Below, piece after piece: positions 1 to 64,000 of a DNA stretch of 64,000 nucleotides. Origin of the DNA: Asaia lannensis NBRC 102526 (GTDB lineage: Bacteria > Pseudomonadota > Alphaproteobacteria > Acetobacterales > Acetobacteraceae); contig NZ_JAMXQU010000005.1 of assembly GCF_024054035.1 (NCBI RefSeq), forward strand, positions 186,001 to 250,000, written 5' to 3'. Positions within the stretch are counted from its first letter, which is position 1. Each line of letters opens with the position of its first letter. The notes beneath the pieces are model-generated. The model was not told the DNA's origin, did no database searches, and was given only the letters and a program-made list of their open reading frames with translations. Position numbers and translations under genes: made by a program.

Positions 1-1
1 G

Positions 2-142
2 AACTGGTACCTCAACCGGCATTACCGCATTCAGCTTCAATACAGCCATATCGACGCCACGCGCTCGCAAACCGTCGGGACGGTCAATACCAAGGGGCGT
101 TCGGTCAACATGATTGGCAGTCGTATCCAGGCAGCCTTCTAG
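2..142 (+). CDS. C-terminal fragment of a phosphate-selective (OprO/OprP-type) porin
   Basis: The window opens inside a gene. Frame 2 reads 46 codons to a TAG at 140-142 with no in-frame start. The peptide begins NWYLNRHYRIQLQYSHID and ends GSRIQAAF. Alternating hydrophobic and polar residues plus a terminal Phe are typical of the last strands of an outer-membrane barrel, and the NWYLN motif is what I know from the C-terminus of OprO/OprP porins. The role would be anion or phosphate diffusion across the outer membrane. The assignment rests on 46 residues only. Confidence 0.6.
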   Translation, partial: NWYLNRHYRIQLQYSHIDATRSQTVGTVNTKGRSVNMIGSRIQAAF

Positions 143-175
143 GAAGTCTCCCGGAAAGGCGGTCGTATCGTTCGT

Positions 176-781
176 TCAGGAAGGTTTCGTGGTCAGGCGC
201 GCCTCGTTCATGGGCAGGCTGCTGGCGATGCTGTCGGCAAGCTGGGTGAACAGCTTTTGCAGCAATGCTGCCTTGGCAGCATCGTCCGCCACGCTCCCCG
301 TCACGCTGAGGTTGGCCCGTCCGTTACGTATGGCGCGTGACTCGATTCCGGGCAGATCCGTCCAGGAGGCAACAAGCATCGCCTGTCCCTGTTGCGTGAT
401 ATCCATACGCTCGATTGTAATGGCCAGTCTGGTGTCTGGCGTCTGCTGGGGCGAATAGGCTGTGACCATGCGCTGCGGCCAATCCTGTGCGAGGCGCGCT
501 ACGATCAGATCCGTCGCGGATTGGGAAAGCCGGCTTGCCCAACGACCGTTGCTGCTGCGCAGAAGGCGGCTGCCATCACGCAGCAGAATATCCTGCGTAT
601 CGAGATAATCCGGCATGGCGATGCGAGGCACGTAAACGACGGGGGCATCGGCTTGTGCCAGTCTGCTCCCGTCGATGGGCGGCGCAATGGTATAGAATTG
701 CACGGGTGCCGATGCGCAGGCTGAGAGCAGTCCTGTCAAAAGACCCATAAGCGACAGAGAGGTGCGAAGGCGCAGGGTCAT
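176..781 (-). CDS. ABC-type transport auxiliary lipoprotein (PqiC/DUF330 family)
   Basis: A 201-residue lipoprotein, last gene of a four-gene Mla-like operon. The N-terminus has a signal peptide (about residues 8-20) ending in the lipobox LLSAC, so Cys21 would be lipidated. The mature part begins ASAPVQFYTIAPP, the FYTL-like start usual in ABC-type transport auxiliary lipoproteins. These proteins sit in the periplasmic face of the outer membrane and receive lipid from the MCE protein of the same operon. Its start overlaps the end of the upstream MCE gene by 4 bases, suggesting translational coupling. Substrate unknown, most likely phospholipid. Confidence 0.8.
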   Translation of the reverse strand: MTLRLRTSLSLMGLLTGLLSACASAPVQFYTIAPPIDGSRLAQADAPVVYVPRIAMPDYLDTQDILLRDGSRLLRSSNGRWASRLSQSATDLIVARLAQDWPQRMVTAYSPQQTPDTRLAITIERMDITQQGQAMLVASWTDLPGIESRAIRNGRANLSVTGSVADDAAKAALLQKLFTQLADSIASSLPMNEARLTTKPS

Positions 782-1740
782 TGGCGACGTCCTGTCAGCA
801 GAAGTTGAGGATTGCGCTCGACATCGTTGGCGAAGCCGCGCAGAGCCGCTGCAGCCGCAGCAATATCGCGCAGGCTGGAATCGAGATTGGCGCGATCGAT
901 CGAACGGGGCGATGTCATGCCCTGAAGGTCGGTCAGGGCCTTGTTTGCCGTCATCATGGTCTCACGGCTGTTCTGGATCAGAAGATGAATGTCTTTCCCG
1001 CGAGAAGTCAGCTGTTCCGATCCGGTCGTCGCCAGACGGTCCACCGATTGGAGCGTGCGCATGACTTGCGGTTGCAGCGTTGCGATCATGGTACGCGCCG
1101 TATCCAGCGCTGCACGGCTGTGATCGGATGTCTGCTGCAGGCTGTCGGCCAGTGCAGGGAGGCGCTGGTCGAGTGTTTCTGCCAGATGACGGACGACGGC
1201 GAGGGTTGTCGCTGCATCTTCAGTCAGCTTGCGCAGGGGGAGATGGGTCAGGGTGCTGGTGATAGCCTGTATGGGCGATTGCCGTGTGGGAATTTCCGTC
1301 TCGTTCGTTAGCTCGGGATGCAGGGTGGCTGGCGTGCCGGGTGAAATATCGAGATCGATCTGCGATGTGCCTGTCACGAAACTCTTGAGGTTCATCTCGC
1401 CGCGCAATCCGTGCGCCACCAGGTCCTGAAGGCTCGGCAGATGACCGTGTTTCTGACCAGCGACCAGAATATCGTCCCGGCGCAGCGTGATATAGACGGG
1501 AATAAACGCCTCACGCGTTTTAGGGTCGTATTCGATAGCAATGCGATCGACTGCGCCCACTTGCACGCCGCGGAAATTGACTGGCGCTCCGACCGACAGA
1601 CCGTTGGTCGAGCCGCGGAAAATGAGAACGGCCCGATCCGTATGGGTAAAGGGATGGAAATTGCCGAAGAAGACGAAGGCGCAGATCATCAGCGCCATCC
1701 CCCCCAGAACGAACGCCCCGACGAGTGCTTGTCTGTTCAT
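778..1740 (-). CDS. MCE/MlaD-family lipid-binding protein of an Mla-like ABC transporter
   Basis: A 320-residue protein with a single N-terminal membrane anchor (about residues 7-26), followed by an MCE domain at about 38-120 (starting DRAVLIFRGSTNGLSVGAPV). The C-terminal half is rich in Ala, Leu, Gln and Thr and predicted helical, as in longer MCE proteins that form periplasmic tunnels. It should be the periplasmic substrate-binding component handing lipids between the permease and the outer-membrane lipoprotein. The start codon overlaps the upstream ATPase gene by one base, and the stop overlaps the lipoprotein gene, so the operon is tightly packed. Confidence 0.85.
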   Translation of the reverse strand: MNRQALVGAFVLGGMALMICAFVFFGNFHPFTHTDRAVLIFRGSTNGLSVGAPVNFRGVQVGAVDRIAIEYDPKTREAFIPVYITLRRDDILVAGQKHGHLPSLQDLVAHGLRGEMNLKSFVTGTSQIDLDISPGTPATLHPELTNETEIPTRQSPIQAITSTLTHLPLRKLTEDAATTLAVVRHLAETLDQRLPALADSLQQTSDHSRAALDTARTMIATLQPQVMRTLQSVDRLATTGSEQLTSRGKDIHLLIQNSRETMMTANKALTDLQGMTSPRSIDRANLDSSLRDIAAAAAALRGFANDVERNPQLLLTGRRQ

Positions 1741-2522
1741 CAGGCGTTTCCTTCTTCGTTGCGTTGCCTGTTCATGAAGGCATGAACCTGCGGGTCATCG
1801 CAGTTGTCGCGCAGGTCGCGCGGAGATCCATGGGCAATGGGGCGTTTGGTGATGGCATCGAGAAAGATACCGTCATCGGCGATGGTAAACAGGCTGGGCA
1901 GTTCGTGACTGACGATCACAATGGTCGCATCGAGCCCATCGCGCAGATTGAGGATCAGATCGTCCAGACGTGCCGAGGTAATGGGGTCGAGCCCTGCCGA
2001 GGGCTCGTCGAAAAACAGGATATCGGGGTCGAGCGCCAGCGCCCGGGCCAGACCGGCGCGTTTGCGCATGCCCCCACTGATTTCCGAAGGGGTAAGATCT
2101 ATGGCGTCCAGCAGCCCGACCAAAGCCAGTTTGAGTTCGACCAGACGCCGTATGGCGCGTGCATCGAGCTTTGTGAACATCTGCATAGGCAGCGCAACAT
2201 TCTCGCCAACCGTCATCGAGCTCCATAGGGCGCCACTCTGAAACAGCACGCCGAAACGATGATTCAGTTCTGTGCGATCTGCGTCGCTACCTGCCCAGTA
2301 ATCCTGCCCCCCGACATGGAAGCTGCCTGTTTTCGGCCTTAGCAGGCCGATCATGCTTTTGAGCAGGGTGGATTTGCCGCATCCTGAGCCACCCATAACG
2401 GCGAATATGCTGCCTTTGCGAACGGTCAGGTCGATGTTGGACTGGATGATTTTCGGGCCGAACGCCAGTGTCACGTCGTTCATGGCCAGAATGGGAACGT
2501 CGCTAATGGGGACATCGCTCAT
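1740..2522 (-). CDS. ABC transporter ATP-binding protein (MlaF-like)
   Basis: A 260-residue cytoplasmic ATPase. Visible motifs are Walker A GGSGCGKST at about residues 44-52, the Q-loop region, the signature ISGGMRKRAGLARAL at about 158 and Walker B with DEPSAGLDP just after. ISGGM in place of LSGGQ is characteristic of the MlaF/Ttg2A class, which drives lipid transport between inner and outer membranes. It lies between the permease gene (3 bases upstream) and the MCE gene. All catalytic motifs look intact. Confidence 0.9.
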   Translation of the reverse strand: MSDVPISDVPILAMNDVTLAFGPKIIQSNIDLTVRKGSIFAVMGGSGCGKSTLLKSMIGLLRPKTGSFHVGGQDYWAGSDADRTELNHRFGVLFQSGALWSSMTVGENVALPMQMFTKLDARAIRRLVELKLALVGLLDAIDLTPSEISGGMRKRAGLARALALDPDILFFDEPSAGLDPITSARLDDLILNLRDGLDATIVIVSHELPSLFTIADDGIFLDAITKRPIAHGSPRDLRDNCDDPQVHAFMNRQRNEEGNA

Positions 2523-2525
2523 GGC

Positions 2526-3710
2526 TCAGATTCCCACACTATTGGCAATAACGGCAAATATCGCATCCAGAGCGATCACGCCCACAATGCCGATAACCAC
2601 GGCACGGGTGGCGGCAATACCGACATCGGCAGCAGAGCGACCTGCCTTGAGGCCGATACGACAGCTTGTAAGCCCGATAAAGGCCCCGAAAACGATGCTT
2701 TTGATAAAGCCGAAAAGGAACTGGCCGATGCCAAAAGCAATAACAGTCTGGTGGAAATAGCCGAGACTGGTGATGTCGAGCATCGAAATGGCCACGACAT
2801 ATCCCCCGAGCATCCCGATCAGGCAGCCATAGAGATAGAGCAGTGGCATGGTGATGACGAGAGACAGGACGGCTGGCAGGATCAGATAGGAGGAGACGGG
2901 AATACCGAAGACGCGCAGCGCATCGATTTCCTCATTACCCTGCATGGTGGAAATGCGTGCGGCATAGGCACCGCCGGTTCGTCCCGCCATGATGATGGCC
3001 GTCATGACAGCCGCCATTTCACGCACGGTGGCAATACCGACCAGACTGGCAACGTAAATTCCTGCGGCGAATTTCTGAAGCTGTACCGCGCCGACAAAGG
3101 CAAGAATGGCACCGACGAGAAAATTGACAACACCGACGATGATGAGGGCAGAGGGCCCGGCATTGATGAAATCGGTCAGCAAATCGCTGCCGCGCATGCC
3201 CGAGCGCCCGAATAACGCACGAAATGCAGCGCGTATTGTCTTGCCGGCAAGTCCGGCGAGAATGCCTGTCTCGGCCAGCAAAGCGAGGAAGGATGCGCCG
3301 AGCGTTTCCAGAAAGGGGCGCCGGGCGCGGGATATCGTCCGTGCTGGCGGGGGCGTATCCGGCAGAAGATCGAGCAGTTGCCGCATGGGATGAGGCAGGG
3401 AAGAGGTATCGAAAGTCACGCCGGCCTGGGCATAGGCACGTCGCACATCCCACAGAAAGGCTACGAGACCTGTGTCCCAGGCAGCGACGCCCGACGCGTC
3501 GCATTGCAGAGAGGGCGCGCACGCTCGGGAGGTCTCTGCCTGAGCAGCACGGTCGAGGTCTTCCGAAGTGAAGCAGGGGAGGGCCGTATCGTGGCTGAGC
3601 CATGCACCCGTCAGGGAGAGCTGTGGTCCGGTCGGCCCATGGGTAATCTGCCATATCGGCTGGCTGGGGCGGAGCGACCTGCTTTCACCAGGTGGCTTAG
3701 GCATACTCAT
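2526..3710 (-). CDS. MlaE-family ABC transporter permease with N-terminal STAS-like domain
   Basis: First gene of the operon, 394 residues. The first ~120 residues are soluble and contain a STAS-like segment (SLQCDASGVAAWDTGLVAF); MlaE permeases are often fused to, or partnered by, a STAS protein (MlaB). From about residue 130 the protein is a typical MlaE permease: FGRSGMRGSDLLTDFINAGP, then the conserved cytoplasmic region AVMTAIIMAGRTGGAYAARI and several hydrophobic helices to the C-terminus. It should form the inner-membrane channel with the ATPase encoded 3 bases downstream. Two ATG codons six bases apart (3710 and 3704) are both possible starts. Confidence 0.88.
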   Translation of the reverse strand: MSMPKPPGESRSLRPSQPIWQITHGPTGPQLSLTGAWLSHDTALPCFTSEDLDRAAQAETSRACAPSLQCDASGVAAWDTGLVAFLWDVRRAYAQAGVTFDTSSLPHPMRQLLDLLPDTPPPARTISRARRPFLETLGASFLALLAETGILAGLAGKTIRAAFRALFGRSGMRGSDLLTDFINAGPSALIIVGVVNFLVGAILAFVGAVQLQKFAAGIYVASLVGIATVREMAAVMTAIIMAGRTGGAYAARISTMQGNEEIDALRVFGIPVSSYLILPAVLSLVITMPLLYLYGCLIGMLGGYVVAISMLDITSLGYFHQTVIAFGIGQFLFGFIKSIVFGAFIGLTSCRIGLKAGRSAADVGIAATRAVVIGIVGVIALDAIFAVIANSVGI

Positions 3711-4114
3711 GGTTGTCGAGGCATGTCAGGGGCTGTCATGAGGACAGATACTGATCCTAACAACAGGATCTGGCAAGAATGCTGCCCAGTGTTCAGGAAA
3801 TCGCACCGGAAAACGAGGTAAGCGTCTTGTCGTTTTGTTCCACCCCTGAGTGGTTAAGATGCGGTCAGGCGCGGTGAACGAGTGCCCCGTCGGAACCCCG
3901 AAGTAGACCCAAATGCATTTTACCTATACTTCGAGAGTGGCATTTATAGATTACTATATCTCGATAGAAAAGCGACATGCTTGATATAAAAATCACTATA
4001 AATTCGAATAGAAAAATATAGATATATCTATAATAAGAAAAAATTTTTTATATCCACAAACATAGACTCGCTTTCTTTGTTTCTATGTCGAAATACCAAC
4101 TAGGAAAACTCGAG
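3711..4114. other. AT-rich intergenic region between mla-like operon and Hint gene
   Basis: About 400 bases without a convincing gene. The first half has ordinary composition and would hold the promoter of the reverse-strand operon. From about 3900 to 4084 it becomes very AT-rich with runs of A and T. This part also holds a perfect 16-bp palindrome listed separately. It is the likely promoter and leader of the forward Hint gene. No clear -35/-10 pair could be chosen because the tract is so AT-rich. Confidence 0.5.
4017..4032. repeat. Perfect 16-bp AT-rich palindrome upstream of Hint gene
   Basis: TATAGATATATCTATA reads the same on both strands. It lies 83 bases before the preferred start of the Hint gene at 4115. 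It could be a regulator site or simply a product of the AT-rich tract. Confidence 0.35.
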
Positions 4115-6439
4115 ATGGTCGACATTTATGTCTCGTCAGGCGTGACGAAGAGTAATGTTGTTACGACACCTGGCAATCCGGTCTGGGTGAAGAGCGGCGG
4201 GACAATCAACGGCGCCACAGTGGGCTTTAACGGGATGATTTCGCTCGAACTCGGGGCGATACATCGCGGGACCGTCACGGTGAACGGAGGCATATACCAC
4301 ATCAACGGAACGACCACCGGTCCGACCATTCTCAATGCCGGGGGGCAGGTCAGCCTCTATGGCGGTACCACGCAGAATGCCGGCGGCGAGATCCATCTCT
4401 CGGGCGGCCAGATCAATACGTATAAAAATGCAGCGATCGTCTACACGGCTGCTGGTGGAACCGTTGCTGTCCAGAGTGGTGCCACCCAGTCGTTTGCACG
4501 CAATCTCGTCGCTGGAAACACGACTTTCAATATTCTGAGCGGCGGCAAAATCACCGGAACCGATACTTCGATAGCAGGGTGGGCTAACGCCAGTTTACTG
4601 CAATCGGGTAATCGCATCGTGATCAATCCGGGCGGTACGCTTGCTGCTGGCGTTGCGGGTCTGACTGTCAGCGCTGGCGCTTCTATCCTCGTTAATGGCC
4701 GTATGGATGCCAATACCACCCTCTTGTCCGGGGCTATCATGACGGTTTCGGCCAGCGCGACCTGGGGGAATATGGTTACAGTCCAGGGCGGGCAGATCGA
4801 TGTGTTCGGCACGCGTGTGAATGCGCGGTTCGGGCCCGGCGGCGGTGTGATCAATCTCTACAATGCCGGCACGGTTCCCCTGGGCAATAATATGTTTGCC
4901 GATGCGGCAACAGTGAACGTCTATTCGGGGTCTACTTATATCGGTGGTGTCTCCTATAGCGGGAACGTAATCAATATCATGCCCGGCGGCCAGATCGGTG
5001 CCCACTGGATCGGTGACGGTTCAACCGTGAATGCCGTTTCCGGAAAGATTCTTGCCGATGGTGTGACGATCAGAGGCGGCGGAAAGGCATTCATCGGGCC
5101 GAATACCGGAGGCAAGATCTCTCTGGCAGGATCGACCAATGGCGGGCTGACGATTATGGGACTGGAGGCGGGCGGCACGCTGACGACCCAGATCACCGAT
5201 TTCGACGGTACGGCTCCCGGTAATTCCGATGCGATCAAGATTGCAGGCGTACGGGCGGCGGACGTCGCTTCTGTCAGCTATCCCGATGCCGATTATGTGG
5301 TCTTTACCCTGAAGAACGGTAGCATCATTACGCTGAACATCGTTGGGGCCAAGGCTGCCGGATATTCCCTGTCAGATACCGCCGATGGCAATCTGTTGTA
5401 TGAAACCTGCTATCTGGCAGGAAACATGATCACGACCCCTGACGGGATGCGCGCTGTTGAAACGCTCGCGGTGGGCGATCGTGTCAGCGTGCTCGATGCG
5501 AAAAGCGGAAAGCTCGAAACTCGCGTTATCGTCTGGACGGGTCAGAAGACCGTACAGACCCAGAGCAGCCCTGCTCTGGATGGTGCAGTCGATCGCGGCG
5601 CCTATCCCGTACGTATTCTGAAAAACGCCCTGGCACCCAATATGCCGTCGCAGGACATGCTGATTACGCCGGAACATTGCCTGTGTCTGGACGGGCGACT
5701 GGTGCCGGTTCGCATGCTGGTCAATGACCGGAGTATTTTCTACGACCGTTCGTTCGAAAGCTACACCTACTATCATATCGAGACCGAGGATCACTGCCTC
5801 ATCTGGGCCAATAACGTCCTGACAGAAACATATCTCGACACTGGCAACCGCACGATGTTCGACGGTGACAGGTCCATGTATATTCCTGCTGCGCACGGAC
5901 AGAGCGCGGCGCCGATCGACGTGTCGATCGATTTCGTTCAGCCTTTGCACAAGGCAATACTGGATCGTGCCATCGTGCAGGGCGTTCGCCCCCGCTCCAT
6001 CGATCCGGTCCTGACCGGTGATCCGGGGCTGTATCTCCTGACAGACCGCGGAACGGTGCTCGAAAACCGTTCCACCAATCCGGGTGTGGCCAAATTCGCC
6101 CTTCCCAGCGGCGTGCACAGCGTTCGTCTTGTCTCGCGCAGCGCCCGTCCGTGCGACACGCTGGGACCGTTCGTGGACGATCGCCGACGCCTCGGCATTC
6201 TCGTGGGCGGGGTTACACTTTTCTCAAGTCAGACGGCGGTAGATATCACGACACATCTAAGCCGGGATTTTCCGGGCTGGCACACCTGCGAACATGGCCC
6301 TGTGCGCTGGACGGATGGTTTTGCATTTCTGCCCCTGCCTCAGGACAGCGTGACGCACGGCAGCTCTCTGGTAATCGAGGTGCGTGCTGTGACGGAATAT
6401 CGACTTGAAGAAGAGGAGCCCGAGGCACTCAGCGCCTGA
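4115..6439 (+). CDS. Hint-domain protein with strand-loop-strand (AIDA-like) passenger repeats
   Basis: A 774-residue protein. Residues 1 to about 400 are glycine-rich irregular repeats (pattern GGxxxxxxVxxGGxxxx) of the AIDA-like strand-loop-strand type. A Hint_2-type domain follows: Cys432 in ETCYLAGNMITTPDG, the VGDRVSVLD turn, and the TPEH block (Thr518, His521). A conserved tail of about 200 residues holds VRLVSRSARPCDTLGPFVDDRR. There is no signal peptide and no beta-barrel. The ATG at 4115 is preferred over 4085 because AGGA lies nine bases before it. It stands alone, but is related to the two Hint proteins at 27-32 kb and may be glycosylated by the enzymes there. Export route unknown. 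Confidence 0.8.
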   Translation: MVDIYVSSGVTKSNVVTTPGNPVWVKSGGTINGATVGFNGMISLELGAIHRGTVTVNGGIYHINGTTTGPTILNAGGQVSLYGGTTQNAGGEIHLSGGQINTYKNAAIVYTAAGGTVAVQSGATQSFARNLVAGNTTFNILSGGKITGTDTSIAGWANASLLQSGNRIVINPGGTLAAGVAGLTVSAGASILVNGRMDANTTLLSGAIMTVSASATWGNMVTVQGGQIDVFGTRVNARFGPGGGVINLYNAGTVPLGNNMFADAATVNVYSGSTYIGGVSYSGNVINIMPGGQIGAHWIGDGSTVNAVSGKILADGVTIRGGGKAFIGPNTGGKISLAGSTNGGLTIMGLEAGGTLTTQITDFDGTAPGNSDAIKIAGVRAADVASVSYPDADYVVFTLKNGSIITLNIVGAKAAGYSLSDTADGNLLYETCYLAGNMITTPDGMRAVETLAVGDRVSVLDAKSGKLETRVIVWTGQKTVQTQSSPALDGAVDRGAYPVRILKNALAPNMPSQDMLITPEHCLCLDGRLVPVRMLVNDRSIFYDRSFESYTYYHIETEDHCLIWANNVLTETYLDTGNRTMFDGDRSMYIPAAHGQSAAPIDVSIDFVQPLHKAILDRAIVQGVRPRSIDPVLTGDPGLYLLTDRGTVLENRSTNPGVAKFALPSGVHSVRLVSRSARPCDTLGPFVDDRRRLGILVGGVTLFSSQTAVDITTHLSRDFPGWHTCEHGPVRWTDGFAFLPLPQDSVTHGSSLVIEVRAVTEYRLEEEEPEALSA

Positions 6440-6513
6440 GCTTCGCCTTTATGCGTACCCTCGAAAGCCATGACGGCCTTCGGGGGTATGTATTTTATCA
6501 TCTCGTACTGTCC

Positions 6514-6531
6514 CGTCCTGCGGACAGGACG
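6514..6531. terminator. Possible transcription-stop hairpin after the Hint gene
   Basis: CGTCCTG and CAGGACG form a perfect 7-bp stem with a CGGA loop, 75 bases past the Hint stop codon. There is no strong T tract on either side, so intrinsic termination is uncertain. The remaining DNA to 6714 holds no gene that I can support. Confidence 0.3.
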
Positions 6532-6714
6532 TCAGTGTTTCACGCACACGGGCGGCTTTTGTCCGGCTATGCGTTTCTCATATCCCTGCGATCGTTGTGC
6601 TGCATTCGGTCTGGCCCGATCGGACCTGCTATTCGGATGTGCCGGGCCGCGCTTGCGATCGAGCTGCTTGATCCGCGGATAAAGAACACCGTATGCTGCC
6701 CTGCTTGGCAGAGC

Positions 6715-7587
6715 CTAGCGATCGCTCATGAAAAATTCGATGGGAACAGTCAGTGTGAGGACGGCACCTTTGATGCTTTCCGGGGGCGCGGGCAGGGGCT
6801 CGGCGCGACGGACAAGAGCGAGCGTTTCCTCGTCGAGTAACGCATAGCCGGTTTTGTGGACAAGCATGGCCGAAAGCACATGACCCGTGCGATCCATCGA
6901 AAAACGCAGCATGGCTGTGCCTTCCTGATGCTCTGACTGGGCTTCTGCCGGGTAGCGTTTGACCTGTTCCAGCCGCGCGAGAACGGCGCCCTGCCAGCTT
7001 GCCGGCGTCTGGGAGGCGTTGCGCTGCGATGGGGTGCCTTTCGCCGCGCTCGCCGAAAGTGTGGAGGGGGGCGCATTGGAGGCAGGTGGTGCGGTATCTG
7101 CTGTCGACTTTGCCGGTACGGGTGGCGATATGGCCTTCACGACAGGGGGGGACACAGGGTGTTTGTGCCGCACCGGTTCAGGCTTTATCTTCTTCGGGAC
7201 TGCTACAGGAGGCAGCGGAGCCGGAGAGGGCGGGGCCATGATCTCGGGCGGTTTGACTGGAGGCTCGGGTTCGGCCAGTGGCGGCGGACCGGGCGGTTTG
7301 GCCAGTGGGGGTGCCGGGATTTGTGAAGGCTCGGGCGCGAGATCGATGGCGATGGCCGCCGGAGGGGGCGAATACGGAAGGGGCGGCGGCGAACGATGGC
7401 CGGCGACCCACCACAGAGTGGCCGCGCCGAGTGCCGTCATACAACAGACAGAAGCACTGTACAGGCGACGCAGACGTCGCTTTTCGGTTGCCAGATGCAG
7501 GCCGTAAATCGACCGGAACGCTGACGGGACCGGACATTGACGCTCGGTGTAGTCCGTAAGCACAGTTTCATGGATCGCGGCGCTCAT
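6715..7587 (-). CDS. tonB: TonB-type energy transducer
   Basis: A 290-residue inner-membrane-anchored protein. A cytoplasmic head of about 40 residues precedes one membrane helix (about 44-64, SASVCCMTALGAATLWWVAG). A long proline-rich, Lys/Glu-containing spacer follows (about 68-170), and the C-terminal TonB domain is at about 200-288 (ARLEQVKRYPAEAQSEHQEG). It should transmit proton-motive energy from ExbBD to outer-membrane receptors such as the one at 17.5 kb. It is the third gene of an exbB-exbD-tonB operon, overlapping exbD by 4 bases. Confidence 0.88.
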   Translation of the reverse strand: MSAAIHETVLTDYTERQCPVPSAFRSIYGLHLATEKRRLRRLYSASVCCMTALGAATLWWVAGHRSPPPLPYSPPPAAIAIDLAPEPSQIPAPPLAKPPGPPPLAEPEPPVKPPEIMAPPSPAPLPPVAVPKKIKPEPVRHKHPVSPPVVKAISPPVPAKSTADTAPPASNAPPSTLSASAAKGTPSQRNASQTPASWQGAVLARLEQVKRYPAEAQSEHQEGTAMLRFSMDRTGHVLSAMLVHKTGYALLDEETLALVRRAEPLPAPPESIKGAVLTLTVPIEFFMSDR

Positions 7588-8018
7588 GGCGCGTCGCCCT
7601 CCTCCTGCCCCTGAAGGTTGACCAGAGCCACTTTCAGGAAACCTGCCTTGCGCAGCAGATCCATCGTTTTCATCAGTGTCTCGTAATCGACCGTCTTGTC
7701 TGCTCTCAGAAAGATACGCTCATCCTTGTGACCGTCTGTCAGGCTCAAAAGACGCGCTGGCAGAGCGTCATTCGAGATGTCTTCCTCGCCAAGGGTAAGA
7801 CTGTGATCGGCCTTGACGGTGACGAAAACAGGATCGTTGGGTCTTGGTGCGGGTTTGGCAGTCGAGGCAGGAAGATCGACAGGCACATTGACCGTACTGA
7901 GCGGAGCCGTGACCATGAAAATGACCAGCAGCACGAGCATCACATCGATCAACGGCGTGACGTTGAGCTCATGCGCATCGGTGATGCTGTCATCGGCATG
8001 ACGCATACGCAGGGCCAT
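7584..8018 (-). CDS. exbD: Biopolymer transport protein ExbD
   Basis: A 144-residue protein with the ExbD layout: short cytoplasmic N-terminus, one membrane helix (about 21-42) containing the essential Asp in LNVTPLIDVMLVLLVIFMV, and a periplasmic domain with the segment ERIFLRADKTVDYETLM. It forms the proton-conducting complex with ExbB and TonB. It begins two bases after exbB ends and overlaps tonB. Confidence 0.93.
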   Translation of the reverse strand: MALRMRHADDSITDAHELNVTPLIDVMLVLLVIFMVTAPLSTVNVPVDLPASTAKPAPRPNDPVFVTVKADHSLTLGEEDISNDALPARLLSLTDGHKDERIFLRADKTVDYETLMKTMDLLRKAGFLKVALVNLQGQEEGDAP

Positions 8019-8020
8019 GA

Positions 8021-8776
8021 TCAGCGTCCCGCCTGTTCGCTGCGCGCAGCAGGATTGAAATGCAGGATCTGCCCGGGCATGCCCTGCTGGTGCATGCGGC
8101 TCAGATCGCGTGAAACGAGGCGCAGGATCAGGGCCGTAAGGTCGCCGACCTGTGCCTTACAACCGAGGCACTGCCGGGAGAGGTAATTATAGATCACCAC
8201 GGCTGGGATTGCTGCGGCCAGACCGATGGCTGTTGCCAGAAGGGCCTCGGCAATACCCGGTGCCACGACGGCAAGACTCGTTGCCTTGGTGGCGGCAATG
8301 CCGGTGAACGACGTCATGATGCCCCATACTGTGCCGAACAACCCGATGAAGGGTGCGGTGGCGCCGATCGTGGCCAGAATACCGGTGCCACGCATAAGGC
8401 GTCGCCCCTCTGCGGCTTCGAGACGTTCGAGATGCAGCATCACGCGTTCTTTCAGTCCTTCGCGATCCGACAGCGCGTCTGAAGAGCGCGACCATTCGGT
8501 CGAGGCGGCCGAAAGCAGGGAGCGTGCGATTCCGGTATCCGGGCAAAGCGCTTCAGCGGCGTCGAGCGATGAAGCATCCTCAAGCGAAAGTTCGGCAGCG
8601 GCGAGGGCTCTGCGCACGCGCAGCATTTCGATCGTTTTCGCTGCGAACAGCGCCCAGCTCAGGAGACAGGCTGCGATAAGAAGCAGCATGACAAACCGCA
8701 CGACCGGACCGGCGCCGAGAAACATTTCCCAAGGCGTAACGGGCAATGCAGCGAGAGCGCCGGTCTGGGCAGCCAT
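8021..8776 (-). CDS. exbB: Biopolymer transport protein ExbB (MotA/TolQ/ExbB family)
   Basis: A 251-residue protein with three hydrophobic segments: about 27-47, then a pair in the second half including GATAPFIGLFGTVWGIMTSF and ALLATAIGLAAAIPAVVIYN. These are the hallmark ExbB/TolQ motifs. It should form the pentameric motor core that energises TonB. It is the first gene of the exbB-exbD-tonB operon and is divergent from a PiuC-like gene. A palindromic site lies in the shared intergenic region, fitting iron control. Confidence 0.92.
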   Translation of the reverse strand: MAAQTGALAALPVTPWEMFLGAGPVVRFVMLLLIAACLLSWALFAAKTIEMLRVRRALAAAELSLEDASSLDAAEALCPDTGIARSLLSAASTEWSRSSDALSDREGLKERVMLHLERLEAAEGRRLMRGTGILATIGATAPFIGLFGTVWGIMTSFTGIAATKATSLAVVAPGIAEALLATAIGLAAAIPAVVIYNYLSRQCLGCKAQVGDLTALILRLVSRDLSRMHQQGMPGQILHFNPAARSEQAGR

Positions 8777-8879
8777 GAAATTTCCTTTTCTGACGTTGTC
8801 GGCTTCCGGCTCGGCGCAGAGGCAGGTCCAGGAATGACACGGTGTTCTTGTGACGGGGTGTAACTAATGGCTATAGACG

Positions 8880-8906
8880 TGTAAATCAGATTCATTCGCA
8901 TTTACA
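8880..8906. promoter_or_regulatory. Candidate iron-responsive operator between exbB and piuC
   Basis: TGTAAAT and ATTTACA form a perfect 7-bp inverted repeat with a 13-base spacer, in the 155-base region between two divergent iron-related operons. The location and AT-rich arms suit a Fur-family site. The match to a textbook Fur box is only partial, so the regulator is not identified. Confidence 0.4.
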
Positions 8907-8931
8907 AGTTGTCGTTTCATCGGAGTGCCCC

Positions 8932-9615
8932 ATGCTGGTTCATATCCCCAATGTCCTGACTTCCGAGGAGCTTCGTCACTGTCGCGAGACGCTGGAACGG
9001 GCTGCATGGCTCGATGGGCGCGTGACGGCCGGACAGCAATCCGCGCAGGCCAAGAACAATCTTCAGGTTCCACAGGACTCGGAGGAGGCAAGACATCTGG
9101 GTGAGATCATTCTGCGTGCACTCGGTCGTAACCCGACCTTCAACAGTGCGGCTTTGCCCCTGCGAGTTTTTCCTCCCCTGTTCAACCGCTACGACGTCGG
9201 TATGAAGTTCGGCGATCATGTGGACAACGCGATACGGCCTATTCCGGAAACCGGGTTCCGTATTCGCACGGACGTATCGTCGACACTGTTTCTGACCGGG
9301 CCTGAAGATTATGACGGGGGCGAGCTTGTCATACGCGACACCTATGGTGAGCAGCGTGTCAGGCTGCCGGCAGGCGATATGGTGGTTTATCCTTCCACCA
9401 GTCTTCACAGCGTCAGTGAAGTGACGCGCGGCAGCCGCTGGGCCTCGTTTTTCTGGACACAATCGATGGTGCGCGACGACACGCGACGCGCGTTGCTCTA
9501 CGATTTCGATCGCTCGATCATCGAGACGCGCAAATCCCTGCCTGACGATCATCCCGGTGTGCTCGGACTGACATCGACCTATCATAATCTTCTGCGTCAA
9601 TGGGCCGAACTCTGA
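8932..9615 (+). CDS. piuC: Fe(II)/2-oxoglutarate-dependent PKHD-type hydroxylase (PiuC/YbiX family)
   Basis: A 227-residue enzyme of the PiuC/YbiX family. The iron-binding facial triad is visible as His96 and Asp98 (GDHVDNA) and His159 ([10 protein letters not shown]), followed by an Arg (GSRWASFFW) that would bind 2-oxoglutarate. Length and motifs are normal for the family. PiuC genes usually sit beside TonB-dependent receptor or exbB genes and are iron-regulated; here it is divergent from exbB. The true substrate of the family is not established. The ATG at 8932 lies after a GGAG at 8922. Confidence 0.9.
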
Positions 9616-9804
9616 CCGGGCCTTATATCGCCGGGTTGTATATTTCCGCGCTGTCGGGGGTCTTTGGCGACGCTTCATGATGAATGCCGGGGCGTATTGG
9701 CGGCAGAAAGATGTTGCGGCGCCCGATATCCTTTCACCTTGTGAAAAGGCGGGTCTTGTCGCTAGACACCGGGCGATAAGGCGCATCGGGAGCAAGAGAC
9801 AGAA

Positions 9805-10017
9805 ATGGCATCGTCAGAAACACGCCCTCAAGGCGGAGCGCGTGTCGCAGGGGTCATTTTCGCTGTCGTTCTCGTACCGCTGGCTGCGTTTCGTGCAACC
9901 GGGATCACGCTCGATGGGTTGCCGGTGTCCTTGATATGGATCGTGCTTTGTATCCCGCTTGTCTCGGTATTTCTGTTTGTGGATATGAAAAGGTCACGTG
10001 ATGGGGATGCCTCGTGA
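9805..10017 (+). CDS. Small membrane protein, DUF3311 family
   Basis: A 70-residue protein with two hydrophobic segments (about 13-30 and 38-60) and a charged C-terminus (MKRSRDGDAS). DUF3311 proteins are typically encoded directly before a sodium:solute symporter, and here the stop overlaps the start of that gene by 4 bases. It is probably a small accessory subunit of the transporter; the exact role is unknown. Confidence 0.75.
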   Translation: MASSETRPQGGARVAGVIFAVVLVPLAAFRATGITLDGLPVSLIWIVLCIPLVSVFLFVDMKRSRDGDAS

Positions 10018-11426
10018 CCTTGTGGATTGTCCTGGGCGGTCTGGGGCTCGCCCTGTGCCTTGCCATGCTGCCCGGTCGATCCGCCGACAGGCAGGATCCC
10101 CGTGCGTTTTTTGCAGCGCGCGGTCAGTTCGGTGCAGTGCTTTTCTTTCTCGTTTCGGTCGGTGAAACCTATTCAATAGGCTCACTGCTCGGCTTTCCGG
10201 GAGGGATTGCCGCCACACGCACTGTCGACGTGGCGTTGTGGTTTATCGGGTATATTCTCCTCGCCTGTCCTGTGGGCTACTGGCTTTATCCACGTCTCTG
10301 GGCAGCCGGCCAACGAACAGGCGCGGTTACCCTGCCCGATCTCGTTAAGGGTTGGTTCTGCAACGTCCCGCTGGAGAGAGCGACAGCGCTTCTTCTGGTT
10401 GTTCTCATGGTGCCTCTGGGGGCGATGCAGTTCATAGGACTCAACGGTGTTGTCGCCCAGATGGGTCTGCCTTTGCCTGTCTTACCCATGGCAGTGTTCT
10501 GTGCCGGAATTGCCTTTGCTTTTGTCGCGATGACAGGGCTGCGAGCGACCGCACGTATTTCCCTGCTCAAGGACGTGCTGATCATGATTGCCGTCCTGAC
10601 TTTGGCCGTGGCAGTCTGTGCTGCATGGCCTGGCGATCGGGCGATGCCTCTGCGTGACGTTTTTCATACGCCGCCAGCCGGGAAAGGTGCGGGCACGCTT
10701 TTCGTGATCTCAACGATTGTCATGCAGGCAATGGGGTTCTGTATTGCGCCACAGACCGTAGCAGCGACGTTTTCAGCCCGTTCACCGCAGGTTATTCGCA
10801 AAGCGCAAATCTGGCTGCCTCTTTATATGGGTCTTTTCCCGCTACTGGGTGTGATCGCTGTATTCGGCATCATGAACCCGGGTACTAGTGCTGCAGGCGA
10901 CAGGATTTTTCTGGCCGTGGCCTCGCTGCTCCTGCCGGGTTGGGCTCTGAGTATGGTCTATTGTGCTGTCGTTCTTACTGCGCTCGTCTGGCTGGGGGGA
11001 ATGGGGCTCAGTCTTTCAGCCATTGTGACGCGCAACCTGATACCGGCCGTTCCCGCACGTCTGCAGTCTCGTGTCGGGCTGGTTGTCATTCTGGTCTATT
11101 TTGTTTGTTCCGTGCTGATCGCGATCAGGCCGCACACGCTGATCGTCACACTGAACCAGTTTTTCTATCTTGGCCTCGTCCAGCTTCTTCCTGCCGTTCT
11201 GGTATGCGTCGAGGCACTGCCCGTTCGCAGTCGTGCCATCCTGGCTGGATTGATTGCGGGGCTTGCCAGTGGGGTCGGACTTGCGCTGAGCGGGTGGTTG
11301 GCAGGGGGCGTTCACCCTGCTCTCCCTGCCGTTGCAATCAACGTGGCAATTGCAGTGCTGTGGAATGCGGTTGAAAAGCGCATGGGGAAAGCACCCGCGC
11401 ATATTGCGCGCGAAAACCGTTTGTGA
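10014..11426 (+). CDS. Sodium:solute symporter (SSS) family transporter
   Basis: A 470-residue integral membrane protein with about 12-13 hydrophobic helices. The N-terminal part contains the SSS-type segment AVLFFLVSVGETYSIGSLLG followed by FPGGIAATRTVD, and the helices continue to about residue 455. Substrate cannot be read from sequence. SSS carriers paired with a DUF3311 protein usually take up organic acids or other small solutes. The downstream DhaKL-type kinase and polyol-type dehydrogenase raise the possibility of a polyol or ketose substrate, but a 345-base gap separates them. Confidence 0.85.
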   Translation: MTLWIVLGGLGLALCLAMLPGRSADRQDPRAFFAARGQFGAVLFFLVSVGETYSIGSLLGFPGGIAATRTVDVALWFIGYILLACPVGYWLYPRLWAAGQRTGAVTLPDLVKGWFCNVPLERATALLLVVLMVPLGAMQFIGLNGVVAQMGLPLPVLPMAVFCAGIAFAFVAMTGLRATARISLLKDVLIMIAVLTLAVAVCAAWPGDRAMPLRDVFHTPPAGKGAGTLFVISTIVMQAMGFCIAPQTVAATFSARSPQVIRKAQIWLPLYMGLFPLLGVIAVFGIMNPGTSAAGDRIFLAVASLLLPGWALSMVYCAVVLTALVWLGGMGLSLSAIVTRNLIPAVPARLQSRVGLVVILVYFVCSVLIAIRPHTLIVTLNQFFYLGLVQLLPAVLVCVEALPVRSRAILAGLIAGLASGVGLALSGWLAGGVHPALPAVAINVAIAVLWNAVEKRMGKAPAHIARENRL

Positions 11427-11771
11427 AAACGGCGCATCTCACTGCCGAAAGTGACATGCCAATATGTTAAATTATGTCCCAAAATTATGTGACGAAATAT
11501 ATAACATTTTGTCTGCCTGAAAATACCATGCGAATGTCTCCGGTTTCACGAGGGCACTCATATGGTGGGCTCCATAACGCATTGAAAACATGATAATTTA
11601 TCGTGATGAAGAAGCGGATCCCCAAAGGAGGCAAGAATTAGGAGTGTTTTTATCCTACATAATAGGTAACGAATATAACTCTCAATAGTGTGATTTCACG
11701 CAGAATGGCTGTTACGGTTATGGTTCTTGGGCACACAGGGTGTTTTCCCGGCACACAGTATGGGGCCCATT
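11427..11771. other. Intergenic leader before the DhaKL-type kinase gene
   Basis: About 345 bases, AT-rich in the first two thirds. I see a near-palindrome at 11589-11605 (listed separately) and a strong ribosome-binding-like AAAGGAGG at 11624-11631 with no long reading frame behind it. A GTG 12 bases further on (11644) opens only a 14-codon frame ending at TAG 11686-11688, which might be a leader peptide. No other gene is supported. Confidence 0.4.
11589..11605. promoter_or_regulatory. Near-palindromic candidate operator upstream of the kinase gene
   Basis: CATGATAATTTATCGTG is a 17-base near-palindrome with an exact GATAA-T-TTATC core at 11592-11602. It is placed about 170 bases before the kinase start. 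A repressor of a sugar or polyol operon could bind here; there is no direct evidence. Confidence 0.3.
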
Positions 11772-13607
11772 ATGGTTCATTCAATCGTTCACGCAGCGCA
11801 TACCGGCCACGGCGATGGCGCTTCATCCCAGTCTCCCGCAGGACGTCCCAAGCTGGACCGTATCTTCAATGACCCCGACGGTGTGGTCGAAGACGGTATT
11901 CGCGGCGCGCTTCTCGCGCATCCGGACATCATCGTCGAGACCGCCAATCCGCGTGTCGTCAAGCGCGCCAAGACCACAGGGCGTCGCAAGGTCGGTGTGA
12001 TCACCGGTGGCGGTTCGGGTCACGAACCTGCCTTCCTCGGCTATGTCGGCACGGGTCTGCTGGACTCGGTGGCGATCGGCGAGATCTTCTCTTCTCCGAC
12101 CGCTGTCAGCTTCCTCGACGCCATGAAGGAAGCCGATACGGGTGCCGGCGTGGCCTGTCTGTTCGGTAATTATGCCGGTGACACCATGAATGTCCGTATG
12201 GCAGCACGCGATGCCCAGGAAGCCGGTATCAAGGTCGAAACCGTTGTCGCTACCGATGACGTGGCCTCCGCACCGGCCAGCGAAGCCGAGCGCCGCCGCG
12301 GCGTCGCCGGTGAAATCCTCATGTGGAAGGCTGCCGGTGCGCGCGCAGAAGAGGGCGGGTCGCTCGATGAGGTTATCGCCGTAGCCCGCAAGGCCATTGC
12401 CAACACCCGCTCGATCGGTGTCGGACTGACGCCCTGCACCATCGTCGCCAACGGGCATCCGAATTTCTCGATCGAACTCGGGACGATGGAAGTCGGCATC
12501 GGCCATCATGGCGAACCTGGCGTGTCGGTTCAGGAACTGGGTCGCTCACGCGATATCGCCAAGCTGATGCTTGAGCATATCCTGCCCGATCTGCCCTTCA
12601 CCAAGGGCGATCGCGTCACGGTACTGCTCTCGGGTCTGGGTGCCACCCCGATCATCGAACTCTATGTGCTCTATGCCGATGTGGCCGATCTCCTGAAGGA
12701 GAAGGGCATCGAAGTGGCGCATCGCTTCGTCGGCAACCTCTTTACGTCGCTCGAAATGAAGGGCGCCACGCTCACCGTCATGAAGACCGACGAGGAGCTG
12801 GATCGTCTGATGGCTGCGCCTGCCGAATCCATCGGACTGGTCCGTGTCGGCGCCGGTGCGGCAGTTGCTCCTGCAGCCGAAGCGCCAGCAGCCAAGGCCG
12901 ATCCGGTCGAGGCACTGGTCAAGACCGCAACGGGCGAGAAATACGTTCCCAAAAGCGGTATTCCGGTCGCTGAAACCACGAAAGTGATCCCGGCGCTGGT
13001 CGATGCCATCGTCAAGGCACGTGACTGGCTGAGCGAAATCGACGGCAAGATCGGCGATGGCGATCACGGCATCAACATGGCCAAGGGTTTCGCCCGTTGT
13101 GGCGAGGCGCTGGGTGCCAATCCGCCGGTGATGGAGAAAGGACTCGATGCGCTCTCCGACTCCCTGATGGCCGGTATCGGCGGTTCGATGGGCCCGCTCT
13201 ACGGTCGCTTCTTCGAAGGCATGGCGATCCCGCTGCGCAATGTCGAGTTCCTCGACGGCAAGCTTTTCGCCCAGATGCTCGATGGAGCGCTGGCCGGTAT
13301 CAACAGCCTTGGTAATGCCCGCGTGGGTGACAAGACTCTTGTCGATACGCTGCAGCCTTCGGTTGAGGCCTTCCACAAGGCGCTGGATGACGGCAAGTCG
13401 TTCGAACAGGCCCTGAACGCAATGTCGGAAGCGGCAGAACGCGGACGTGACTCGACAGTCGATCTGGTGGCCCGCATCGGTCGCGCCAGCCGTCTGGGTG
13501 AGCGTTCACGCGGTGTGCTCGATGCCGGTGCAACCTCCTGCTGCCTGATCCTCCAGACCATTGCGAAAGAACTTGAGGCCCCGGCGCGCAAGCATAACGC
13601 CGCCTGA
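11772..13607 (+). CDS. DhaKL-type ketose kinase (dihydroxyacetone or erythrulose kinase)
   Basis: About 611 residues, single-chain DhaK-DhaL fusion. The DhaK part starts at about 26 (PKLDRIFNDPDG) and shows GGGSGHEP at about 79-86 and the substrate-binding His246 in GIGHHGEPG, which forms the hemiaminal with the ketose. An Ala/Pro linker at about 360-385 leads to the ATP-binding DhaL part with GDGDHGINM at about 427. It phosphorylates dihydroxyacetone or a tetrulose. The next gene is an erythritol/L-threitol-type dehydrogenase, which favours an erythrulose kinase (DerK/LerK type). The start is uncertain: ATG 11760 and TTG 11727 are alternatives in the same frame. The N-terminal extension is His-rich. 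Confidence 0.85.
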   Translation: MVHSIVHAAHTGHGDGASSQSPAGRPKLDRIFNDPDGVVEDGIRGALLAHPDIIVETANPRVVKRAKTTGRRKVGVITGGGSGHEPAFLGYVGTGLLDSVAIGEIFSSPTAVSFLDAMKEADTGAGVACLFGNYAGDTMNVRMAARDAQEAGIKVETVVATDDVASAPASEAERRRGVAGEILMWKAAGARAEEGGSLDEVIAVARKAIANTRSIGVGLTPCTIVANGHPNFSIELGTMEVGIGHHGEPGVSVQELGRSRDIAKLMLEHILPDLPFTKGDRVTVLLSGLGATPIIELYVLYADVADLLKEKGIEVAHRFVGNLFTSLEMKGATLTVMKTDEELDRLMAAPAESIGLVRVGAGAAVAPAAEAPAAKADPVEALVKTATGEKYVPKSGIPVAETTKVIPALVDAIVKARDWLSEIDGKIGDGDHGINMAKGFARCGEALGANPPVMEKGLDALSDSLMAGIGGSMGPLYGRFFEGMAIPLRNVEFLDGKLFAQMLDGALAGINSLGNARVGDKTLVDTLQPSVEAFHKALDDGKSFEQALNAMSEAAERGRDSTVDLVARIGRASRLGERSRGVLDAGATSCCLILQTIAKELEAPARKHNAA

Positions 13608-13636
13608 TCCGTCTCAATTCCTGAAAGAGCAAGACC

Positions 13637-14764
13637 ATGAACAAGATCGTCAAACCTGATCTGGGCGCACTGCAGAAAGAGGCAACCAGCGTTGCTCTGC
13701 CTGAAAAGATGATGGCCGTCGTCGCCTACGAACCCGGCGATTACCGCTGGGAAGAGGTGGACGTGCCCCGTGCCGGCCCCGATGACATCATCATCGAAGT
13801 CGAAACCGTTGGTATCTGCGCCGGTGACATCAAGTGCTTCCTGGGCGCTCCTTCCTTCTGGGGCGACAAGGAGCAGCCGCGCTACGTCAAGCCGCCGATG
13901 ATCCCCGGGCATGAGTTCATCGGTCGCGCAGTCGAAATCGGCGAGAACCTGCGTGGGCAGTACAAGGTGGGCGACCGCCTGATCAGCGAGCAGATCGTTC
14001 CCTGCGACGATTGCCGCTACTGCAAGGGCGGTCAGTACTGGATGTGCGAACGTCACGACCTGTACGGCTTCCAGAACAACACGAACGGCGCCATGGCGAA
14101 GTACATGCGCTTCCCCAAGACGTCGCGTACCCATCGCGTTCCCGAAGACATGCCCGCCGAGGCGGCTGCTCTGATCGAGCCCTATGCCTGCTCCGTTCAC
14201 GCTGTGAACCGTGCGAACATCCAGCTTGATGACGTGGTGGTTCTGGCCGGTGCCGGGACGCTGGGTCTGGGCATGGTGGGCGCTGCCCGCCTGAAGAACC
14301 CGAGCAAGCTGATCGTGCTCGACACCAAGCAGGACCGTCTGGATCTGGCCAAGAAGTTCGGCGCGGATATCGTGATGAACCCGCTCGAAGAAGACGTGGT
14401 GGCCAAGGTCAAGGAACTGACCGATGGTTATGGCTGCGATGTGTATATCGAAGCAACCGGTCATCCCTCCAGCGTTCGTCAGGGCCTGCACATGATCCGC
14501 AAGCTCGGCCGCTTCGTCGAGTTCAGCGTGTTCGGCGATGAAGTGACCTGTGACTGGTCGATCATTTCCGACCGCAAGGAACTGGACGTGCTCGGCGCGC
14601 ATCTGGGCCCGTATTGCTATCCCTTCACCATCGCCGCCATTGCCGATGGTCGTCTGCCGGTCGAAGGTGTGGTGACCCACTCCCTGCCGCTGGCTCAGTG
14701 GAAGGAAGGCTTCGACCTGATGAAGAAGGGCGACAAGTCCATCAAGACGGTTCTGATCCCGTAA
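13637..14764 (+). CDS. Zinc-dependent erythritol/L-threitol-type dehydrogenase (MDR family)
   Basis: A 375-residue medium-chain dehydrogenase. The catalytic zinc region is visible (VGICAGDIKC, then GHEF). The structural zinc site has four Cys in PCDDCRYCKGGQYWMC at about 117-137, and the nucleotide fold is LAGAGTLGLGMVG at about 200. Overall it resembles the EltD erythritol/L-threitol dehydrogenases described in mycobacteria rather than sorbitol dehydrogenase. It should oxidise a tetritol or similar polyol to a ketose, which the kinase encoded 29 bases upstream would phosphorylate. A terminator follows directly, so the two genes form one unit. Confidence 0.8.
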   Translation: MNKIVKPDLGALQKEATSVALPEKMMAVVAYEPGDYRWEEVDVPRAGPDDIIIEVETVGICAGDIKCFLGAPSFWGDKEQPRYVKPPMIPGHEFIGRAVEIGENLRGQYKVGDRLISEQIVPCDDCRYCKGGQYWMCERHDLYGFQNNTNGAMAKYMRFPKTSRTHRVPEDMPAEAAALIEPYACSVHAVNRANIQLDDVVVLAGAGTLGLGMVGAARLKNPSKLIVLDTKQDRLDLAKKFGADIVMNPLEEDVVAKVKELTDGYGCDVYIEATGHPSSVRQGLHMIRKLGRFVEFSVFGDEVTCDWSIISDRKELDVLGAHLGPYCYPFTIAAIADGRLPVEGVVTHSLPLAQWKEGFDLMKKGDKSIKTVLIP

Positions 14765-14787
14765 GATCGGCGCCTTTCATGGGCGGG

Positions 14788-14819
14788 AAAAAGGCGGCTC
14801 CGCAAGGGGTCGCCTTTTC
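14788..14819 (+). terminator. Rho-independent terminator of the kinase-dehydrogenase operon
   Basis: A 9-bp stem GGCGGCTCC / GGGGTCGCC with G-U wobbles closes over a GCAA loop. It is extended by A:T pairs and followed by TTTT, 23 bases after the dehydrogenase stop codon. Confidence 0.85.
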
Positions 14820-14863
14820 TGTTGCCTGGTCTTTTCTGTCTCTTCCGGTTTGGCCGGACGCCG

Positions 14864-15706
14864 TCAGACGCTCAGCGTTCCCTGAATACATGGGGTGACC
14901 GTGCCACCGACCCAGATCACGTTTCCTTCAGTCCTGATCGTTATTCGTCCCGCGCGCCCGAGTTTCGTGCCCTGGCTGGCGATATAGTGCGACGGTGCCA
15001 TATTCATGCCGGTCATCCACTGAGCCAAGGCCGCATTCAGACTGCCTGTCACAGGATCTTCAAAACCCTGATTTTGCCCTACGAAGGCCCGTACCTCGAA
15101 TGCCGCACCCGTCTCGTCCTGTCCGTCGCGCCAGGGTGCGACGACGCCATAAAGTGCATCCCCCATTTTCGACCAGTCGGGTTCGATGGCGAGCACATCT
15201 TTCCTCTCGTGCAGGGCGACAAGCTGCCATGGCGGTCCGTTATCGCCCCAGGCGGCATCGACGATATCCTCGGGCCCAAGGCCAAGTGCTTCACAGGCTT
15301 TGCGACGTTCGTCATCGTTCAGCGGACCGCTGCGCTTTTGGGCAGGTGCGGCAAAAGCCAGTGTGGCGCCCTCGACCCTGACCCGAACGAGCCCGACCCC
15401 GCATTCCTGAACGATCGTACCGTCATGCGTATTGCCCGGGAGAGATGCCCAGACAGCGGCTGTGCCAAGGGTAGGATGACCTGCAAAAGGCAATTCGCCA
15501 CCCGGTGTGAAAATACGCACCCGGTAAGATGCTTCCGGTACGGTGGGGCGCAGAAGAAAGGTGGTTTCGCTCAGATTTGTCCAGTTGGCGATACGCGCCA
15601 TGGTTGTCTCGTCGAGGTCGTCGGCACCGACGACAACAGCAAGCGGATTGCCGGCAAAGGGCCGGGAGGCAAAGACATCGACCTGCCAGAAAGCGTAATT
15701 GCCCAT
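14864..15706 (-). CDS. PhzF-family isomerase/epimerase
   Basis: A 280-residue PhzF-fold protein. The N-terminus MGNYAFWQVDVFASRPFAGN is typical, the catalytic Glu is in NLSETTFLL at about 47, and the loop GGELPFAGHPTLGTA follows at about 70. Two such half-domains form a pseudo-dimer around the active site. Family members are isomerases acting on varied small molecules; the substrate here is unknown. The ATG at 15706 is chosen over 15721 because AAAGGA lies six bases before it. It is convergent with the dehydrogenase gene and divergent from the porin gene. Confidence 0.85.
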   Translation of the reverse strand: MGNYAFWQVDVFASRPFAGNPLAVVVGADDLDETTMARIANWTNLSETTFLLRPTVPEASYRVRIFTPGGELPFAGHPTLGTAAVWASLPGNTHDGTIVQECGVGLVRVRVEGATLAFAAPAQKRSGPLNDDERRKACEALGLGPEDIVDAAWGDNGPPWQLVALHERKDVLAIEPDWSKMGDALYGVVAPWRDGQDETGAAFEVRAFVGQNQGFEDPVTGSLNAALAQWMTGMNMAPSHYIASQGTKLGRAGRITIRTEGNVIWVGGTVTPCIQGTLSV

Positions 15707-15837
15707 GTTCGGTCCTTTCATAGCACTGGAGAATGGACCTGCAGCGTAACAGACAAAACATTGCTAGGACCAGACAGGCGAAAATTCGCCATAAATCCGC
15801 GATTGAAGCGGGGCGGAAACCGCAAGGGAGAAAAAAG

Positions 15838-17226
15838 GTGAGGGTCGGTGAGCGTTCTTTTCTGACTGGTTTTTCCTGCCTGCGGGGCAAATATGCCTCA
15901 TCGCTCGTTCTGGCCTTGTCGCCAGTTTTTGCATGCACGCTCATCACGCTCGCTGCCTGCCCGGCCCGTGCCGATGCGGCACTGGCAAGTCTCTCCGGCC
16001 TGCGCGATCGTGGCGTGATGCTTCATGTACAGCATACGAACGAAATGCAGGGGATGGTTGGATCACCCACACCGGGGCTTGGGCTGAAAAAGGGGGTAGG
16101 CAATGTCGGTATTGCCACTTATGGCGCGGATATCGACTGGGAGCGTCTTGCCGGCGCAGAAGGTGTCTCGACGCACATCATCCTTGCGAGCGGATATGGC
16201 AGTCCGACCAGCCATAAATTCGGCGATTATCTGACGCCCAGCCAGGCAACCTATGGCGGTGTCGGGAATGTGGTGATTCATCTCGTCTCGGCCTATGCGG
16301 AAAAATCCATGCTGTACGACCGTGTGAGTGCCGCCATGGGGCGTATGACGTTCCTGTCCGATTTCTCGGCCAATCCGCTCTACTGCAATTTCATGAATGC
16401 AGCTTTTTGCGGTAATCCGCGTGCGGCGTCTGAAAACAAGGCGCATGCCGCATTCCCCATGTCGAACTGGGCGATGCGTGCGCGTGTGCAGATCAGCGAT
16501 GTACTGGTTGCCAAAAGCGGACTCTACCTGACGGAAACGGACGCGATCTACACGCATCACCAGACACGTACCGGTTTCAAGTTCAACGGAGCGAACATCG
16601 ATGGCATGGCACTCCCGATCGAGCTGGCCTGGACTCCGCGTTCCGAGGCCGCCAAAGCCTTGCCCGGCCATTACAAGGTCGGTTTCGTTTATGACACCGC
16701 GCGCCACGAAAGCCCGTTCCAGGATGGTAACGGACAGAGCTTCTATATTACCGATGGAACCCCGCGCCGACTGAAAGGCTCTTGGTCGAGCTGGATCATG
16801 GCCGATCAGATGGTCTGGCGTTTCAAGGGGCGTGGGCCGGATGCCGGTGTGATCCTTATGGGTGTCGCTTACTGGAATTCGCCACGGACCCAGTTGCGTG
16901 AAGCCCAGTATTCACTGGGGTTTCTGATACGCGGCATGTTCGCATCGCGTAGCAGGGATACGATCGGGCTCAATGCTTCATGGGTGCGTGTATCCGATGG
17001 TGCCAGACGTGCCCAGCTCGAGGCGTTCAGGCAGAACAGGAAACTGCGCAGACATACCCTGACGCCCCAGACTGGCGGTGGAGTGATCGAGGCCTTCTAT
17101 CAGATGCATATATGGCGCGGTGTCTCGATAGCGCCCGATATCCAGTATTACATCAATCCCGGATTGCAGAAGGCGTTGCGCAACCAGCTGCTGATAGGGG
17201 TCAAGACCCATATCGAGTTTATCTGA
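15838..17226 (+). CDS. OprB-family carbohydrate-selective porin
   Basis: An outer-membrane porin of about 462 residues. After a long signal region (hydrophobic stretch SSLVLALSPVFACTLITLAA, cleavage likely near PARADA) the mature part starts with LRDRGVMLHVQHTNEMQGM, as in OprB porins of acetic acid bacteria. It continues with FSANPLYCNFMNAAFCGNP and ends in a barrel strand HIEFI. It should let sugars cross the outer membrane. GTG at 15838, preceded by GGGAG seven bases away, is my preferred start. An in-frame codon at 15733 would add 35 basic residues that look untranslated. Confidence 0.82.
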   Translation: MRVGERSFLTGFSCLRGKYASSLVLALSPVFACTLITLAACPARADAALASLSGLRDRGVMLHVQHTNEMQGMVGSPTPGLGLKKGVGNVGIATYGADIDWERLAGAEGVSTHIILASGYGSPTSHKFGDYLTPSQATYGGVGNVVIHLVSAYAEKSMLYDRVSAAMGRMTFLSDFSANPLYCNFMNAAFCGNPRAASENKAHAAFPMSNWAMRARVQISDVLVAKSGLYLTETDAIYTHHQTRTGFKFNGANIDGMALPIELAWTPRSEAAKALPGHYKVGFVYDTARHESPFQDGNGQSFYITDGTPRRLKGSWSSWIMADQMVWRFKGRGPDAGVILMGVAYWNSPRTQLREAQYSLGFLIRGMFASRSRDTIGLNASWVRVSDGARRAQLEAFRQNRKLRRHTLTPQTGGGVIEAFYQMHIWRGVSIAPDIQYYINPGLQKALRNQLLIGVKTHIEFI

Positions 17227-17415
17227 CCGGCAGGGTGGCAGCCCGTCTTTTCCGGCTGACGAAAGCATGAAGCGCGCTAGTTCTGCGGCGCAGAAATGTT
17301 GCCTGAAAGTCACAAAGGACTCGCCAGTTAAGAAAGATTTTAAGAATCGTTTGCATCTTCATGTAACTTGGCAGAAACACAGCGTCGAAGGCCGTGCGCC
17401 GCGATTCTGAGTAAT

Positions 17416-17433
17416 ACTGTCATGCATGACAGT
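17416..17433. promoter_or_regulatory. Perfect 18-bp palindrome upstream of the TonB-dependent receptor
   Basis: ACTGTCATGCATGACAGT is an exact palindrome in the 240-base region before the receptor gene. Its length and symmetry suit a dimeric repressor such as a Fur-family or other metal-responsive regulator. No regulator gene lies next to it. Confidence 0.45.
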
Positions 17434-17466
17434 CCAAGGCATGAACATTTTCCATGAGATCATGTT

Positions 17467-19863
17467 GTGTCAAAACATTTCAGATGTTGTGGCGGCAGGG
17501 CCTTGTTGTCCAGAAACGAAATTGTGGTGATTCGTATGCCAGAAGACTGCGCGTTCCTCCGTGGGTTGCATGAAAGCAGCCAGAACAGTTCCGCCATATC
17601 CGATGGATATTCAGGAAAACGGAAACGTCTTCTTCTTCTCGCCCTGACGGCCGGCGCGGGTTTCGGCGCTGTTGAAGGCGCCGAAGCGCAGGATACGCTT
17701 GCCACAGATACACAATCTGCCGAGGGGCAGTCGATCGCCCTGCCAGCTGTGCGCGTGCACGGCCAGGAGCAGATCAACACGCTCAACACCAACACTACGC
17801 AGCTCGATATCGGCCGTATGCCCGATAACGTGCGTGAAACACCCCAGACGGTCAGCGTCGTGCCAAAGCAGCTGATCGAGGAGCAGCGTCTCTTCACGCT
17901 CGATCAGGCTCTGTCCAACGTGCCGGGCATCACCATGTCTGCCGGTGAGGGCAATGGCGGCATGAACGGCAACCAGTTCCGTATTCGCGGTCAGCAGGCA
18001 CGTGGCGATATCTATGAGGATGGCCTGCGCGATTTCGGCAATTACGTTCGTGACGTTTATAACACCGAGAGCGTCGAGGTGGTGAAGGGACCGTCAGGCG
18101 AGTATTTCGGTGCGGGCAATGTGGGCGGCGTCATCAATCAGACACTCAAGAAGGCGCATAGCGGCAATGCGTTCGGGGCTGATCAGTCCTTTGGCAGCGG
18201 CATGCAGTATCGTGGTTCGGCCGATGCGAATTATGAAATCAACAGCCACACCGCGCTGCGCGTGAACGGCATGTACAACAAGCAGATTGTGGCAGACCGC
18301 AACAATGTCCGCACCGATCGCTATGGCGCTGCTGCCGATCTGGGTGTCGGGCTCGGTACTAAGAACACCTGGCATCTGAATTACCAGTGGCTCGGTAGTC
18401 GTGGCCGCCCGGATTACGGCGTGCCCATGATCCAGATCGGCAAGACCTATCGTCCGATCACGGAATATGGTCTGCCGCGCGATACGAATTATTCGCGCAA
18501 TTTCGACCGCGATCATGGCAACGTTCATATGGTGACGTCGAAATTCGCTTCGGAACTGGCCAAATGGCTGACGCTCTCGAACGACACCCGCTACTCGCAC
18601 TATACGCGCAATTTTGCGGCAACCACGCCGGCCGCGTGCTCGGGGGCGTGTGCAACAGCATTCCTCGTCGGTGGAAACCCGACACTATCCTATGGCGCGG
18701 GCGGCGGCATGGGCTACGACCAGGCAGGCTGGGGCGTGCAGAATGTCAGCATGGGCCATTCGAAGTTCAGAACCGGATTTCTGCGTCACGACCTGCGTGC
18801 CGGCGTCGATATCAATTACACGAAAGATGATCGCCTTTACGGCACCTATATCAATCGCGTGAACAACCAGTCGATCCGCACGCCGCAATTCGAGTATCCG
18901 GGTACGGAGCTGATCTTCCCGGCAACGGGCAGCCGCACGGCGGATTTCCGCGATCTGGGCCTGTTCCTTGCAGACAAGATCCATCTGACGAAACAGCTTT
19001 CGGTCTATGGCACGGTGCGCTGGGACGATTACCGTTCGACCTACTGGAGTGCTGCCCAGTCGTCGATTGGCGTTCAGAAGCAGAAGTCGAACAAGTTCAG
19101 CCCGTCGGCCAGCCTGATGTATGAGCCGCTCGAAAATACGACGTTCTACTTTACCTTCTCGCAATCCTATAAGCCTGTGGGGACGGACGTGTCGTCTCTG
19201 ACCATGAGTTCGACGAATATTGGCGATGTGGCGGTTAATGGGCGTGACCTGAAGCCCCAGCGCAGCGACCTGTACGAGCTTGGTGGCAAGGCCGATTTCC
19301 TGAACAAGCGGCTTGGCGTCACGGCGGCCATCTTCCAGATAGAGCAGAACAATTCCTTCACCTATGACGATGACGGTAACATCATTACCGGATTTCAGGA
19401 TGCCGGATCGGGGCGTCGTATTCGCGGACTTGAAGTCAGCGCGACGGGCAAGCTGACGAAAGACTGGGAGATCTACGGGTCATACGCCTATATGGGCGGC
19501 AAGGTGACCAATAGCGCGCTCTATGGAGGGAACCGTGCGCCCCAGCTTCCGGCGAATAGTCTGTCGGTCTGGAGCAGCTATAATCTGTCGCGCTTCGTGC
19601 TGCGTCCCGATCAGGGCAAGCTGCAGGCCGGTGGTGGCGTTCAGTATTCCTCGGGCTACTGGTCCAATGAGGGGCGCACTGGCCGCATGCCTGAGAATGT
19701 ATCGCTCAATGGCATGATTTCCTACGACATCTCGCATTACCATGTGCAGTTCAATGCGAATAATCTGACCAATCATCGCAATTATGCGTCGGCCTTCTCG
19801 ACGTCGCGTGCGGTGCCTCTGTCGGGACGCACCTTCCTGGGATCGGTCGGATTACGCTTCTGA
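17467..19863 (+). CDS. TonB-dependent siderophore receptor
   Basis: Up to 798 residues. A basic then hydrophobic signal segment (KRKRLLLLALTAGAGFGAV) is followed by the plug domain with RMPDNVRETPQTVSVVPKQL, QFRIRGQQARGDIYEDGLRD and VEVVKGPSGEYFGAGNVGG. A 22-strand-type barrel ends in TFLGSVGLRF with the terminal Phe. The plug motifs match ferri-siderophore receptors of the FhuA/FcuA type, energised by TonB. The start is uncertain: GTG 17467, GTG 17524 or ATG 17536 are in frame, the last giving a more normal signal length. The exact ligand cannot be read. Confidence 0.88.
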   Translation: MSKHFRCCGGRALLSRNEIVVIRMPEDCAFLRGLHESSQNSSAISDGYSGKRKRLLLLALTAGAGFGAVEGAEAQDTLATDTQSAEGQSIALPAVRVHGQEQINTLNTNTTQLDIGRMPDNVRETPQTVSVVPKQLIEEQRLFTLDQALSNVPGITMSAGEGNGGMNGNQFRIRGQQARGDIYEDGLRDFGNYVRDVYNTESVEVVKGPSGEYFGAGNVGGVINQTLKKAHSGNAFGADQSFGSGMQYRGSADANYEINSHTALRVNGMYNKQIVADRNNVRTDRYGAAADLGVGLGTKNTWHLNYQWLGSRGRPDYGVPMIQIGKTYRPITEYGLPRDTNYSRNFDRDHGNVHMVTSKFASELAKWLTLSNDTRYSHYTRNFAATTPAACSGACATAFLVGGNPTLSYGAGGGMGYDQAGWGVQNVSMGHSKFRTGFLRHDLRAGVDINYTKDDRLYGTYINRVNNQSIRTPQFEYPGTELIFPATGSRTADFRDLGLFLADKIHLTKQLSVYGTVRWDDYRSTYWSAAQSSIGVQKQKSNKFSPSASLMYEPLENTTFYFTFSQSYKPVGTDVSSLTMSSTNIGDVAVNGRDLKPQRSDLYELGGKADFLNKRLGVTAAIFQIEQNNSFTYDDDGNIITGFQDAGSGRRIRGLEVSATGKLTKDWEIYGSYAYMGGKVTNSALYGGNRAPQLPANSLSVWSSYNLSRFVLRPDQGKLQAGGGVQYSSGYWSNEGRTGRMPENVSLNGMISYDISHYHVQFNANNLTNHRNYASAFSTSRAVPLSGRTFLGSVGLRF

Positions 19864-19871
19864 TCGCTGAA

Positions 19872-19901
19872 GGAATGCGGGTTTCCTCCCCCCCGCGTTC
19901 C
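19872..19901 (+). terminator. Possible terminator after the TonB-dependent receptor
   Basis: GGAATGCGGG pairs with CCCGCGTTCC (one T-G wobble) around a pyrimidine-rich loop, nine bases after the stop codon. Only TCTT follows, so termination may be partial and allow some read-through to the Sel1 gene. Confidence 0.45.
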
Positions 19902-19963
19902 TCTTCTGGCGTGAAGTCAGAGCCTGCATTTCCTGACCACCGTGGATCCTCCGGTCTCCATTT

Positions 19964-20566
19964 ATGACTGTTCTGCCACCTGTTATCTCTTCGGGCGCAC
20001 GAGATGGCGCATTCTGCGATGCTCCCCTGGGTGCGCCATCGCTTGAACCCGCTTTGCAGGCACAGCTTTATCTCGCCCAATGGTCGCTCGATCGTGGGGC
20101 GCTGCATGAGGCTTTCAGTCTCTTTGCAAAAGCTGCCGCATCGCAGCATCCGTCCTGTCTCAATATGTTGGGTCGTGCTTACGAACAGGGCTGGGGTGTG
20201 CCGCGTCATCCGGTCCAGGCGCGCAGGCTTTTCGAGCAGGCTGCAATGGGCGGAGAGGGCTGGGCCTTCTACAATCTTGCCGATCTTTGTCTGACAGGCG
20301 AGGGAGGAGCTCAGGATCGGGAGCGCGCCTGTATGCTCTATGTGCAGGCAGCGCGACGTGGTGTCGGCAAGGCGTTCAACATGATCGGTCTGCTTTATGA
20401 AGAAGGATTCGGACCGACACCGGTGAACCGTACATATGCGCTGGAATATTTTCATGCAGGCTGTACCTGCGGAGATGAGGACGCCAGAGCCAATCTGATG
20501 AGATTGCGCAGAGAAGCTGACGGGCAGGATGACCCCTCAGTTAGGCTGGACGTCGGGGCACAGTGA
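19964..20566 (+). CDS. Sel1-repeat (tetratricopeptide-like) protein
   Basis: A 200-residue protein of helical repeats. At least three Sel1-like units are visible: LNMLGRAYEQGWGVPRHPVQ, FYNLADLCLTGEGGAQDRER and FNMIGLLYEEGFGPTPVNRT. Such proteins act as interaction scaffolds. No clear signal peptide is visible. It lies 100 bases after a TonB-dependent receptor gene on the same strand and may be co-transcribed. Its partner is unknown. Confidence 0.75.
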   Translation: MTVLPPVISSGARDGAFCDAPLGAPSLEPALQAQLYLAQWSLDRGALHEAFSLFAKAAASQHPSCLNMLGRAYEQGWGVPRHPVQARRLFEQAAMGGEGWAFYNLADLCLTGEGGAQDRERACMLYVQAARRGVGKAFNMIGLLYEEGFGPTPVNRTYALEYFHAGCTCGDEDARANLMRLRREADGQDDPSVRLDVGAQ

Positions 20567-20672
20567 GAGGCCGCGGCCGAGTAACACGATGCCTATTGGG
20601 CGCGGATCGTGTGGAAATGGGCAAGCAGGGGCAGAAACCCGGATAAACAATCAATAAGGCCGCAACCCCGTT

Positions 20673-20957
20673 CTAATTGACGGCTGCATCCTTGCGCTCA
20701 CCCATTGCGAACGCCTTGAGAATCGATTCCGCGAGCAACTTGGCTGCCTTGGGTGTCAACCTGAGATGAGCTGTCGGTGCAATGACAATCTCGTTTCCGT
20801 GAGGGCGTTCGGCAGCCAGTGTTACAGTGATAATACCACCCACATGACCATAAACCGGGACATTATCGGCAAAGATGATCGGGGCCGATCCCGCGTTGAG
20901 CGAAGCGATACCCTGAGCGATCTGCTGCAAGATCTTGTCGGACGTATTGTCTGCCAT
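20673..20957 (-). CDS. Small conserved-looking protein of unknown function
   Basis: A 94-residue soluble protein that I do not recognise. The N-terminal third looks helical (MADNTSDKILQQIAQGIASL). The middle is beta-rich and polar (GHVGGIITVTLAAERPHGNE) and the end is helical (LTPKAAKLLAESILKAFAMG). Codon use looks coding, and no competing longer frame covers the same DNA. It stands alone between the Sel1 gene and the acyl-AMP ligase. Confidence 0.5.
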   Translation of the reverse strand: MADNTSDKILQQIAQGIASLNAGSAPIIFADNVPVYGHVGGIITVTLAAERPHGNEIVIAPTAHLRLTPKAAKLLAESILKAFAMGERKDAAVN

Positions 20958-21232
20958 TTGCAGAATGCCTTTAATTTCTGATTGTGCGCAACCGGCCCGT
21001 GCAGGCAGGATGTCATAGTATGCTAGGAGCTACAAGGACCGGGGAAACGCTGGATCTTTGTGTTTGTATCAACAGGTCGGTATCAACATTGGGGGCCTGC
21101 ATTAAGGAACCAGTCAGGCGAACACAAGTCCGATATTGACATTAGCCACAATATGAGTTGCAGAAAGGCGACAATTCAGCTCTGGCCAGCATTGCTTTCT
21201 GCGTAGAACGTGGCGGCGTGTGGTTGCTTTGC

Positions 21233-22981
21233 CTAGATGATCTGTATCATCCCGGTTGCGACCGGGATATGCGTGTCGCCCGATACGATGATAGCGGATT
21301 TCTCGGTCAGGATGTTTTCCAGAGTCAGATCGGAGCGTATCTTGCCGCTCGGTGTGCGAATGATGAAACCCTTGCGAATGAAGAAGAACGAAAAACGCTC
21401 GATGCGATAGGTCTTCATAAGGTCGACCATTGTCTGACGTGCAGCGACAATGCCGGTTTTGTCGTCCTGCTCGATCATCACGCTGGGCAGTTCGCGCTCA
21501 GGCAGGGCGGGCGGGGCAACGACGCAGGTTGCGCCATCGAGAGCATGACTGAGCGAAAGTGCGATGTCGTTTGTGTAATAGACGTTGCCATCGTACATGA
21601 ATTTTTCGCTCAGGCGCCCGACATGATACAATTCGCCGCCATGCAGAAAGCCGAAATCCTGGGTGCGCAGGTAGCGCCTCCCATCTCTTTCAATAAAGCA
21701 GTGCGCATTGCGCACCGGGTTGTTGAGATAACCCAGGCTCACGCTGGGGCTATCGATCCAGATTTCGCCTACTGTATCTGAAGGAAGGAAATCTCCGGTA
21801 TCGGGATTGGCGATGATGAGTTTCTGATCCTCATAGGCCGAACCGCAGCTGGCGAGACAAGAGGTGTTTTCTCCGTCGATACTCTCCGACGCTACGGCTT
21901 TGCCGTGGCTCAGGGCGGTGCGATCGAAAGCGGTCAGCCGGACTCCTGTGCCTTTTTGTCCCGAGGTGACGAGGAGTGCATTTTCTGCGAGCCCGTAGCA
22001 GGGATAGAAAGACTTTCGGTCAAAGCCATGCGCGCCGAAGCGGTCGGCGAAGCGTTCAAGCGTCACCGGATTGATATTCTCGGATCCGTTGAAGGCAATA
22101 CCCCAGCGCGAGAGATCGAGGCCCTGTGCGATATCCTGGGCTGGCAAACGGGCGCAATAGCGATAGGCGAAATCGGGACCGCCCGAAATCGTGGCCCCGA
22201 AACGGCTTATGGCCATGAGCCAACGTAATGGTTTTTCGATGAACTTGTCCGGTGCCATGAAATAAAAGGGATTACCAGCAGCCAGTGCGGGCAGTACAGC
22301 GCCAACCAATCCCATATCATGCGTGAAGGGGAGCCAGCTCAATCCGGTATCGTTGTCCTGATACTGGAACGAAATCAGCTGTGCATGAATATTATGGCAG
22401 ATATTACGGTGCGAGAGGCACACACCTTTCGGATTTTCGGTCGAGCCTGACGTATATTGAACGACGGCCAGATCACTGGATGCAAGCGGTACGGGTTCGA
22501 TCGGGGCTCTGGCCGAAAGAGCGCTTTCCAGAGGTATCCATTTCAGTCCCGTGAAGGCGGCGCCGCCCTGATGAAATAATGTCAGTGTTTCGCGTTTGCC
22601 GAGTACCGCGCGCGCATTACTGTCATCCACAATAAATGCAAAGCGTTCCGTGGCGCCGATCGCGCTGGGATAAATGCCGGATACCGGCACATGACCCGCA
22701 TAGAGACACGCAAAAAAACCGATGATGTATTCGAGGCTGTTCTCGAAAAGCAGAACGACGTGTGATTTCGCGGGTAAAGTGCGCATGAGGTGCGCGCCAG
22801 CGAGAGAGGCGCGACGATGTAATTCGATCGCGCTCAAGCTTTCCGTTACATTTTCACCGTCACCGAGAAAGAGAAAAATCGGGCTTTCGCCCTTCGTCAG
22901 ACGACGGAATTCGAGCAGGTCGACCAGCGTGCGCTGCTTCCAGGAATCGACGCCGACAATGGCCTGATCTTCTTCATACAT
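21233..22981 (-). CDS. Fatty acyl-AMP ligase (FAAL-type adenylate-forming enzyme)
   Basis: A 582-residue enzyme of the ANL superfamily. The ATP-binding loop is intact (YTSGSTENPKG, 176-186), as are the LPFTHDMGLVG segment typical of FAALs, CYGLAEN, the hinge region GRLSEKFMYDGN and the catalytic Lys547 in TPSGKIRSDL. FAALs activate a fatty acid as acyl-AMP and pass it to an acyl carrier protein, often to prime a polyketide synthase; one lies at 33.8-40.2 kb. It is the last gene of a reverse-strand operon, 52 bases after a heptosyltransferase gene. Which carrier accepts the acyl group is unclear, since no free-standing ACP gene is visible. Confidence 0.85.
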   Translation of the reverse strand: MYEEDQAIVGVDSWKQRTLVDLLEFRRLTKGESPIFLFLGDGENVTESLSAIELHRRASLAGAHLMRTLPAKSHVVLLFENSLEYIIGFFACLYAGHVPVSGIYPSAIGATERFAFIVDDSNARAVLGKRETLTLFHQGGAAFTGLKWIPLESALSARAPIEPVPLASSDLAVVQYTSGSTENPKGVCLSHRNICHNIHAQLISFQYQDNDTGLSWLPFTHDMGLVGAVLPALAAGNPFYFMAPDKFIEKPLRWLMAISRFGATISGGPDFAYRYCARLPAQDIAQGLDLSRWGIAFNGSENINPVTLERFADRFGAHGFDRKSFYPCYGLAENALLVTSGQKGTGVRLTAFDRTALSHGKAVASESIDGENTSCLASCGSAYEDQKLIIANPDTGDFLPSDTVGEIWIDSPSVSLGYLNNPVRNAHCFIERDGRRYLRTQDFGFLHGGELYHVGRLSEKFMYDGNVYYTNDIALSLSHALDGATCVVAPPALPERELPSVMIEQDDKTGIVAARQTMVDLMKTYRIERFSFFFIRKGFIIRTPSGKIRSDLTLENILTEKSAIIVSGDTHIPVATGMIQII

Positions 22982-23033
22982 GGGCGGCGACCTGACTGTT
23001 TTTATTGTTGGATATATGGACGAGCGCCATGTT

Positions 23034-24461
23034 TCACCCGGCTTCCGCCGTTGTCAGCTGACGATGCAGGGTCTCGCAATAAGCAAGCACATGTTCGGGC
23101 ATGATGAGGCGAGTGCACTCAAACTGTCTATGCGTGTCCTGATGTCGGGGGCAGAACAGGAAATTACCGTGTTCGAAGGGCGTGCGGATATCGTGCCAGC
23201 AACTATTGCAGACATGAGGATTGAACACACGATACGGCGTGTGGAACTCGTTCGAGGGATGAGTAAAGCCGCTAATCATGACCACCGGTGTTCCTGCTGC
23301 CCATGCAAGCCAAGACAACCCGCTGGATAGGCCGATGAAAAATGCGGCATGGCGAAGCCAGTAAGCCCGCTCAGTCAAAGGGCGATCGCCTGTTTCGTCT
23401 CGTGTCCCGTGCGGAATATAGTTCCAGTGATTGTGGTTTCCTGAGACAGATTCGCGATCTATGCAGACGACCTCGTAGCCCAAAGCATTGAGTTTTTCGA
23501 TAACCGCCGACCATCCGTACGGATTATTCCAGTACTTACATTGGCTGGACGCCTGTGTCGCGATCACGACATAGGGTTTTTCGATTGGACGCTCGCTGAT
23601 CGGCCATTGATTGATCCTGGGAGGTGAATCTGTATCGTCCACGCCCAGAATGTGGGCCGCAGTTCGGTGGAGGCCTACCAAGCGAAAATCGGATGGCTGC
23701 CAGTCATGTACCTCATCGGTGAAGTAAAGGCCGATATAGTAGGTTGCGTAAAATTTGTTCCTCTCACTCTCATATTCATCGAAAGTGCAGCATCGGACGC
23801 TTGGGTACTGGCCGGAGAATAGACTGCATGCGTGCGTACTCATTCCAACTGTAAGACGACATCCATGCTTCTGTTGAAATTTGACGGCATAGGAAAACCA
23901 TCCGATGGCATCGCCTAATGTGCCACCGGGGAGTAGAATTGCGACGTCTTTGTTCCGGCAATCATATTCATGCACAAACGCCGTTTGATCCAGTTCGAGC
24001 GAATGAATTTCGATCCGGGTCGGGATAAAGTATTTTTTTGAGCCCAGCACCATGCAGTTACTGGCTTCTTCCCTGTAGAGACAGACGGAGCGTTCCATGT
24101 CCGTCAGTGTTACACGCCAGCGTCCTGGGGGGAGACTAACGCGTGTGCCAGCATTGAAATCGAACGCAATCCCATGATCAGCAAGTTGGGTAGGATGCGG
24201 TGATGGATCTGGAAACGCACTGCCTGTGCCTGCAGCATGTGACTCAGCATTGGCAGAGGTGGCTTGCATCTCCGATGCTGGAAGCGTTGCCTCTGTCAGC
24301 AGGCTTGTCCCAGCGTCTTCGGTGACCATCTCGATTGGCGTCTCTAACACCGTTTGCGGTGCCGTGTCGGGAGCCGATGGGATTTGCTGTCCCTGATCCG
24401 ACGGCGCGGCTACCCCATCGAAATTCAGAATCGAATCGATGATTGCTTCGATTTTGCTCAT
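23034..24461 (-). CDS. Autotransporter strand-loop-strand O-heptosyltransferase (TibC/BAHT type), first copy
   Basis: A 475-residue cytoplasmic glycosyltransferase. The first ~110 residues are low-complexity (rich in Ala, Pro, Thr, Glu) and absent from the second copy. From FDFNAGTRVSLPPGRWRVTL on it is a typical bacterial autotransporter heptosyltransferase, with the donor-site region VVIATQASSQCKYWNNPYGW and GLSSGLSWLAWAAGTPVV. The iron-finger Cys set is Cys418, Cys421, Cys437 and Cys449 (HVCNSCW, FCPRH, FEC). TibC-type enzymes transfer heptose from ADP-heptose to Ser of strand-loop-strand repeats, which the nearby Hint proteins have. Its ATG at 24461 follows the previous stop by one base; an in-frame ATG at 24488 is an alternative. 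Confidence 0.88.
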   Translation of the reverse strand: MSKIEAIIDSILNFDGVAAPSDQGQQIPSAPDTAPQTVLETPIEMVTEDAGTSLLTEATLPASEMQATSANAESHAAGTGSAFPDPSPHPTQLADHGIAFDFNAGTRVSLPPGRWRVTLTDMERSVCLYREEASNCMVLGSKKYFIPTRIEIHSLELDQTAFVHEYDCRNKDVAILLPGGTLGDAIGWFSYAVKFQQKHGCRLTVGMSTHACSLFSGQYPSVRCCTFDEYESERNKFYATYYIGLYFTDEVHDWQPSDFRLVGLHRTAAHILGVDDTDSPPRINQWPISERPIEKPYVVIATQASSQCKYWNNPYGWSAVIEKLNALGYEVVCIDRESVSGNHNHWNYIPHGTRDETGDRPLTERAYWLRHAAFFIGLSSGLSWLAWAAGTPVVMISGFTHPSNEFHTPYRVFNPHVCNSCWHDIRTPFEHGNFLFCPRHQDTHRQFECTRLIMPEHVLAYCETLHRQLTTAEAG

Positions 24462-24462
24462 T

Positions 24463-25614
24463 TCAGGCTTCGCTTCGCAAATCGGCAATTAAGCGGTTGA
24501 TCGTTTTTTCGACTTGTTCGGGGGAGATCATTTTTGTACATTCGAAATCACGCTCTGTATTGGCGTGGCGCGGGCACCACATATAGTTCAGGCGTTCAAA
24601 TTCAATTGTAACATCATTGGAACAACTGTTGCATACATGACGGTTGATGACGCGATAGGGACTATCGAATTCATTGAGAGGTTCTGTAAAACCGCTGATC
24701 ATGATGACCGGGCAGCCAGACGCCCAGGCAAGCCATGATAACCCACTCGATAAGCCAATAAAGAATGAGGCGTGTTTCAGCCAGCGAGCCCGCTCGCTGA
24801 GAGGTATAAGGCCGGTCATATCCTCAACGCCATGAGGAATGTGATGCCAGATCGTTCCCTGACCCCCAACACGATCACGGTCTATACATATGACGCGATA
24901 GCCGATTTTCTTGAGATAAGCGATGGTACGCGGCCAGCCCTGCGGATTATTCCAGTATTTATTATGACCTGTAGCTTGTGTGGCTATACAGACATAGGGC
25001 TGTTCAATCGGCCTGCCACCTTCGGCAATGCGTATTCTGGGTCGTCTTTCTTTGGGCGTAAGGCCAAGTATATAGGCCCCGGTGACAGCCAGTCCAACCT
25101 GCCTGTAGTCGGTCGGTTGATAATCACGGTTGATATCATTGAAGAAGATCAGGACCTTGTAACGTGCATAAAAAGGACGAACGAGAAAGGTTTTATCCTC
25201 GGTAATCGATAGCCTGTCGTTTTGTCCCTCGAAAAGCTCGGCTAGCCCAGGTCGAACAAGGCATGTGATCTGGCAGCAATGCTCTGCTGCAAAAGCCTCC
25301 ACATGACCCATCCAGGCCAGATGATCGCCCACTCCGCCAAGATGCATATCGATAAGTATCTCCCGGCCAGTCAGATCGAGATGATGCTCGATGACTGTCT
25401 TTCCATCACGAGTGATTTTGAAAGCGAGCGGCACGAAATATTTTTTCGTGCTTGAGATCAGTCCGCCGGAGGTGTCCTGTGAGAACAGCAGAGTCTGCGT
25501 TGTCGTATCACTTATCTCTACATGCCATTTACCCTGGGGGATATTGATGCGACATCCATCCTGAAAATCGAATTGAATTCCCTCTGGGCCGACCTGACTT
25601 GGCATGTTGTCCAT
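24463..25614 (-). CDS. Autotransporter strand-loop-strand O-heptosyltransferase (TibC/BAHT type), second copy
   Basis: A 383-residue paralogue of the adjacent heptosyltransferase, without its N-terminal extension. It starts with the beta-rich domain (IQFDFQDGCRINIPQGKWHV), then LIDMHLGGVGDHLAWMGHVE. The donor-site motif is CIATQATGHNKYWNNPQGW, and GLSSGLSWLAWASGCPVIMI follows. The same four-Cys set is present (Cys328, 331, 347, 359) with identical spacing C-x2-C-x15-C-x11-C. TibC-type enzymes work as multimers, so the two copies may form a hetero-oligomer. It sits 24 bases after the GT4 gene and is coupled to the next gene. Confidence 0.88.
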   Translation of the reverse strand: MDNMPSQVGPEGIQFDFQDGCRINIPQGKWHVEISDTTTQTLLFSQDTSGGLISSTKKYFVPLAFKITRDGKTVIEHHLDLTGREILIDMHLGGVGDHLAWMGHVEAFAAEHCCQITCLVRPGLAELFEGQNDRLSITEDKTFLVRPFYARYKVLIFFNDINRDYQPTDYRQVGLAVTGAYILGLTPKERRPRIRIAEGGRPIEQPYVCIATQATGHNKYWNNPQGWPRTIAYLKKIGYRVICIDRDRVGGQGTIWHHIPHGVEDMTGLIPLSERARWLKHASFFIGLSSGLSWLAWASGCPVIMISGFTEPLNEFDSPYRVINRHVCNSCSNDVTIEFERLNYMWCPRHANTERDFECTKMISPEQVEKTINRLIADLRSEA

Positions 25615-25638
25615 AATTTCGATACTTATCCATTTTTA

Positions 25639-26610
25639 TCAGGCCCGTGGGCCGAAACCGGCACAAATCTCGCCATAAACCTGCATGACCGCTTGAAATG
25701 TCATTCCTAGCGAATAAGTGCTAGCCGTTTTCTGGGCCTCATCGAGCATTCTCTCAACGTGTGGCGCGCGCTGTGGAATATCAAAAATAAGTGCGGCGAG
25801 GCAATCGACAATTTCCTCGCACTGTTCGGGTGAGAACCAGTATCCATTACGGTGCGAAACGTAATCTTTCCCTCCGGTTCCATGAAATCCGACGAGTGCG
25901 CAACGTGACGCCATGGCTTCAAGTGGGGTGAGGGGCAGGGCTTCCTGCCGCGAAAGGGCAAGGAAAATAGCCGAACTGCCCATAGCCTCAGCAACCTCTC
26001 TCTGGGACATTTTTTCCAGCATCAGCCATGGAACATCAGCAGTGTCCGGATATTTGAGATGCAGCATCGACATGATCAGATAAGCTAGGGGAGAGTTTCC
26101 TCCCTCGCCAGGCCACTTGCGTGGATTGGTAGCGATGCACATACGCTTTGCGCGCGGGTAAAAGAGTCCGGTATCGACCGAATTGGGGATAACGTGGATA
26201 TTCGGGACTCGTAGAACAGAAGCGAGAGAACGCGCCGTCTCATGTCCAGGAACGATGAAGTGTTCGAAACCCATCTCCAGCAATGCGCTGCCGCTGTAGT
26301 TGTAGCTGTAGAGGTAGAACGAATTCTGACAAAATAAGACTTTTTTCCCAGGGAATGGGGATTTCGCTATCTCGAGTAAAGGCTCGACGAGGATCTCGGG
26401 GAAAACAAGAACGTCGCCTGCACTCGCATGAAAACTGTCACAGATTGTTATGCGGTCCGAAATATCTATCCAGCTCGGTTTGCCTGCTGGCTGATAGACA
26501 GCAACTTCATAGCCGTTTTTGGCGAGTATTTCTGCATGCTGATAGGTAACCTTGACCCCTCCCGATATCGCATCGGTACCGAATGGGTTGAGGAAAAAGA
26601 TTTTGCCCAT
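25639..26610 (-). CDS. GT4-like glycosyltransferase
   Basis: A 323-residue protein with a GT-B fold layout. The N-terminal acceptor domain has a glycine-rich loop in AISGGVKVTYQHAEILAKNG. The middle carries HVIPNSVDTGLFYPRAKR, and the donor-site stretch SRQEALPLTPLEAMASRCAL with the conserved Glu pair is in the C-terminal half. It probably transfers a sugar from a nucleotide donor; donor and acceptor are unknown. As first gene of the operon with two protein O-heptosyltransferases, it may extend the heptose on the passenger proteins. It is somewhat short for GT4, and the DNA is visibly AT-richer than the flanks. Confidence 0.78.
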   Translation of the reverse strand: MGKIFFLNPFGTDAISGGVKVTYQHAEILAKNGYEVAVYQPAGKPSWIDISDRITICDSFHASAGDVLVFPEILVEPLLEIAKSPFPGKKVLFCQNSFYLYSYNYSGSALLEMGFEHFIVPGHETARSLASVLRVPNIHVIPNSVDTGLFYPRAKRMCIATNPRKWPGEGGNSPLAYLIMSMLHLKYPDTADVPWLMLEKMSQREVAEAMGSSAIFLALSRQEALPLTPLEAMASRCALVGFHGTGGKDYVSHRNGYWFSPEQCEEIVDCLAALIFDIPQRAPHVERMLDEAQKTASTYSLGMTFQAVMQVYGEICAGFGPRA

Positions 26611-26833
26611 AAATATTCCGTCCTCGCCAAGGTTTCTCGCGCCTTCTGCAGATCAGCACGTCTTCAGTTGCATGTAATCCAAGCTGTAGGGCGCCGAGCC
26701 ACAATGCAGTCATAGCGCCCGAGGCCCTCTCTGTCTCATGATAAAGCGCTGATGTTTTCAGGCAGAAGTCCGTCGGTGCTATGATGCTGGCTCGTTAAGA
26801 AAACTATTGTGCGCCGTTAAATAATCTCCGGTA

Positions 26834-26908
26834 ATCCGTCAATCACAGGGATGCGCTGGCGCTCGTCCTGTTGAAAGAAAGCTTATGGAATGGGAAAGAT
26901 TGACGGAT
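26834..26908. repeat. 11-bp perfect inverted repeat with 53-base spacer
   Basis: ATCCGTCAATC at 26834-26844 and its exact complement GATTGACGGAT at 26898-26908 flank 53 bases. It could be two half-operators allowing DNA looping, or a remnant of a small mobile element. No target-site duplication was recognised. Confidence 0.45.
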
Positions 26909-27127
26909 ATAACTTCGGGAAATGGCGGACATTTTCGATATATACAAAAAATTTATAAACTATCATTCATTAATAAAAAAATATAACGAAGGTTTATGTG
27001 CCGTTCACGATGGTCGTTTCGGTAGGGCGGTGGACTTCTTTCGGTTTCCTGACCATTACTTCTTATGTCAAAAAAATTGATTAGATAAAAATTGTGAATT
27101 TTATTGACTGTACAGGTTGAATTGTGT

Positions 27128-27149
27128 GGTTGTTTGTTTATAAACAACC
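27128..27149. promoter_or_regulatory. Palindromic candidate operator before the Hint gene pair
   Basis: GGTTGTTT and AAACAACC form a perfect 8-bp inverted repeat around GTTTAT, with an inner palindrome GTTTATAAAC at 27136-27145. It lies 120 bases before the Hint start. It may be a regulator site or a small RNA hairpin in the leader. Confidence 0.4.
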
Positions 27150-27268
27150 CAATGTGGATTAAAGGGCGCGGGCGAATGGTTAATATACGGTAAATTTTTC
27201 CGCGGTTGTGATGTCTGTCTGCAGCGCGATCGCCCTGCATGTCGAGTCTGCTATCAAAGGAAGAAGAA

Positions 27269-29515
27269 ATGGCTATTACGTCCAACGTCTCGGTAAGTGG
27301 TGCTCAGATTACGTCGTCGAGCGGTAAATACACAGTTCTGAGTGGTGCCACGCTTGCTGTTACTGGGGGAGGCTATGTTACTTCAGGGGCGATCGTCTCT
27401 GGATTTGGTAATGGGCCAGAAAACTCGGGTGCGCTCCCTGGGCAATCGGGGGGGACTAATTATCCAGCTTTGCTCCTCGCTTCAGCTGGGGGTATCGTTT
27501 CAGGCTCGACGGTCGGTTTTGGTGGCGTAGCGATGGGCGCTAATGGCGGTACGGCAGCAGGGGGTACCGCTCTCAATAGTGGTTCTTTCGTTGCAGCGAA
27601 CGGTGGCTATGTCGATGGTGCTACAATTGGGTCGAATGGTGGTGTTCTAGCCTCCCAGGTTTCGGGCTACGACGGCGGTGCTGGTGTTGTGCGCAATACT
27701 CATGTCGAGGCTGGTGGTTATGGTCTGGCGGGCGGTGGGTTTACCATCAAAGGTCAGCGTTTCGCAGGCTCTGGAATTATCTCTAGCGGACAGTTCGATA
27801 TTGGTTCGACCGAGATTCTGGTGTCTGGTGGCACGGATGTGGGGAGTATTATTGGTGGGACGCAGATTGTTTCATCAGCTGGTATCGCGTTCAAATCGAT
27901 CTTCAGTGCTGGAACGCAGCTTATCTCGTATGGTGGTTATGCGAGTGGTTCTGTTGTTTCTGCCGGGGGGCGTATCGAGGTATATTCAGGTGGAACTGGC
28001 TCGTCCATCACCGTAGGCTCTGCTGGAAGTCTTCATGTCGGCCCTTATGGATTGGTTAGGGGGGTGGAGATTCAGGCCGCGGGTGCTGCGACTGCCGAGG
28101 CTGCAGCTGTGCTGTCGGGCGCAGTAATTGATGGCGGTGGTACTCTGACCCTCAACTCAGGTGCAACATTATTCAATGGCACGATCGTGGGTACAACCTC
28201 GGATGGCGCTGCCGGGGGATTGCTTGTGCTTCACTCAGGTGCGGTGCTTAGCGGTGTGACATCGATGGGTTGGAAGAGCCGCCTCGATGTCGATAGCGTT
28301 CAATTCGTCTCTGGCGCCACAGTCCAGTATTCGGGGGGTACGGCCACAATCCTTGATGCCAGCTCGAATGTCTTGTGGCAGGGAAGCGTGGCGACGTTAA
28401 CTGGAAGTACAGCGAAAGACTTCCATCTTGAGCGTGATCCTAACGACGGGAGCCTGATCCTTGTCTACGATAAATGCTTTCTGAAAGGGACAATGATTCG
28501 CACGGATCGTGGCGAGGTTGCTGTTGAAAATCTGAACGTGGGTGATCGCGTCTTGGCCTATGTCGACGGCCGCGAGGAGTTGCGTCAGATCATATGGACT
28601 GGGCATCGCTCGGCCGTCGTGCGTCAGGGGCTTCCGGATGATGAGGCGGGCTATCCTGTTCGCATCCTGCGCCACGCACTGGCAGAGAACGTGCCCCATA
28701 AGGATCTTCTGGTGACCCCGGAGCATGCGCTCTATCTGAACGGCGCTTTCGTACCGGCACGCATGCTTGTCAACGGACGAAGCATCCTCTTTGATCGCAC
28801 AATCACACAATTCGATTATTATCATATCGAGACGGATGAACATTCCATTATCTGGTCGGATGGTGCGCTTAGTGAAAGTTATCTGGATACCGGTGATCGT
28901 CAGACATTCTCTCAGAATAGTCCGGTTGTAAGATTGTTGAATGCTCCCGAGCGTAGTTGGGAGACGGATGCGGCGGCGCCCTTGCGTGTGGGGCGTGATT
29001 TCGTTGAGCCTCTCTTCGCCTCTCTGGTTGATAGGGCGAATGCAATGGGGCTTGTTGGTAGCCATACCCAAATGCCGGTAACTGATAATCCTGATCTTCA
29101 TCTTATCGATAATGATGGGCATGTGTATCGCTCCGTACGCCAGGCTAATGGAGCTTATATCTTCATGGTTCCTGCTCAGGCTGGCGACGTATACATCGTG
29201 TCTCGCACCGCGCGCCCAGTTGATGTCGTCGGCGCATTTCTGGATGATAGACGTCACCTTGGTGTGCTGATTGGTGAAATCCAGATTTGGGAAGCGGGGC
29301 AAACCCGTAATCTGGATACCCATCTGACACGTGATACGCTGGAGGGATGGGCCAATAAAGAGGCTGGAAAAATGCGCTGGACCACCGGTCGTGCATTGCT
29401 CTGTCTGTCGGAGCTGCCTGCTGATGCTGTTGCAATGGTGAGCATCGAGGTTCTGGATGGTGGGCCGTATCGAGTCAGTTCCTCCGAAAACGAAGTGTTT
29501 TCCTCGGTCGGATAA
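27269..29515 (+). CDS. Hint-domain protein with strand-loop-strand passenger repeats, first of a tandem pair
   Basis: A 748-residue protein. Residues 1 to about 360 are Gly/Ser/Ala-rich beta repeats (SGGTDVGSIIGGTQIVSSAG, FSAGTQLISYGGYASGSVVS), the consensus of autotransporter passengers that carry O-heptose. A Hint_2 domain starts at Cys403 (DKCFLKGTMIRTDRGEVAVE), has the VGDRVLAYVDG turn and the TPEH block with Thr483 and His486. A conserved C-terminal region of about 200 residues follows (YIVSRTARPVDVVGAFLDDR). No signal peptide, no beta-barrel and no intein-type C-terminal HN. Self-cleavage before Cys403 is expected from the family. The start follows AAAGGAAG by five bases. Confidence 0.85.
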   Translation: MAITSNVSVSGAQITSSSGKYTVLSGATLAVTGGGYVTSGAIVSGFGNGPENSGALPGQSGGTNYPALLLASAGGIVSGSTVGFGGVAMGANGGTAAGGTALNSGSFVAANGGYVDGATIGSNGGVLASQVSGYDGGAGVVRNTHVEAGGYGLAGGGFTIKGQRFAGSGIISSGQFDIGSTEILVSGGTDVGSIIGGTQIVSSAGIAFKSIFSAGTQLISYGGYASGSVVSAGGRIEVYSGGTGSSITVGSAGSLHVGPYGLVRGVEIQAAGAATAEAAAVLSGAVIDGGGTLTLNSGATLFNGTIVGTTSDGAAGGLLVLHSGAVLSGVTSMGWKSRLDVDSVQFVSGATVQYSGGTATILDASSNVLWQGSVATLTGSTAKDFHLERDPNDGSLILVYDKCFLKGTMIRTDRGEVAVENLNVGDRVLAYVDGREELRQIIWTGHRSAVVRQGLPDDEAGYPVRILRHALAENVPHKDLLVTPEHALYLNGAFVPARMLVNGRSILFDRTITQFDYYHIETDEHSIIWSDGALSESYLDTGDRQTFSQNSPVVRLLNAPERSWETDAAAPLRVGRDFVEPLFASLVDRANAMGLVGSHTQMPVTDNPDLHLIDNDGHVYRSVRQANGAYIFMVPAQAGDVYIVSRTARPVDVVGAFLDDRRHLGVLIGEIQIWEAGQTRNLDTHLTRDTLEGWANKEAGKMRWTTGRALLCLSELPADAVAMVSIEVLDGGPYRVSSSENEVFSSVG

Positions 29516-29526
29516 AAGCCCTCCTT

Positions 29527-29566
29527 ACAAGAGACATGAGCTGCTCTGACGGCTCATGTCTCTTGT
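29527..29566 (+). terminator. Long hairpin between the two tandem Hint genes
   Basis: A perfect 15-bp stem, ACAAGAGACATGAGC and GCTCATGTCTCTTGT, with a 10-base loop, starting 12 bases after the first Hint stop codon. Only GTGTAC follows rather than a T tract. It may be a terminator or an mRNA-stabilising hairpin. Confidence 0.6.
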
Positions 29567-29986
29567 GTACGGATTCGAGCCAGCATCCAGAATAATTAAT
29601 GCGATCCGATTGAGAAAATTATGGCTCCTCGGCGCGGTATTATTAGTATTGCCGCATTCGCATCGCTGAATGCCACATCGCATATTTATCTGAGTCCGAA
29701 ATCTTCCCTTTATTGCTGAGAGGTAAAAATCTTTTTTAATCATTGGGTTGCGTCATATGGTTCATCGGTGTTTTCTTTTTGGAAACTGAATATCGAAGTA
29801 TAGTATAGTAATATCCTATATACATCCTTATTGCGCATAGGATTCTTGTATGCAATTTTGGGAAAGTTAAGTAATTATGAACGAACCAGAAGCAAATTCG
29901 ATCGTATTCCTGGGATGTGTAGGTAAATCCTGGGGTGGCGCCGTGTTGTCGGTCTGATTTGTGGGTTCCTAAAGGGATGTCGGCAA
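29567..29986. other. Intergenic leader of the second tandem Hint gene
   Basis: About 420 bases, AT-rich between 29700 and 29880. It likely contains a separate promoter for the second Hint gene. A 26-codon frame at 29877-29957 (see next entry) is the only possible small gene. Confidence 0.45.
29877..29957 (+). CDS. Possible 26-residue leader peptide before the second Hint gene
   Basis: ATG at 29877 opens 26 codons (starting MNEPEANSIVFLGCVGKSWG) to TGA at 29955-29957, preceded by GGGAAAG about ten bases upstream. It ends 29 bases before the Hint start. The peptide contains a CVGKSWGG stretch but no known motif. It could be a leader or chance; nothing else supports it. Confidence 0.2.
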   Translation: MNEPEANSIVFLGCVGKSWGGAVLSV

Positions 29987-32203
29987 ATGGGTATTACTTC
30001 CGCAGGTATGAGTGGAAACGCCTCGATTACCAAGATCGGTCCGACGACATATCGGGTGCTGAGTGGCGCAACGCTCATCACGACCGGCGTGAATTACACG
30101 ACGACCAATGCTTATGTTGCAGGGCTTGGGGCTGGTGGGACGAATAATCCGGCCATGCTTATCGGGTCTGCGGCCTCGGTCGCTTATGGAGCGACGGCAG
30201 TGTCCGGTGGCGTGGTGCTTGCCGGTGGCAAAGGATCAGCGGCTGGCGGTACAGCGTATGATAGTGGTGGTTTTGCTGCCATCAACGATGGTGTCGTGAG
30301 TGGTGCGACTATCGGTGCCCAGGGTGGCGTGCTGGCTAGTAAGATGTCGAATTACGGGGGGGCGGCGGGGCTGGTTGTCGACGTTCACGTTCAGTCTGGC
30401 GGCGTCGGCCTTGCGGGTGGCGGTTTTACACTCAAGGGGCAATCGTTTGTGGGGCCGGGTGTCATCTCAGCCAGTAAGTTCGATATAGGCTCGACTGAAG
30501 CGCTCGCAAGCGGCGGTACTGACATCGGCAGCATTGTGGGTGGTACACAGATTGTCTCGGCTGGCGGTTCTGCTGTCGGTACGCTATTCAGTGCAGGAAC
30601 TCAGCTGCTCGGCGCTGGTGCATTCGCAAGCAACTGTATCGCTTCTGCGGGCGGCCTTATTCATGTCGGGTCCGGTGCGACGGCTCTGTCTACCACTCTT
30701 GGATCGGGCGGAAACCTGCTTGCCGATGGCGGGGCCAGAATGACCCTTCTTTCCGTTCGGGCTGCTGCAGCGGCGACGCTCGACGCCCGGTCCTATCTGA
30801 TGAGTGCGGTGATTGCGGCAGGCGGTACGCTGACAGTCAATTCCGGTGCTACATTGACCAACGCAGTCATTTCCGGAATCTGCGAGGAAGGGCACGGTCC
30901 CGGTGGGTTACTTGTCGTGCAGTCGGGCGCCGTTCTCAAGGGGATCAGCATCGGATGGAAGGGGCGCATCGATGTCGACACGCTCAACTGGACCGATGGT
31001 CAGCGCATTGTTTACGGCAACAGCACAATCAGCATCGTGAACGCAGCCGGCCAGGTTGTCTGGAGTGCCGATGTGCGGGGCACGGCCGGAAATGCGGCAA
31101 GCGATTATCATCTCGAAAGAGATCCGACCGACGGCAGCACAATCATCGTTTATGACAAGTGCTTTCTAAGGGGAACAATGATCCTGACAGAGCGCGGCGA
31201 GATTGCGGTCGAGAATCTCGTTGTGGGGGATCGTGTCGCTGCTTATGTTGAGGGAGCGACCGAGTATCGTAAGGTTATATGGCTCGGTCATCGATCAACG
31301 ATTGTCAGAACATGGCTCGATGATGACGAAGCTGGTTACCCGGTACGTATCCTGCGTAATGCCTTGAGCGAGGGTGTGCCGCACAAAGACCTGCTCGTGA
31401 CACCCGAACATGCCATGTATCTCAACGGAGCCTTCGTGCCGGCTCGTATGCTCGTGAACGGTCGCAGCATCTATTATGATCGTACGATCACGCATTTCGA
31501 CTACTATCATGTTGAAACCGATGCGCATTCCATTCTCTGGGCCGATGGCGCGCTGAGCGAAAGCTATCTGGATACTGGCGATCGCAAGCGTTTTGCCGAG
31601 CCAGGTGCAGTCGTACATCTTCTCAATGCGTCAGAAAACACATGGGAAGATAATGCCGCGGCATCTCTGCGTGTTGATCGGGGTTTTGTGGAACCCTTGC
31701 ATGCCTCGCTTACGCATCGTGCTGCTTTTCTCAATCTGGGACAGACAGTGCAGATACCGGAAGTTATCGAAGATCCCGATCTGCATCTGATTGATGAGAG
31801 CGGTCGCGTTATGCGCAAGATGCGTGTCGTCAACCGATCAAGTGTTTTCATGCTACCGCCGGATGCGAAGCGTGTGCGTATTGTCTCGCGGGTGTCGCGG
31901 CCATCTGATGTCGTTGGACCGTTTCATGACGACAGGCGCCGTTTGGGTGTGTTGATTGGAGATATCCAGATATGGGAAGCCGACAGGACACGTTATATGG
32001 CCGATCATCTTCACAATGAAACGCTTGAAGGTTGGTCCAATATTGAGGATGGTCATCAACGATGGACCACCGGAGCTGCGATGCTGGACCTGAGCGATCG
32101 TCAATCCGATGCGGTTTGTATTGTGGCGATCGAAGTATTGGCAGGGGGGCCATATCTTGTTCAAGCCCCGCCAACTGAGCTTTTTGGAGCTCAGGTGGGC
32201 TGA
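29987..32203 (+). CDS. Hint-domain protein with strand-loop-strand passenger repeats, second of a tandem pair
   Basis: A 738-residue close paralogue of the protein encoded just upstream, similar along its whole length. The passenger (1 to about 350) shares blocks such as GLAGGGFTLKGQSF, ASGGTDIGSIVGGTQIVSAG and GGTLTVNSGATL. The Hint domain begins at Cys392 (DKCFLRGTMILTERGEIAVE) and has TPEH with Thr472 and His475. The tail contains VRIVSRVSRPSDVVGPFHDD. No signal peptide or barrel is seen. The G+C of this copy looks higher than that of the first, so the pair may have diverged or one may have been acquired separately. A terminator follows 40 bases downstream. Confidence 0.85.
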   Translation: MGITSAGMSGNASITKIGPTTYRVLSGATLITTGVNYTTTNAYVAGLGAGGTNNPAMLIGSAASVAYGATAVSGGVVLAGGKGSAAGGTAYDSGGFAAINDGVVSGATIGAQGGVLASKMSNYGGAAGLVVDVHVQSGGVGLAGGGFTLKGQSFVGPGVISASKFDIGSTEALASGGTDIGSIVGGTQIVSAGGSAVGTLFSAGTQLLGAGAFASNCIASAGGLIHVGSGATALSTTLGSGGNLLADGGARMTLLSVRAAAAATLDARSYLMSAVIAAGGTLTVNSGATLTNAVISGICEEGHGPGGLLVVQSGAVLKGISIGWKGRIDVDTLNWTDGQRIVYGNSTISIVNAAGQVVWSADVRGTAGNAASDYHLERDPTDGSTIIVYDKCFLRGTMILTERGEIAVENLVVGDRVAAYVEGATEYRKVIWLGHRSTIVRTWLDDDEAGYPVRILRNALSEGVPHKDLLVTPEHAMYLNGAFVPARMLVNGRSIYYDRTITHFDYYHVETDAHSILWADGALSESYLDTGDRKRFAEPGAVVHLLNASENTWEDNAAASLRVDRGFVEPLHASLTHRAAFLNLGQTVQIPEVIEDPDLHLIDESGRVMRKMRVVNRSSVFMLPPDAKRVRIVSRVSRPSDVVGPFHDDRRRLGVLIGDIQIWEADRTRYMADHLHNETLEGWSNIEDGHQRWTTGAAMLDLSDRQSDAVCIVAIEVLAGGPYLVQAPPTELFGAQVG

Positions 32204-32242
32204 GTTTCGTACTGTCTAACGGGTCCTGTTCGCAAGGGAACC

Positions 32243-32270
32243 CGGGGCGGCTTTCGTAGCCGCCCCGTTT
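32243..32270 (+). terminator. Rho-independent terminator after the tandem Hint genes
   Basis: A 10-bp GC-rich stem CGGGGCGGCT / AGCCGCCCCG with a TTCGT loop followed by TTT, between the second Hint gene and the adenylate-forming enzyme gene. The next gene starts only 21 bases later, so expression of the following genes may depend on read-through or an overlapping promoter. Confidence 0.75.
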
Positions 32271-32290
32271 GTATTTAGGGATTGTTGTCT

Positions 32291-33754
32291 ATGTTTCATG
32301 TCATGGCCCTGCGTCACGCTCGGCAAAACCCGCAATCCCTTGCCTTCGACAGTCTGGCGCAGGACTGGACTTTCGGGCAGCTGGACAGGGATGTTACTGC
32401 GGTTACCCAGGCTCTGGGCAAACTCAGAGAAGTGGATCCTCGTCTGGTCGGAATTCATTGCGGTAATCTATACTGGCACTGGGTTCTTATCCTATCTCTC
32501 GCCTCGCTCGGGCTTGCCAGTGCGTCTCTGCCGGAGAGCTCGAACCCGACATTTCTCAGAGATGTCCAGCTTCTGGAGCCTGATGTCGTCATTTCCGTGG
32601 GGGGATTGTCCCTGCAGGAAATCCAGGTGCTGGAAATCAACGAAGCCTGGTTTTCACGCGTCACGCAGGCGCCGGCCGAACGATGCAATCTGGCGATCGA
32701 TTACGATGCTGTGTGTCGCTATGCAATTGCTGCAGGTACTGATGCAGAGCGGCGTGTACTTGCCATGACTTTCCGCCAGGCGGAAATGGCGATCACACAT
32801 ATGATCCTTCAGGATCAGTCACTCAGTGCTGTGGCGGCCACCCATCCTCATATCCTGTCGACCATCGGTGTGATTTCGTTGACCGGATTTATCGTCGGGT
32901 GCACCGGGCTCTGCGCAGGATCGCCTCTGAATTTTGTCAGCCATACCGATATCGGTATTCTGATTGCACGCAAGATACCGACCGTTGCGGTCGTGACGCC
33001 AGGTCATCTGGCTCACATTCTTGAAGTGTTGCCCCCTGGTATGAAGCCGTTGGATACACTCAAGCTCATCGTAACCGGTGGGCGTTTCAATCAGGTATTG
33101 CGTGATAGGGCAATTGCGAAACTCACGCCTAACGTCATCTCGGCTTATGGTGCCGATGAATGCGGCGCGCTTGCGCTGGGAGATGCAGCCAGATTCAGCG
33201 CCGACACTATGGTCGGCACGATCTTGCCATGGGTTACGCTGCAGATCGTCGATGCGTATGACAAGCCTCTTTCTCACGGTGTGGAGGGGATCGTCAGAAT
33301 TCGAAGCTCTGGGTTGTTGGATAGCTATGTCGATACAGGGTCGGGACAGGCACGACGTTTTTCGGATAGATGGTTCTATCCGGGTGATCGCGGACATGTC
33401 AGCGCGGATGGCATGCTTTGTATCACCGGACGCGTAGACGATCTTGTATCTATCGGAGGTGAGAAATTCGACCTCGGAATTGTGGATGATATTGCGCGGA
33501 ACCTGCTACAGCAGCGAGAACTTGGGAGCTTTACTTCTCTGGATGAAACGGGGCGGACACGAATCAATATCGCCTTGGCTTCGTCGAAAGATTTCGACGC
33601 CGAAAGCCTCGCGCAGGGATTGAGAGCCTTTTACCCTACGTTGCCACCTGTGCGGGTTATGTCGGTGGACCACATTCCCTGGTCGATCGATGGCCGTCTG
33701 GACCGTGAGAGACTGTCTGACGCCTTCGCGCGCTCTCAGGCAGCGAGTGAGTGA
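32291..33754 (+). CDS. Degenerate adenylate-forming (ANL superfamily) enzyme
   Basis: A 487-residue protein with the overall ANL layout. The substrate-domain motif is YGADECGALALGD, and WFYPGDRGHVSADGMLCITG then GRVDDLVSIGGEKFDL correspond to the A7/A8 region. However, the Ser/Thr/Gly-rich ATP loop (YTSGTTGxPKG) is absent; the equivalent place reads LAMTFRQAEMAITHMI. The catalytic C-terminal Lys is Arg (SIDGRLDRERL, near residue 469). It therefore may not adenylate and could be a binding or docking protein for the next gene, a polyketide synthase. The ATG at 32291, nine bases after AGGGA, is preferred over TTG 32282. Confidence 0.7.
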   Translation: MFHVMALRHARQNPQSLAFDSLAQDWTFGQLDRDVTAVTQALGKLREVDPRLVGIHCGNLYWHWVLILSLASLGLASASLPESSNPTFLRDVQLLEPDVVISVGGLSLQEIQVLEINEAWFSRVTQAPAERCNLAIDYDAVCRYAIAAGTDAERRVLAMTFRQAEMAITHMILQDQSLSAVAATHPHILSTIGVISLTGFIVGCTGLCAGSPLNFVSHTDIGILIARKIPTVAVVTPGHLAHILEVLPPGMKPLDTLKLIVTGGRFNQVLRDRAIAKLTPNVISAYGADECGALALGDAARFSADTMVGTILPWVTLQIVDAYDKPLSHGVEGIVRIRSSGLLDSYVDTGSGQARRFSDRWFYPGDRGHVSADGMLCITGRVDDLVSIGGEKFDLGIVDDIARNLLQQRELGSFTSLDETGRTRINIALASSKDFDAESLAQGLRAFYPTLPPVRVMSVDHIPWSIDGRLDRERLSDAFARSQAASE

Positions 33755-33844
33755 TCTATTTTTGTGTCGGAATGTTTCGGAATATTAAACTGCAACTAGG
33801 CTCTAAGCCTTCTTCATTAGTCATAGCAGGATCAGAGTTACACC

Positions 33845-36800
33845 ATGTCGCGTAGCAAAACGTCGGATATTGCCATTATCGGGATCGGTTGCCGTCTGGC
33901 TCCCAACATTACCAATGTCGACGAGCTCTGGTCTTTCCTGTGCGCGGAAGGCGAGGCGGTCACCGATGTTCCGGACGAGCGCTGGAGCGTAAAACGCTTT
34001 TACAGCGAGGAAATCGAATCCCCGTCGAAAACCTATATGCGGCGCGGTAGTTTCCTGAGGCAGAACATCCACGAATTCGAACCTCTGTTTTTCGGAATCT
34101 CGCCCAGAGAGGCGCAGATTCTCGATCCGCAGCAGAAACTCCTGCTCGAGGTGACCTGGGAGGCCATGGAAACGGCACGCATCCTGCCCGCGCGCCTTTC
34201 CGGCCACAGAACGGGTGTGTTTGTCGGCATCTTCGCGATCGATGCCCATGCGCATACGTCCAGCCCCTATAATCTGCCGACCGTGCGCGATCATTTCGCA
34301 GCGACTGCTACCCCGTCGACCATGCTTTCCGCCCGACTGGCGCATGTCTTCGACTTCCAGGGGCCATGCATGTCGATCGATACGGCATGCTCGTCGTCGC
34401 TCGTGGCCTTGCATCAGGCCTGCCGCAGCCTGAATGAGGGCGATATCGACATTGCCATTTCAGGTGGTGTCAGCCTCATGGACTGTCCACAGACCTCGAT
34501 TTTCATGTCGAAGGGCCATTTCATTGCACGTGACGGCCGCTCCAAGAGTTTCGATGCGGCAGCCGATGGATACGGACGCGGTGAGGGAAGCGTCGTGTTC
34601 ATTCTCAAGCGTCTGGAGGATGCTGAACGCGATGGTGACACGATCCATGCTATCGTCAGTGCGACAGGCGTCAATTCCGATGGCCGCACCCAGTTCCTGA
34701 CCTCTCCCGATGCCGGAGCGCAGTCGCGTCTGATGACGGAGGTTCTGGAACGGGCCGATGTCGATCCGCGCGAGATTGCCTATGTCGAAACACATGGCAC
34801 GGGTACCCCCGCCGGCGATCCGATCGAGACCTACGCATTGTCGCAATCGATTGCCCGCTTCAAGGACGAGAAGCTGGTTATTGGCGCAATCAAGGCCAAT
34901 CTCGGTCATACCGAGGCTGCGGCCGGCGTGCTGGGCACGCTCAAGGCAGCCTTGTGCCTGCGTCATCAGGAAGTGCCTCCCCAGCCCGGACTGAAAACAA
35001 TCAATCCGTCCATTCATCTCGATGAGTGGAATCTCGAGATCCCAATGGGTGAGCGGCGCGCACTTGGGGGCGACGAGCCGGCGCGTTACGCGGGGGTCAA
35101 TTCATTCGGATACGGCGGCACGAATGCAATCGCCGTTTTGCGCCGTCCGGAAAATCGTTTCTCCGCTGCGAAGGCGCCGCAGGAAGCGCGTCGCATCAAC
35201 GGGAAGATCCCGTTTCTCCTGACGGCGTTCTCGAAAACATCCTTGCCACTGATGGCCGCAGCCTATCGGGACCGTCTGGAGGGAAATAACAGCCCCGATC
35301 TGGGCGATCTTGCTTTCAGCGTTGCCACATCGCGTACGCTCTTTCGCCACCGTCTGCTCGTCCTTGCGCATGACGAGCAGGATCTCGCAGGAAAGCTCGA
35401 GGCGTATCTCAAGGACCAGCGTCAGGAAGACATGATCTCGGCGACTGTCGAGGCAGAGGCCGGTCGTGGCATCGTGTTCGTCTGTTCCGGTGTTGGCCCA
35501 CAATGGTGGGGTATGGGGCGCTATCTGCTGCGTGAAGCGCCAGAAACCATTCTCGCTCTGGCACAGGAATGCGACAGGCTGTTCAGCGCTCTATCAGGTT
35601 GCTCGATCCTTGAGGAAATCCTGCGTGGTGAGGCAGAGAGCCGGATCGATAATACGGCAATCCTGCAGCCTGCCATTTTCGTCATCCAGATTCTGGTCAC
35701 AGAATATCTCGCCCAGCAGGGCATTCGCCCTGATGCCGTGCTCGGCCACAGCATGGGTGAAGTCGCCGCAGCCTATGTGTGCGGAAGTCTCACCCTCGAA
35801 GACGCGGTTACCGTCATCTATTATCGCAGTAAACTTCAGGGATCGCTCGATGGTACGGGCCGTATGCTTGCCGTCGGCCTTTCCGCCGAGGCGGCGCTGG
35901 AGCTAATCGAGGCAGAGGCGCCCGAGCTCTGTGTGGCTGCCATCAACGCACCCACGACCTGCACGTTGGCGGGGCCGGAACCCGCCATTCGTCACCTGGC
36001 CGCCCATCTCACGCAAAAGGGCCTGTTCAACAGGATCCTCAATGTGGATGTTCCTTTCCACAGCGCTGTCATGGACAGGATCGAAACCTCGCTCAAGGAG
36101 GCTTTGTCGGGGCTTGAGCCCAAGGCAGCCGTGACACCGTTCTATTCGACGGTTTACGGCAAGCGTGTGGATGAGGATCATCGTGCGGATTGCGGATACT
36201 GGTTCAGTAATGCCCGTCAGCCGGTCCTCTTCTCTTCGGCTGTCGAAGCCTGTCTTGCAGACGGCTTTACGCAATTCGTCGAAATTGGTCCGCATCCGGT
36301 CATCGGGCGGGCGCTGAAATCCGTTGCCGACAAACAGCAGGCCAAGCTGAGTGTCATCAGCACACTCAACAGGCAGGAAAGCGAAGCAAAATGTCTCGAA
36401 CACGCTGTCGCCTCGATAATCCTGCACACGGCACGCCTCGACTGGCCGGCCATCACAGGCGGTAGGCTGATCGACCTGCCGACCTATCGCTGGTCGCGCG
36501 AAATATTCCGTATAGAAAACGAACGCGAGCATCGGTTCCGTCATGGCGGCAAGGGTCATCCGCTGATCGGTTTCGGCGCCATGACACCAGGAAAATCATG
36601 GGTGGTCGATCTGACCGAACTCGGTGTGCCCTGGCTCAAGGATCATTGTATCGACAATGTCGTCTTGCTGCCTGCAGCAGGATTTATCGAATCCGCTCTG
36701 GCCGTCGGGCATGACATTGAAGGCCAGACTGGCGTCGTGCTGGAAAATTTCGAAATTCTCGCTCCTCTGGTCGTACAGTCGGGTGATAACCCCATTCTCT

Positions 36801-39800
36801 ATCTCGATTACGAGGAAAGCAGAAAGCGTCTTCGCTTTCATAGCGCGAAGGAAGAATTTTCCGAGATGTGGATCGATCACGGCTCGGTCGATATCCTTTC
36901 TGCAGCGCCCTGGCCCATGCCCGTTATCGACAGAGCGCAGGCTCTGTCGGCGCTCGAACAGGGCGTCGAAGGGGCTGCCCTGTATGAGAAGATCCGCGGT
37001 CATGGCTTTCACTACGGTCCCCGCTTTCAGACACTTCAGCGTCTGGCCGTGCAGGATCGTATCGCCTATGCCCGTATCGGCCTGATCGAAAACGAGATCG
37101 CTGCGGCTGATGCATATTACCTGCATCCGGCATTGCTGGATGGCGCCATGCATGCGCTGATCGGCCTCGTGCCCGAAAGCTTTTCGGATCATATGTATGT
37201 GCCGGTCGGTTTCGACAGACTGAGCTGTTTCGGCAAGGGACATGCAGAAATTCTGGCGCGTGTCGAAATCACATCGATCAGCCGCAGCCAGATCGAGGCG
37301 TTCGTGCGTCTTTACACGCCTGAGGGTATGCCCGTCGCCGAGGTCAAGGGGCTGCGCTTTGCCGAAGTGCCACGTGCGCAGAAGGACGTGACGACAACAG
37401 TCGAGACGCAGGAATATTTTACCAGATGGGTCGAAGTCGAGGCATCGATCCTTTTTGCAGAGCCGAAGACCATTCTTCTGGTCGGGCATAAAAATGCGGC
37501 CCGCAAGAAGCTTGCAACGCTGTTCGAGGAGAATGGCGTGACGGTTCTGGAGGCCCCTCGTTCGGGCGATATCACGGCGGAAACGATCGGTCTGGAGCCC
37601 GGACTGGCGCTTGATGGCATTGTTTATATGGCATCGCCGGATCCCGATTACGCGTTCGAAAAACTCATCGATCAGGTCAACGCTCTCGTCAAATTCGGCG
37701 AGTGTCTCAAACTCGAAGGGCAAGACAGGCAGCCTCGCCTAATCTATGTGTCGGAAAACGCGAATTTCTTCGATCCGGAGGACGTTCTTTCATCACGTTC
37801 GGTCGTCAATCCGGATGGAGCAGCCCTCCTTGGCTTCTTCAAGGGGCTGGTGGACGAGCGCCCGGAGTTCAGAGGCAAAAGTATCGACGTTGCTACCCTC
37901 AGCGGCACCGAGGCTCTGACTGCACTGGCAGCCGAAATCCTCAACGAGGATAACGAAGCAGAAATTGCCCTGCGCGAAGGACGTCGCTTCGTTCCACGTT
38001 TCATGCCTGTCGATGGGCAGCCGGACCGGCCCTTGGCACAGTTGCCGGGGTCACCGGGCATAAAGCTGCAGAAAAGCCGCACCGGAACGCTGGACGGTCT
38101 GCATTACAAGGCCTTCGACGTCAAACCGCCGGGTCGCGGGGAAATCCTCGTGCGTGTCCTCGCGACATCGCTGAACTTCAAGGACATGCTCAAGGGCATT
38201 TCGGTTCTGCCTGAGAAATTCCTGCTCGATACCTATCATACGGTTGAAATGGGCATGGAATGCTGTTTCGAGGTCATGGCGGTCGGCAAGGGGGTCAGGA
38301 ATTTCGAGATCGGCAAACGCTATCTGACCTGTCATCCGGGATGTTTTGCCTCGCATATGACGATCCCGGTCAAGGGCTTCCGTGCAACGCCGCTCGAACT
38401 TTTCGAGACACAGGGACGTCCTGTCACGGTGCATGAGGCGACCGGTTTGCCGATTGCCATCGCGACCGCTTTGTATTGCCTGTACGATCTGGCCCGCCTC
38501 AAGAAGGGTGAGATCCTGCTCGTCCACTCGGCGGCAGGTGGCGTTGGTCTTGCAGCAATCGAGATCGCGAAAATCATCGGCGCACGGGTGTTCGCGACGG
38601 CCAGCAATGACGAAAAGCGCCAGATACTGCTCGACCGTGGGTGTGAGGCGGTGTGGGATTCACGCAGCCTTGCCTTCTATGACGGTATTCTCGAAGTCAC
38701 GAACGGGCAGGGCGTCGATGTCGTGCTGAACAGCTCGCCGGGAGAAATACAGGCCCATAGCCTTGCGCTGCTGTGCAATACGGGGCGCTTTGTCGAGATC
38801 GGCAAGAAGGACATCTGGGAAAAGCGCGATCTGTCCCAGTTCAGCTTTAACGGAAATGTGTCGTTTCACGCTTTCGATCTTGATCTCATGATGGCGCAGA
38901 ACCATCGCAAGGCCGTCTCGATTTTCGACCGTATTCCCTATCTCTCGCGCAAATTTGACACGGTGGTTCTTCCGCACCGGGTCTACCCCGCGTCGGAAGT
39001 GCGCGATGCGTTCAAGTTCATGTCCTCGTCCAAACATATCGGCAAAATTCTCGTGTCTTACGAGGATCTGACGAATGTACGTGCACAGCGTCAGCCCGTA
39101 CGGCCAGTCGATCCTTCAGCGGCCTATCTGGTCACAGGCGGCCAGGGTGGTCTGGGTCTGGCGACGGCTGCATGGCTGGTGGCGAGCGGCGCGCGTCATC
39201 TGCATCTTGTGGGGCGTAGTGCACGGCGCGACAAGGCGACACTCGATCAGATCAGGGCACTGAAAAAGGCTGGGGCCCGCGTTACGCTGCACTATGGGGA
39301 TGTCAGCCGCTACGAGGATGTGGCCCGTATCAAGGAAGATATTCTCGAGACGGGTCATGAACTCAAGGGTGTCTTTCACGCAGCCGGTATTCTCGACGAC
39401 CGTCTGATCTCGAAATATTCTGAAGACAGTCTCCGCAGCGTTCTGGCTCCGAAGGTGTTGGGTGGGCGTCACCTCGATCTGCTCACACGCGACTGCCCGC
39501 TCGATTATTTCGTGCTCTACTCCTCCATCGTGACGGTCACGGGAAATATTGGGCAGAGCAGTTATCTGGCTGCCAATGCCTGGCTCGATGCGCTGGCCAG
39601 TGCCAGACGCAAGGAGGGCTTGCCAGCAGTTTCCGTGCAGTGGGGACCGATTGCCGAAGTGGGTATGCTGGCGAAAGACGAGAATGTGGTTCAGTTCTTC
39701 GAGAACGCAGGCTTTCGTCTTCTGCCTGGGCAGGAAGCCCTGTCTTTCCTGACTTCGCTGATCAATCGCGACCGCGATACCGTGGCAGCAATGGCAATCG

Positions 39801-40189
39801 ACTGGGAAACCTGCTTTGCCCATCATGGGGCCATAGAGCGCAATCCGAAATTCGGCCTTATCCGTCGTGAGAAGAGCATCAAGAACACGTCTGCCCAGAA
39901 GCTTGCGCATCTCCAGAGCCTGACACCGGAGGAGCGTTACGAGTTCGTGCTCGATAACGTGAAATCCATTCTCGGCAACGTGCTCAAGCTCGAGCCCGAC
40001 AGCATCGACCCGGGAGCAAGACCCAACGAACTGGGTGTCGACTCACTGGCAGGTGTGGAAATCCAGACAGCGATCAAGACAGAATTCAACGTCGAGATTT
40101 CGCTGCTCGTTCTGTCTCGTAACGAGCCGATACGCGAGATCGCCCGAAACGTCCTGCGTCAGATCAGCCTCAACGCCATGGCAGCCTGA
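33845..40189 (+). CDS. Type I reducing polyketide synthase, single module KS-AT-DH-ER-KR-ACP
   Basis: A 2,114-residue iterative-type synthase. The ketosynthase spans about 8-430 with Cys182 (DTACSSS), His317 and His355. The acyltransferase (about 535-830) has Ser636 in GHSMGE and the malonyl-type FH in VPFHS. The dehydratase (about 905-1185) has His934 and Asp1099. A structural linker (about 1195-1400) precedes the enoylreductase (about 1425-1740, HSAAGGVGLAA). The ketoreductase (about 1755-1945) has VTGGQGGLGLATA and Tyr1907; the C-terminal carrier has Ser2067 in GVDSLAG. No methyltransferase or thioesterase is seen. It could elongate an acyl chain supplied by the FAAL at 21-23 kb. Product and release are unknown. 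Confidence 0.92.
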   Translation: MSRSKTSDIAIIGIGCRLAPNITNVDELWSFLCAEGEAVTDVPDERWSVKRFYSEEIESPSKTYMRRGSFLRQNIHEFEPLFFGISPREAQILDPQQKLLLEVTWEAMETARILPARLSGHRTGVFVGIFAIDAHAHTSSPYNLPTVRDHFAATATPSTMLSARLAHVFDFQGPCMSIDTACSSSLVALHQACRSLNEGDIDIAISGGVSLMDCPQTSIFMSKGHFIARDGRSKSFDAAADGYGRGEGSVVFILKRLEDAERDGDTIHAIVSATGVNSDGRTQFLTSPDAGAQSRLMTEVLERADVDPREIAYVETHGTGTPAGDPIETYALSQSIARFKDEKLVIGAIKANLGHTEAAAGVLGTLKAALCLRHQEVPPQPGLKTINPSIHLDEWNLEIPMGERRALGGDEPARYAGVNSFGYGGTNAIAVLRRPENRFSAAKAPQEARRINGKIPFLLTAFSKTSLPLMAAAYRDRLEGNNSPDLGDLAFSVATSRTLFRHRLLVLAHDEQDLAGKLEAYLKDQRQEDMISATVEAEAGRGIVFVCSGVGPQWWGMGRYLLREAPETILALAQECDRLFSALSGCSILEEILRGEAESRIDNTAILQPAIFVIQILVTEYLAQQGIRPDAVLGHSMGEVAAAYVCGSLTLEDAVTVIYYRSKLQGSLDGTGRMLAVGLSAEAALELIEAEAPELCVAAINAPTTCTLAGPEPAIRHLAAHLTQKGLFNRILNVDVPFHSAVMDRIETSLKEALSGLEPKAAVTPFYSTVYGKRVDEDHRADCGYWFSNARQPVLFSSAVEACLADGFTQFVEIGPHPVIGRALKSVADKQQAKLSVISTLNRQESEAKCLEHAVASIILHTARLDWPAITGGRLIDLPTYRWSREIFRIENEREHRFRHGGKGHPLIGFGAMTPGKSWVVDLTELGVPWLKDHCIDNVVLLPAAGFIESALAVGHDIEGQTGVVLENFEILAPLVVQSGDNPILYLDYEESRKRLRFHSAKEEFSEMWIDHGSVDILSAAPWPMPVIDRAQALSALEQGVEGAALYEKIRGHGFHYGPRFQTLQRLAVQDRIAYARIGLIENEIAAADAYYLHPALLDGAMHALIGLVPESFSDHMYVPVGFDRLSCFGKGHAEILARVEITSISRSQIEAFVRLYTPEGMPVAEVKGLRFAEVPRAQKDVTTTVETQEYFTRWVEVEASILFAEPKTILLVGHKNAARKKLATLFEENGVTVLEAPRSGDITAETIGLEPGLALDGIVYMASPDPDYAFEKLIDQVNALVKFGECLKLEGQDRQPRLIYVSENANFFDPEDVLSSRSVVNPDGAALLGFFKGLVDERPEFRGKSIDVATLSGTEALTALAAEILNEDNEAEIALREGRRFVPRFMPVDGQPDRPLAQLPGSPGIKLQKSRTGTLDGLHYKAFDVKPPGRGEILVRVLATSLNFKDMLKGISVLPEKFLLDTYHTVEMGMECCFEVMAVGKGVRNFEIGKRYLTCHPGCFASHMTIPVKGFRATPLELFETQGRPVTVHEATGLPIAIATALYCLYDLARLKKGEILLVHSAAGGVGLAAIEIAKIIGARVFATASNDEKRQILLDRGCEAVWDSRSLAFYDGILEVTNGQGVDVVLNSSPGEIQAHSLALLCNTGRFVEIGKKDIWEKRDLSQFSFNGNVSFHAFDLDLMMAQNHRKAVSIFDRIPYLSRKFDTVVLPHRVYPASEVRDAFKFMSSSKHIGKILVSYEDLTNVRAQRQPVRPVDPSAAYLVTGGQGGLGLATAAWLVASGARHLHLVGRSARRDKATLDQIRALKKAGARVTLHYGDVSRYEDVARIKEDILETGHELKGVFHAAGILDDRLISKYSEDSLRSVLAPKVLGGRHLDLLTRDCPLDYFVLYSSIVTVTGNIGQSSYLAANAWLDALASARRKEGLPAVSVQWGPIAEVGMLAKDENVVQFFENAGFRLLPGQEALSFLTSLINRDRDTVAAMAIDWETCFAHHGAIERNPKFGLIRREKSIKNTSAQKLAHLQSLTPEERYEFVLDNVKSILGNVLKLEPDSIDPGARPNELGVDSLAGVEIQTAIKTEFNVEISLLVLSRNEPIREIARNVLRQISLNAMAA

Positions 40190-40212
40190 GGCACGGCGAT
40201 CATTGTGGAAAA

Positions 40213-40244
40213 AGAAAGGCCGGTGGGATGACCACCGGCCTTTT
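40213..40244. terminator. Bidirectional rho-independent terminator between PKS and MFS genes
   Basis: A perfect stem AAAGGCCGGTGG / CCACCGGCCTTT with a 5-base loop, 3' TTTT on the forward strand and an A-rich 5' flank that gives T residues on the reverse strand. It can end both convergent genes. Confidence 0.9.
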
Positions 40245-40310
40245 CCATAGATGAGCGCCGGATTGAAAGCAGGCGCTCGTACCCTGACGCTTCGTGTGGA
40301 GGCGTGATTT

Positions 40311-41573
40311 CTATTCGGTTTCCATGGTTTCACCGGGTAGTTTGTCGGGCTCTGCCCAGGCAATGGCACCGACGATGAGGCTCGATCCTATGACGAAAAT
40401 CTGGGCTGAAAGCGGCAATCCCAGATTGCGGCCCACAACAGGGACCAGCTTGCCTGCAATGCCCTGTCCGAGTGAGCCGATGGCATAGCTGAGCCCCATG
40501 CCGAAACTGCGCGTATCGGAGGGAAAGCGCTTGGCCAGATAATGAGGCACCAGGGCGAAAACCCCCGAAGCGGCAAGGCCCATGATCACGGCAGACACCA
40601 GAAGGACGGGATAGGTGTCGGCGCTGAGGAACGGATAGATCGTCAGGATCACCACGATCAGTGTACCGATGATGACCCGCAGATCACCGAACCGGCTTGC
40701 CAGTGCGCCGCAGGAGAGTTTGCCGACCAGAGAGCCGATGCAGAAACACCCAATGGGCCAGAAGACCAGTGACGGTGTCAGATGGTGCACATTGCGCAGG
40801 ATCGTGGGGTAGAGGCTGTAGATTGCCGCTTTCTGGAACTCCAGAAAGGACATAAGCGCAATGGCCTGAACCGCAGCCATGGTCAGCACAAATTTCGCCT
40901 TGGGCTTGGGTGCTGCACCGTTTAGTCCTTTCTGGCGTTCCTGTTCCAGGGTCCAGACAGGGCTTTCCTGAACGCCCCAGCGGATGAACAGGGCGAGCAG
41001 GGCAGGGGCCAGACCGATGAAGAACAGCAGGCGCCAGGAATAATGAGGCAGGATCACGGCCTGTGCTGCGGTTGCTGCCAGAAATCCGAGTTCGTATCCC
41101 GACATCATGATGGCTGAGGCCATGGCCCGGCTCTTGCCCGGCACGCTCTCCATCAGCAGGGCAGCAGAGGCTGTCCACTCCCCGCCGAAGCCGATGCCGA
41201 ACAGGAACTGGATGACGATCAGGCTCATCAAGCTATGCGAAAACCCGGTTGCGGCCGAGAACACGCCAAACCAGACCACGCCAAGCAGGAAGGCGAGGCG
41301 TCTGCCATATTTGTCGGCAAGCCAGCCCCAGCCCGTATTGCCTACGGCACGCCCTATGCTCTGCGCCAGAAGCACGGTGCCCATGGCGCTGATCGTAACG
41401 CCGAAATCATGGGAGATATCGGGCAGGGTCAGCAGGAGCGCCGTCTGATCGAACGCATCGAGAAACCACCCCAGAAAGGCAGCAAAAGTGACGCGCCAGA
41501 AGGGTTTGAGGGCCAGAAGAGGGGGATAGGTCAGGATCTGGGACAAATAGGAAGGGCGGGCGGAGGCCGACAT
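40311..41573 (-). CDS. MFS transporter (metabolite:H+ symporter type)
   Basis: A 420-residue membrane protein with 12 hydrophobic helices. MFS motifs are visible: GWLADKYGRRLAF in the loop after helix 2, GIGFGGEWTASAALLMESVP (the IGxGGExP-like pattern of organic-acid and aromatic-acid:H+ symporters) and LVGKLSCGALASRFGDLRV in the second half. It probably imports a carboxylate or similar anion; the substrate is not determined. It is convergent with the polyketide synthase and shares a terminator with it. Confidence 0.85.
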   Translation of the reverse strand: MSASARPSYLSQILTYPPLLALKPFWRVTFAAFLGWFLDAFDQTALLLTLPDISHDFGVTISAMGTVLLAQSIGRAVGNTGWGWLADKYGRRLAFLLGVVWFGVFSAATGFSHSLMSLIVIQFLFGIGFGGEWTASAALLMESVPGKSRAMASAIMMSGYELGFLAATAAQAVILPHYSWRLLFFIGLAPALLALFIRWGVQESPVWTLEQERQKGLNGAAPKPKAKFVLTMAAVQAIALMSFLEFQKAAIYSLYPTILRNVHHLTPSLVFWPIGCFCIGSLVGKLSCGALASRFGDLRVIIGTLIVVILTIYPFLSADTYPVLLVSAVIMGLAASGVFALVPHYLAKRFPSDTRSFGMGLSYAIGSLGQGIAGKLVPVVGRNLGLPLSAQIFVIGSSLIVGAIAWAEPDKLPGETMETE

Positions 41574-41947
41574 GGTCTCGTCCTTGGACAGGGGAAAAGA
41601 AAAGGGGAGCGTATGAAGCGTTTCACATACTGGACAAGTTCACTCCGCATTCTGGCGCGACCGGAGAATGAAATCGAGTCCCGTTTCGAAGATGCGTGTT
41701 TATCTGTGTTCTTTTCTATCGCGTTGACCGTGTCCGGCATCCTCGGGGCCTGTCGCGGAAGCACGCAGAACAGTCTCATACAGAAGCCAGACCACACATC
41801 ACCCGCCCTGTTAACCCGTTCTTATACCCGTGTCCTTATACCTGTGTCGTAAGTTGGCTTTTTGCCAAAGCATGACGAGGATTCTGATATCTTCTTATCA
41901 CGGGCAGGAGATATGAGCAGCGGAATCGGTTTTGGGGAGCCTGTCGG
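41574..41947. other. Intergenic region between MFS and EAL-like genes
   Basis: About 374 bases without a supported gene. It must carry the divergent promoters. The only structure I noticed is two adjacent imperfect 14-base direct repeats, CTTATACCCGTGTC and CTTATACCTGTGTC, at 41821-41848. Confidence 0.4.
41821..41848 (+). repeat. Two tandem 14-base direct repeats
   Basis: CTTATACCCGTGTC is directly followed by CTTATACCTGTGTC (one mismatch). The pair lies about 100 bases before the EAL-like gene and could be a regulator site or replication slippage. Confidence 0.35.
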
Positions 41948-42883
41948 ATGGAGGGATATCGGATGACTGGTGCTGTAAACCCGACCTCCGGCACACAAAT
42001 ATCCGATACAGGGATGCAGGAGACATGTGAACCGAAACAGAGAGGTGTATTCTGTCAGGGGCGTGCATCGATCGCGCTTCCTTCAGGCCAGGAAAGCCGC
42101 ATGCGTCGTGCTCACAGGCCAACGTCCCCTGTCATGCACTGGGTTCGCCGTTATTGCGGTTCCGTCCGTATTATCCGGCCCAAGGGCTGGGATGCCGAAC
42201 TGCCTGCGTCGATCGGTCGCCGTCGACTGAACGCGGCGCGTGTGGGCAAAAAGCAGGATACCGGTTCCGTATTCACTGATCTGTCCACGATCAGGGCCAT
42301 ATGCCGTCATGTCGGATCGGTTTCTCCCGGATGTCGTCTTGGGACGAGCCTGACGGATCGTTCGATACCGGATGGCCGTTTTGTCGACAGGCTCGGGGAG
42401 ATTCTCGCCGAGACGGGCTTCCCTCCTGCCGGATTGAGGCTCATCCTGGACGAGGGGCGGCTGATCGATGCCGATCGTGATTCTGCTCTGGCGCTTGCTG
42501 TGCTGATCGACTGGGGGATCGAACTCTGGTTGGGACGTTTCGGTCAGGATGTCTCGAGTTTGAGCGTGCTGCGCGACAGGGCGGCTTCAGGACTTCTTAC
42601 CGGCATCAGTCTCGATGTTTCGCTCGTGACCGCACAATCGGGGATCTGGCGCGGGTTCAATGCCGGGACAAATCAGGACGATGAAATACTCGATCCGGCG
42701 GCGGAGCATTTTTACGGATCGACCTGTCAGGGGCTACAGGCTCTGGGCCTCAGGACCCATCTCGCGCACATTACCTCGTCACGGCACTATGAGTTCGCGC
42801 TTTCAGCTGGGTTTGACGAGTTCAGCGGGTCCTGTCCCGAGCTGGATGGCATTGCGCAAAACGGGGAGCCGCCTTGTTCCTGA
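41948..42883 (+). CDS. Degenerate EAL-domain-like protein
   Basis: Up to 311 residues. The last ~170 residues follow the order of an EAL phosphodiesterase domain: FVDRLGEILAETGFPPAGLR, LILDEGRLID in place of the EAL-type LELTE, then IELWLGRFGQDVSSLSVLRD in place of LDDFGTGYSSLSYL, and ISLDVSLV in place of the KID motif. The metal-binding Glu and paired Asp residues are mostly changed, so cyclic di-GMP hydrolysis is unlikely; binding remains possible. The N-terminal ~110 residues are basic and unrecognised, and the start is uncertain (ATG 41948 or 41963). Confidence 0.55.
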   Translation: MEGYRMTGAVNPTSGTQISDTGMQETCEPKQRGVFCQGRASIALPSGQESRMRRAHRPTSPVMHWVRRYCGSVRIIRPKGWDAELPASIGRRRLNAARVGKKQDTGSVFTDLSTIRAICRHVGSVSPGCRLGTSLTDRSIPDGRFVDRLGEILAETGFPPAGLRLILDEGRLIDADRDSALALAVLIDWGIELWLGRFGQDVSSLSVLRDRAASGLLTGISLDVSLVTAQSGIWRGFNAGTNQDDEILDPAAEHFYGSTCQGLQALGLRTHLAHITSSRHYEFALSAGFDEFSGSCPELDGIAQNGEPPCS

Positions 42884-43037
42884 CGCAAGGCGGAAGACCG
42901 TAGCCGAGGCCGGGCGGGCATTTGTCGCGGCATCGTGCTCGCGTTGTGCGCACTGATGAGCCCATAACGTGACTTTAACTTGCCCTGCAACGCGATTAGC
43001 TGTTCTGCGCTATGAGCGAAACAAAGGGAAGCACGTG

Positions 43038-44258
43038 ATGGCGCAGGTAGATACGATCTACGACCGGTATTTCCAGACAGCTCTCGACGGTCTCAAAGCC
43101 GATGGCAGTTACCGGCATTTCGCCGAGCTGGAGCGCCATGCCGGACAGTTCCCCCACGCCTATCATCATGGGTTGGGCCGCGATATCACTGTCTGGTGCT
43201 CGAACGACTATCTCGGCATGGGGCAGCATCCCGACGTGCTCAAGGCCATGCATGACAGCCTTTCCCGTAGCGGGGCCGGGGCTGGCGGGACGCGCAACAT
43301 CTCAGGCACGAATCATGAGCATGTGGCGCTCGAGCGTGAGCTGGCCGATCTGCACGGCAAGGAAGCAGCCCTGCTTTTCAATTCCGGCTATCTGTCGAAC
43401 TGGGCAACGCTCGGCACGATCGCAGCCCGTATGAAGGGCTGCGTTGTGCTCTCCGACGCAGCCAATCATGCCTCCATGATCGAGGGTATACGTCATTCGC
43501 GTGCCGAGAAAATGATCTTCCGTCATAATGACGTGGCGGATCTTGAAGCCAAGCTGAAGGCGATCCCGCTCGAAACACCCAAAATCGTGGCGTTCGAATC
43601 TGTCTACTCGATGGACGGCGATATCGCGCCGATCGAGGAGATCTGCGATCTGGCCGACAAGTACAATGCGCTGACCTATCTCGATGAAGTGCATGCTGTC
43701 GGGCTCTACGGCCATCAGGGCGGCGGCGTTGCCGAAGAACGCGGTCTTGCGCATCGTCTCTCCGTGATCGAGGGAACGCTGGGCAAGGGCTTTGGTATTG
43801 TGGGCGGTTACATCACCGGCAGTGCGGCACTTTGCGACTTCACGCGGTCTTTCGCCTCAGGCTTCATTTTCTCGACGGCTCTGCCGCCCATGATCGCTGC
43901 CGGGGCGCTTGCAAGCATTCGCCATCTTCGCTCCAGCCAGAAGGAGCGCGCGGCGCATCGTCAGGCTGTCGCATGGCTGCGCGAGAGCCTCGATCGGGCG
44001 GGTATTCCCCATCTGGCCAATCCCTCTCATATCGTGCCTGTCATGGTGGGCGATGCTACGCGCTGCCGTGCCCTGTCGGACGCGCTGCTTCAGCGTTTCG
44101 GCCATTACATCCAGCCGATCAACTATCCCACCGTGCCACGTGGAACGGAACGACTGCGCATCACGCCCGGTCCGCTGCATACCAAGGCCGATATCGACTC
44201 TCTGGTCGAGGCTCTGGCCATTCTGTGGCGTGAGCATCGTCTGGCAAACGCTGCCTGA
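43038..44258 (+). CDS. hemA: 5-aminolevulinate synthase
   Basis: A 406-residue PLP enzyme of the alpha-oxoamine synthase family. It carries [52 protein letters not shown] (PLP ring and Asp) and the PLP Lys in [17 protein letters not shown]. These match 5-aminolevulinate synthase of the alpha-proteobacterial C4 (Shemin) pathway: glycine plus succinyl-CoA to 5-aminolevulinate for haem and siroheme. An ATG at 43038, after GGGAAG, is preferred over in-frame 42969. A stable hairpin follows the gene. Confidence 0.94.
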
Positions 44259-44266
44259 GATTTCCC

Positions 44267-44313
44267 TGCCTTTCCGCGACGATGCGCCAACAGGAACGTC
44301 GCGGAACTGGCAG
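44267..44313 (+). terminator. Hairpin after hemA
   Basis: A perfect 10-bp stem TTCCGCGACG / CGTCGCGGAA (44272-44281 and 44297-44306), with further CTGCC/GGCAG pairing outside, starts nine bases after hemA. There is no T tract, so it may act as a weak terminator or 3' stabiliser. Confidence 0.45.
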
Positions 44314-44484
44314 GCAGCCTGACAACCAGACGCGGGTCCGACCAGCGCTTCTTTGCCCCCGCCTGTCGTTGCGCCTCGTATTGCGGGCCGACCGGGCCGG
44401 ACGCGACCGGATTTTGACCCATCCCCTCAAGACGGTATAGGCAGGGCCTCCAACCCTGTCTTTTGCCTCGCGAGGATGCGCCCG

Positions 44485-47100
44485 ATGCTGTCCCCTTCTC
44501 GAGCACCCATGCTGCGTGCCCGGTTTCTGACACTCGTCACCCTGCTGCCCTGCCTGCTCCTGATGGTTGGAGGGGCGCCTGCCGCCCGGGCGGATAATCC
44601 TCCTGCGGCTTCCGACGCGCCGCATATCACGGCAGATCAGGCGCGCCAGCTGGCGTCGGTTCTCAATAACGAAGCCAAGCGTCGTGAATTCCTCACCACG
44701 CTCCAGAACCTCACCCAGGCACAGCAGGCATCGGCACCGGCAGCATCGGCGGACAAGACGGGCCCGAAGCTCAAGCCTGACGGGCTGGGTGCCGAACTGC
44801 TCGGCAGCGCCTCGGACTGGGGGCATGCCGCAAGTGTGCAGGCCCATACGCTTTTGCGCACTGTGGTGGATGTCAGGGCGATCGGTCCCTGGTGGCGGCA
44901 TATGCGCAACGACCCTGCAGACCGGCAGGAATCGCTCAAGCTCCTGATCCGCGCCGTGATACTGGCCGGCGTGAGCAGCTGTCTCTTCTACGGTCTGCGT
45001 TTTCTTCTGCGTGGCGTTCGTGGGCGTATCGAAGCGCTGGCGCGCGTAAAGGGTCGTGCTGCGCTATCGCACGAGCTTGAAGACAGGGCGGCAGCACAGG
45101 ACGCTGCCGATCAGGATGTTGCTGACCGGCAGGCCGAGGACAAGGCACAGAAGCCTGCCACGGAAGAGTATGTCGCCGCTGCCGAGGCGCATGAAGAGAA
45201 AGAGAGCGACAAGGAAAAGCAGGATCGCGAACGGCTCGACCGGCTTCGGCATCAGGGGGCTCTTGCACGTCTGACCCTGGTTTTGCGGCGTCTGCCCTAC
45301 AGCTTCCTGTGTCTCGTGCTCGATTGTCTGCCCGTGCTGGTCGTGCCGTTTATCGCCCTGCTGATCGTGGTGCTCGATCCTGCGGCAGATGAATTCACGA
45401 CAGCCCTGCTGCGTGCCCTGAGTCTGACCGCCCTGATTGCGGGGGGACTGATCGTTGCGATCAGGACCATTCTCGCCCCTGGGCGGCCATGGCTTCGTCT
45501 GGCCCTCCTGTCGAATTCCGCATCCGAATTCCTTTTCGACTGGATGCGTCTGCTGATCGTGACCACGGGTATTTCGGCAGCAGCGCTCGAAACTCTCGAT
45601 GATTGCGGTCTGCCGGATCGGGTGATCGAGGCACTGCTGAAAATCCTGACGCTCGTGCTGCATCTGATGGTTGCCGTCATGATCCTGCGCAGCCGTCCAC
45701 GTGTCATGCGTCTGTGCGAGCGTCGCGACAGGCGCGGTTTCGGCGCGAACATGCTTCATCTTTTCGGGCGCACGTGGTGGATCGTTGCCCTGTTCTTCGA
45801 CATGGGGCTCTGGCTCGTATGGGCTGCGGAAATCCATCACGGCTATGCCGCGATCTGGAAGCTCTTCCTGCGCAGCGCCGTTGCGCTCGTCATCATGCGT
45901 TGTGTCAGCATCGTACTTTTCGGCCTGCTGGAGCGCGTCTTTCGTTCGGCACCCGGCTGGATCACGCTCAGCGAGGATGCCCAGACACGTTTCAGCCGCT
46001 ACTATGCGCCTGCACAGCGCGTCACCTCGATCATTGTGATCGCCCTGACGGTGCTGGCGCTGGCGAGTGCATGGGGCGCGCCCATCAAGGCCCTGTTCGG
46101 GGCAGGTGGGCTTGGCTACCGTCTCGTCTCATCCTCCATGACGGTCCTGATCGCCTGTCTGCTCGGCGTGGTCGTCTGGGAAGCGAGCAACATCATGCTT
46201 GAGCGTTATGCACGCAAGGTCGGGGGGCTGGATGACGGTGCAGCGCGCGTTGCTCGCGTAAGGACCCTCCAGCCCATGATCCGTATCGTGCTCATGGTCA
46301 TCCTTGTTGCGGTCATCGGCCTGACCGTGCTGAGTGAGATCGGCGTCAATGTGGCCCCGCTTCTGGCCGGGGCGTCCATTTTCGGCGTGGCTCTCGGCTT
46401 CGGTTCGCAAAAGCTCGTGCAGGACTTCATCAACGGTATTTTCCTGCTGATGGAAAATGCCCTGACGGTTGGCGATGCCGTGACGCTGAACGGAACATAT
46501 GGCGTGGTGGAGCATCTTTCGCTTCGTACGGTTCATGTTCGCGCCAATGACGGATCGATGAATATTTTCCCGTTCAGCTCGCTGGGCCAGATCATCAACT
46601 ACAACCGCGATTTCGCGAGAGCGATTATCGTGGCTGAGGTAGGATATGAGACGGATACGGACGAGGTCGTGGCCGTGATCAACGACATCACCGCCGAAAT
46701 GCGTGCCGATGAGAAGTTCAAGGCCCTGATCATCGACGATTTCCAGATGTGGGGTGTGGATGCCCTCAATCCGACCTCGGTCACGGTACGCGGTACGCTT
46801 CCCACAGTGACGTCAGGCCGCTGGCCGGTTCAGCGTGAGTTCTATCGCCGCCTGAAAATGGCTTTCCAGGCCCGTGGTATTCCTCTCCCGTTCCCGACCA
46901 ACGTCGTCGAACTGACAGGTATGGCCGGTTCCGGTATGACAGCGCCCGGCATGAAGAGCCCGGAAACGGGCAGCTCGGATCCCGAAGATAAGAGCGGCCC
47001 TGCGCATGACAGAGAGCAGAACAGAGAGAAGGGCAAGGCTCTTCCCCTGCAAAGCCGGGGTATGGAAGACAAACCCGCAGCGCAGGACGATCCGGGTTAA
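44485..47100 (+). CDS. Large MscS-family mechanosensitive channel protein
   Basis: About 871 residues. A signal-like N-terminus (FLTLVTLLPCLLLMVGG, cleavage near PAARA) is followed by a periplasmic segment, then a charged Lys/Glu/Asp-rich loop at about 200-255 and many membrane helices. The MscS core lies near residue 625-700 with GASIFGVALGFGSQKLVQDF, IFLLMENALTVGDAV and the beta domain NIFPFSSLGQIINYNRDF. The multi-helix N-terminal part resembles the larger KefA/YbdG-type members. It should open under membrane tension in osmotic down-shock. ATG 44485 sits nine bases after GCGAGG; 44476 and 44353 are in-frame alternatives. The C-terminal ~60 residues are low-complexity. Confidence 0.88.
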   Translation: MLSPSRAPMLRARFLTLVTLLPCLLLMVGGAPAARADNPPAASDAPHITADQARQLASVLNNEAKRREFLTTLQNLTQAQQASAPAASADKTGPKLKPDGLGAELLGSASDWGHAASVQAHTLLRTVVDVRAIGPWWRHMRNDPADRQESLKLLIRAVILAGVSSCLFYGLRFLLRGVRGRIEALARVKGRAALSHELEDRAAAQDAADQDVADRQAEDKAQKPATEEYVAAAEAHEEKESDKEKQDRERLDRLRHQGALARLTLVLRRLPYSFLCLVLDCLPVLVVPFIALLIVVLDPAADEFTTALLRALSLTALIAGGLIVAIRTILAPGRPWLRLALLSNSASEFLFDWMRLLIVTTGISAAALETLDDCGLPDRVIEALLKILTLVLHLMVAVMILRSRPRVMRLCERRDRRGFGANMLHLFGRTWWIVALFFDMGLWLVWAAEIHHGYAAIWKLFLRSAVALVIMRCVSIVLFGLLERVFRSAPGWITLSEDAQTRFSRYYAPAQRVTSIIVIALTVLALASAWGAPIKALFGAGGLGYRLVSSSMTVLIACLLGVVVWEASNIMLERYARKVGGLDDGAARVARVRTLQPMIRIVLMVILVAVIGLTVLSEIGVNVAPLLAGASIFGVALGFGSQKLVQDFINGIFLLMENALTVGDAVTLNGTYGVVEHLSLRTVHVRANDGSMNIFPFSSLGQIINYNRDFARAIIVAEVGYETDTDEVVAVINDITAEMRADEKFKALIIDDFQMWGVDALNPTSVTVRGTLPTVTSGRWPVQREFYRRLKMAFQARGIPLPFPTNVVELTGMAGSGMTAPGMKSPETGSSDPEDKSGPAHDREQNREKGKALPLQSRGMEDKPAAQDDPG

Positions 47101-47225
47101 CTCCCCGATCGGCGCGATCTGCTGAGAATTACAGGACGGTTGGTGTTGTTATCCTGCCAGAGCTCCAATGAAATGGAGCCCTGATCGTTTTTCGGGCCTG
47201 CGAAGAGCCCAAGACCCGGCCCTCT

Positions 47226-50200
47226 TCAGGCAGCACTCAACGTGCTTCTGAGCTTGTCGTCCAGCATGGCGGTCGTGAACGGTTTGGGCAGAATATGAAT
47301 TTTCTCGTCGCGTGTGCTGCGGTCGAAGAGAGCCTGTTCCGCATAGCCGGTGATGAAGAGCACGGGCAGGCCCGGACGCAGAACCTGTGCGGCATCGGCG
47401 AGCTGGCGGCCATTGAGACCGCCCGGTAGTCCGACATCCGTAATCAGTACATCGTAGAGCCGTTCGCGGTCGTTCAGCAGTGCAAGGGCCGACGTGCCAT
47501 CGCCAGCTTCCTGAACGATGGCCCCCCAATCCTCTAGCGTTTCACGCATGGTGAAACGCAGTGTTTCCTCATCGTCGACAAGCAGGACACGCAGGTTATG
47601 CAGCGGGTCGCCGCTGCGTGGCAGAACTGCACCGACTGGGGCCGTTGTCGCCGAGGCCGCATGACTCGGCAGCCAGATCTGGACGGCTGTTCCCTTGCCC
47701 GGCGTCGAGGCGATGCTTACCCGTCCTCCTGACTGACGGGCAAAGCCATAGATCATGCTCAGACCGAGTCCGGTCCCCTTGCCGAGTGGTTTGGTGGTAA
47801 AGAACGGGTCGAAAGCACGCGCCATGATTTCGGCATTCATGCCGACCCCGGTGTCGGAAACGGACAACACCTGATAGGCGCCGGGGCGGAGCCCCCATTC
47901 TTCAGCCTGCAACATGCCAAGCGTCTTGCGTGAGGTCGCAATCTGCAGATGGCCACCTTCGGGCATGGCATCGCGCGCATTGATCGAGAGGTTAAGCAGG
48001 GCATTCTCGAGCTGGTTCGTATCGACAAGGGCTGGACCGAGCGTTTCATCGAGGCAGAGTTCGAGCACGACACCCGGGCCGACCGTCCCGGCCAGCAGAT
48101 CTTCCATGCCGATGATCAGGGCATTGATATCGGCGGCCTGAGGGTCGAGCGTCTGGCGGCGGGAGAACGCCAGAAGCCTGTGGGTGAGGGCAGCCGCACG
48201 ATCCGTCGCGCCCTGGGCCGCTGTGATATAGCGCTCAAGCCCTTCTGTACGCCCCTGCTCGATACGGCGTGTCAGCAGCGAAAGGGCGCCCCCGATACCG
48301 GCCAGTATGTTGTTGAAATCATGGGCAAGACCGCCTGTCAGCTGCCCGACGGCTTCCATTTTCTGTGACTGCCTCAACTGGTCTTCGAGCGCGATGCGGT
48401 CCGTGACGTCACGACCGATCAGATAGATATCCTCGCCTTCGATGGAGCCCGACCAGTTGAAGGTGTGCCATTTGCCATCCTGATGCAGGAAGCGCAGATC
48501 CACGCCGTGATCGAGTTTCCCCTCTCTGAGCAGGGAAAGGGCCTCTGTGGCGCGTGCCATATCATCGGGATGAACGAGATGTTCGGCCTTGCTGCCGATC
48601 CAGTCACGTGCCTTGTCACCAAAGCAGTTCTGCCAGCTTGGGTTGAGATAACGCAGCCTGCCATCGCGATCGGTGAGAGCCAGAAGATCGGCGCTGATGG
48701 CCCAGAGCCTATCGCGCTCGCGCGTGCGACGCAGGACCTGCTCTTCCAGTGTTTCGTTCATGCGCCTCAGGGCTTCCTGCGCCCTGATCTGCCTGATGGC
48801 AGCCCAGCTTCTGTCCGCCACGGTGCGAACGAAGGAGAGCGTGATTTCATCCCAGCGATGAGGGTGGGAAAAATGAACGAGAACCAGCGCCTGAAGCACC
48901 CCGTTCTCCATGATGGGCACGTTGAGCAGGGCGCAGATATGGAGCGGTGCGAAATGCGCCGACTGATCGGCTGTCAGCAGGTCGATGCGCACGTCGTCTA
49001 TGGCGACGACCTCACCCCGGATCAGAAGGTCGATATAGGAACCGAAAGATCTGAAGGCATAAAGACCCGAGACATCGGGAACCTCAGGACCCCGTCTCCA
49101 GCTATCGGTCACCTGCGCCAGTTCGCGTTCATGATCGACATCGGCAAAGCCTGAGCGATCGGCCTCTATCGTCACGCCCAGCGTGCGCGCTGTCAGGGCC
49201 AGAATATCGGCCTCGTTATCGAGGGTTCTCAGCTCGTCACCGAACATGACCAGGGCATCGCGCTTGAGCGTCTGGCGCTTGGGCGCATCGATATCGAGCA
49301 GTATGCCGGGGAAGTGGCTGATATGACCGCTCTGGTCATAGGTGCATGAGCCGTTGGCCTCGATCCAGCGGCTGGATCGGGTGCCATCGTCCCTGAGACG
49401 AAACTCACACCGGAAGGGCTGTCTTTCCTCCAGTGCCTTGTCGAGCGCCGTCTGGACGACGGGGCGGTCTTCGGGTGTGATGCAGTCCAGTAGAGTCGTG
49501 AAGCTGACACCGTCAGCCAGAGCCGAAGGAGGCAGATGAAGTGTCTCTGCCATACGCAGATCGCCCGTGACGCGCTGGTTTCGCGCGTCCCACAACCACA
49601 TGCCGACGATCGTTCCTGCCGCCAGAGCCAGCTCAAGACGCTCATGTTCCTGATTGGCGACGGTCATGTCACGTGAAACGCCGAGTATGCGCTCGGGCTT
49701 GCCATCTGGCCCCAATATGGGGGTGACGACCACATCCCACAGGCGCTTTCGTCCGTCGGTCGTCTCGACATATTCCTGAAAATGGCTGGTCAGCCCGGCG
49801 GCTGCGGCCTCGATGGCGTCGAGCGCCAGTTTCCGCCCGCGCTCCTGCCAGACATCGGGCCAGTAAACGCCCAGCATATCGGCCGGAGAGCAAAGATCGA
49901 GTACCAGAACGGCACCGTGATTGACGAAGGTGATCGTACCATCAAGCGTCAGGATCTTGACGCAGTCATTGGCACTTACCAGCATGGAATTGACGAAAGC
50001 CTGGCTGGTTTTCAAAGCCAGATCGTTCTGCCCGTGATCGACCTCGATAACCGTGCCCGTGCATCCGTTGCGATGAGCCTGTGCACTGATCTGGACATGA
50101 CGCCGGCGATTATCGGCGTCATGGAACACGAGCGTATGTCCACGGGCTTCGATCAGCCAGCGTAGCGGATCGCCTGTCAGATCGTGCGGTCGGCCTTGGT

Positions 50201-50885
50201 TTGCGTCAGGGGCTGCGTCGTCATGCGGTCCGGCGCGGAAGGAGGTGTCGAGACGCTCCATAAAAACCGGCCATTCCACGCCATGTCTGAGCGTCTGGAC
50301 ACTCAGGCCGCATAGCGCAGCCAGACAGGGATCGCCCGTCAGACGTTGCGTCTGGTCGTTCCAGAGGAGAAAGCCGAGCTGTGCTGCGGGAGGCGTTGCG
50401 GCGGCATTGCGAGAGGGGCTGTTGCCGGCATCGGGCTGTTCGGGAGATGCGCTGTTACCCGATACTTTCTGTCTGGCGGCGAGGGTGCCCAGACACTCCG
50501 CCAGAAATTCTGCATGAGCGCGCGCGATGGCATGGTCCTGCGCGGTGAGGGCGCGCATACGCCCGTCTACCGCAATGACGCCGGACAGACCGTCATGTGA
50601 AGCCCCCTGCCCGGAGGCACCTGTTCCGAAGGGAAAGAAAAACCAGCCGTCGAAGCTTTTCCGGCCCTGTGCCGGCATACGGCACGTCCAGTCATGGTCG
50701 CGCCAGAACGAGAGGTCCGGAAGGCGGGGAAACGACGTCTGGGTATGGCGCGGCACGCCCTCATCCAGCAGAAGCAGGGAGACATGACGTGGAGACAGAC
50801 TGGCGCGCAGGGGATTTACGGCAGAAAGCAGCAGGCTGCTCTCGTCGGGCAGGGTCTTCTGCTCCTCGCGCTCCCATAACACCAT
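47226..50885 (-). CDS. Hybrid sensor histidine kinase/response regulator with PAS and GAF domains
   Basis: A 1,219-residue cytoplasmic sensor without clear membrane helices. In order: an unrecognised N-terminal input region (1-270), PAS-like domains at about 280-520, a GAF-like domain at about 540-700, a short coiled coil ([20 protein letters not shown]), a PAS domain with [17 protein letters not shown], and the kinase H-box [20 protein letters not shown]. The ATPase boxes follow ([35 protein letters not shown]). A C-terminal receiver has [15 protein letters not shown] and the phosphoacceptor Asp in [15 protein letters not shown]. Signal unknown; no separate regulator gene adjoins it. Confidence 0.9.
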
Positions 50886-51027
50886 GTCTTACGCCCCCCG
50901 GCTGCTCAGGCTGCCCGGTTTTCGCGGGCAGGACGGGCGTCTCAGGCGTCACGAAAATGAGCCTGCGCGATCCGTCCGTTTCATAACGCCTGGAGCGTGA
51001 ATGCGTAAACAACCAATTAAGCGTGAC

Positions 51028-51795
51028 TCAGACCGAAGCCGTCAAACCACCGTCAACGGTCAGTATATGGCCATTCACGAAGCTCGAAGCCCCCGAGGCA
51101 AGGAATACGGCAGCCCCTATGAGTTCATCGCTTTTGCCCCAGCGCGCCGCAGGGGTGCGCTGGCATAGCCAGGATGAAAAAGCAGGATCGGCCACAAGAG
51201 CAGCGTTCATCTCCGTCTCGAAATAGCCGGGAGCCAGACCATTGATCTGCAGGCCATGCCTGGCCCAATCCGTGGCCATGCCTTTGGTCAGCATTTTCAC
51301 GGCGCCTTTCGTGGCAGTGTAAGGGGCGATGCCGGGGCGTGCCAGTTCGCTCTGGACCGAGCAGATGTTGATGATCTTGCCCTGTTTACGGGCAATCATT
51401 CCTTTAGAGACGGCCTGGGCGACGAAAAATACCGAGCTGAGATTGGTGGTGATCAGCCTGTCCCATTCAGCACGGGGAAACTGGTCGAGAGGCGAGCGGA
51501 ACTGGATGCCCGCATTGTTGATCAGAATATCGATGGGGCCTTCGGCCTCGATCGCCTCGACGCCGGCGATGACCTGATCCTGATTCGTGACATCGAACAC
51601 ACTGCCGCGTGTTGCGATGCCCTCCTGTTCCAGACGGGCGCGTGCGGAGTCGAGATGGGCAGGGTCGCGCCCATTGAGAACGATCTCGGCTCCGAAACGC
51701 CCAAGACCCTGTGCAAGCGTAAAACCAATGCCACGAGAGGCACCGGTAATCAGGGCTCTTTTGCCCTTGAGGGAAAACAGGGCGGGGTCGGACAT
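51028..51795 (-). CDS. gno: Gluconate 5-dehydrogenase (short-chain dehydrogenase)
   Basis: A 255-residue short-chain dehydrogenase. The cofactor loop is LITGASRGIGFTLAQGLGRF (NADP-type Arg after the Ser), NNAG is at about 92, and the catalytic residues are the Ser in ICSVQSELARPG with Tyr and Lys in PYTATKGAVKMLT. The whole chain closely resembles gluconate 5-dehydrogenase of Gluconobacter oxydans (same PGIAPYTATKGAVK and DWARHGLQINGLAPGYF blocks). It reversibly converts gluconate to 5-ketogluconate in the cytoplasm. It stands alone between the sensor kinase and cysG. Confidence 0.9.
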   Translation of the reverse strand: MSDPALFSLKGKRALITGASRGIGFTLAQGLGRFGAEIVLNGRDPAHLDSARARLEQEGIATRGSVFDVTNQDQVIAGVEAIEAEGPIDILINNAGIQFRSPLDQFPRAEWDRLITTNLSSVFFVAQAVSKGMIARKQGKIINICSVQSELARPGIAPYTATKGAVKMLTKGMATDWARHGLQINGLAPGYFETEMNAALVADPAFSSWLCQRTPAARWGKSDELIGAAVFLASGASSFVNGHILTVDGGLTASV

Positions 51796-52070
51796 CGGAG
51801 GATCCTTGTGCGGTGCCGCTTCTCGGGTGTTGCGTCGGTGTCCATACGCAGGAAGACACAGCGCAAACCTGTTGGAAGCTCATATGCTGGGCATCGTATC
51901 AGGGATGTCCTGACTGCCCAGCCGACATTTTCGTGTGGTTTCTTGCAGCGTCGGCGCGACTCTGTGGGGTAACGTTGTCAAATCCGTTCAGAGCCGGACG
52001 TTTCGACATGTCCGTTGTCCTGCCGCATCGTGATCTTGGCGAGAGGCATGGGGCACGCCATACAGGGAGC

Positions 52071-53471
52071 ATGACCAAGGAAGCGACCTATCTCCCCATA
52101 GCCCTGCGCCTCGACGATGGCCGTGCTCTTGTTATCGGGGGCGGGCAGGTTGCAGCCAACAAGCTTCGCCTGCTGCTCGAGCGCTGTCCCGATATCGTGC
52201 TTGTGGGGCCGATTGAGAATGTCGAGATTGCTCGCGCCGTCGAGACGGGTCGTGTCGCTCATCTTGGTGACAGGCTGGAGTTGAACCAGATCGGATCGAT
52301 GCTTGAGCAGATGCGCATTGTGTTTGCCGCGACCGAGGATGCCGGTTTCAATCGAGCCGTTGCAGCGACGGCGCGTGAGAAGGGGGTCAATATCTGCGTC
52401 GTCGACGACCCGGAACCGTCCACGTTTATCACTCCGGCCATTATCGACCGCACACCGGTGCAGATTGCCATTTCGACCAATGGTGCGGCCCCCGTATTGG
52501 CACGCCGTCTGCGCACGCAGATCGAGGCCTTGTTGCCGGATGGCCTCTCCCGTCTGGCGCGTTTCATGCAGGCACAGCGCGACTGGATACGCAGGAAGCA
52601 GCCCGACACGATGATTCGTCGCCGCGCCTGGGAGGATTTCGTTGACGGAGCAGGAGCCGAACAGGCCTTGCGCGGCGACGATGTGGCAGCGCGTGCCAGC
52701 CTTGAAGCCAGTCTGGAGGGTGTCCCGCGTGAGGGGGAGGTCTGGCTCGTCGGTGCCGGGCCGGGCGATCCGGATCTGCTGACCCTTGCGGCACTCCGGC
52801 TCATGCAGAATGCCGATACCGTGCTGTATGACCAGCTGATTCCCCCGGCGATCATGGATCGTGTCAGACGCGATGCCGAACGTGTCTTCGTCGGCAAGAA
52901 GCGCAGCCATCACACCCTGCCCCAGGAGGGAATCAACGATGAGCTGATACGCCGTGCCCGGGCGGGTGAGCGTGTTCTGCGCCTGAAAGGGGGCGATCCG
53001 TTTATTTTCGGGCGCGGTGGCGAGGAAATGGAGGCTCTGGTCGATGCCGGGGTGACCGTTCGTGTCATTCCGGGCGTGACGGCGGCAAGCGGTTGCGGGG
53101 CTGCTGCCGGTATTCCCCTGACCCATCGCGATTGTGCGCAAAGCTGCGTGTTCGTGACCGGCCATGCGCGTGCAGATGGAACGCTCAATCTCGATTGGGA
53201 CAGCCTGGCCAAGAAAGGCCAGACGCTCGCAATTTATATGGGACTCGCCCCGATGGCGGATCTCTGTGCTCAGCTTCAGGCGCACGGTCTGCCGCCTGAC
53301 TGGCCTGCTGCCGTGATCGAGCATGGGACGCGACACGATCAGCGCGTGCATGTCGCAACGCTTGCGACACTACCAGCGTTGGTGATCGAAAGAGGTGTCG
53401 CGAGCCCGGCGCTGACACTGGTTGGCGAAGTGGTCAATCACCGCCGTTCAATTCACCATAAACAAGCGTGA
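52071..53471 (+). CDS. cysG: Siroheme synthase (precorrin-2 dehydrogenase/ferrochelatase plus uroporphyrinogen-III methyltransferase)
   Basis: About 466 residues with both CysG halves. The N-terminal dehydrogenase/ferrochelatase part starts YLPIALRLDDGRALVIGGGQ and carries NAAT-type ISTNGAAPVLARRLR. The C-terminal methyltransferase starts VWLVGAGPGDPDLLTLAALR and has LRLKGGDPFIFGRGGEE and GVTAASGCGAAAGIPLTHRD. It makes siroheme for sulfite reductase. It opens the cys operon, 93 bases before cysH. ATG 52071 matches the usual start of the domain; ATG 52008 and an earlier in-frame codon at 51813 are possible but less likely. Confidence 0.92.
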   Translation: MTKEATYLPIALRLDDGRALVIGGGQVAANKLRLLLERCPDIVLVGPIENVEIARAVETGRVAHLGDRLELNQIGSMLEQMRIVFAATEDAGFNRAVAATAREKGVNICVVDDPEPSTFITPAIIDRTPVQIAISTNGAAPVLARRLRTQIEALLPDGLSRLARFMQAQRDWIRRKQPDTMIRRRAWEDFVDGAGAEQALRGDDVAARASLEASLEGVPREGEVWLVGAGPGDPDLLTLAALRLMQNADTVLYDQLIPPAIMDRVRRDAERVFVGKKRSHHTLPQEGINDELIRRARAGERVLRLKGGDPFIFGRGGEEMEALVDAGVTVRVIPGVTAASGCGAAAGIPLTHRDCAQSCVFVTGHARADGTLNLDWDSLAKKGQTLAIYMGLAPMADLCAQLQAHGLPPDWPAAVIEHGTRHDQRVHVATLATLPALVIERGVASPALTLVGEVVNHRRSIHHKQA

Positions 53472-53564
53472 GTTCGTAGATTAGCCATTGCACGTCGATG
53501 TTTGAGGTATTATGTCGGAGACACAGACGCAATAAGCGATTTTCCAGCGTGGATTTATTCAGTC

Positions 53565-54248
53565 ATGGCCCTTACCCAGACAGAACGGCGGGTTCTCGAA
53601 GCGACACCTGAAGAATGTATCCTGGAGCGTGCCATGGATCTTCTGTCGGGACGCATGGCTCTCGTGTCGTCTTTCGGTGCTGAATCGGCGCTGCTTCTAT
53701 CCATGATCGCCGGGATAGATCGCGATTTTCCCGTATTCTTTCTCGATACCAGGCGCCATTTTCCGGAAACGCTGGCTTACCGCGATACCCTGATCGACCA
53801 TCTCGGTCTGACGGGTGTGGTCAATATTGCACCCTCGGCCAAGGCATTGCACGACCGTGACCCTCAGGACATGCTGGCCGATTTCGATCCCGATGCATGC
53901 TGTGCCCTGCGCAAGGTCGAACCCATGGATCATGCATTGCACGATCTCGATGCGTGGATAACGGGGCGCAAGCGCGGCCAGGCGGCCACACGCTCTGCCA
54001 TGCCGGTATTCGAACCGCTCGATGACGGGCGCGCCAAGATCAACCCGCTGGCATCGTGGACGCGTGAGCGCATCGAAAACGAGATGGCGCAGCGCGCCCT
54101 GCCACGTCACCCCCTGACAGCCCTCGGCTTCAAATCCATCGGCTGTGCGCCCTGCACACGAGCTGTGGCCGAAGGTGAGGACCCCAGAGCCGGACGCTGG
54201 GCCGGACAGACCAAAACCGAATGCGGCATTCACCTGCCTGCGCGATAA
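53565..54248 (+). CDS. cysH: Phosphoadenylyl/adenylyl-sulfate reductase with iron-sulfur Cys motifs
   Basis: About 227 residues. The PP-loop-type SSFGAESALLLSMIAG, the DTRRHFPETLAYRD segment and the catalytic Cys in TECGIHL near the C-terminus are present. Two Cys pairs, CC in DACCALRKVEP and CxxC in GCAPCTRAV, mark the [4Fe-4S] class, which in known members prefers APS over PAPS. It reduces activated sulfate to sulfite. The ATG at 53565 lacks a strong ribosome site; a TTG at 53502 is the other in-frame option. The gene overlaps nothing and is followed by cysD after 11 bases. Confidence 0.9.
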   Translation: MALTQTERRVLEATPEECILERAMDLLSGRMALVSSFGAESALLLSMIAGIDRDFPVFFLDTRRHFPETLAYRDTLIDHLGLTGVVNIAPSAKALHDRDPQDMLADFDPDACCALRKVEPMDHALHDLDAWITGRKRGQAATRSAMPVFEPLDDGRAKINPLASWTRERIENEMAQRALPRHPLTALGFKSIGCAPCTRAVAEGEDPRAGRWAGQTKTECGIHLPAR

Positions 54249-54259
54249 CGGAGCATATT

Positions 54260-55093
54260 ATGAGTTTGGCGTCCCCAACCCTCGCCACGCCGCGTGCCAT
54301 GGACGATCTCGACCAGCTCGAGGCGCAGAGCATATTCATTCTGCGTGAGGCCTATCGCAAGCTGCGCCCGCTTTCACTGCTCTGGTCGCTCGGCAAGGAC
54401 AGCAATGTCATGGTCTGGCTGGCACGCAAGGCCTTTATGGGGCGTGTGCCCTTTCCGGTCATGCATGTCGATACCGGCAAGAAATTCCCTGAAATGTATG
54501 CCTTTCGTGAGGAATACACCAAGAAGTGGAATCTCGACCTGATGCTGGGCGATTGTCCGCCGGTTGAGGAAATCGATCCGTCGCTCCCGCCCGCAGCCCG
54601 TTCGGCAGCGCGCAAGACGGCAGGGCTTGCCAGCCTGATCGAAAAGCACAAGTTGCGTGGCGTGATTGCCGGCATCCGCCGAGATGAACAGGCGACCCGC
54701 GCAAAGGAGCGTGTGTTCAGCCCGCGCGGTGCCGGACATCGCTGGGATGTGCGCAACCAGCCGCCAGAATTCTGGGACCAGTACGCCACACCTTATGAGG
54801 ACGGTATGCATATTCGTGTGCATCCGCTGCTCTCATGGCGCGAAATCGACATCTGGCGCTATATCGAGCGCGAGAACATTCCGCTGGTCGATCTGTATTT
54901 CGCCAAGAACGGCAAGCGTTATCGCTCGCTGGGCGATCAGGACATTACCAGCCCGATCGACAGCAATGCCTCGACCCTGGCCGAGGTGATTGCCGAGCTT
55001 GAAAACAGCAAGACCTCCGAGCGCGCAGGCCGTGCCATGGACCATGAATCCGAAGACGCCTTCGAGCGTCTGCGCGTTGCAGGCTATCTCTGA
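54260..55093 (+). CDS. cysD: Sulfate adenylyltransferase subunit 2
   Basis: A 277-residue ATP sulfurylase small subunit. Clear motifs are SLGKDSNVMVWLARKAFMG (PP-loop), MHVDTGKKFPEMYAFREEY, AGIRRDEQATRAKERVFSPR and the C-terminal SPIDSNASTLAEVIAELENS. It forms APS from sulfate and ATP together with the GTPase CysN. ATG 54260, six bases after CGGAGC, is preferred over 54221, which overlaps cysH. Confidence 0.94.
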   Translation: MSLASPTLATPRAMDDLDQLEAQSIFILREAYRKLRPLSLLWSLGKDSNVMVWLARKAFMGRVPFPVMHVDTGKKFPEMYAFREEYTKKWNLDLMLGDCPPVEEIDPSLPPAARSAARKTAGLASLIEKHKLRGVIAGIRRDEQATRAKERVFSPRGAGHRWDVRNQPPEFWDQYATPYEDGMHIRVHPLLSWREIDIWRYIERENIPLVDLYFAKNGKRYRSLGDQDITSPIDSNASTLAEVIAELENSKTSERAGRAMDHESEDAFERLRVAGYL

Positions 55094-55096
55094 GTT

Positions 55097-56977
55097 ATGG
55101 GCGACATCATGACAACCAACGATCTTCCCGCCTCGCTGCGTGCGGCAGCGACCCCTATTGTCATTGTCGGCCATGTCGATCACGGCAAATCGACCCTGAT
55201 CGGTCGTCTCCTTTACGACACGGACAGCCTGCAGGATGGCAAGCTGGCCCAGATCGTCGAAAGCAGCCGCAAGCGCGGCCTTGCCGTTGAATGGAGCTTT
55301 CTGCTCGACTCCCTGCAGATCGAGCGCGATCAGGGCGTGACCGTCGATTCCACGCGCATCCCGTTCCATCTGGGTGGCCGTGAATTCGTGATTGTCGATG
55401 CGCCGGGTCATCGTCAGTTCCTGCGTAACATGATCACCGGTGCTGCCGATGCCGAAGCCGCGGTGCTGGTTGTCGATGCGCTTGAAGGCGCGCAGGAGCA
55501 GACGCGCCGTCACGCCATGCTGTTGCGTCTGATCGGCATTCGTCATGTGATCGTGCTGCTGAACAAATCCGACCTGCTCGATTTCGATCAGGAGAAAATC
55601 GCGCAGGCCGAAGTCGATGTGCGTGACCTGCTCGGACGTCTCGAGATTGCGGTTGAGGCTTTCGTCCCGGCCTCTGCACGCGACGGCGACAATATCGCAA
55701 GCCGCTCAGAGCGCGCGCCGTGGTATACGGGTCCGACACTGGTCGAGGCACTGGCTGCCGTTCCGGCGCCTGCATCGCGTCTTGCGCTCGATTTCCGCAT
55801 GCCAGTGCAGGATGTCTATCGCTTTGACGATGTGCGTTATGTGGCCGGGCGTATCGAGCGTGGTGTCATCCGCGCAGGCGATCGAATCATGATCGGGTCG
55901 CAGGGGCAGCAGGCTACGGTTGCTGAAGTGTGCCGCTGGCATGCGCCTGAGAACCCGGTTGCGGGTGCTGGCGAGTCCATAGCGCTTCGCCTCGAGCCCG
56001 ATCTTGTTCCGGATCGTGGTGACCTGCTTTTTCCCGCCCATGAGGCAGGCCAGCCTCCTATCCGTACGGCGCGTATTCGCACGCGTCTGTTCTGGCTGCG
56101 TGGCGAGCCGTTGCGTGTGGGCGAGAGTTTCACGCTGCGTCTTGCCACGGCAGAGCACGATGTCACGGTGGCTTCCATCGATGCCGTGGTCAATCTGGAC
56201 GATCTGACTCTTTCGCCCGGTGATGAAGTGCCGCCCGACGGCTTTGCCGAAATCACGCTTGTCTCGTCTCATGCCATTCTGTTCGATGCATTCTCACCCG
56301 GCTACAGCGATGGGCGCGGCGTGCTGGTCGATCGTTTCCAGCGCATCGTGGGCGGCGCGCCGCTGCTTGGCGCGGCTGAACTGCAGGACGGCGCGCATGC
56401 CATTCACCCCACAGCCAGCAAGGTCAGCGCCTTGCAGCGCCAGGCCCTGCAGGGTCACAAGGGCGCCGTGTTCTGGCTGACCGGGCTGCCCGGTTCCGGC
56501 AAGAGCACAATTGCGCGTGCTGTCGAGGCCGATCTGGTCGGGCAGGGGCTGCGCACGACCGTGCTTGATGGCGACACGCTGCGTGCCGGATTGTGCAGCG
56601 ACCTTGGCTTTTCGCCAGAGGATCGTCGTGAAAACATCCGCCGTGCAGCCTATGTCGCCCGCCTGCTTTCAGAAAGCGGGCAGATCGTGATCGTCGCGCT
56701 GGTATCGCCCCTTGCCGAAGATCGTCTCATGGCATCGCAGATCGTGGGCGAGGATTTCTACGAAGTTCATATCGACACGGCCGTGGAGATCTGTGAGTCG
56801 CGCGATCCAAAAGGACTGTATGCAGCGGCAAGAGCCGGAAAGATTGCCGGATTTACCGGTGTCAGCGCGCCCTATGAAGCACCATCCACACCGGCCCTGC
56901 GTCTTGAGACAGTTGGTGCTCTGGATGGAACCGTGCAGGCTTTCGACACTTTCATCAAAACCGTCGTTAGTTCGTAG
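55097..56977 (+). CDS. cysNC: Bifunctional sulfate adenylyltransferase subunit 1/adenylylsulfate kinase
   Basis: A 626-residue fusion. The N-terminal CysN part (to about 430) has the GTPase motifs [30 protein letters not shown] and NKSD. The C-terminal CysC part (from about 450) has the P-loop [31 protein letters not shown] and [20 protein letters not shown]. It energises APS formation and phosphorylates APS to PAPS. Start may be ATG 55097 or 55109. Last gene of the cys operon, with a strong terminator 136 bases downstream. Confidence 0.94.
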
Positions 56978-57112
56978 ACACGACATGTCAGGTGCCTGAC
57001 AGGAGGTACCTGACATGTTCGAAAGCGGATATCACGCCTGACGTGGTTTCGCTCCTGTCGCGATCCAGTCTTGTGGAGACGAAGCGTTAAACCGGAGCTA
57101 CCATTTGTCGGG

Positions 57113-57140
57113 CCCGTACCGCTTGCGCGGTACGGGTTTT
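57113..57140 (+). terminator. Rho-independent terminator of the cys operon
   Basis: A perfect 10-bp stem CCCGTACCGC / GCGGTACGGG with a TTGC loop followed by TTTT. It lies just before the end of the convergent phosphatase gene, whose stop is at 57147. Confidence 0.9.
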
Positions 57141-57146
57141 CTCGGG

Positions 57147-57944
57147 TCAGTCCTCGCTAAAGGGCGAGTGGGCGGCGGCATCGGCTTCAATGGCGCAACG
57201 GGCAGCGTCGGGGCGCGGGGCATTGGCCTGCATTGCGAGAAGCTCCTGCCTTGCTGCGGGCATGAGCGCACGGATCGCCGGGTTTTCAAGTGTCGCCACC
57301 GCGAATGCACCCGCCGCCTGATAGCCCGCTGCTACGTCCGATGCCCAGTGAACGCCGCATATGATGCGGCTCTCACCGATCACGCGCCCGCGCTGCAACA
57401 GCGCCGCGCCCCTCTCGGGAAGGAGAGCGGAAAGAACGAGAGCCGTGGAGTAACCCGCGATCGTATGACCCGACGGATAGGACGGGCTTTTGGCCAGCAG
57501 GCCATCGCGCGCAACGCAGATCGGAGCCTCATTGCCGATAAACGGGCGCAGGCGGTTCCAGTGATGTTTTTCCTCTGAGGTGCGATGGGTTTCGGCCTTT
57601 GCCATCATAGCGAGGATGTTCATCAGCGCTGGTGCTTTGGCGGTGTCGATTTCGAAACCTGCCGCGCATGAAAAGCCCCGGAGAAAAGGCGCGGGCCGCA
57701 GATCGGCATCGCTTTGCGCCAGGGTCCAGCGGGGGGTGCCCCTGAGGGCGCGTGTGCGGGTGAAGATCCGTTCGTCGTCCGCCTGCGCTGCGAGGCCTGC
57801 AGTGGGTGGCGCGGCAAGCGCCAGGCGCTCGTCAGGGAGGTGATCCGATTTGATTGGCGCTGGAGGCGTGCTGCATCCCGCAAGCAGGAGAGACAGCGCG
57901 CCTCCCAAGACGATAATGGCCCGGGAAGGGGTCGTGTCTCTCAT
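57147..57944 (-). CDS. Class A non-specific acid phosphatase (PAP2 superfamily), lipoprotein
   Basis: About 265 residues. A signal peptide ends in the lipobox LLLAGC, so it is probably lipid-anchored. The PAP2 catalytic signature is complete: KHHWNRLRPF, YPSGHT and ESRIICGVHWASD, as in PhoN-type enzymes. It should hydrolyse phosphomonoesters in the periplasm. ATG 57944 gives a normal signal peptide; an ATG at 58025 would add 27 atypical residues. Confidence 0.85.
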   Translation of the reverse strand: MRDTTPSRAIIVLGGALSLLLAGCSTPPAPIKSDHLPDERLALAAPPTAGLAAQADDERIFTRTRALRGTPRWTLAQSDADLRPAPFLRGFSCAAGFEIDTAKAPALMNILAMMAKAETHRTSEEKHHWNRLRPFIGNEAPICVARDGLLAKSPSYPSGHTIAGYSTALVLSALLPERGAALLQRGRVIGESRIICGVHWASDVAAGYQAAGAFAVATLENPAIRALMPAARQELLAMQANAPRPDAARCAIEADAAAHSPFSED

Positions 57945-58098
57945 GGTATCTCTGCTCTCCTGTGTCTGGCCTGTATCCGGCCCCGTGTCCAAACCCATGT
58001 CGGGTCCGGGTTTAAGCGGTATCATGCAAGGCTAGCAGGAGAAATGCGCGGTCGTAAACGTTACGAAAGCCCATTGAGGGGGTTGATGCACGCGGCAT

Positions 58099-58470
58099 TC
58101 ACGCAGGCAGGATCGTGGCGAAATGCGCACCATAGCGGGGCGTTTCTTCCTGCGGGTGCGGGATGACCGGTGGATCGAGCAGGGTAAGCACCGTCAGGGC
58201 TCGCGCGCGCTCTGCTGGCGAAGCAAAATCGTAGGTGACTTCACGTGCCGTGCGTTTGGAGACGATCATCCCGGCCCGGCGCAACTCGCCCAGCTGTTGG
58301 GACAGTGCGGGTTGGGTAATGCCTGTGCAGGCTTCGATTTCAGAAACGCTGCGTACGCCGCCGGTTAGCGCGGTCAGAATAGACAGACGCTGGGCCTGCC
58401 CGTAAAGGCGCAGTCGCTCGATCAGGCGGGGCATGTCGCGGGTTATGTCTGCGGGTTGTGCCAGGCTCAT
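58099..58470 (-). CDS. ArsR-family (winged-helix) transcriptional regulator
   Basis: A 123-residue regulator with an ArsR helix-turn-helix: GQAQRLSILTALTGGVRSVS then ITQPALSQQLGELRRAGMIV. Its place beside persulfide dioxygenase and sulfide:quinone reductase genes fits the BigR/SqrR group, which derepresses sulfide detoxification when two Cys form a polysulfide bridge. Here only one Cys is present (Cys48, in the segment before the recognition helix), so the usual two-Cys switch is not visible. Its start overlaps the peroxiredoxin stop by 4 bases. Confidence 0.82.
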   Translation of the reverse strand: MSLAQPADITRDMPRLIERLRLYGQAQRLSILTALTGGVRSVSEIEACTGITQPALSQQLGELRRAGMIVSKRTAREVTYDFASPAERARALTVLTLLDPPVIPHPQEETPRYGAHFATILPA

Positions 58471-59141
58471 AGCGCGTCGTCCTCACACAAGGCGTGGTAC
58501 CAGAGCTGTTCGCCCTGAGCGGCTACCTCACCGATCGTGGTTGAAGGCGGGTGAAAGATCGGGTCGCCGGGATGCCAGTTTGCGGGTGTGAGGGCGTCGC
58601 CGCGCGCTGCACGTTGAAGTGCTGCGACGGTGCGCAGGATTTCGCTGACCGAACGCCCGACGCAAAGTGGGTAGCTGAGAATGGCCTGTATGCGTCCATC
58701 CGGGTCGAGAATGAAAGTCGACCGCACCGTGCTGCTGTCACGCGCGGTCAGATCGAGCATGCCATAAGCCCGGGCAATTGCCATTGAAGGGTCTTCGATC
58801 ACGGGAAAGCGTATCTCTGTTGCAAGATCGCGCGCGATCGCAGCAATCCATGCCAGATGGGATGACAGCGAGTCGACCGACAGGCCGAGAAGCTGGCAGC
58901 CGAGCTGGTCGAATTGCGGTTGCGCACGGGAGAACGCAATGAATTCGCTTGTGCAGACAGGCGTGAAATCTGCCGGATGCGAAAACAGGACCACCCATCG
59001 TCCTCTGAGATCGCTGAGCGTTAGAGGGCCGAGTGTCGTGCGTGCCCTGAAGTTCGGAGCCAGCATGCCAAGCCGGAGAGGGGGCTGTTCTTGATCGTCC
59101 ATCGTGTAACCGCTTGCGCGCTCTTTCTCTCGCTTCGCCAT
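58467..59141 (-). CDS. Peroxiredoxin (Prx6/1-Cys-like)
   Basis: Up to 224 residues. The core LRLGMLAPNFRARTTLGPLT is followed by the peroxidatic motif HPADFTPVCTSEFIAFSR. DLTARDSSTVRSTFILDPDG and the long C-terminal arm (HPPSTTIGE and a later Cys in YHALCEDD) are as in the Prx6 subfamily. It should reduce peroxides or persulfides. ATG 59102 is an equally plausible start. It heads a two-gene unit with the ArsR regulator, divergent from the sulfide-oxidation genes. Confidence 0.85.
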   Translation of the reverse strand: MAKREKERASGYTMDDQEQPPLRLGMLAPNFRARTTLGPLTLSDLRGRWVVLFSHPADFTPVCTSEFIAFSRAQPQFDQLGCQLLGLSVDSLSSHLAWIAAIARDLATEIRFPVIEDPSMAIARAYGMLDLTARDSSTVRSTFILDPDGRIQAILSYPLCVGRSVSEILRTVAALQRAARGDALTPANWHPGDPIFHPPSTTIGEVAAQGEQLWYHALCEDDAL

Positions 59142-59185
59142 TCGGCATTTTCTCGAAGGGAATTGCCTTGAATGGGCACCTGTCC

Positions 59186-59214
59186 TTGACTCCTTCGAGT
59201 ATCACAATTACATA
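59186..59214 (+). promoter_or_regulatory. Candidate sigma-70 promoter of the sulfide-oxidation operon
   Basis: TTGACT (59186-59191) and TACATA (59209-59214) are separated by 17 bases and lie 62 bases before the dioxygenase start. An ArsR-type operator is expected here, but no clear symmetric site was found. Confidence 0.5.
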
Positions 59215-59275
59215 AAAACGGAAATATCACATTCTCGAAATCTGAAAATGACAGAGCGAGATACAGGGAGCGCGC

Positions 59276-60205
59276 ATGATGAGCGATGCGACAATCACCC
59301 AGGCCGCAGATCAGGTCCGCAATGTGCTTGAAGGACGATCGTCCGCGCCTGTGGTGCGCAGCTTCTTCGACAAAGCCACATTTACCGCTTCGCATGTCGT
59401 GCATGACCCGGTCACACGTGAAGCCGCCATTATTGACAGCGTGCTCGATTACGATCCGGCTTCGGGGCGGACAGGCAATGCCAGCGCGCAGGCAATTCTC
59501 GATTATATAAGGGAAGAGGGTCTGACCGTTGCCTGGCAGCTCGAAACCCATGCCCATGCCGATCATCTGTCTGCCGCACCCTGGTTGCAGGAACAGCTTG
59601 GCGGCAAACTCGCCATAGGGGCCGAAATCACCCATGTGCAGGAAGTCTTCGGCAAGATTTTCAATGCCGGTACGCGCTTTGCACGTGATGGATCGCAGTT
59701 CGATCATCTGTTTCGCGACGGTGAGCGTTTCAGAATTGGTGAAATCGAGGCGATTGCCCTGCATGTGCCCGGTCATACGCCTGCTGACATGGCCTTTGTG
59801 ATCGGCGATGCCGCCTTTATCGGCGATACGCTGTTCATGCCCGATTTCGGTACGGCCCGTGCCGATTTTCCGGGTGGAGATCCCCGACAGCTTTTCCGGT
59901 CGATCCGTCGTCTTCTCTCGCTGCCGGAGCAGACACGTCTTTTCCTCTGTCATGATTACAAGGCACCGGGGCGCGACTATTTTGCGTGGGAAACAACGAT
60001 CGGCGCCCAGAGAGCGCATAATCTCCATGTGCATGATGGCATAAGCGAGGATGAATTTGTCGCCATGCGCACGAAACGTGATGCGACTTTATCGCTGCCC
60101 AACCTCATCATGCCCTCGGTTCAGATCAATATGCGCGGTGGGCGTCTGCCGGAACCCGAAGAAAACGGCACGCGCTATATCAAGATTCCGCTCGATACGC
60201 TCTGA
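59276..60205 (+). CDS. Persulfide dioxygenase-like MBL-fold hydrolase (ETHE1/Blh family)
   Basis: A 309-residue metallo-beta-lactamase-fold protein. The metal motif is ETHAHADHLSAAPWL, with the further ligands in HVPGHTPADMAFV, IGDTLFMPDFGTARADFPGG (Asp ligand) and FLCHDYKAPGRD. This matches ETHE1/Blh-type persulfide dioxygenases, which oxidise glutathione persulfide to sulfite using a single iron. The next gene supplies persulfide from sulfide. Two ATG codons in tandem (59276, 59279) are possible starts. Confidence 0.9.
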   Translation: MMSDATITQAADQVRNVLEGRSSAPVVRSFFDKATFTASHVVHDPVTREAAIIDSVLDYDPASGRTGNASAQAILDYIREEGLTVAWQLETHAHADHLSAAPWLQEQLGGKLAIGAEITHVQEVFGKIFNAGTRFARDGSQFDHLFRDGERFRIGEIEAIALHVPGHTPADMAFVIGDAAFIGDTLFMPDFGTARADFPGGDPRQLFRSIRRLLSLPEQTRLFLCHDYKAPGRDYFAWETTIGAQRAHNLHVHDGISEDEFVAMRTKRDATLSLPNLIMPSVQINMRGGRLPEPEENGTRYIKIPLDTL

Positions 60206-60253
60206 CCCGGCGGATCCGCACAGAAGACAGTCTGACGAGAGAAAGGCACGCCC

Positions 60254-61855
60254 ATGTCCCTACGTTTCCTGACGGCGCATTTCGCCGTATCGCCCCAGAT
60301 CCGGGTCGATGATCTTCCTGCGCTCAAGGAGCAGGGTTTTACCGGCATTATTTCCACTCGCCCCGATGGTGAGGAAAAAGACCAGCCGAGCGTGGCCGAT
60401 CTCGGCGTCGCCGCCGAGAAATGCGGTCTCGCCTTTTCCTATATCCCGGTCCGTATGGGGGCCACACCCGATGCACATAGCGTGTCGGTCATGCGCCGAA
60501 CGCTCAGCGAAATGATCGGTCCGGAAGGGACCGGCAAGGTTCTGGGCTATTGCCGCTCCGGTCGTCGTGCAGCCGATCTGTTCGAGCTGGCTTCGGCCGA
60601 GCAGGATGAGGCGGGTCCAGCAATCCAGCGTTTCGACGTGGTTGTTGTGGGCGGCGGTGCCGGTGGTCTGGCCTGCGCAGCCAGTCTGCTGCGCCGTCGC
60701 CCCGAATTGCTGGTGGCCGTGGTCGAGCCGTCGACCGAGCATTACTACCAGCCGGGCTGGACGCTCGTAGGGGGTGGCGTTTTCGAGGCGAGAGACACAC
60801 GCCGCTCGGAAGTGGGGCTGATACCGCCGCGTGCCAACTGGATCAGACAGGCTGCCACGGCATTCCATCCCGAGAAAAATACCGTCGAGCTGGGTGATGG
60901 AAGTCAGATCCGCTACGATGCCCTCGTTGTCGCTACAGGGCTCAAGCTCGATTGGACCGCTATTCCCGGCCTTGCCGAAACGCTTGGCAAGAACGGCGTA
61001 ACCTCCAATTACCGCTACGATCTTGCCCCCTATACATGGGAACTTGTCAGCAAGCTTGAGGAAGGCAAGGCGCTGTTCACGCAACCGCCCATGCCGATCA
61101 AATGTGCCGGTGCACCGCAAAAGGCCATGTATCTCGCCTGCGATGCATGGCGTCGGCGCGGTGTGCTGGGGCGTGTCCAGGTCGAATTCGATACCGCTAC
61201 ACCAAGCCTTTTCGGTGTTGCCGATTTCGTGCCGGCCCTGATGGACTATATCAAGGGCTACAGCATCGATCTTCATCTGAAGTCACGTCTGGTTGCCGTG
61301 GATGGCGAACGCAAGGTCGCGACATTCGAGCGCACGACGGACGCAGGAACCGAGAAGGTCGAGCGCCCGTTCGACATGCTGCATGTCGTGCCGCCTCAGA
61401 CCGCGCCCGATATCATCAGGAACTCTCCTCTCGCAGGTGCTGATGGCTTTGTTTCGGTTCATCCGGACACGATGCAGCACACAAAGTTCCCCAACGTGTT
61501 CGCTGTGGGTGATGTCGCTGGCACGAGCAACGCCAAGACGGCTGCCGCCGCACGCAAGCAGGCTCCCGTGGTGGTCGAAAACCTGATAGCCCAGCTTTCG
61601 GGACGCAAGCCGGATGCGGTCTATGACGGTTATGGCGGGTGCCCCCTGACAGTCGAACGCGGCAAGATCGTGCTGGCCGAGTTCGGTTATGGCGGCAAGC
61701 TGTTGCCGACATTCCCGGGCTGGCTGCTGAACGGCAAGAAGCCCACTCGTCTGGCTTGGTTCCTCAAGGAAAAAGTTATGCCGCGCCTGTACTGGGATTT
61801 CATGCTCAAGGGGCGCGAGCTTCTGGTGCGCCCGGGTCGTAAAAGCGAGAGCTGA
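60254..61855 (+). CDS. DUF442-sulfide:quinone oxidoreductase fusion
   Basis: A 533-residue two-domain protein. Residues 1 to about 115 form a DUF442 (Blh-type phosphatase-fold) domain with the Cys loop GYCRSGRRAAD. From about 128 (VVVVGGGAGGLACAASLLRR) it is a FAD-dependent sulfide:quinone oxidoreductase, with catalytic Cys candidates in PMPIKCAGAPQKAMYLACDA and the second FAD segment VFAVGDVAGTSNAKTAAAAR. It should oxidise sulfide to persulfide at the membrane and pass electrons to quinone. Fused DUF442-SQR proteins are known in other proteobacteria. Confidence 0.9.
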   Translation: MSLRFLTAHFAVSPQIRVDDLPALKEQGFTGIISTRPDGEEKDQPSVADLGVAAEKCGLAFSYIPVRMGATPDAHSVSVMRRTLSEMIGPEGTGKVLGYCRSGRRAADLFELASAEQDEAGPAIQRFDVVVVGGGAGGLACAASLLRRRPELLVAVVEPSTEHYYQPGWTLVGGGVFEARDTRRSEVGLIPPRANWIRQAATAFHPEKNTVELGDGSQIRYDALVVATGLKLDWTAIPGLAETLGKNGVTSNYRYDLAPYTWELVSKLEEGKALFTQPPMPIKCAGAPQKAMYLACDAWRRRGVLGRVQVEFDTATPSLFGVADFVPALMDYIKGYSIDLHLKSRLVAVDGERKVATFERTTDAGTEKVERPFDMLHVVPPQTAPDIIRNSPLAGADGFVSVHPDTMQHTKFPNVFAVGDVAGTSNAKTAAAARKQAPVVVENLIAQLSGRKPDAVYDGYGGCPLTVERGKIVLAEFGYGGKLLPTFPGWLLNGKKPTRLAWFLKEKVMPRLYWDFMLKGRELLVRPGRKSES

Positions 61856-61864
61856 TTTCTTCAG

Positions 61865-62662
61865 ATGCTGACCGCCTTCGCTCATACCCCGTTCGCTTCG
61901 GCCTCGCTCGGTCCGGCTCTGGCTTCCGGAAGTCTGGTGGGGCTGGTGCTGGGGCTGATCGGCGGGGGCGGGTCTATTCTGGCAGTCCCGTTGCTGATCT
62001 ATTTCGTGGGGGTGCGTAACCCCCATGTCGCTATTGGCACGAGTGCCTTTGCCGTAGCGGTCAACGCGCTGGCGGGCCTGTTTACCCATGCCCGCGAACA
62101 TACGGTCAAATGGCGTTGCGCAGGCTTTTTTGCGCCTGCCGGGATGTTGGGGGCTGCTCTGGGCGCGCAGCTTGGCAAGGCGATGGATGGGCAGCGCCTG
62201 TTACTGCTCTTTGCGGGTCTCATGGTGCTGATCGGCATTGCCATGATACGGGGCCGACACGATGAGGGGATCCCTGGCGCAGCCTGCAACCGCGACAATG
62301 TCTGGAAGGTCGGTCTGTTCGGCTTGTGTACCGGCGGATTATCCGGATTTTTCGGCATCGGTGGTGGGTTTCTGATCGTGCCCGCGCTGATGGCAGCAAC
62401 CCATATGCCCGTCCTCAACGCTGTCGGCACATCGCTTGTCGCAGTGGCGGCCTTCGGGGTGACGACTTCTGTCAGCTATGCGTTTTCCGGGCTGGTCGAC
62501 TGGTCGCTCGCAGGGTGGTTTATTGCTGGCGGGATTGCAGGATGCCTGATCGGCACGAGGCTTGCACGTCAACTCGGCAAGGGTTCGGGGGCGACATTGA
62601 AACTCGTATTTGCGGGTCTCATTTTCGTCGTTGCCGGTTATATCGTCTTCAAGACACTCTGA
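61865..62662 (+). CDS. TauE/SafE-family sulfite exporter-like protein
   Basis: A 265-residue membrane protein with about eight hydrophobic helices and the two half-repeats LVLGLIGGGGSILAVPLLIY and GLSGFFGIGGGFLIVPALMA, the hallmark of TauE/SafE. It begins nine bases after the SQR fusion gene, so it is very likely co-transcribed. It would export the sulfite made by the dioxygenase. Confidence 0.88.
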   Translation: MLTAFAHTPFASASLGPALASGSLVGLVLGLIGGGGSILAVPLLIYFVGVRNPHVAIGTSAFAVAVNALAGLFTHAREHTVKWRCAGFFAPAGMLGAALGAQLGKAMDGQRLLLLFAGLMVLIGIAMIRGRHDEGIPGAACNRDNVWKVGLFGLCTGGLSGFFGIGGGFLIVPALMAATHMPVLNAVGTSLVAVAAFGVTTSVSYAFSGLVDWSLAGWFIAGGIAGCLIGTRLARQLGKGSGATLKLVFAGLIFVVAGYIVFKTL

Positions 62663-62805
62663 AAGCGCAGTACCTGAGCGGGGGACGGGAGACAGCCTTT
62701 TGGCGATCGCCCCTTCAGAGGCGGTGAAACGCGCGTCCCGAAGCATCGACGCAGCAAACACCTCTGTGCGACACTGTTCGAAAGACAGCCTGAAAGATAC
62801 GCCAT

Positions 62806-63273
62806 ATGAGTGCGCCTGACCTGAAACTGACACCAGCCGACATACTCTCTTCCATAGAAGGTCTTGTCGCGGCGGAAAGCGACCCGATTGCCAATATGGC
62901 GAATATCGCGGCTGTTCTGTTCGAAGCCCTGCCACGCATCAACTGGGCAGGGTTCTACCTTATGCGCGGCAACGAGCTGGTTCTCGGGCCATTTCAGGGG
63001 CGTGTCGCCTGCACACGTATCGCTATCGGCCGCGGCGTTTGCGGGACTGCTGCGGCAGAACGCAAAACCCAGCGTATCGATGATGTCCACAGCTTCCCCG
63101 GACATATAGCCTGCGATGCGGCTTCCGCATCCGAGATCGTCGTTCCCCTGATACGCGATGGCGTCGTGCTGGGTGTGCTCGATATCGACAGTCCCGAAAC
63201 AGCGCGTTTCGGCGATGAGGAACAGACGATGCTCGAACAGGTCGTCGCACTTTTGCTCAGATCCGGTTTCTGA
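62806..63273 (+). CDS. msrC: Free methionine-(R)-sulfoxide reductase (GAF domain)
   Basis: A 155-residue GAF-domain enzyme. The three Cys of fRMsr enzymes are present in FQGRVACTRIAIGRGVCGTA and HIACDAASASEIVVP, and NWAGFYL matches the family. It reduces free L-methionine-(R)-sulfoxide. It lies 143 bases past the exporter gene and probably has its own promoter. Confidence 0.92.
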   Translation: MSAPDLKLTPADILSSIEGLVAAESDPIANMANIAAVLFEALPRINWAGFYLMRGNELVLGPFQGRVACTRIAIGRGVCGTAAAERKTQRIDDVHSFPGHIACDAASASEIVVPLIRDGVVLGVLDIDSPETARFGDEEQTMLEQVVALLLRSGF

Positions 63274-63356
63274 CGCTGCCTTTCTCTCTCTCGTGCGTGC
63301 GTCGTTCGAGCGGTATCGTCAGGGGAGAAGGGCTCGTATCATACGGTGTCAGGCAC

Positions 63357-63388
63357 GCGGTGAACAAAAGCATTCCCGCGTTCACCGC
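63357..63388 (+). terminator. Hairpin between convergent fRMsr and exported-protein genes
   Basis: A perfect 9-bp stem GCGGTGAAC / GTTCACCGC with a 14-base loop, followed by a T-rich TTCTTCC. It sits between the two converging genes. Confidence 0.6.
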
Positions 63389-63396
63389 TTCTTCCG

Positions 63397-63927
63397 TTAT
63401 TTCATGGGAAATCTGGATGTTCTCCAGATGGAAAGTGCTTCGGCATAGTCGGTCGATTGTCTGAGCGTGCCAGCATTATCGACCGATGATCGGCCGGAGA
63501 GCGGAAAATGCACTCCCGAAAATCCTGACGTTCCGGTGCAATAGGCGACCTTGCAAACACCTGTCTTGTCATAAAGGCTTGCGCCGGTCGCATCCCACTG
63601 GACGATCAGAATGCAGGGCGGGTTGGCGCGGGGCAGAGAGGCTGGTTTGGTCTTGTAGATCAGCTTGCTGCCGTCCCACACGCCGATGCCGGAAATCGCA
63701 CAGCGGTGCTGCTCACCCGTTTGCAAAGCGATGCGGAAATAGGCGTCGTTTGGTGTCACAGGGACAAGATCGAGACTGTTCTCGGCAGGCATTTGCGCAT
63801 TGCCAGCCGTACTCCCGGTATTCTGAGCGGTGTAATGTCCTGAGATACGGTCCAGAGGCTGGCTTCTTGCCTCAGACAGACTGGCGGACAGGAGAATTGC
63901 GGCACTCAACGCAGTATAAAGCTTCAT
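63397..63927 (-). CDS. Exported protein of unknown function
   Basis: A 176-residue protein with a signal peptide (LYTALSAAILLSASLSEARS). The mature part contains four Cys (in QHRCAISGIGVW, NPPCILIVQW, GVCKVAYCTG) that could form two disulfides. Beta-rich, probably periplasmic or secreted. I do not recognise the family. The rest of the window (63928-64000) holds nothing that I can support. Confidence 0.65.
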   Translation of the reverse strand: MKLYTALSAAILLSASLSEARSQPLDRISGHYTAQNTGSTAGNAQMPAENSLDLVPVTPNDAYFRIALQTGEQHRCAISGIGVWDGSKLIYKTKPASLPRANPPCILIVQWDATGASLYDKTGVCKVAYCTGTSGFSGVHFPLSGRSSVDNAGTLRQSTDYAEALSIWRTSRFPMK

Positions 63928-64000
63928 GTTTTATCCATGACTTCTTGTGACTTATTCAGGATAGGTCCGATGGGTTGTCGGGTCACAACACGATCGCGTT

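Follow-up and report, generated by a model that had tools for sequence, protein, structure and literature searches.

The likeliest reading of a gene cluster in Asaia lannensis NBRC 102526, which we hold tentatively, is that its genes jointly specify a single cell-surface glycoprotein system, complete with a lipid pathway of its own. The cluster lies in a 64,000-nucleotide stretch of DNA (the window), where it extends from position 21233 to 40189. Checks of open reading frames and of Pfam and NCBIfam profiles bear out the coordinates and family of every gene in the layout proposed by a first-pass annotation (Table 1). On the reverse strand, a fatty acyl-AMP ligase (FAAL), two TibC-type heptosyltransferases and a GT4-family glycosyltransferase stand opposite two Hint_2 proteins, a degenerate ANL-like protein and a reducing polyketide synthase (PKS) on the forward strand. 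The lipid-type pathway claimed beside the passengers is present as a FAAL and a single-module PKS, and the TibC-type enzymes claimed there have intact active sites.

Table 1. Features of the locus, in window coordinates.
Feature	Coordinates	Strand	Support
FAAL (fatty acyl-AMP ligase), 582 aa	21233..22981	-	PF00501, E = 2.8e-52
TibC-type (BAHT) heptosyltransferase 1, 484 aa	23034..24488	-	TIGR04414, 552.7 bits; D110, K230, R286, W305 and four iron-finger Cys conserved
TibC-type (BAHT) heptosyltransferase 2, 383 aa	24463..25614	-	TIGR04414, 543.1 bits; active-site residues conserved
GT4-family glycosyltransferase, 323 aa	25639..26610	-	PF00534/PF13692
Hint passenger 1, 758 aa: SLS-type beta-helix, Hint_2 (aa 413-551), C-terminal domain	27239..29515	+	PF13403, 1.1e-37; PF16168 AIDA, 7e-4
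Hint_2 domain of passenger 1	28475..28891	+	First residue Cys413, the putative nucleophile
Hint passenger 2, 738 aa	29987..32203	+	PF13403, 2.1e-36; AlphaFold model
Beta-helix passenger domain of passenger 2 (aa 10-390)	30014..31156	+	pLDDT mostly high
Hint domain of passenger 2	31160..31606	+	Begins at invariant Cys392; TPEH motif, T472-H475 invariant
C-terminal domain after Hint of passenger 2, ~198 aa, mostly beta	31607..32200	+	Model of moderate confidence
ANL-like protein, 490 aa, conserved Met at aa 4	32282..33754	+	PF00501, 1.5e-15
Type I PKS, KS-AT-DH-ER-KR-ACP, 2114 aa	33845..40189	+	Single-module, reducing; domain order by Pfam

The two Hint proteins match PF13403 with 130 and 126 bits. 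Pfam assigns this Hint family only, with no Hedgehog-type family, and detects no C-terminal outer-membrane beta-barrel, which agrees with the earlier description of barrel-less passengers that carry a C-terminal Hint domain. The strand-loop-strand repeats of that description hold up in part. In the window proteins the TIGR04415 profile gives 28.2 and 17.1 bits, under its cut-off of 30 bits, but three PKS-linked Hint homologues of other genera score well over it (68.6, 95.6 and 38.8 bits), and the model of passenger 2 also favors the assignment. The best PDB match of the modeled beta-helix is TibC-glycosylated TibA (4q1q_A; E = 4e-8, TM (target) 0.85), and the next is Ag43. The Hint model of this protein matches the bacterial intein-like domain 2lwy and inteins. 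Its Hint half is poorly predicted in the full-length model, and a second model comprising the Hint and C-terminal domains reaches only moderate confidence. For this reason no fold is assigned to the C-terminal domain, for which a Pfam search returned no family match.

Both TibC-type proteins exceed the TIGR04414 cut-off of 200 bits and contain the N-terminal TibC_1st domain (PF21129), and the second matches the TibC crystal structure 4rap over its full length (E = 1e-113). Asp110 is the catalytic residue of TibC, and K230, R286, W305 and T226 bind the sugar (PMC4358343). The first four of these are present in 82 of 82 aligned TibC-type sequences, and the four iron-finger cysteines in at least 81. 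The first Asaia enzyme has a Ser at the T226 position, which the second keeps, as well as roughly 97 extra N-terminal residues, its start codon being uncertain. Residue 300 is a Ser in all 81 aligned TibC-type proteins; the BAHT enzyme AAH also has Ser there and takes both heptose epimers. Genes of the HldE and HldD types for ADP-heptose occur in each of the nine genera tested, with two of the HldE-type matches under cut-off. Extension of the glycan by the GT4 enzyme, homologues of which adjoin the ANL gene in other genera, is possible.

These enzymes might instead glycosylate the PKS product to yield a heptose glycolipid, leaving the Hint protein unmodified by them. This would be compatible with the two genera in which TibC adjoins the PKS without a Hint gene, but we judge it quite improbable. 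Both proteins retain PF21129 and the iron finger, which TibC uses for dimerization and TibA binding (PMC4358343), the Hint passenger is predicted to share the fold of TibA, and TibC also pairs with Hint genes where no PKS is nearby.

The closest relatives of the FAAL are FAALs rather than CoA ligases. Its best NCBIfam and PDB relatives include 3kxw, FadD32 and FadD28, with all NCBIfam scores under the curated cut-offs. The FAAL gene adjoins the PKS gene in other genera too; from its sequence, the enzyme is predicted to charge the carrier domain of the PKS with a fatty acid. The KS Cys, AT GHS and ACP DSL motifs of the PKS are intact, and the AT motif VPFHS suggests that malonyl units are used. 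Orthologues of the ANL-like protein in seven other Asaia are 69-80% identical. An alignment of orthologues indicates that the protein has lost the A3 and A10 lysines typical of an active adenylating enzyme and keeps motifs resembling A5, A7 and A8. The A3 P-loop and A10 lysines are lost in the aligned PKS-linked ANL orthologues but are intact in the g65 relatives.

Adjacency in the window genome alone is weak evidence because 20 full Hint_2 genes are spread over this 3.2 Mb genome (one more in the window, at 4085-6439) and a third TibC gene occurs at another site. It is by comparing genera that the neighborhood can be distinguished from chance. Conservation of the gene set among relatives had been named beforehand as the test, and the set withstood it: all 29 genomes with this PKS type, representing nine genera, have a TibC gene within ~10 kb of it. 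A Hint gene adjoins the ANL gene in the PKS cluster in seven genera. In two genera the Hint gene is located away from the cluster, so that TibC and the PKS have no neighboring Hint. Gene order differs among the nine genera. Two genomes have Hint-ANL-Hint-PKS-FAAL-TibC-TibC. In g30, Hint lies between ANL and PKS. In three small genomes (G061, G136 and G214), the sole Hint gene of the genome adjoins the ANL gene. A fortuitous grouping of unrelated genes could be expected from the abundance of Hint genes in the Asaia genome, but we reject it as having almost no likelihood, since it is contradicted by conservation in nine genera despite rearrangement and by the single-Hint genomes.

Three separate pairwise links connect the components. 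TibC occurs with the PKS without Hint, Hint occurs with TibC without the PKS, and Hint, ANL, PKS and FAAL occur together without TibC in the second cluster of G260. TibC-Hint pairs are observed at 13 of 34 loci that lack the PKS, compared with about one expected; counting the four further loci that were chosen for a Hint gene already seen nearby would give a raw 17 of 38. Hint_2 proteins are present in 227 of 300 genomes of the family, most of them without this type of PKS locus. A single origin of the PKS-linked Hint domains was considered and rejected, as the tree has them in more than one clade. We consequently make no claim of Hint-PKS co-descent, and this polyphyly also means that the Hint half need not recognize a specific lipid. 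Triterpenoid-type genes adjoin the Hint-ANL pair in L217. They were not seen in G139, the only other genome of this genus examined, and the association is not generalized for that reason.

The combination of all four components, for which the first-pass annotation named no precedent, is already described. The Asaia locus is the beta-group type-1 PKS cluster of the Acetobacteraceae (PMC8776678). It agrees with that cluster in the domain order of the PKS, in the acyl ligases on its flanks, in the O-heptosyltransferase and in the Hint proteins, which the paper notes for Asaia, and this literature files the cluster under metabolites whose identity is not known. The PKS part may accordingly make a free lipid or metabolite, such as an antifungal or a membrane lipid, while a glycosylated Hint adhesin functions separately and shares only location or regulation. 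The Bombella type-1 PKS has been proposed as an antifungal candidate (PMC8262860), and another study argues that it is not a bee-symbiosis trait (PMC9147383). The several origins of the Hint genes and their absence from the cluster in two genera are also in keeping with a free product. We regard this as a real but clearly less probable alternative to a single glycoprotein system, because a protein-modifying TibC accompanies the PKS in every one of the genomes compared and because of the Hint position in g30.

If the locus does form one glycoprotein system, it might operate as follows. The Hint proteins carry a barrel-less beta-helix of the TibA/Ag43 type, a step grounded in sequence and model. 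The two TibC enzymes would transfer heptose from ADP-heptose to Ser/Thr residues of this helix in the cytosol, and GT4 may lengthen the heptose sugar. The Hint domain would use its first Cys to form a thioester and sever the C-terminal half, giving a passenger with a free or modified C-terminus. A fatty acid activated by the FAAL would be lengthened by the single-module reducing PKS. Because no thioesterase domain is found in the PKS, we propose that the ANL-like protein helps to pass on the long acyl product. The weakest step is the lipid-protein link, in which this product would end up on the passenger, either attached to its sugars as an acyl group or bound as an adduct where Hint cleaves, and serve as an envelope anchor.

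By analogy to Hedgehog proteins, the Hint domain, the C-terminal domain and the ANL-like partner could together move the heptosylated beta-helix onto the FAAL-PKS lipid to create a lipid-anchored, barrel-less adhesin. We consider this specific version rather doubtful. Hint-ANL pairs at other loci may draw on different lipids, for example via the triterpenoid-type genes of L217. Less probable still is plain hydrolysis by Hint to release a soluble heptosylated adhesin, with the acyl product becoming part of LPS or of a different envelope component; this would help to hold the adhesin, but the acyl product itself would never be attached to the protein. Hint_2 proteins do occur in many genomes without such lipid genes nearby, and the PKS-adjoining Hint and C-terminal domains have several origins. 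However, within the PKS clusters no gene neighbors Hint as closely or as constantly as ANL does, and g65 keeps the two side by side without a PKS. As for export, no gene family other than Hint convincingly recurs beside the Hint genes of the window genome. The G061 neighbors that were checked (DsbD, glycosyltransferases, a beta-propeller, an FAD oxidoreductase/halogenase-like protein, a TonB receptor and GGDEF-EAL) include no export route.

Compared with the published small-molecule cluster (PMC8776678), what is new here is the link to a TibA-fold Hint passenger, together with the Hint neighborhood in other genera and the TibC-Hint pairs that lack a PKS. TibC-type protein heptosylation is predicted to extend from autotransporters to barrel-less Hint proteins. 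The proposal offers a concrete, testable role for a polyketide cluster that is conserved among acetic acid bacteria, in Asaia and, according to published work, in Bombella and others; it is the same cluster that has been put forward as an antifungal source in honey-bee symbionts. If the lipid is joined to the passenger, this would be a bacterial case of Hint-linked glycoprotein lipidation.

The locus resembles several known systems in part. It shares TIGR04414 enzymes with the same active-site and iron-finger residues, and a TibA-fold beta-helix passenger, with the E. coli BAHT systems TibC/TibA, AAH/AIDA-I and Ag43 (PMC4358343). It differs from them in having two TibC genes in series and FAAL, PKS and ANL genes in the cluster. 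The strand-loop-strand beta-helix is likewise common to the self-associating autotransporters TibA, AIDA-I and Ag43, whereas the Asaia passengers have no outer-membrane beta-barrel and end in Hint plus another domain. The Hint fold, first-residue Cys and TxxH motif are those of BIL and Hedgehog Hint domains, and cleavage on the N-terminal side only is expected. Unlike Hedgehog, the Asaia proteins belong to the Hint_2 family, and where Hedgehog has its sterol-recognition region they carry a C-terminal domain unrelated to it. The pairing of a FAAL with a single-module PKS recalls the mycobacterial FadD32/Pks13 and FadD23/Pks2 pathways, and the Pks2 model aligns with almost the whole of the Asaia PKS, at a score under cut-off. 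In contrast to these pathways, the Asaia PKS has no thioesterase, its AT motif suggests malonyl units, and the accompanying genes encode a degenerate ANL and protein heptosyltransferases.

The genes that the first-pass annotation had listed for 21233-40189 lie where it placed them, and their family matches are as it named them. The host genome measures 3.2 Mb, the locus is on its contig 5, and the nearest named relatives are species of Asaia. Seven Asaia genomes have a counterpart 69-80% identical to the ANL-like protein, a degenerate adenylating-type protein, amid the same set of genes. A third Hint_2 protein of the window (4085-6439, 784 aa) is among the 20 full Hint_2 genes of the host genome. 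A TonB receptor and a Sel1-repeat protein adjoin Hint genes or the PKS cluster twice in this genome, once in the window and once in a second stretch (L096:7692-16746).

Genes of the locus and flanking neighbours
Feature	Position	Strand	Remark
TonB receptor and Sel1 protein	17467-20566		flanking; counted as neighbours, not parts
FAAL (fatty acyl-AMP ligase)	21233-22981	reverse	
TibC-type heptosyltransferase 1	23034-24488	reverse	
TibC-type heptosyltransferase 2	24463-25614	reverse	
GT4	25639-26610	reverse	
Hint protein (passenger 1)	27239-29515	forward	
Hint protein (passenger 2)	29987-32203	forward	
ANL-like	32282-33754	forward	
Polyketide synthase (PKS)	33845-40189	forward	
MFS transporter	40311-41573	reverse	flanking; counted as neighbour, not part

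Both TibC-type proteins score more than 340 bits over the curated TIGR04414 cut-off, and the second aligns over its full length with the TibC of structure 4rap. When TibC is aligned with 81 proteins of these loci, some rows being overlapping fetches of one gene, the catalytic base Asp110 and the sugar-binding residues Lys230, Arg286 and Trp305 are kept in every row, position 226 is Thr or Ser, and the four iron-finger cysteines are retained throughout except for one gap (residue roles from PMC4358343). All 81 carry a Ser at residue 300, the residue with which AAH accepts both ADP-heptose epimers (PMC4358343), and ADP-heptose synthesis genes occur in all nine genera tested. TibC-type genes are found in 88 of 300 Acetobacteraceae genomes; elsewhere in the class they are rare, with a single genome from a different family among 385 sampled. 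The third TibC gene of the host genome (L094:7377-8534) has no Hint or PKS match within ~6-7 kb.

The strand-loop-strand repeats previously reported in the window passengers are weak by score (28.2 and 17.1 bits against a cut-off of 30), while PKS-linked homologues in other loci reach 68.6, 95.6 and 38.8 bits; the beta-helix itself is supported by the AlphaFold model of passenger 2, where it spans residues 10-390 and is mostly confident. The best PDB match of this model is the TibC-glycosylated TibA fragment 4q1q (E 4e-8, 20% identity, TM 0.85 on the target); Ag43 structures come next. The passenger is therefore predicted to adopt the fold already known as a TibC substrate. An invariant Cys opens the Hint part, which, in a model limited to it and the C-terminal domain, has a bacterial intein-like domain and inteins as its structural matches. 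Pfam finds no barrel in the Hint proteins, no signal peptide is seen in their sequences, and the final 200 residues have no family match. By eye, the C-terminal domains of two Hint proteins of genus g65 (L217:5507-8233 and L106:4121-6664) seem unlike those of Asaia, so the portion following Hint may be exchangeable.

Counted by best matches over the whole PKS length plus the divergent copies of genus g30, this PKS type is present in 29 of 300 Acetobacteraceae genomes, from nine genera. By coordinates, a TibC gene lies within ~10 kb of it in all 29, and ANL and FAAL genes are also present in those loci that were read. Asaia has two facing blocks, most other genera a single run ANL-PKS-FAAL-TibC(-TibC), and g30 the order Hint-ANL-Hint-PKS-FAAL-TibC-TibC. 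The Hint gene adjoins ANL in seven genera, and in three genomes (G061, G136 and G214) the only Hint_2 match does so. In g33 and g101 it is located away from the cluster; the large g101 Hint protein clusters with PKS-adjacent Hint proteins of g62. Among 34 TibC loci lacking the PKS, picked irrespective of Hint, 13 have a Hint gene versus ~1 expected (reached in 0 of 200,000 simulations). The Hint passenger, TibC and ANL-PKS-FAAL modules are therefore each found paired without the third. A second cluster in the Asaia genome G260 (contig C32; L067:12376-19901 and L086:1-4346) reads Hint-ANL-PKS-FAAL with no adjoining TibC, its PKS apparently split in two frames.

The nearest relatives of the FAAL in NCBIfam and the PDB are known FAALs. 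The PKS is one reducing module (KS-AT-DH-ER-KR-ACP) that lacks a thioesterase; in Asaia its KS, AT and ACP motifs are intact, and the AT motif VPFHS suggests malonyl units. Aligned PKS-linked ANL-like orthologues have lost the A3 and A10 lysines and kept A5, A7 and A8; g65 relatives that adjoin a Hint gene with no PKS in reach keep both lysines. The AT serine motif is not recognisable in the g30 PKS (L124, L125), so its acyltransferase may be missing, divergent or acting in trans.

We propose that the TibC enzymes would heptosylate the passenger beta-helix, that the Hint domain would cut itself off, and that the FAAL-PKS-ANL product would modify or anchor the passenger. Heptosylation is very likely, and Hint cleavage is probable to nearly the same degree. 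Joining of a lipid to the passenger is possible but somewhat doubtful, and an adduct formed at the Hint site in the manner of Hedgehog, to which we give a little under half of that weight, is unlikely. The PKS-adjacent Hint and C-terminal domains do not form one clade, and Hint_2 proteins occur in 227 of the 300 genomes, far above the number with this PKS type; both patterns speak against a tight Hint-lipid link.

Beta-group type-1 PKS clusters of Acetobacteraceae, with acyl ligases, an O-heptosyltransferase and, in Asaia, Hint-domain proteins, have been described as clusters for an unknown metabolite (PMC8776678). In Bombella, a type-1 PKS cluster that has two adenylation domains was put forward as an antifungal candidate (PMC8262860); a paper that notes the cluster in Asaia and Saccharibacter doubts that its role is specific to symbiosis (PMC9147383). 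The gene set, which the first-pass annotation had not known as a described system, is thus already in the literature. A text search returned no paper further joining Hint, heptosyltransferase and PKS; as far as the literature searched shows, what is new is the interpretation as a glycoprotein system, together with the passenger's TibA fold and the pairing of TibC with Hint. One g65 genome (G064) has a tight same-strand run of ANL, Hint_2 (SLS passenger), Rieske oxygenase, SDR/epimerase, sterol-type methyltransferase and squalene-hopene cyclase genes (L217:316-9787), an arrangement seen in this one genome only and not in G139. Its Hint-ANL pair next to triterpenoid-type genes recalls Hedgehog, which uses a sterol.
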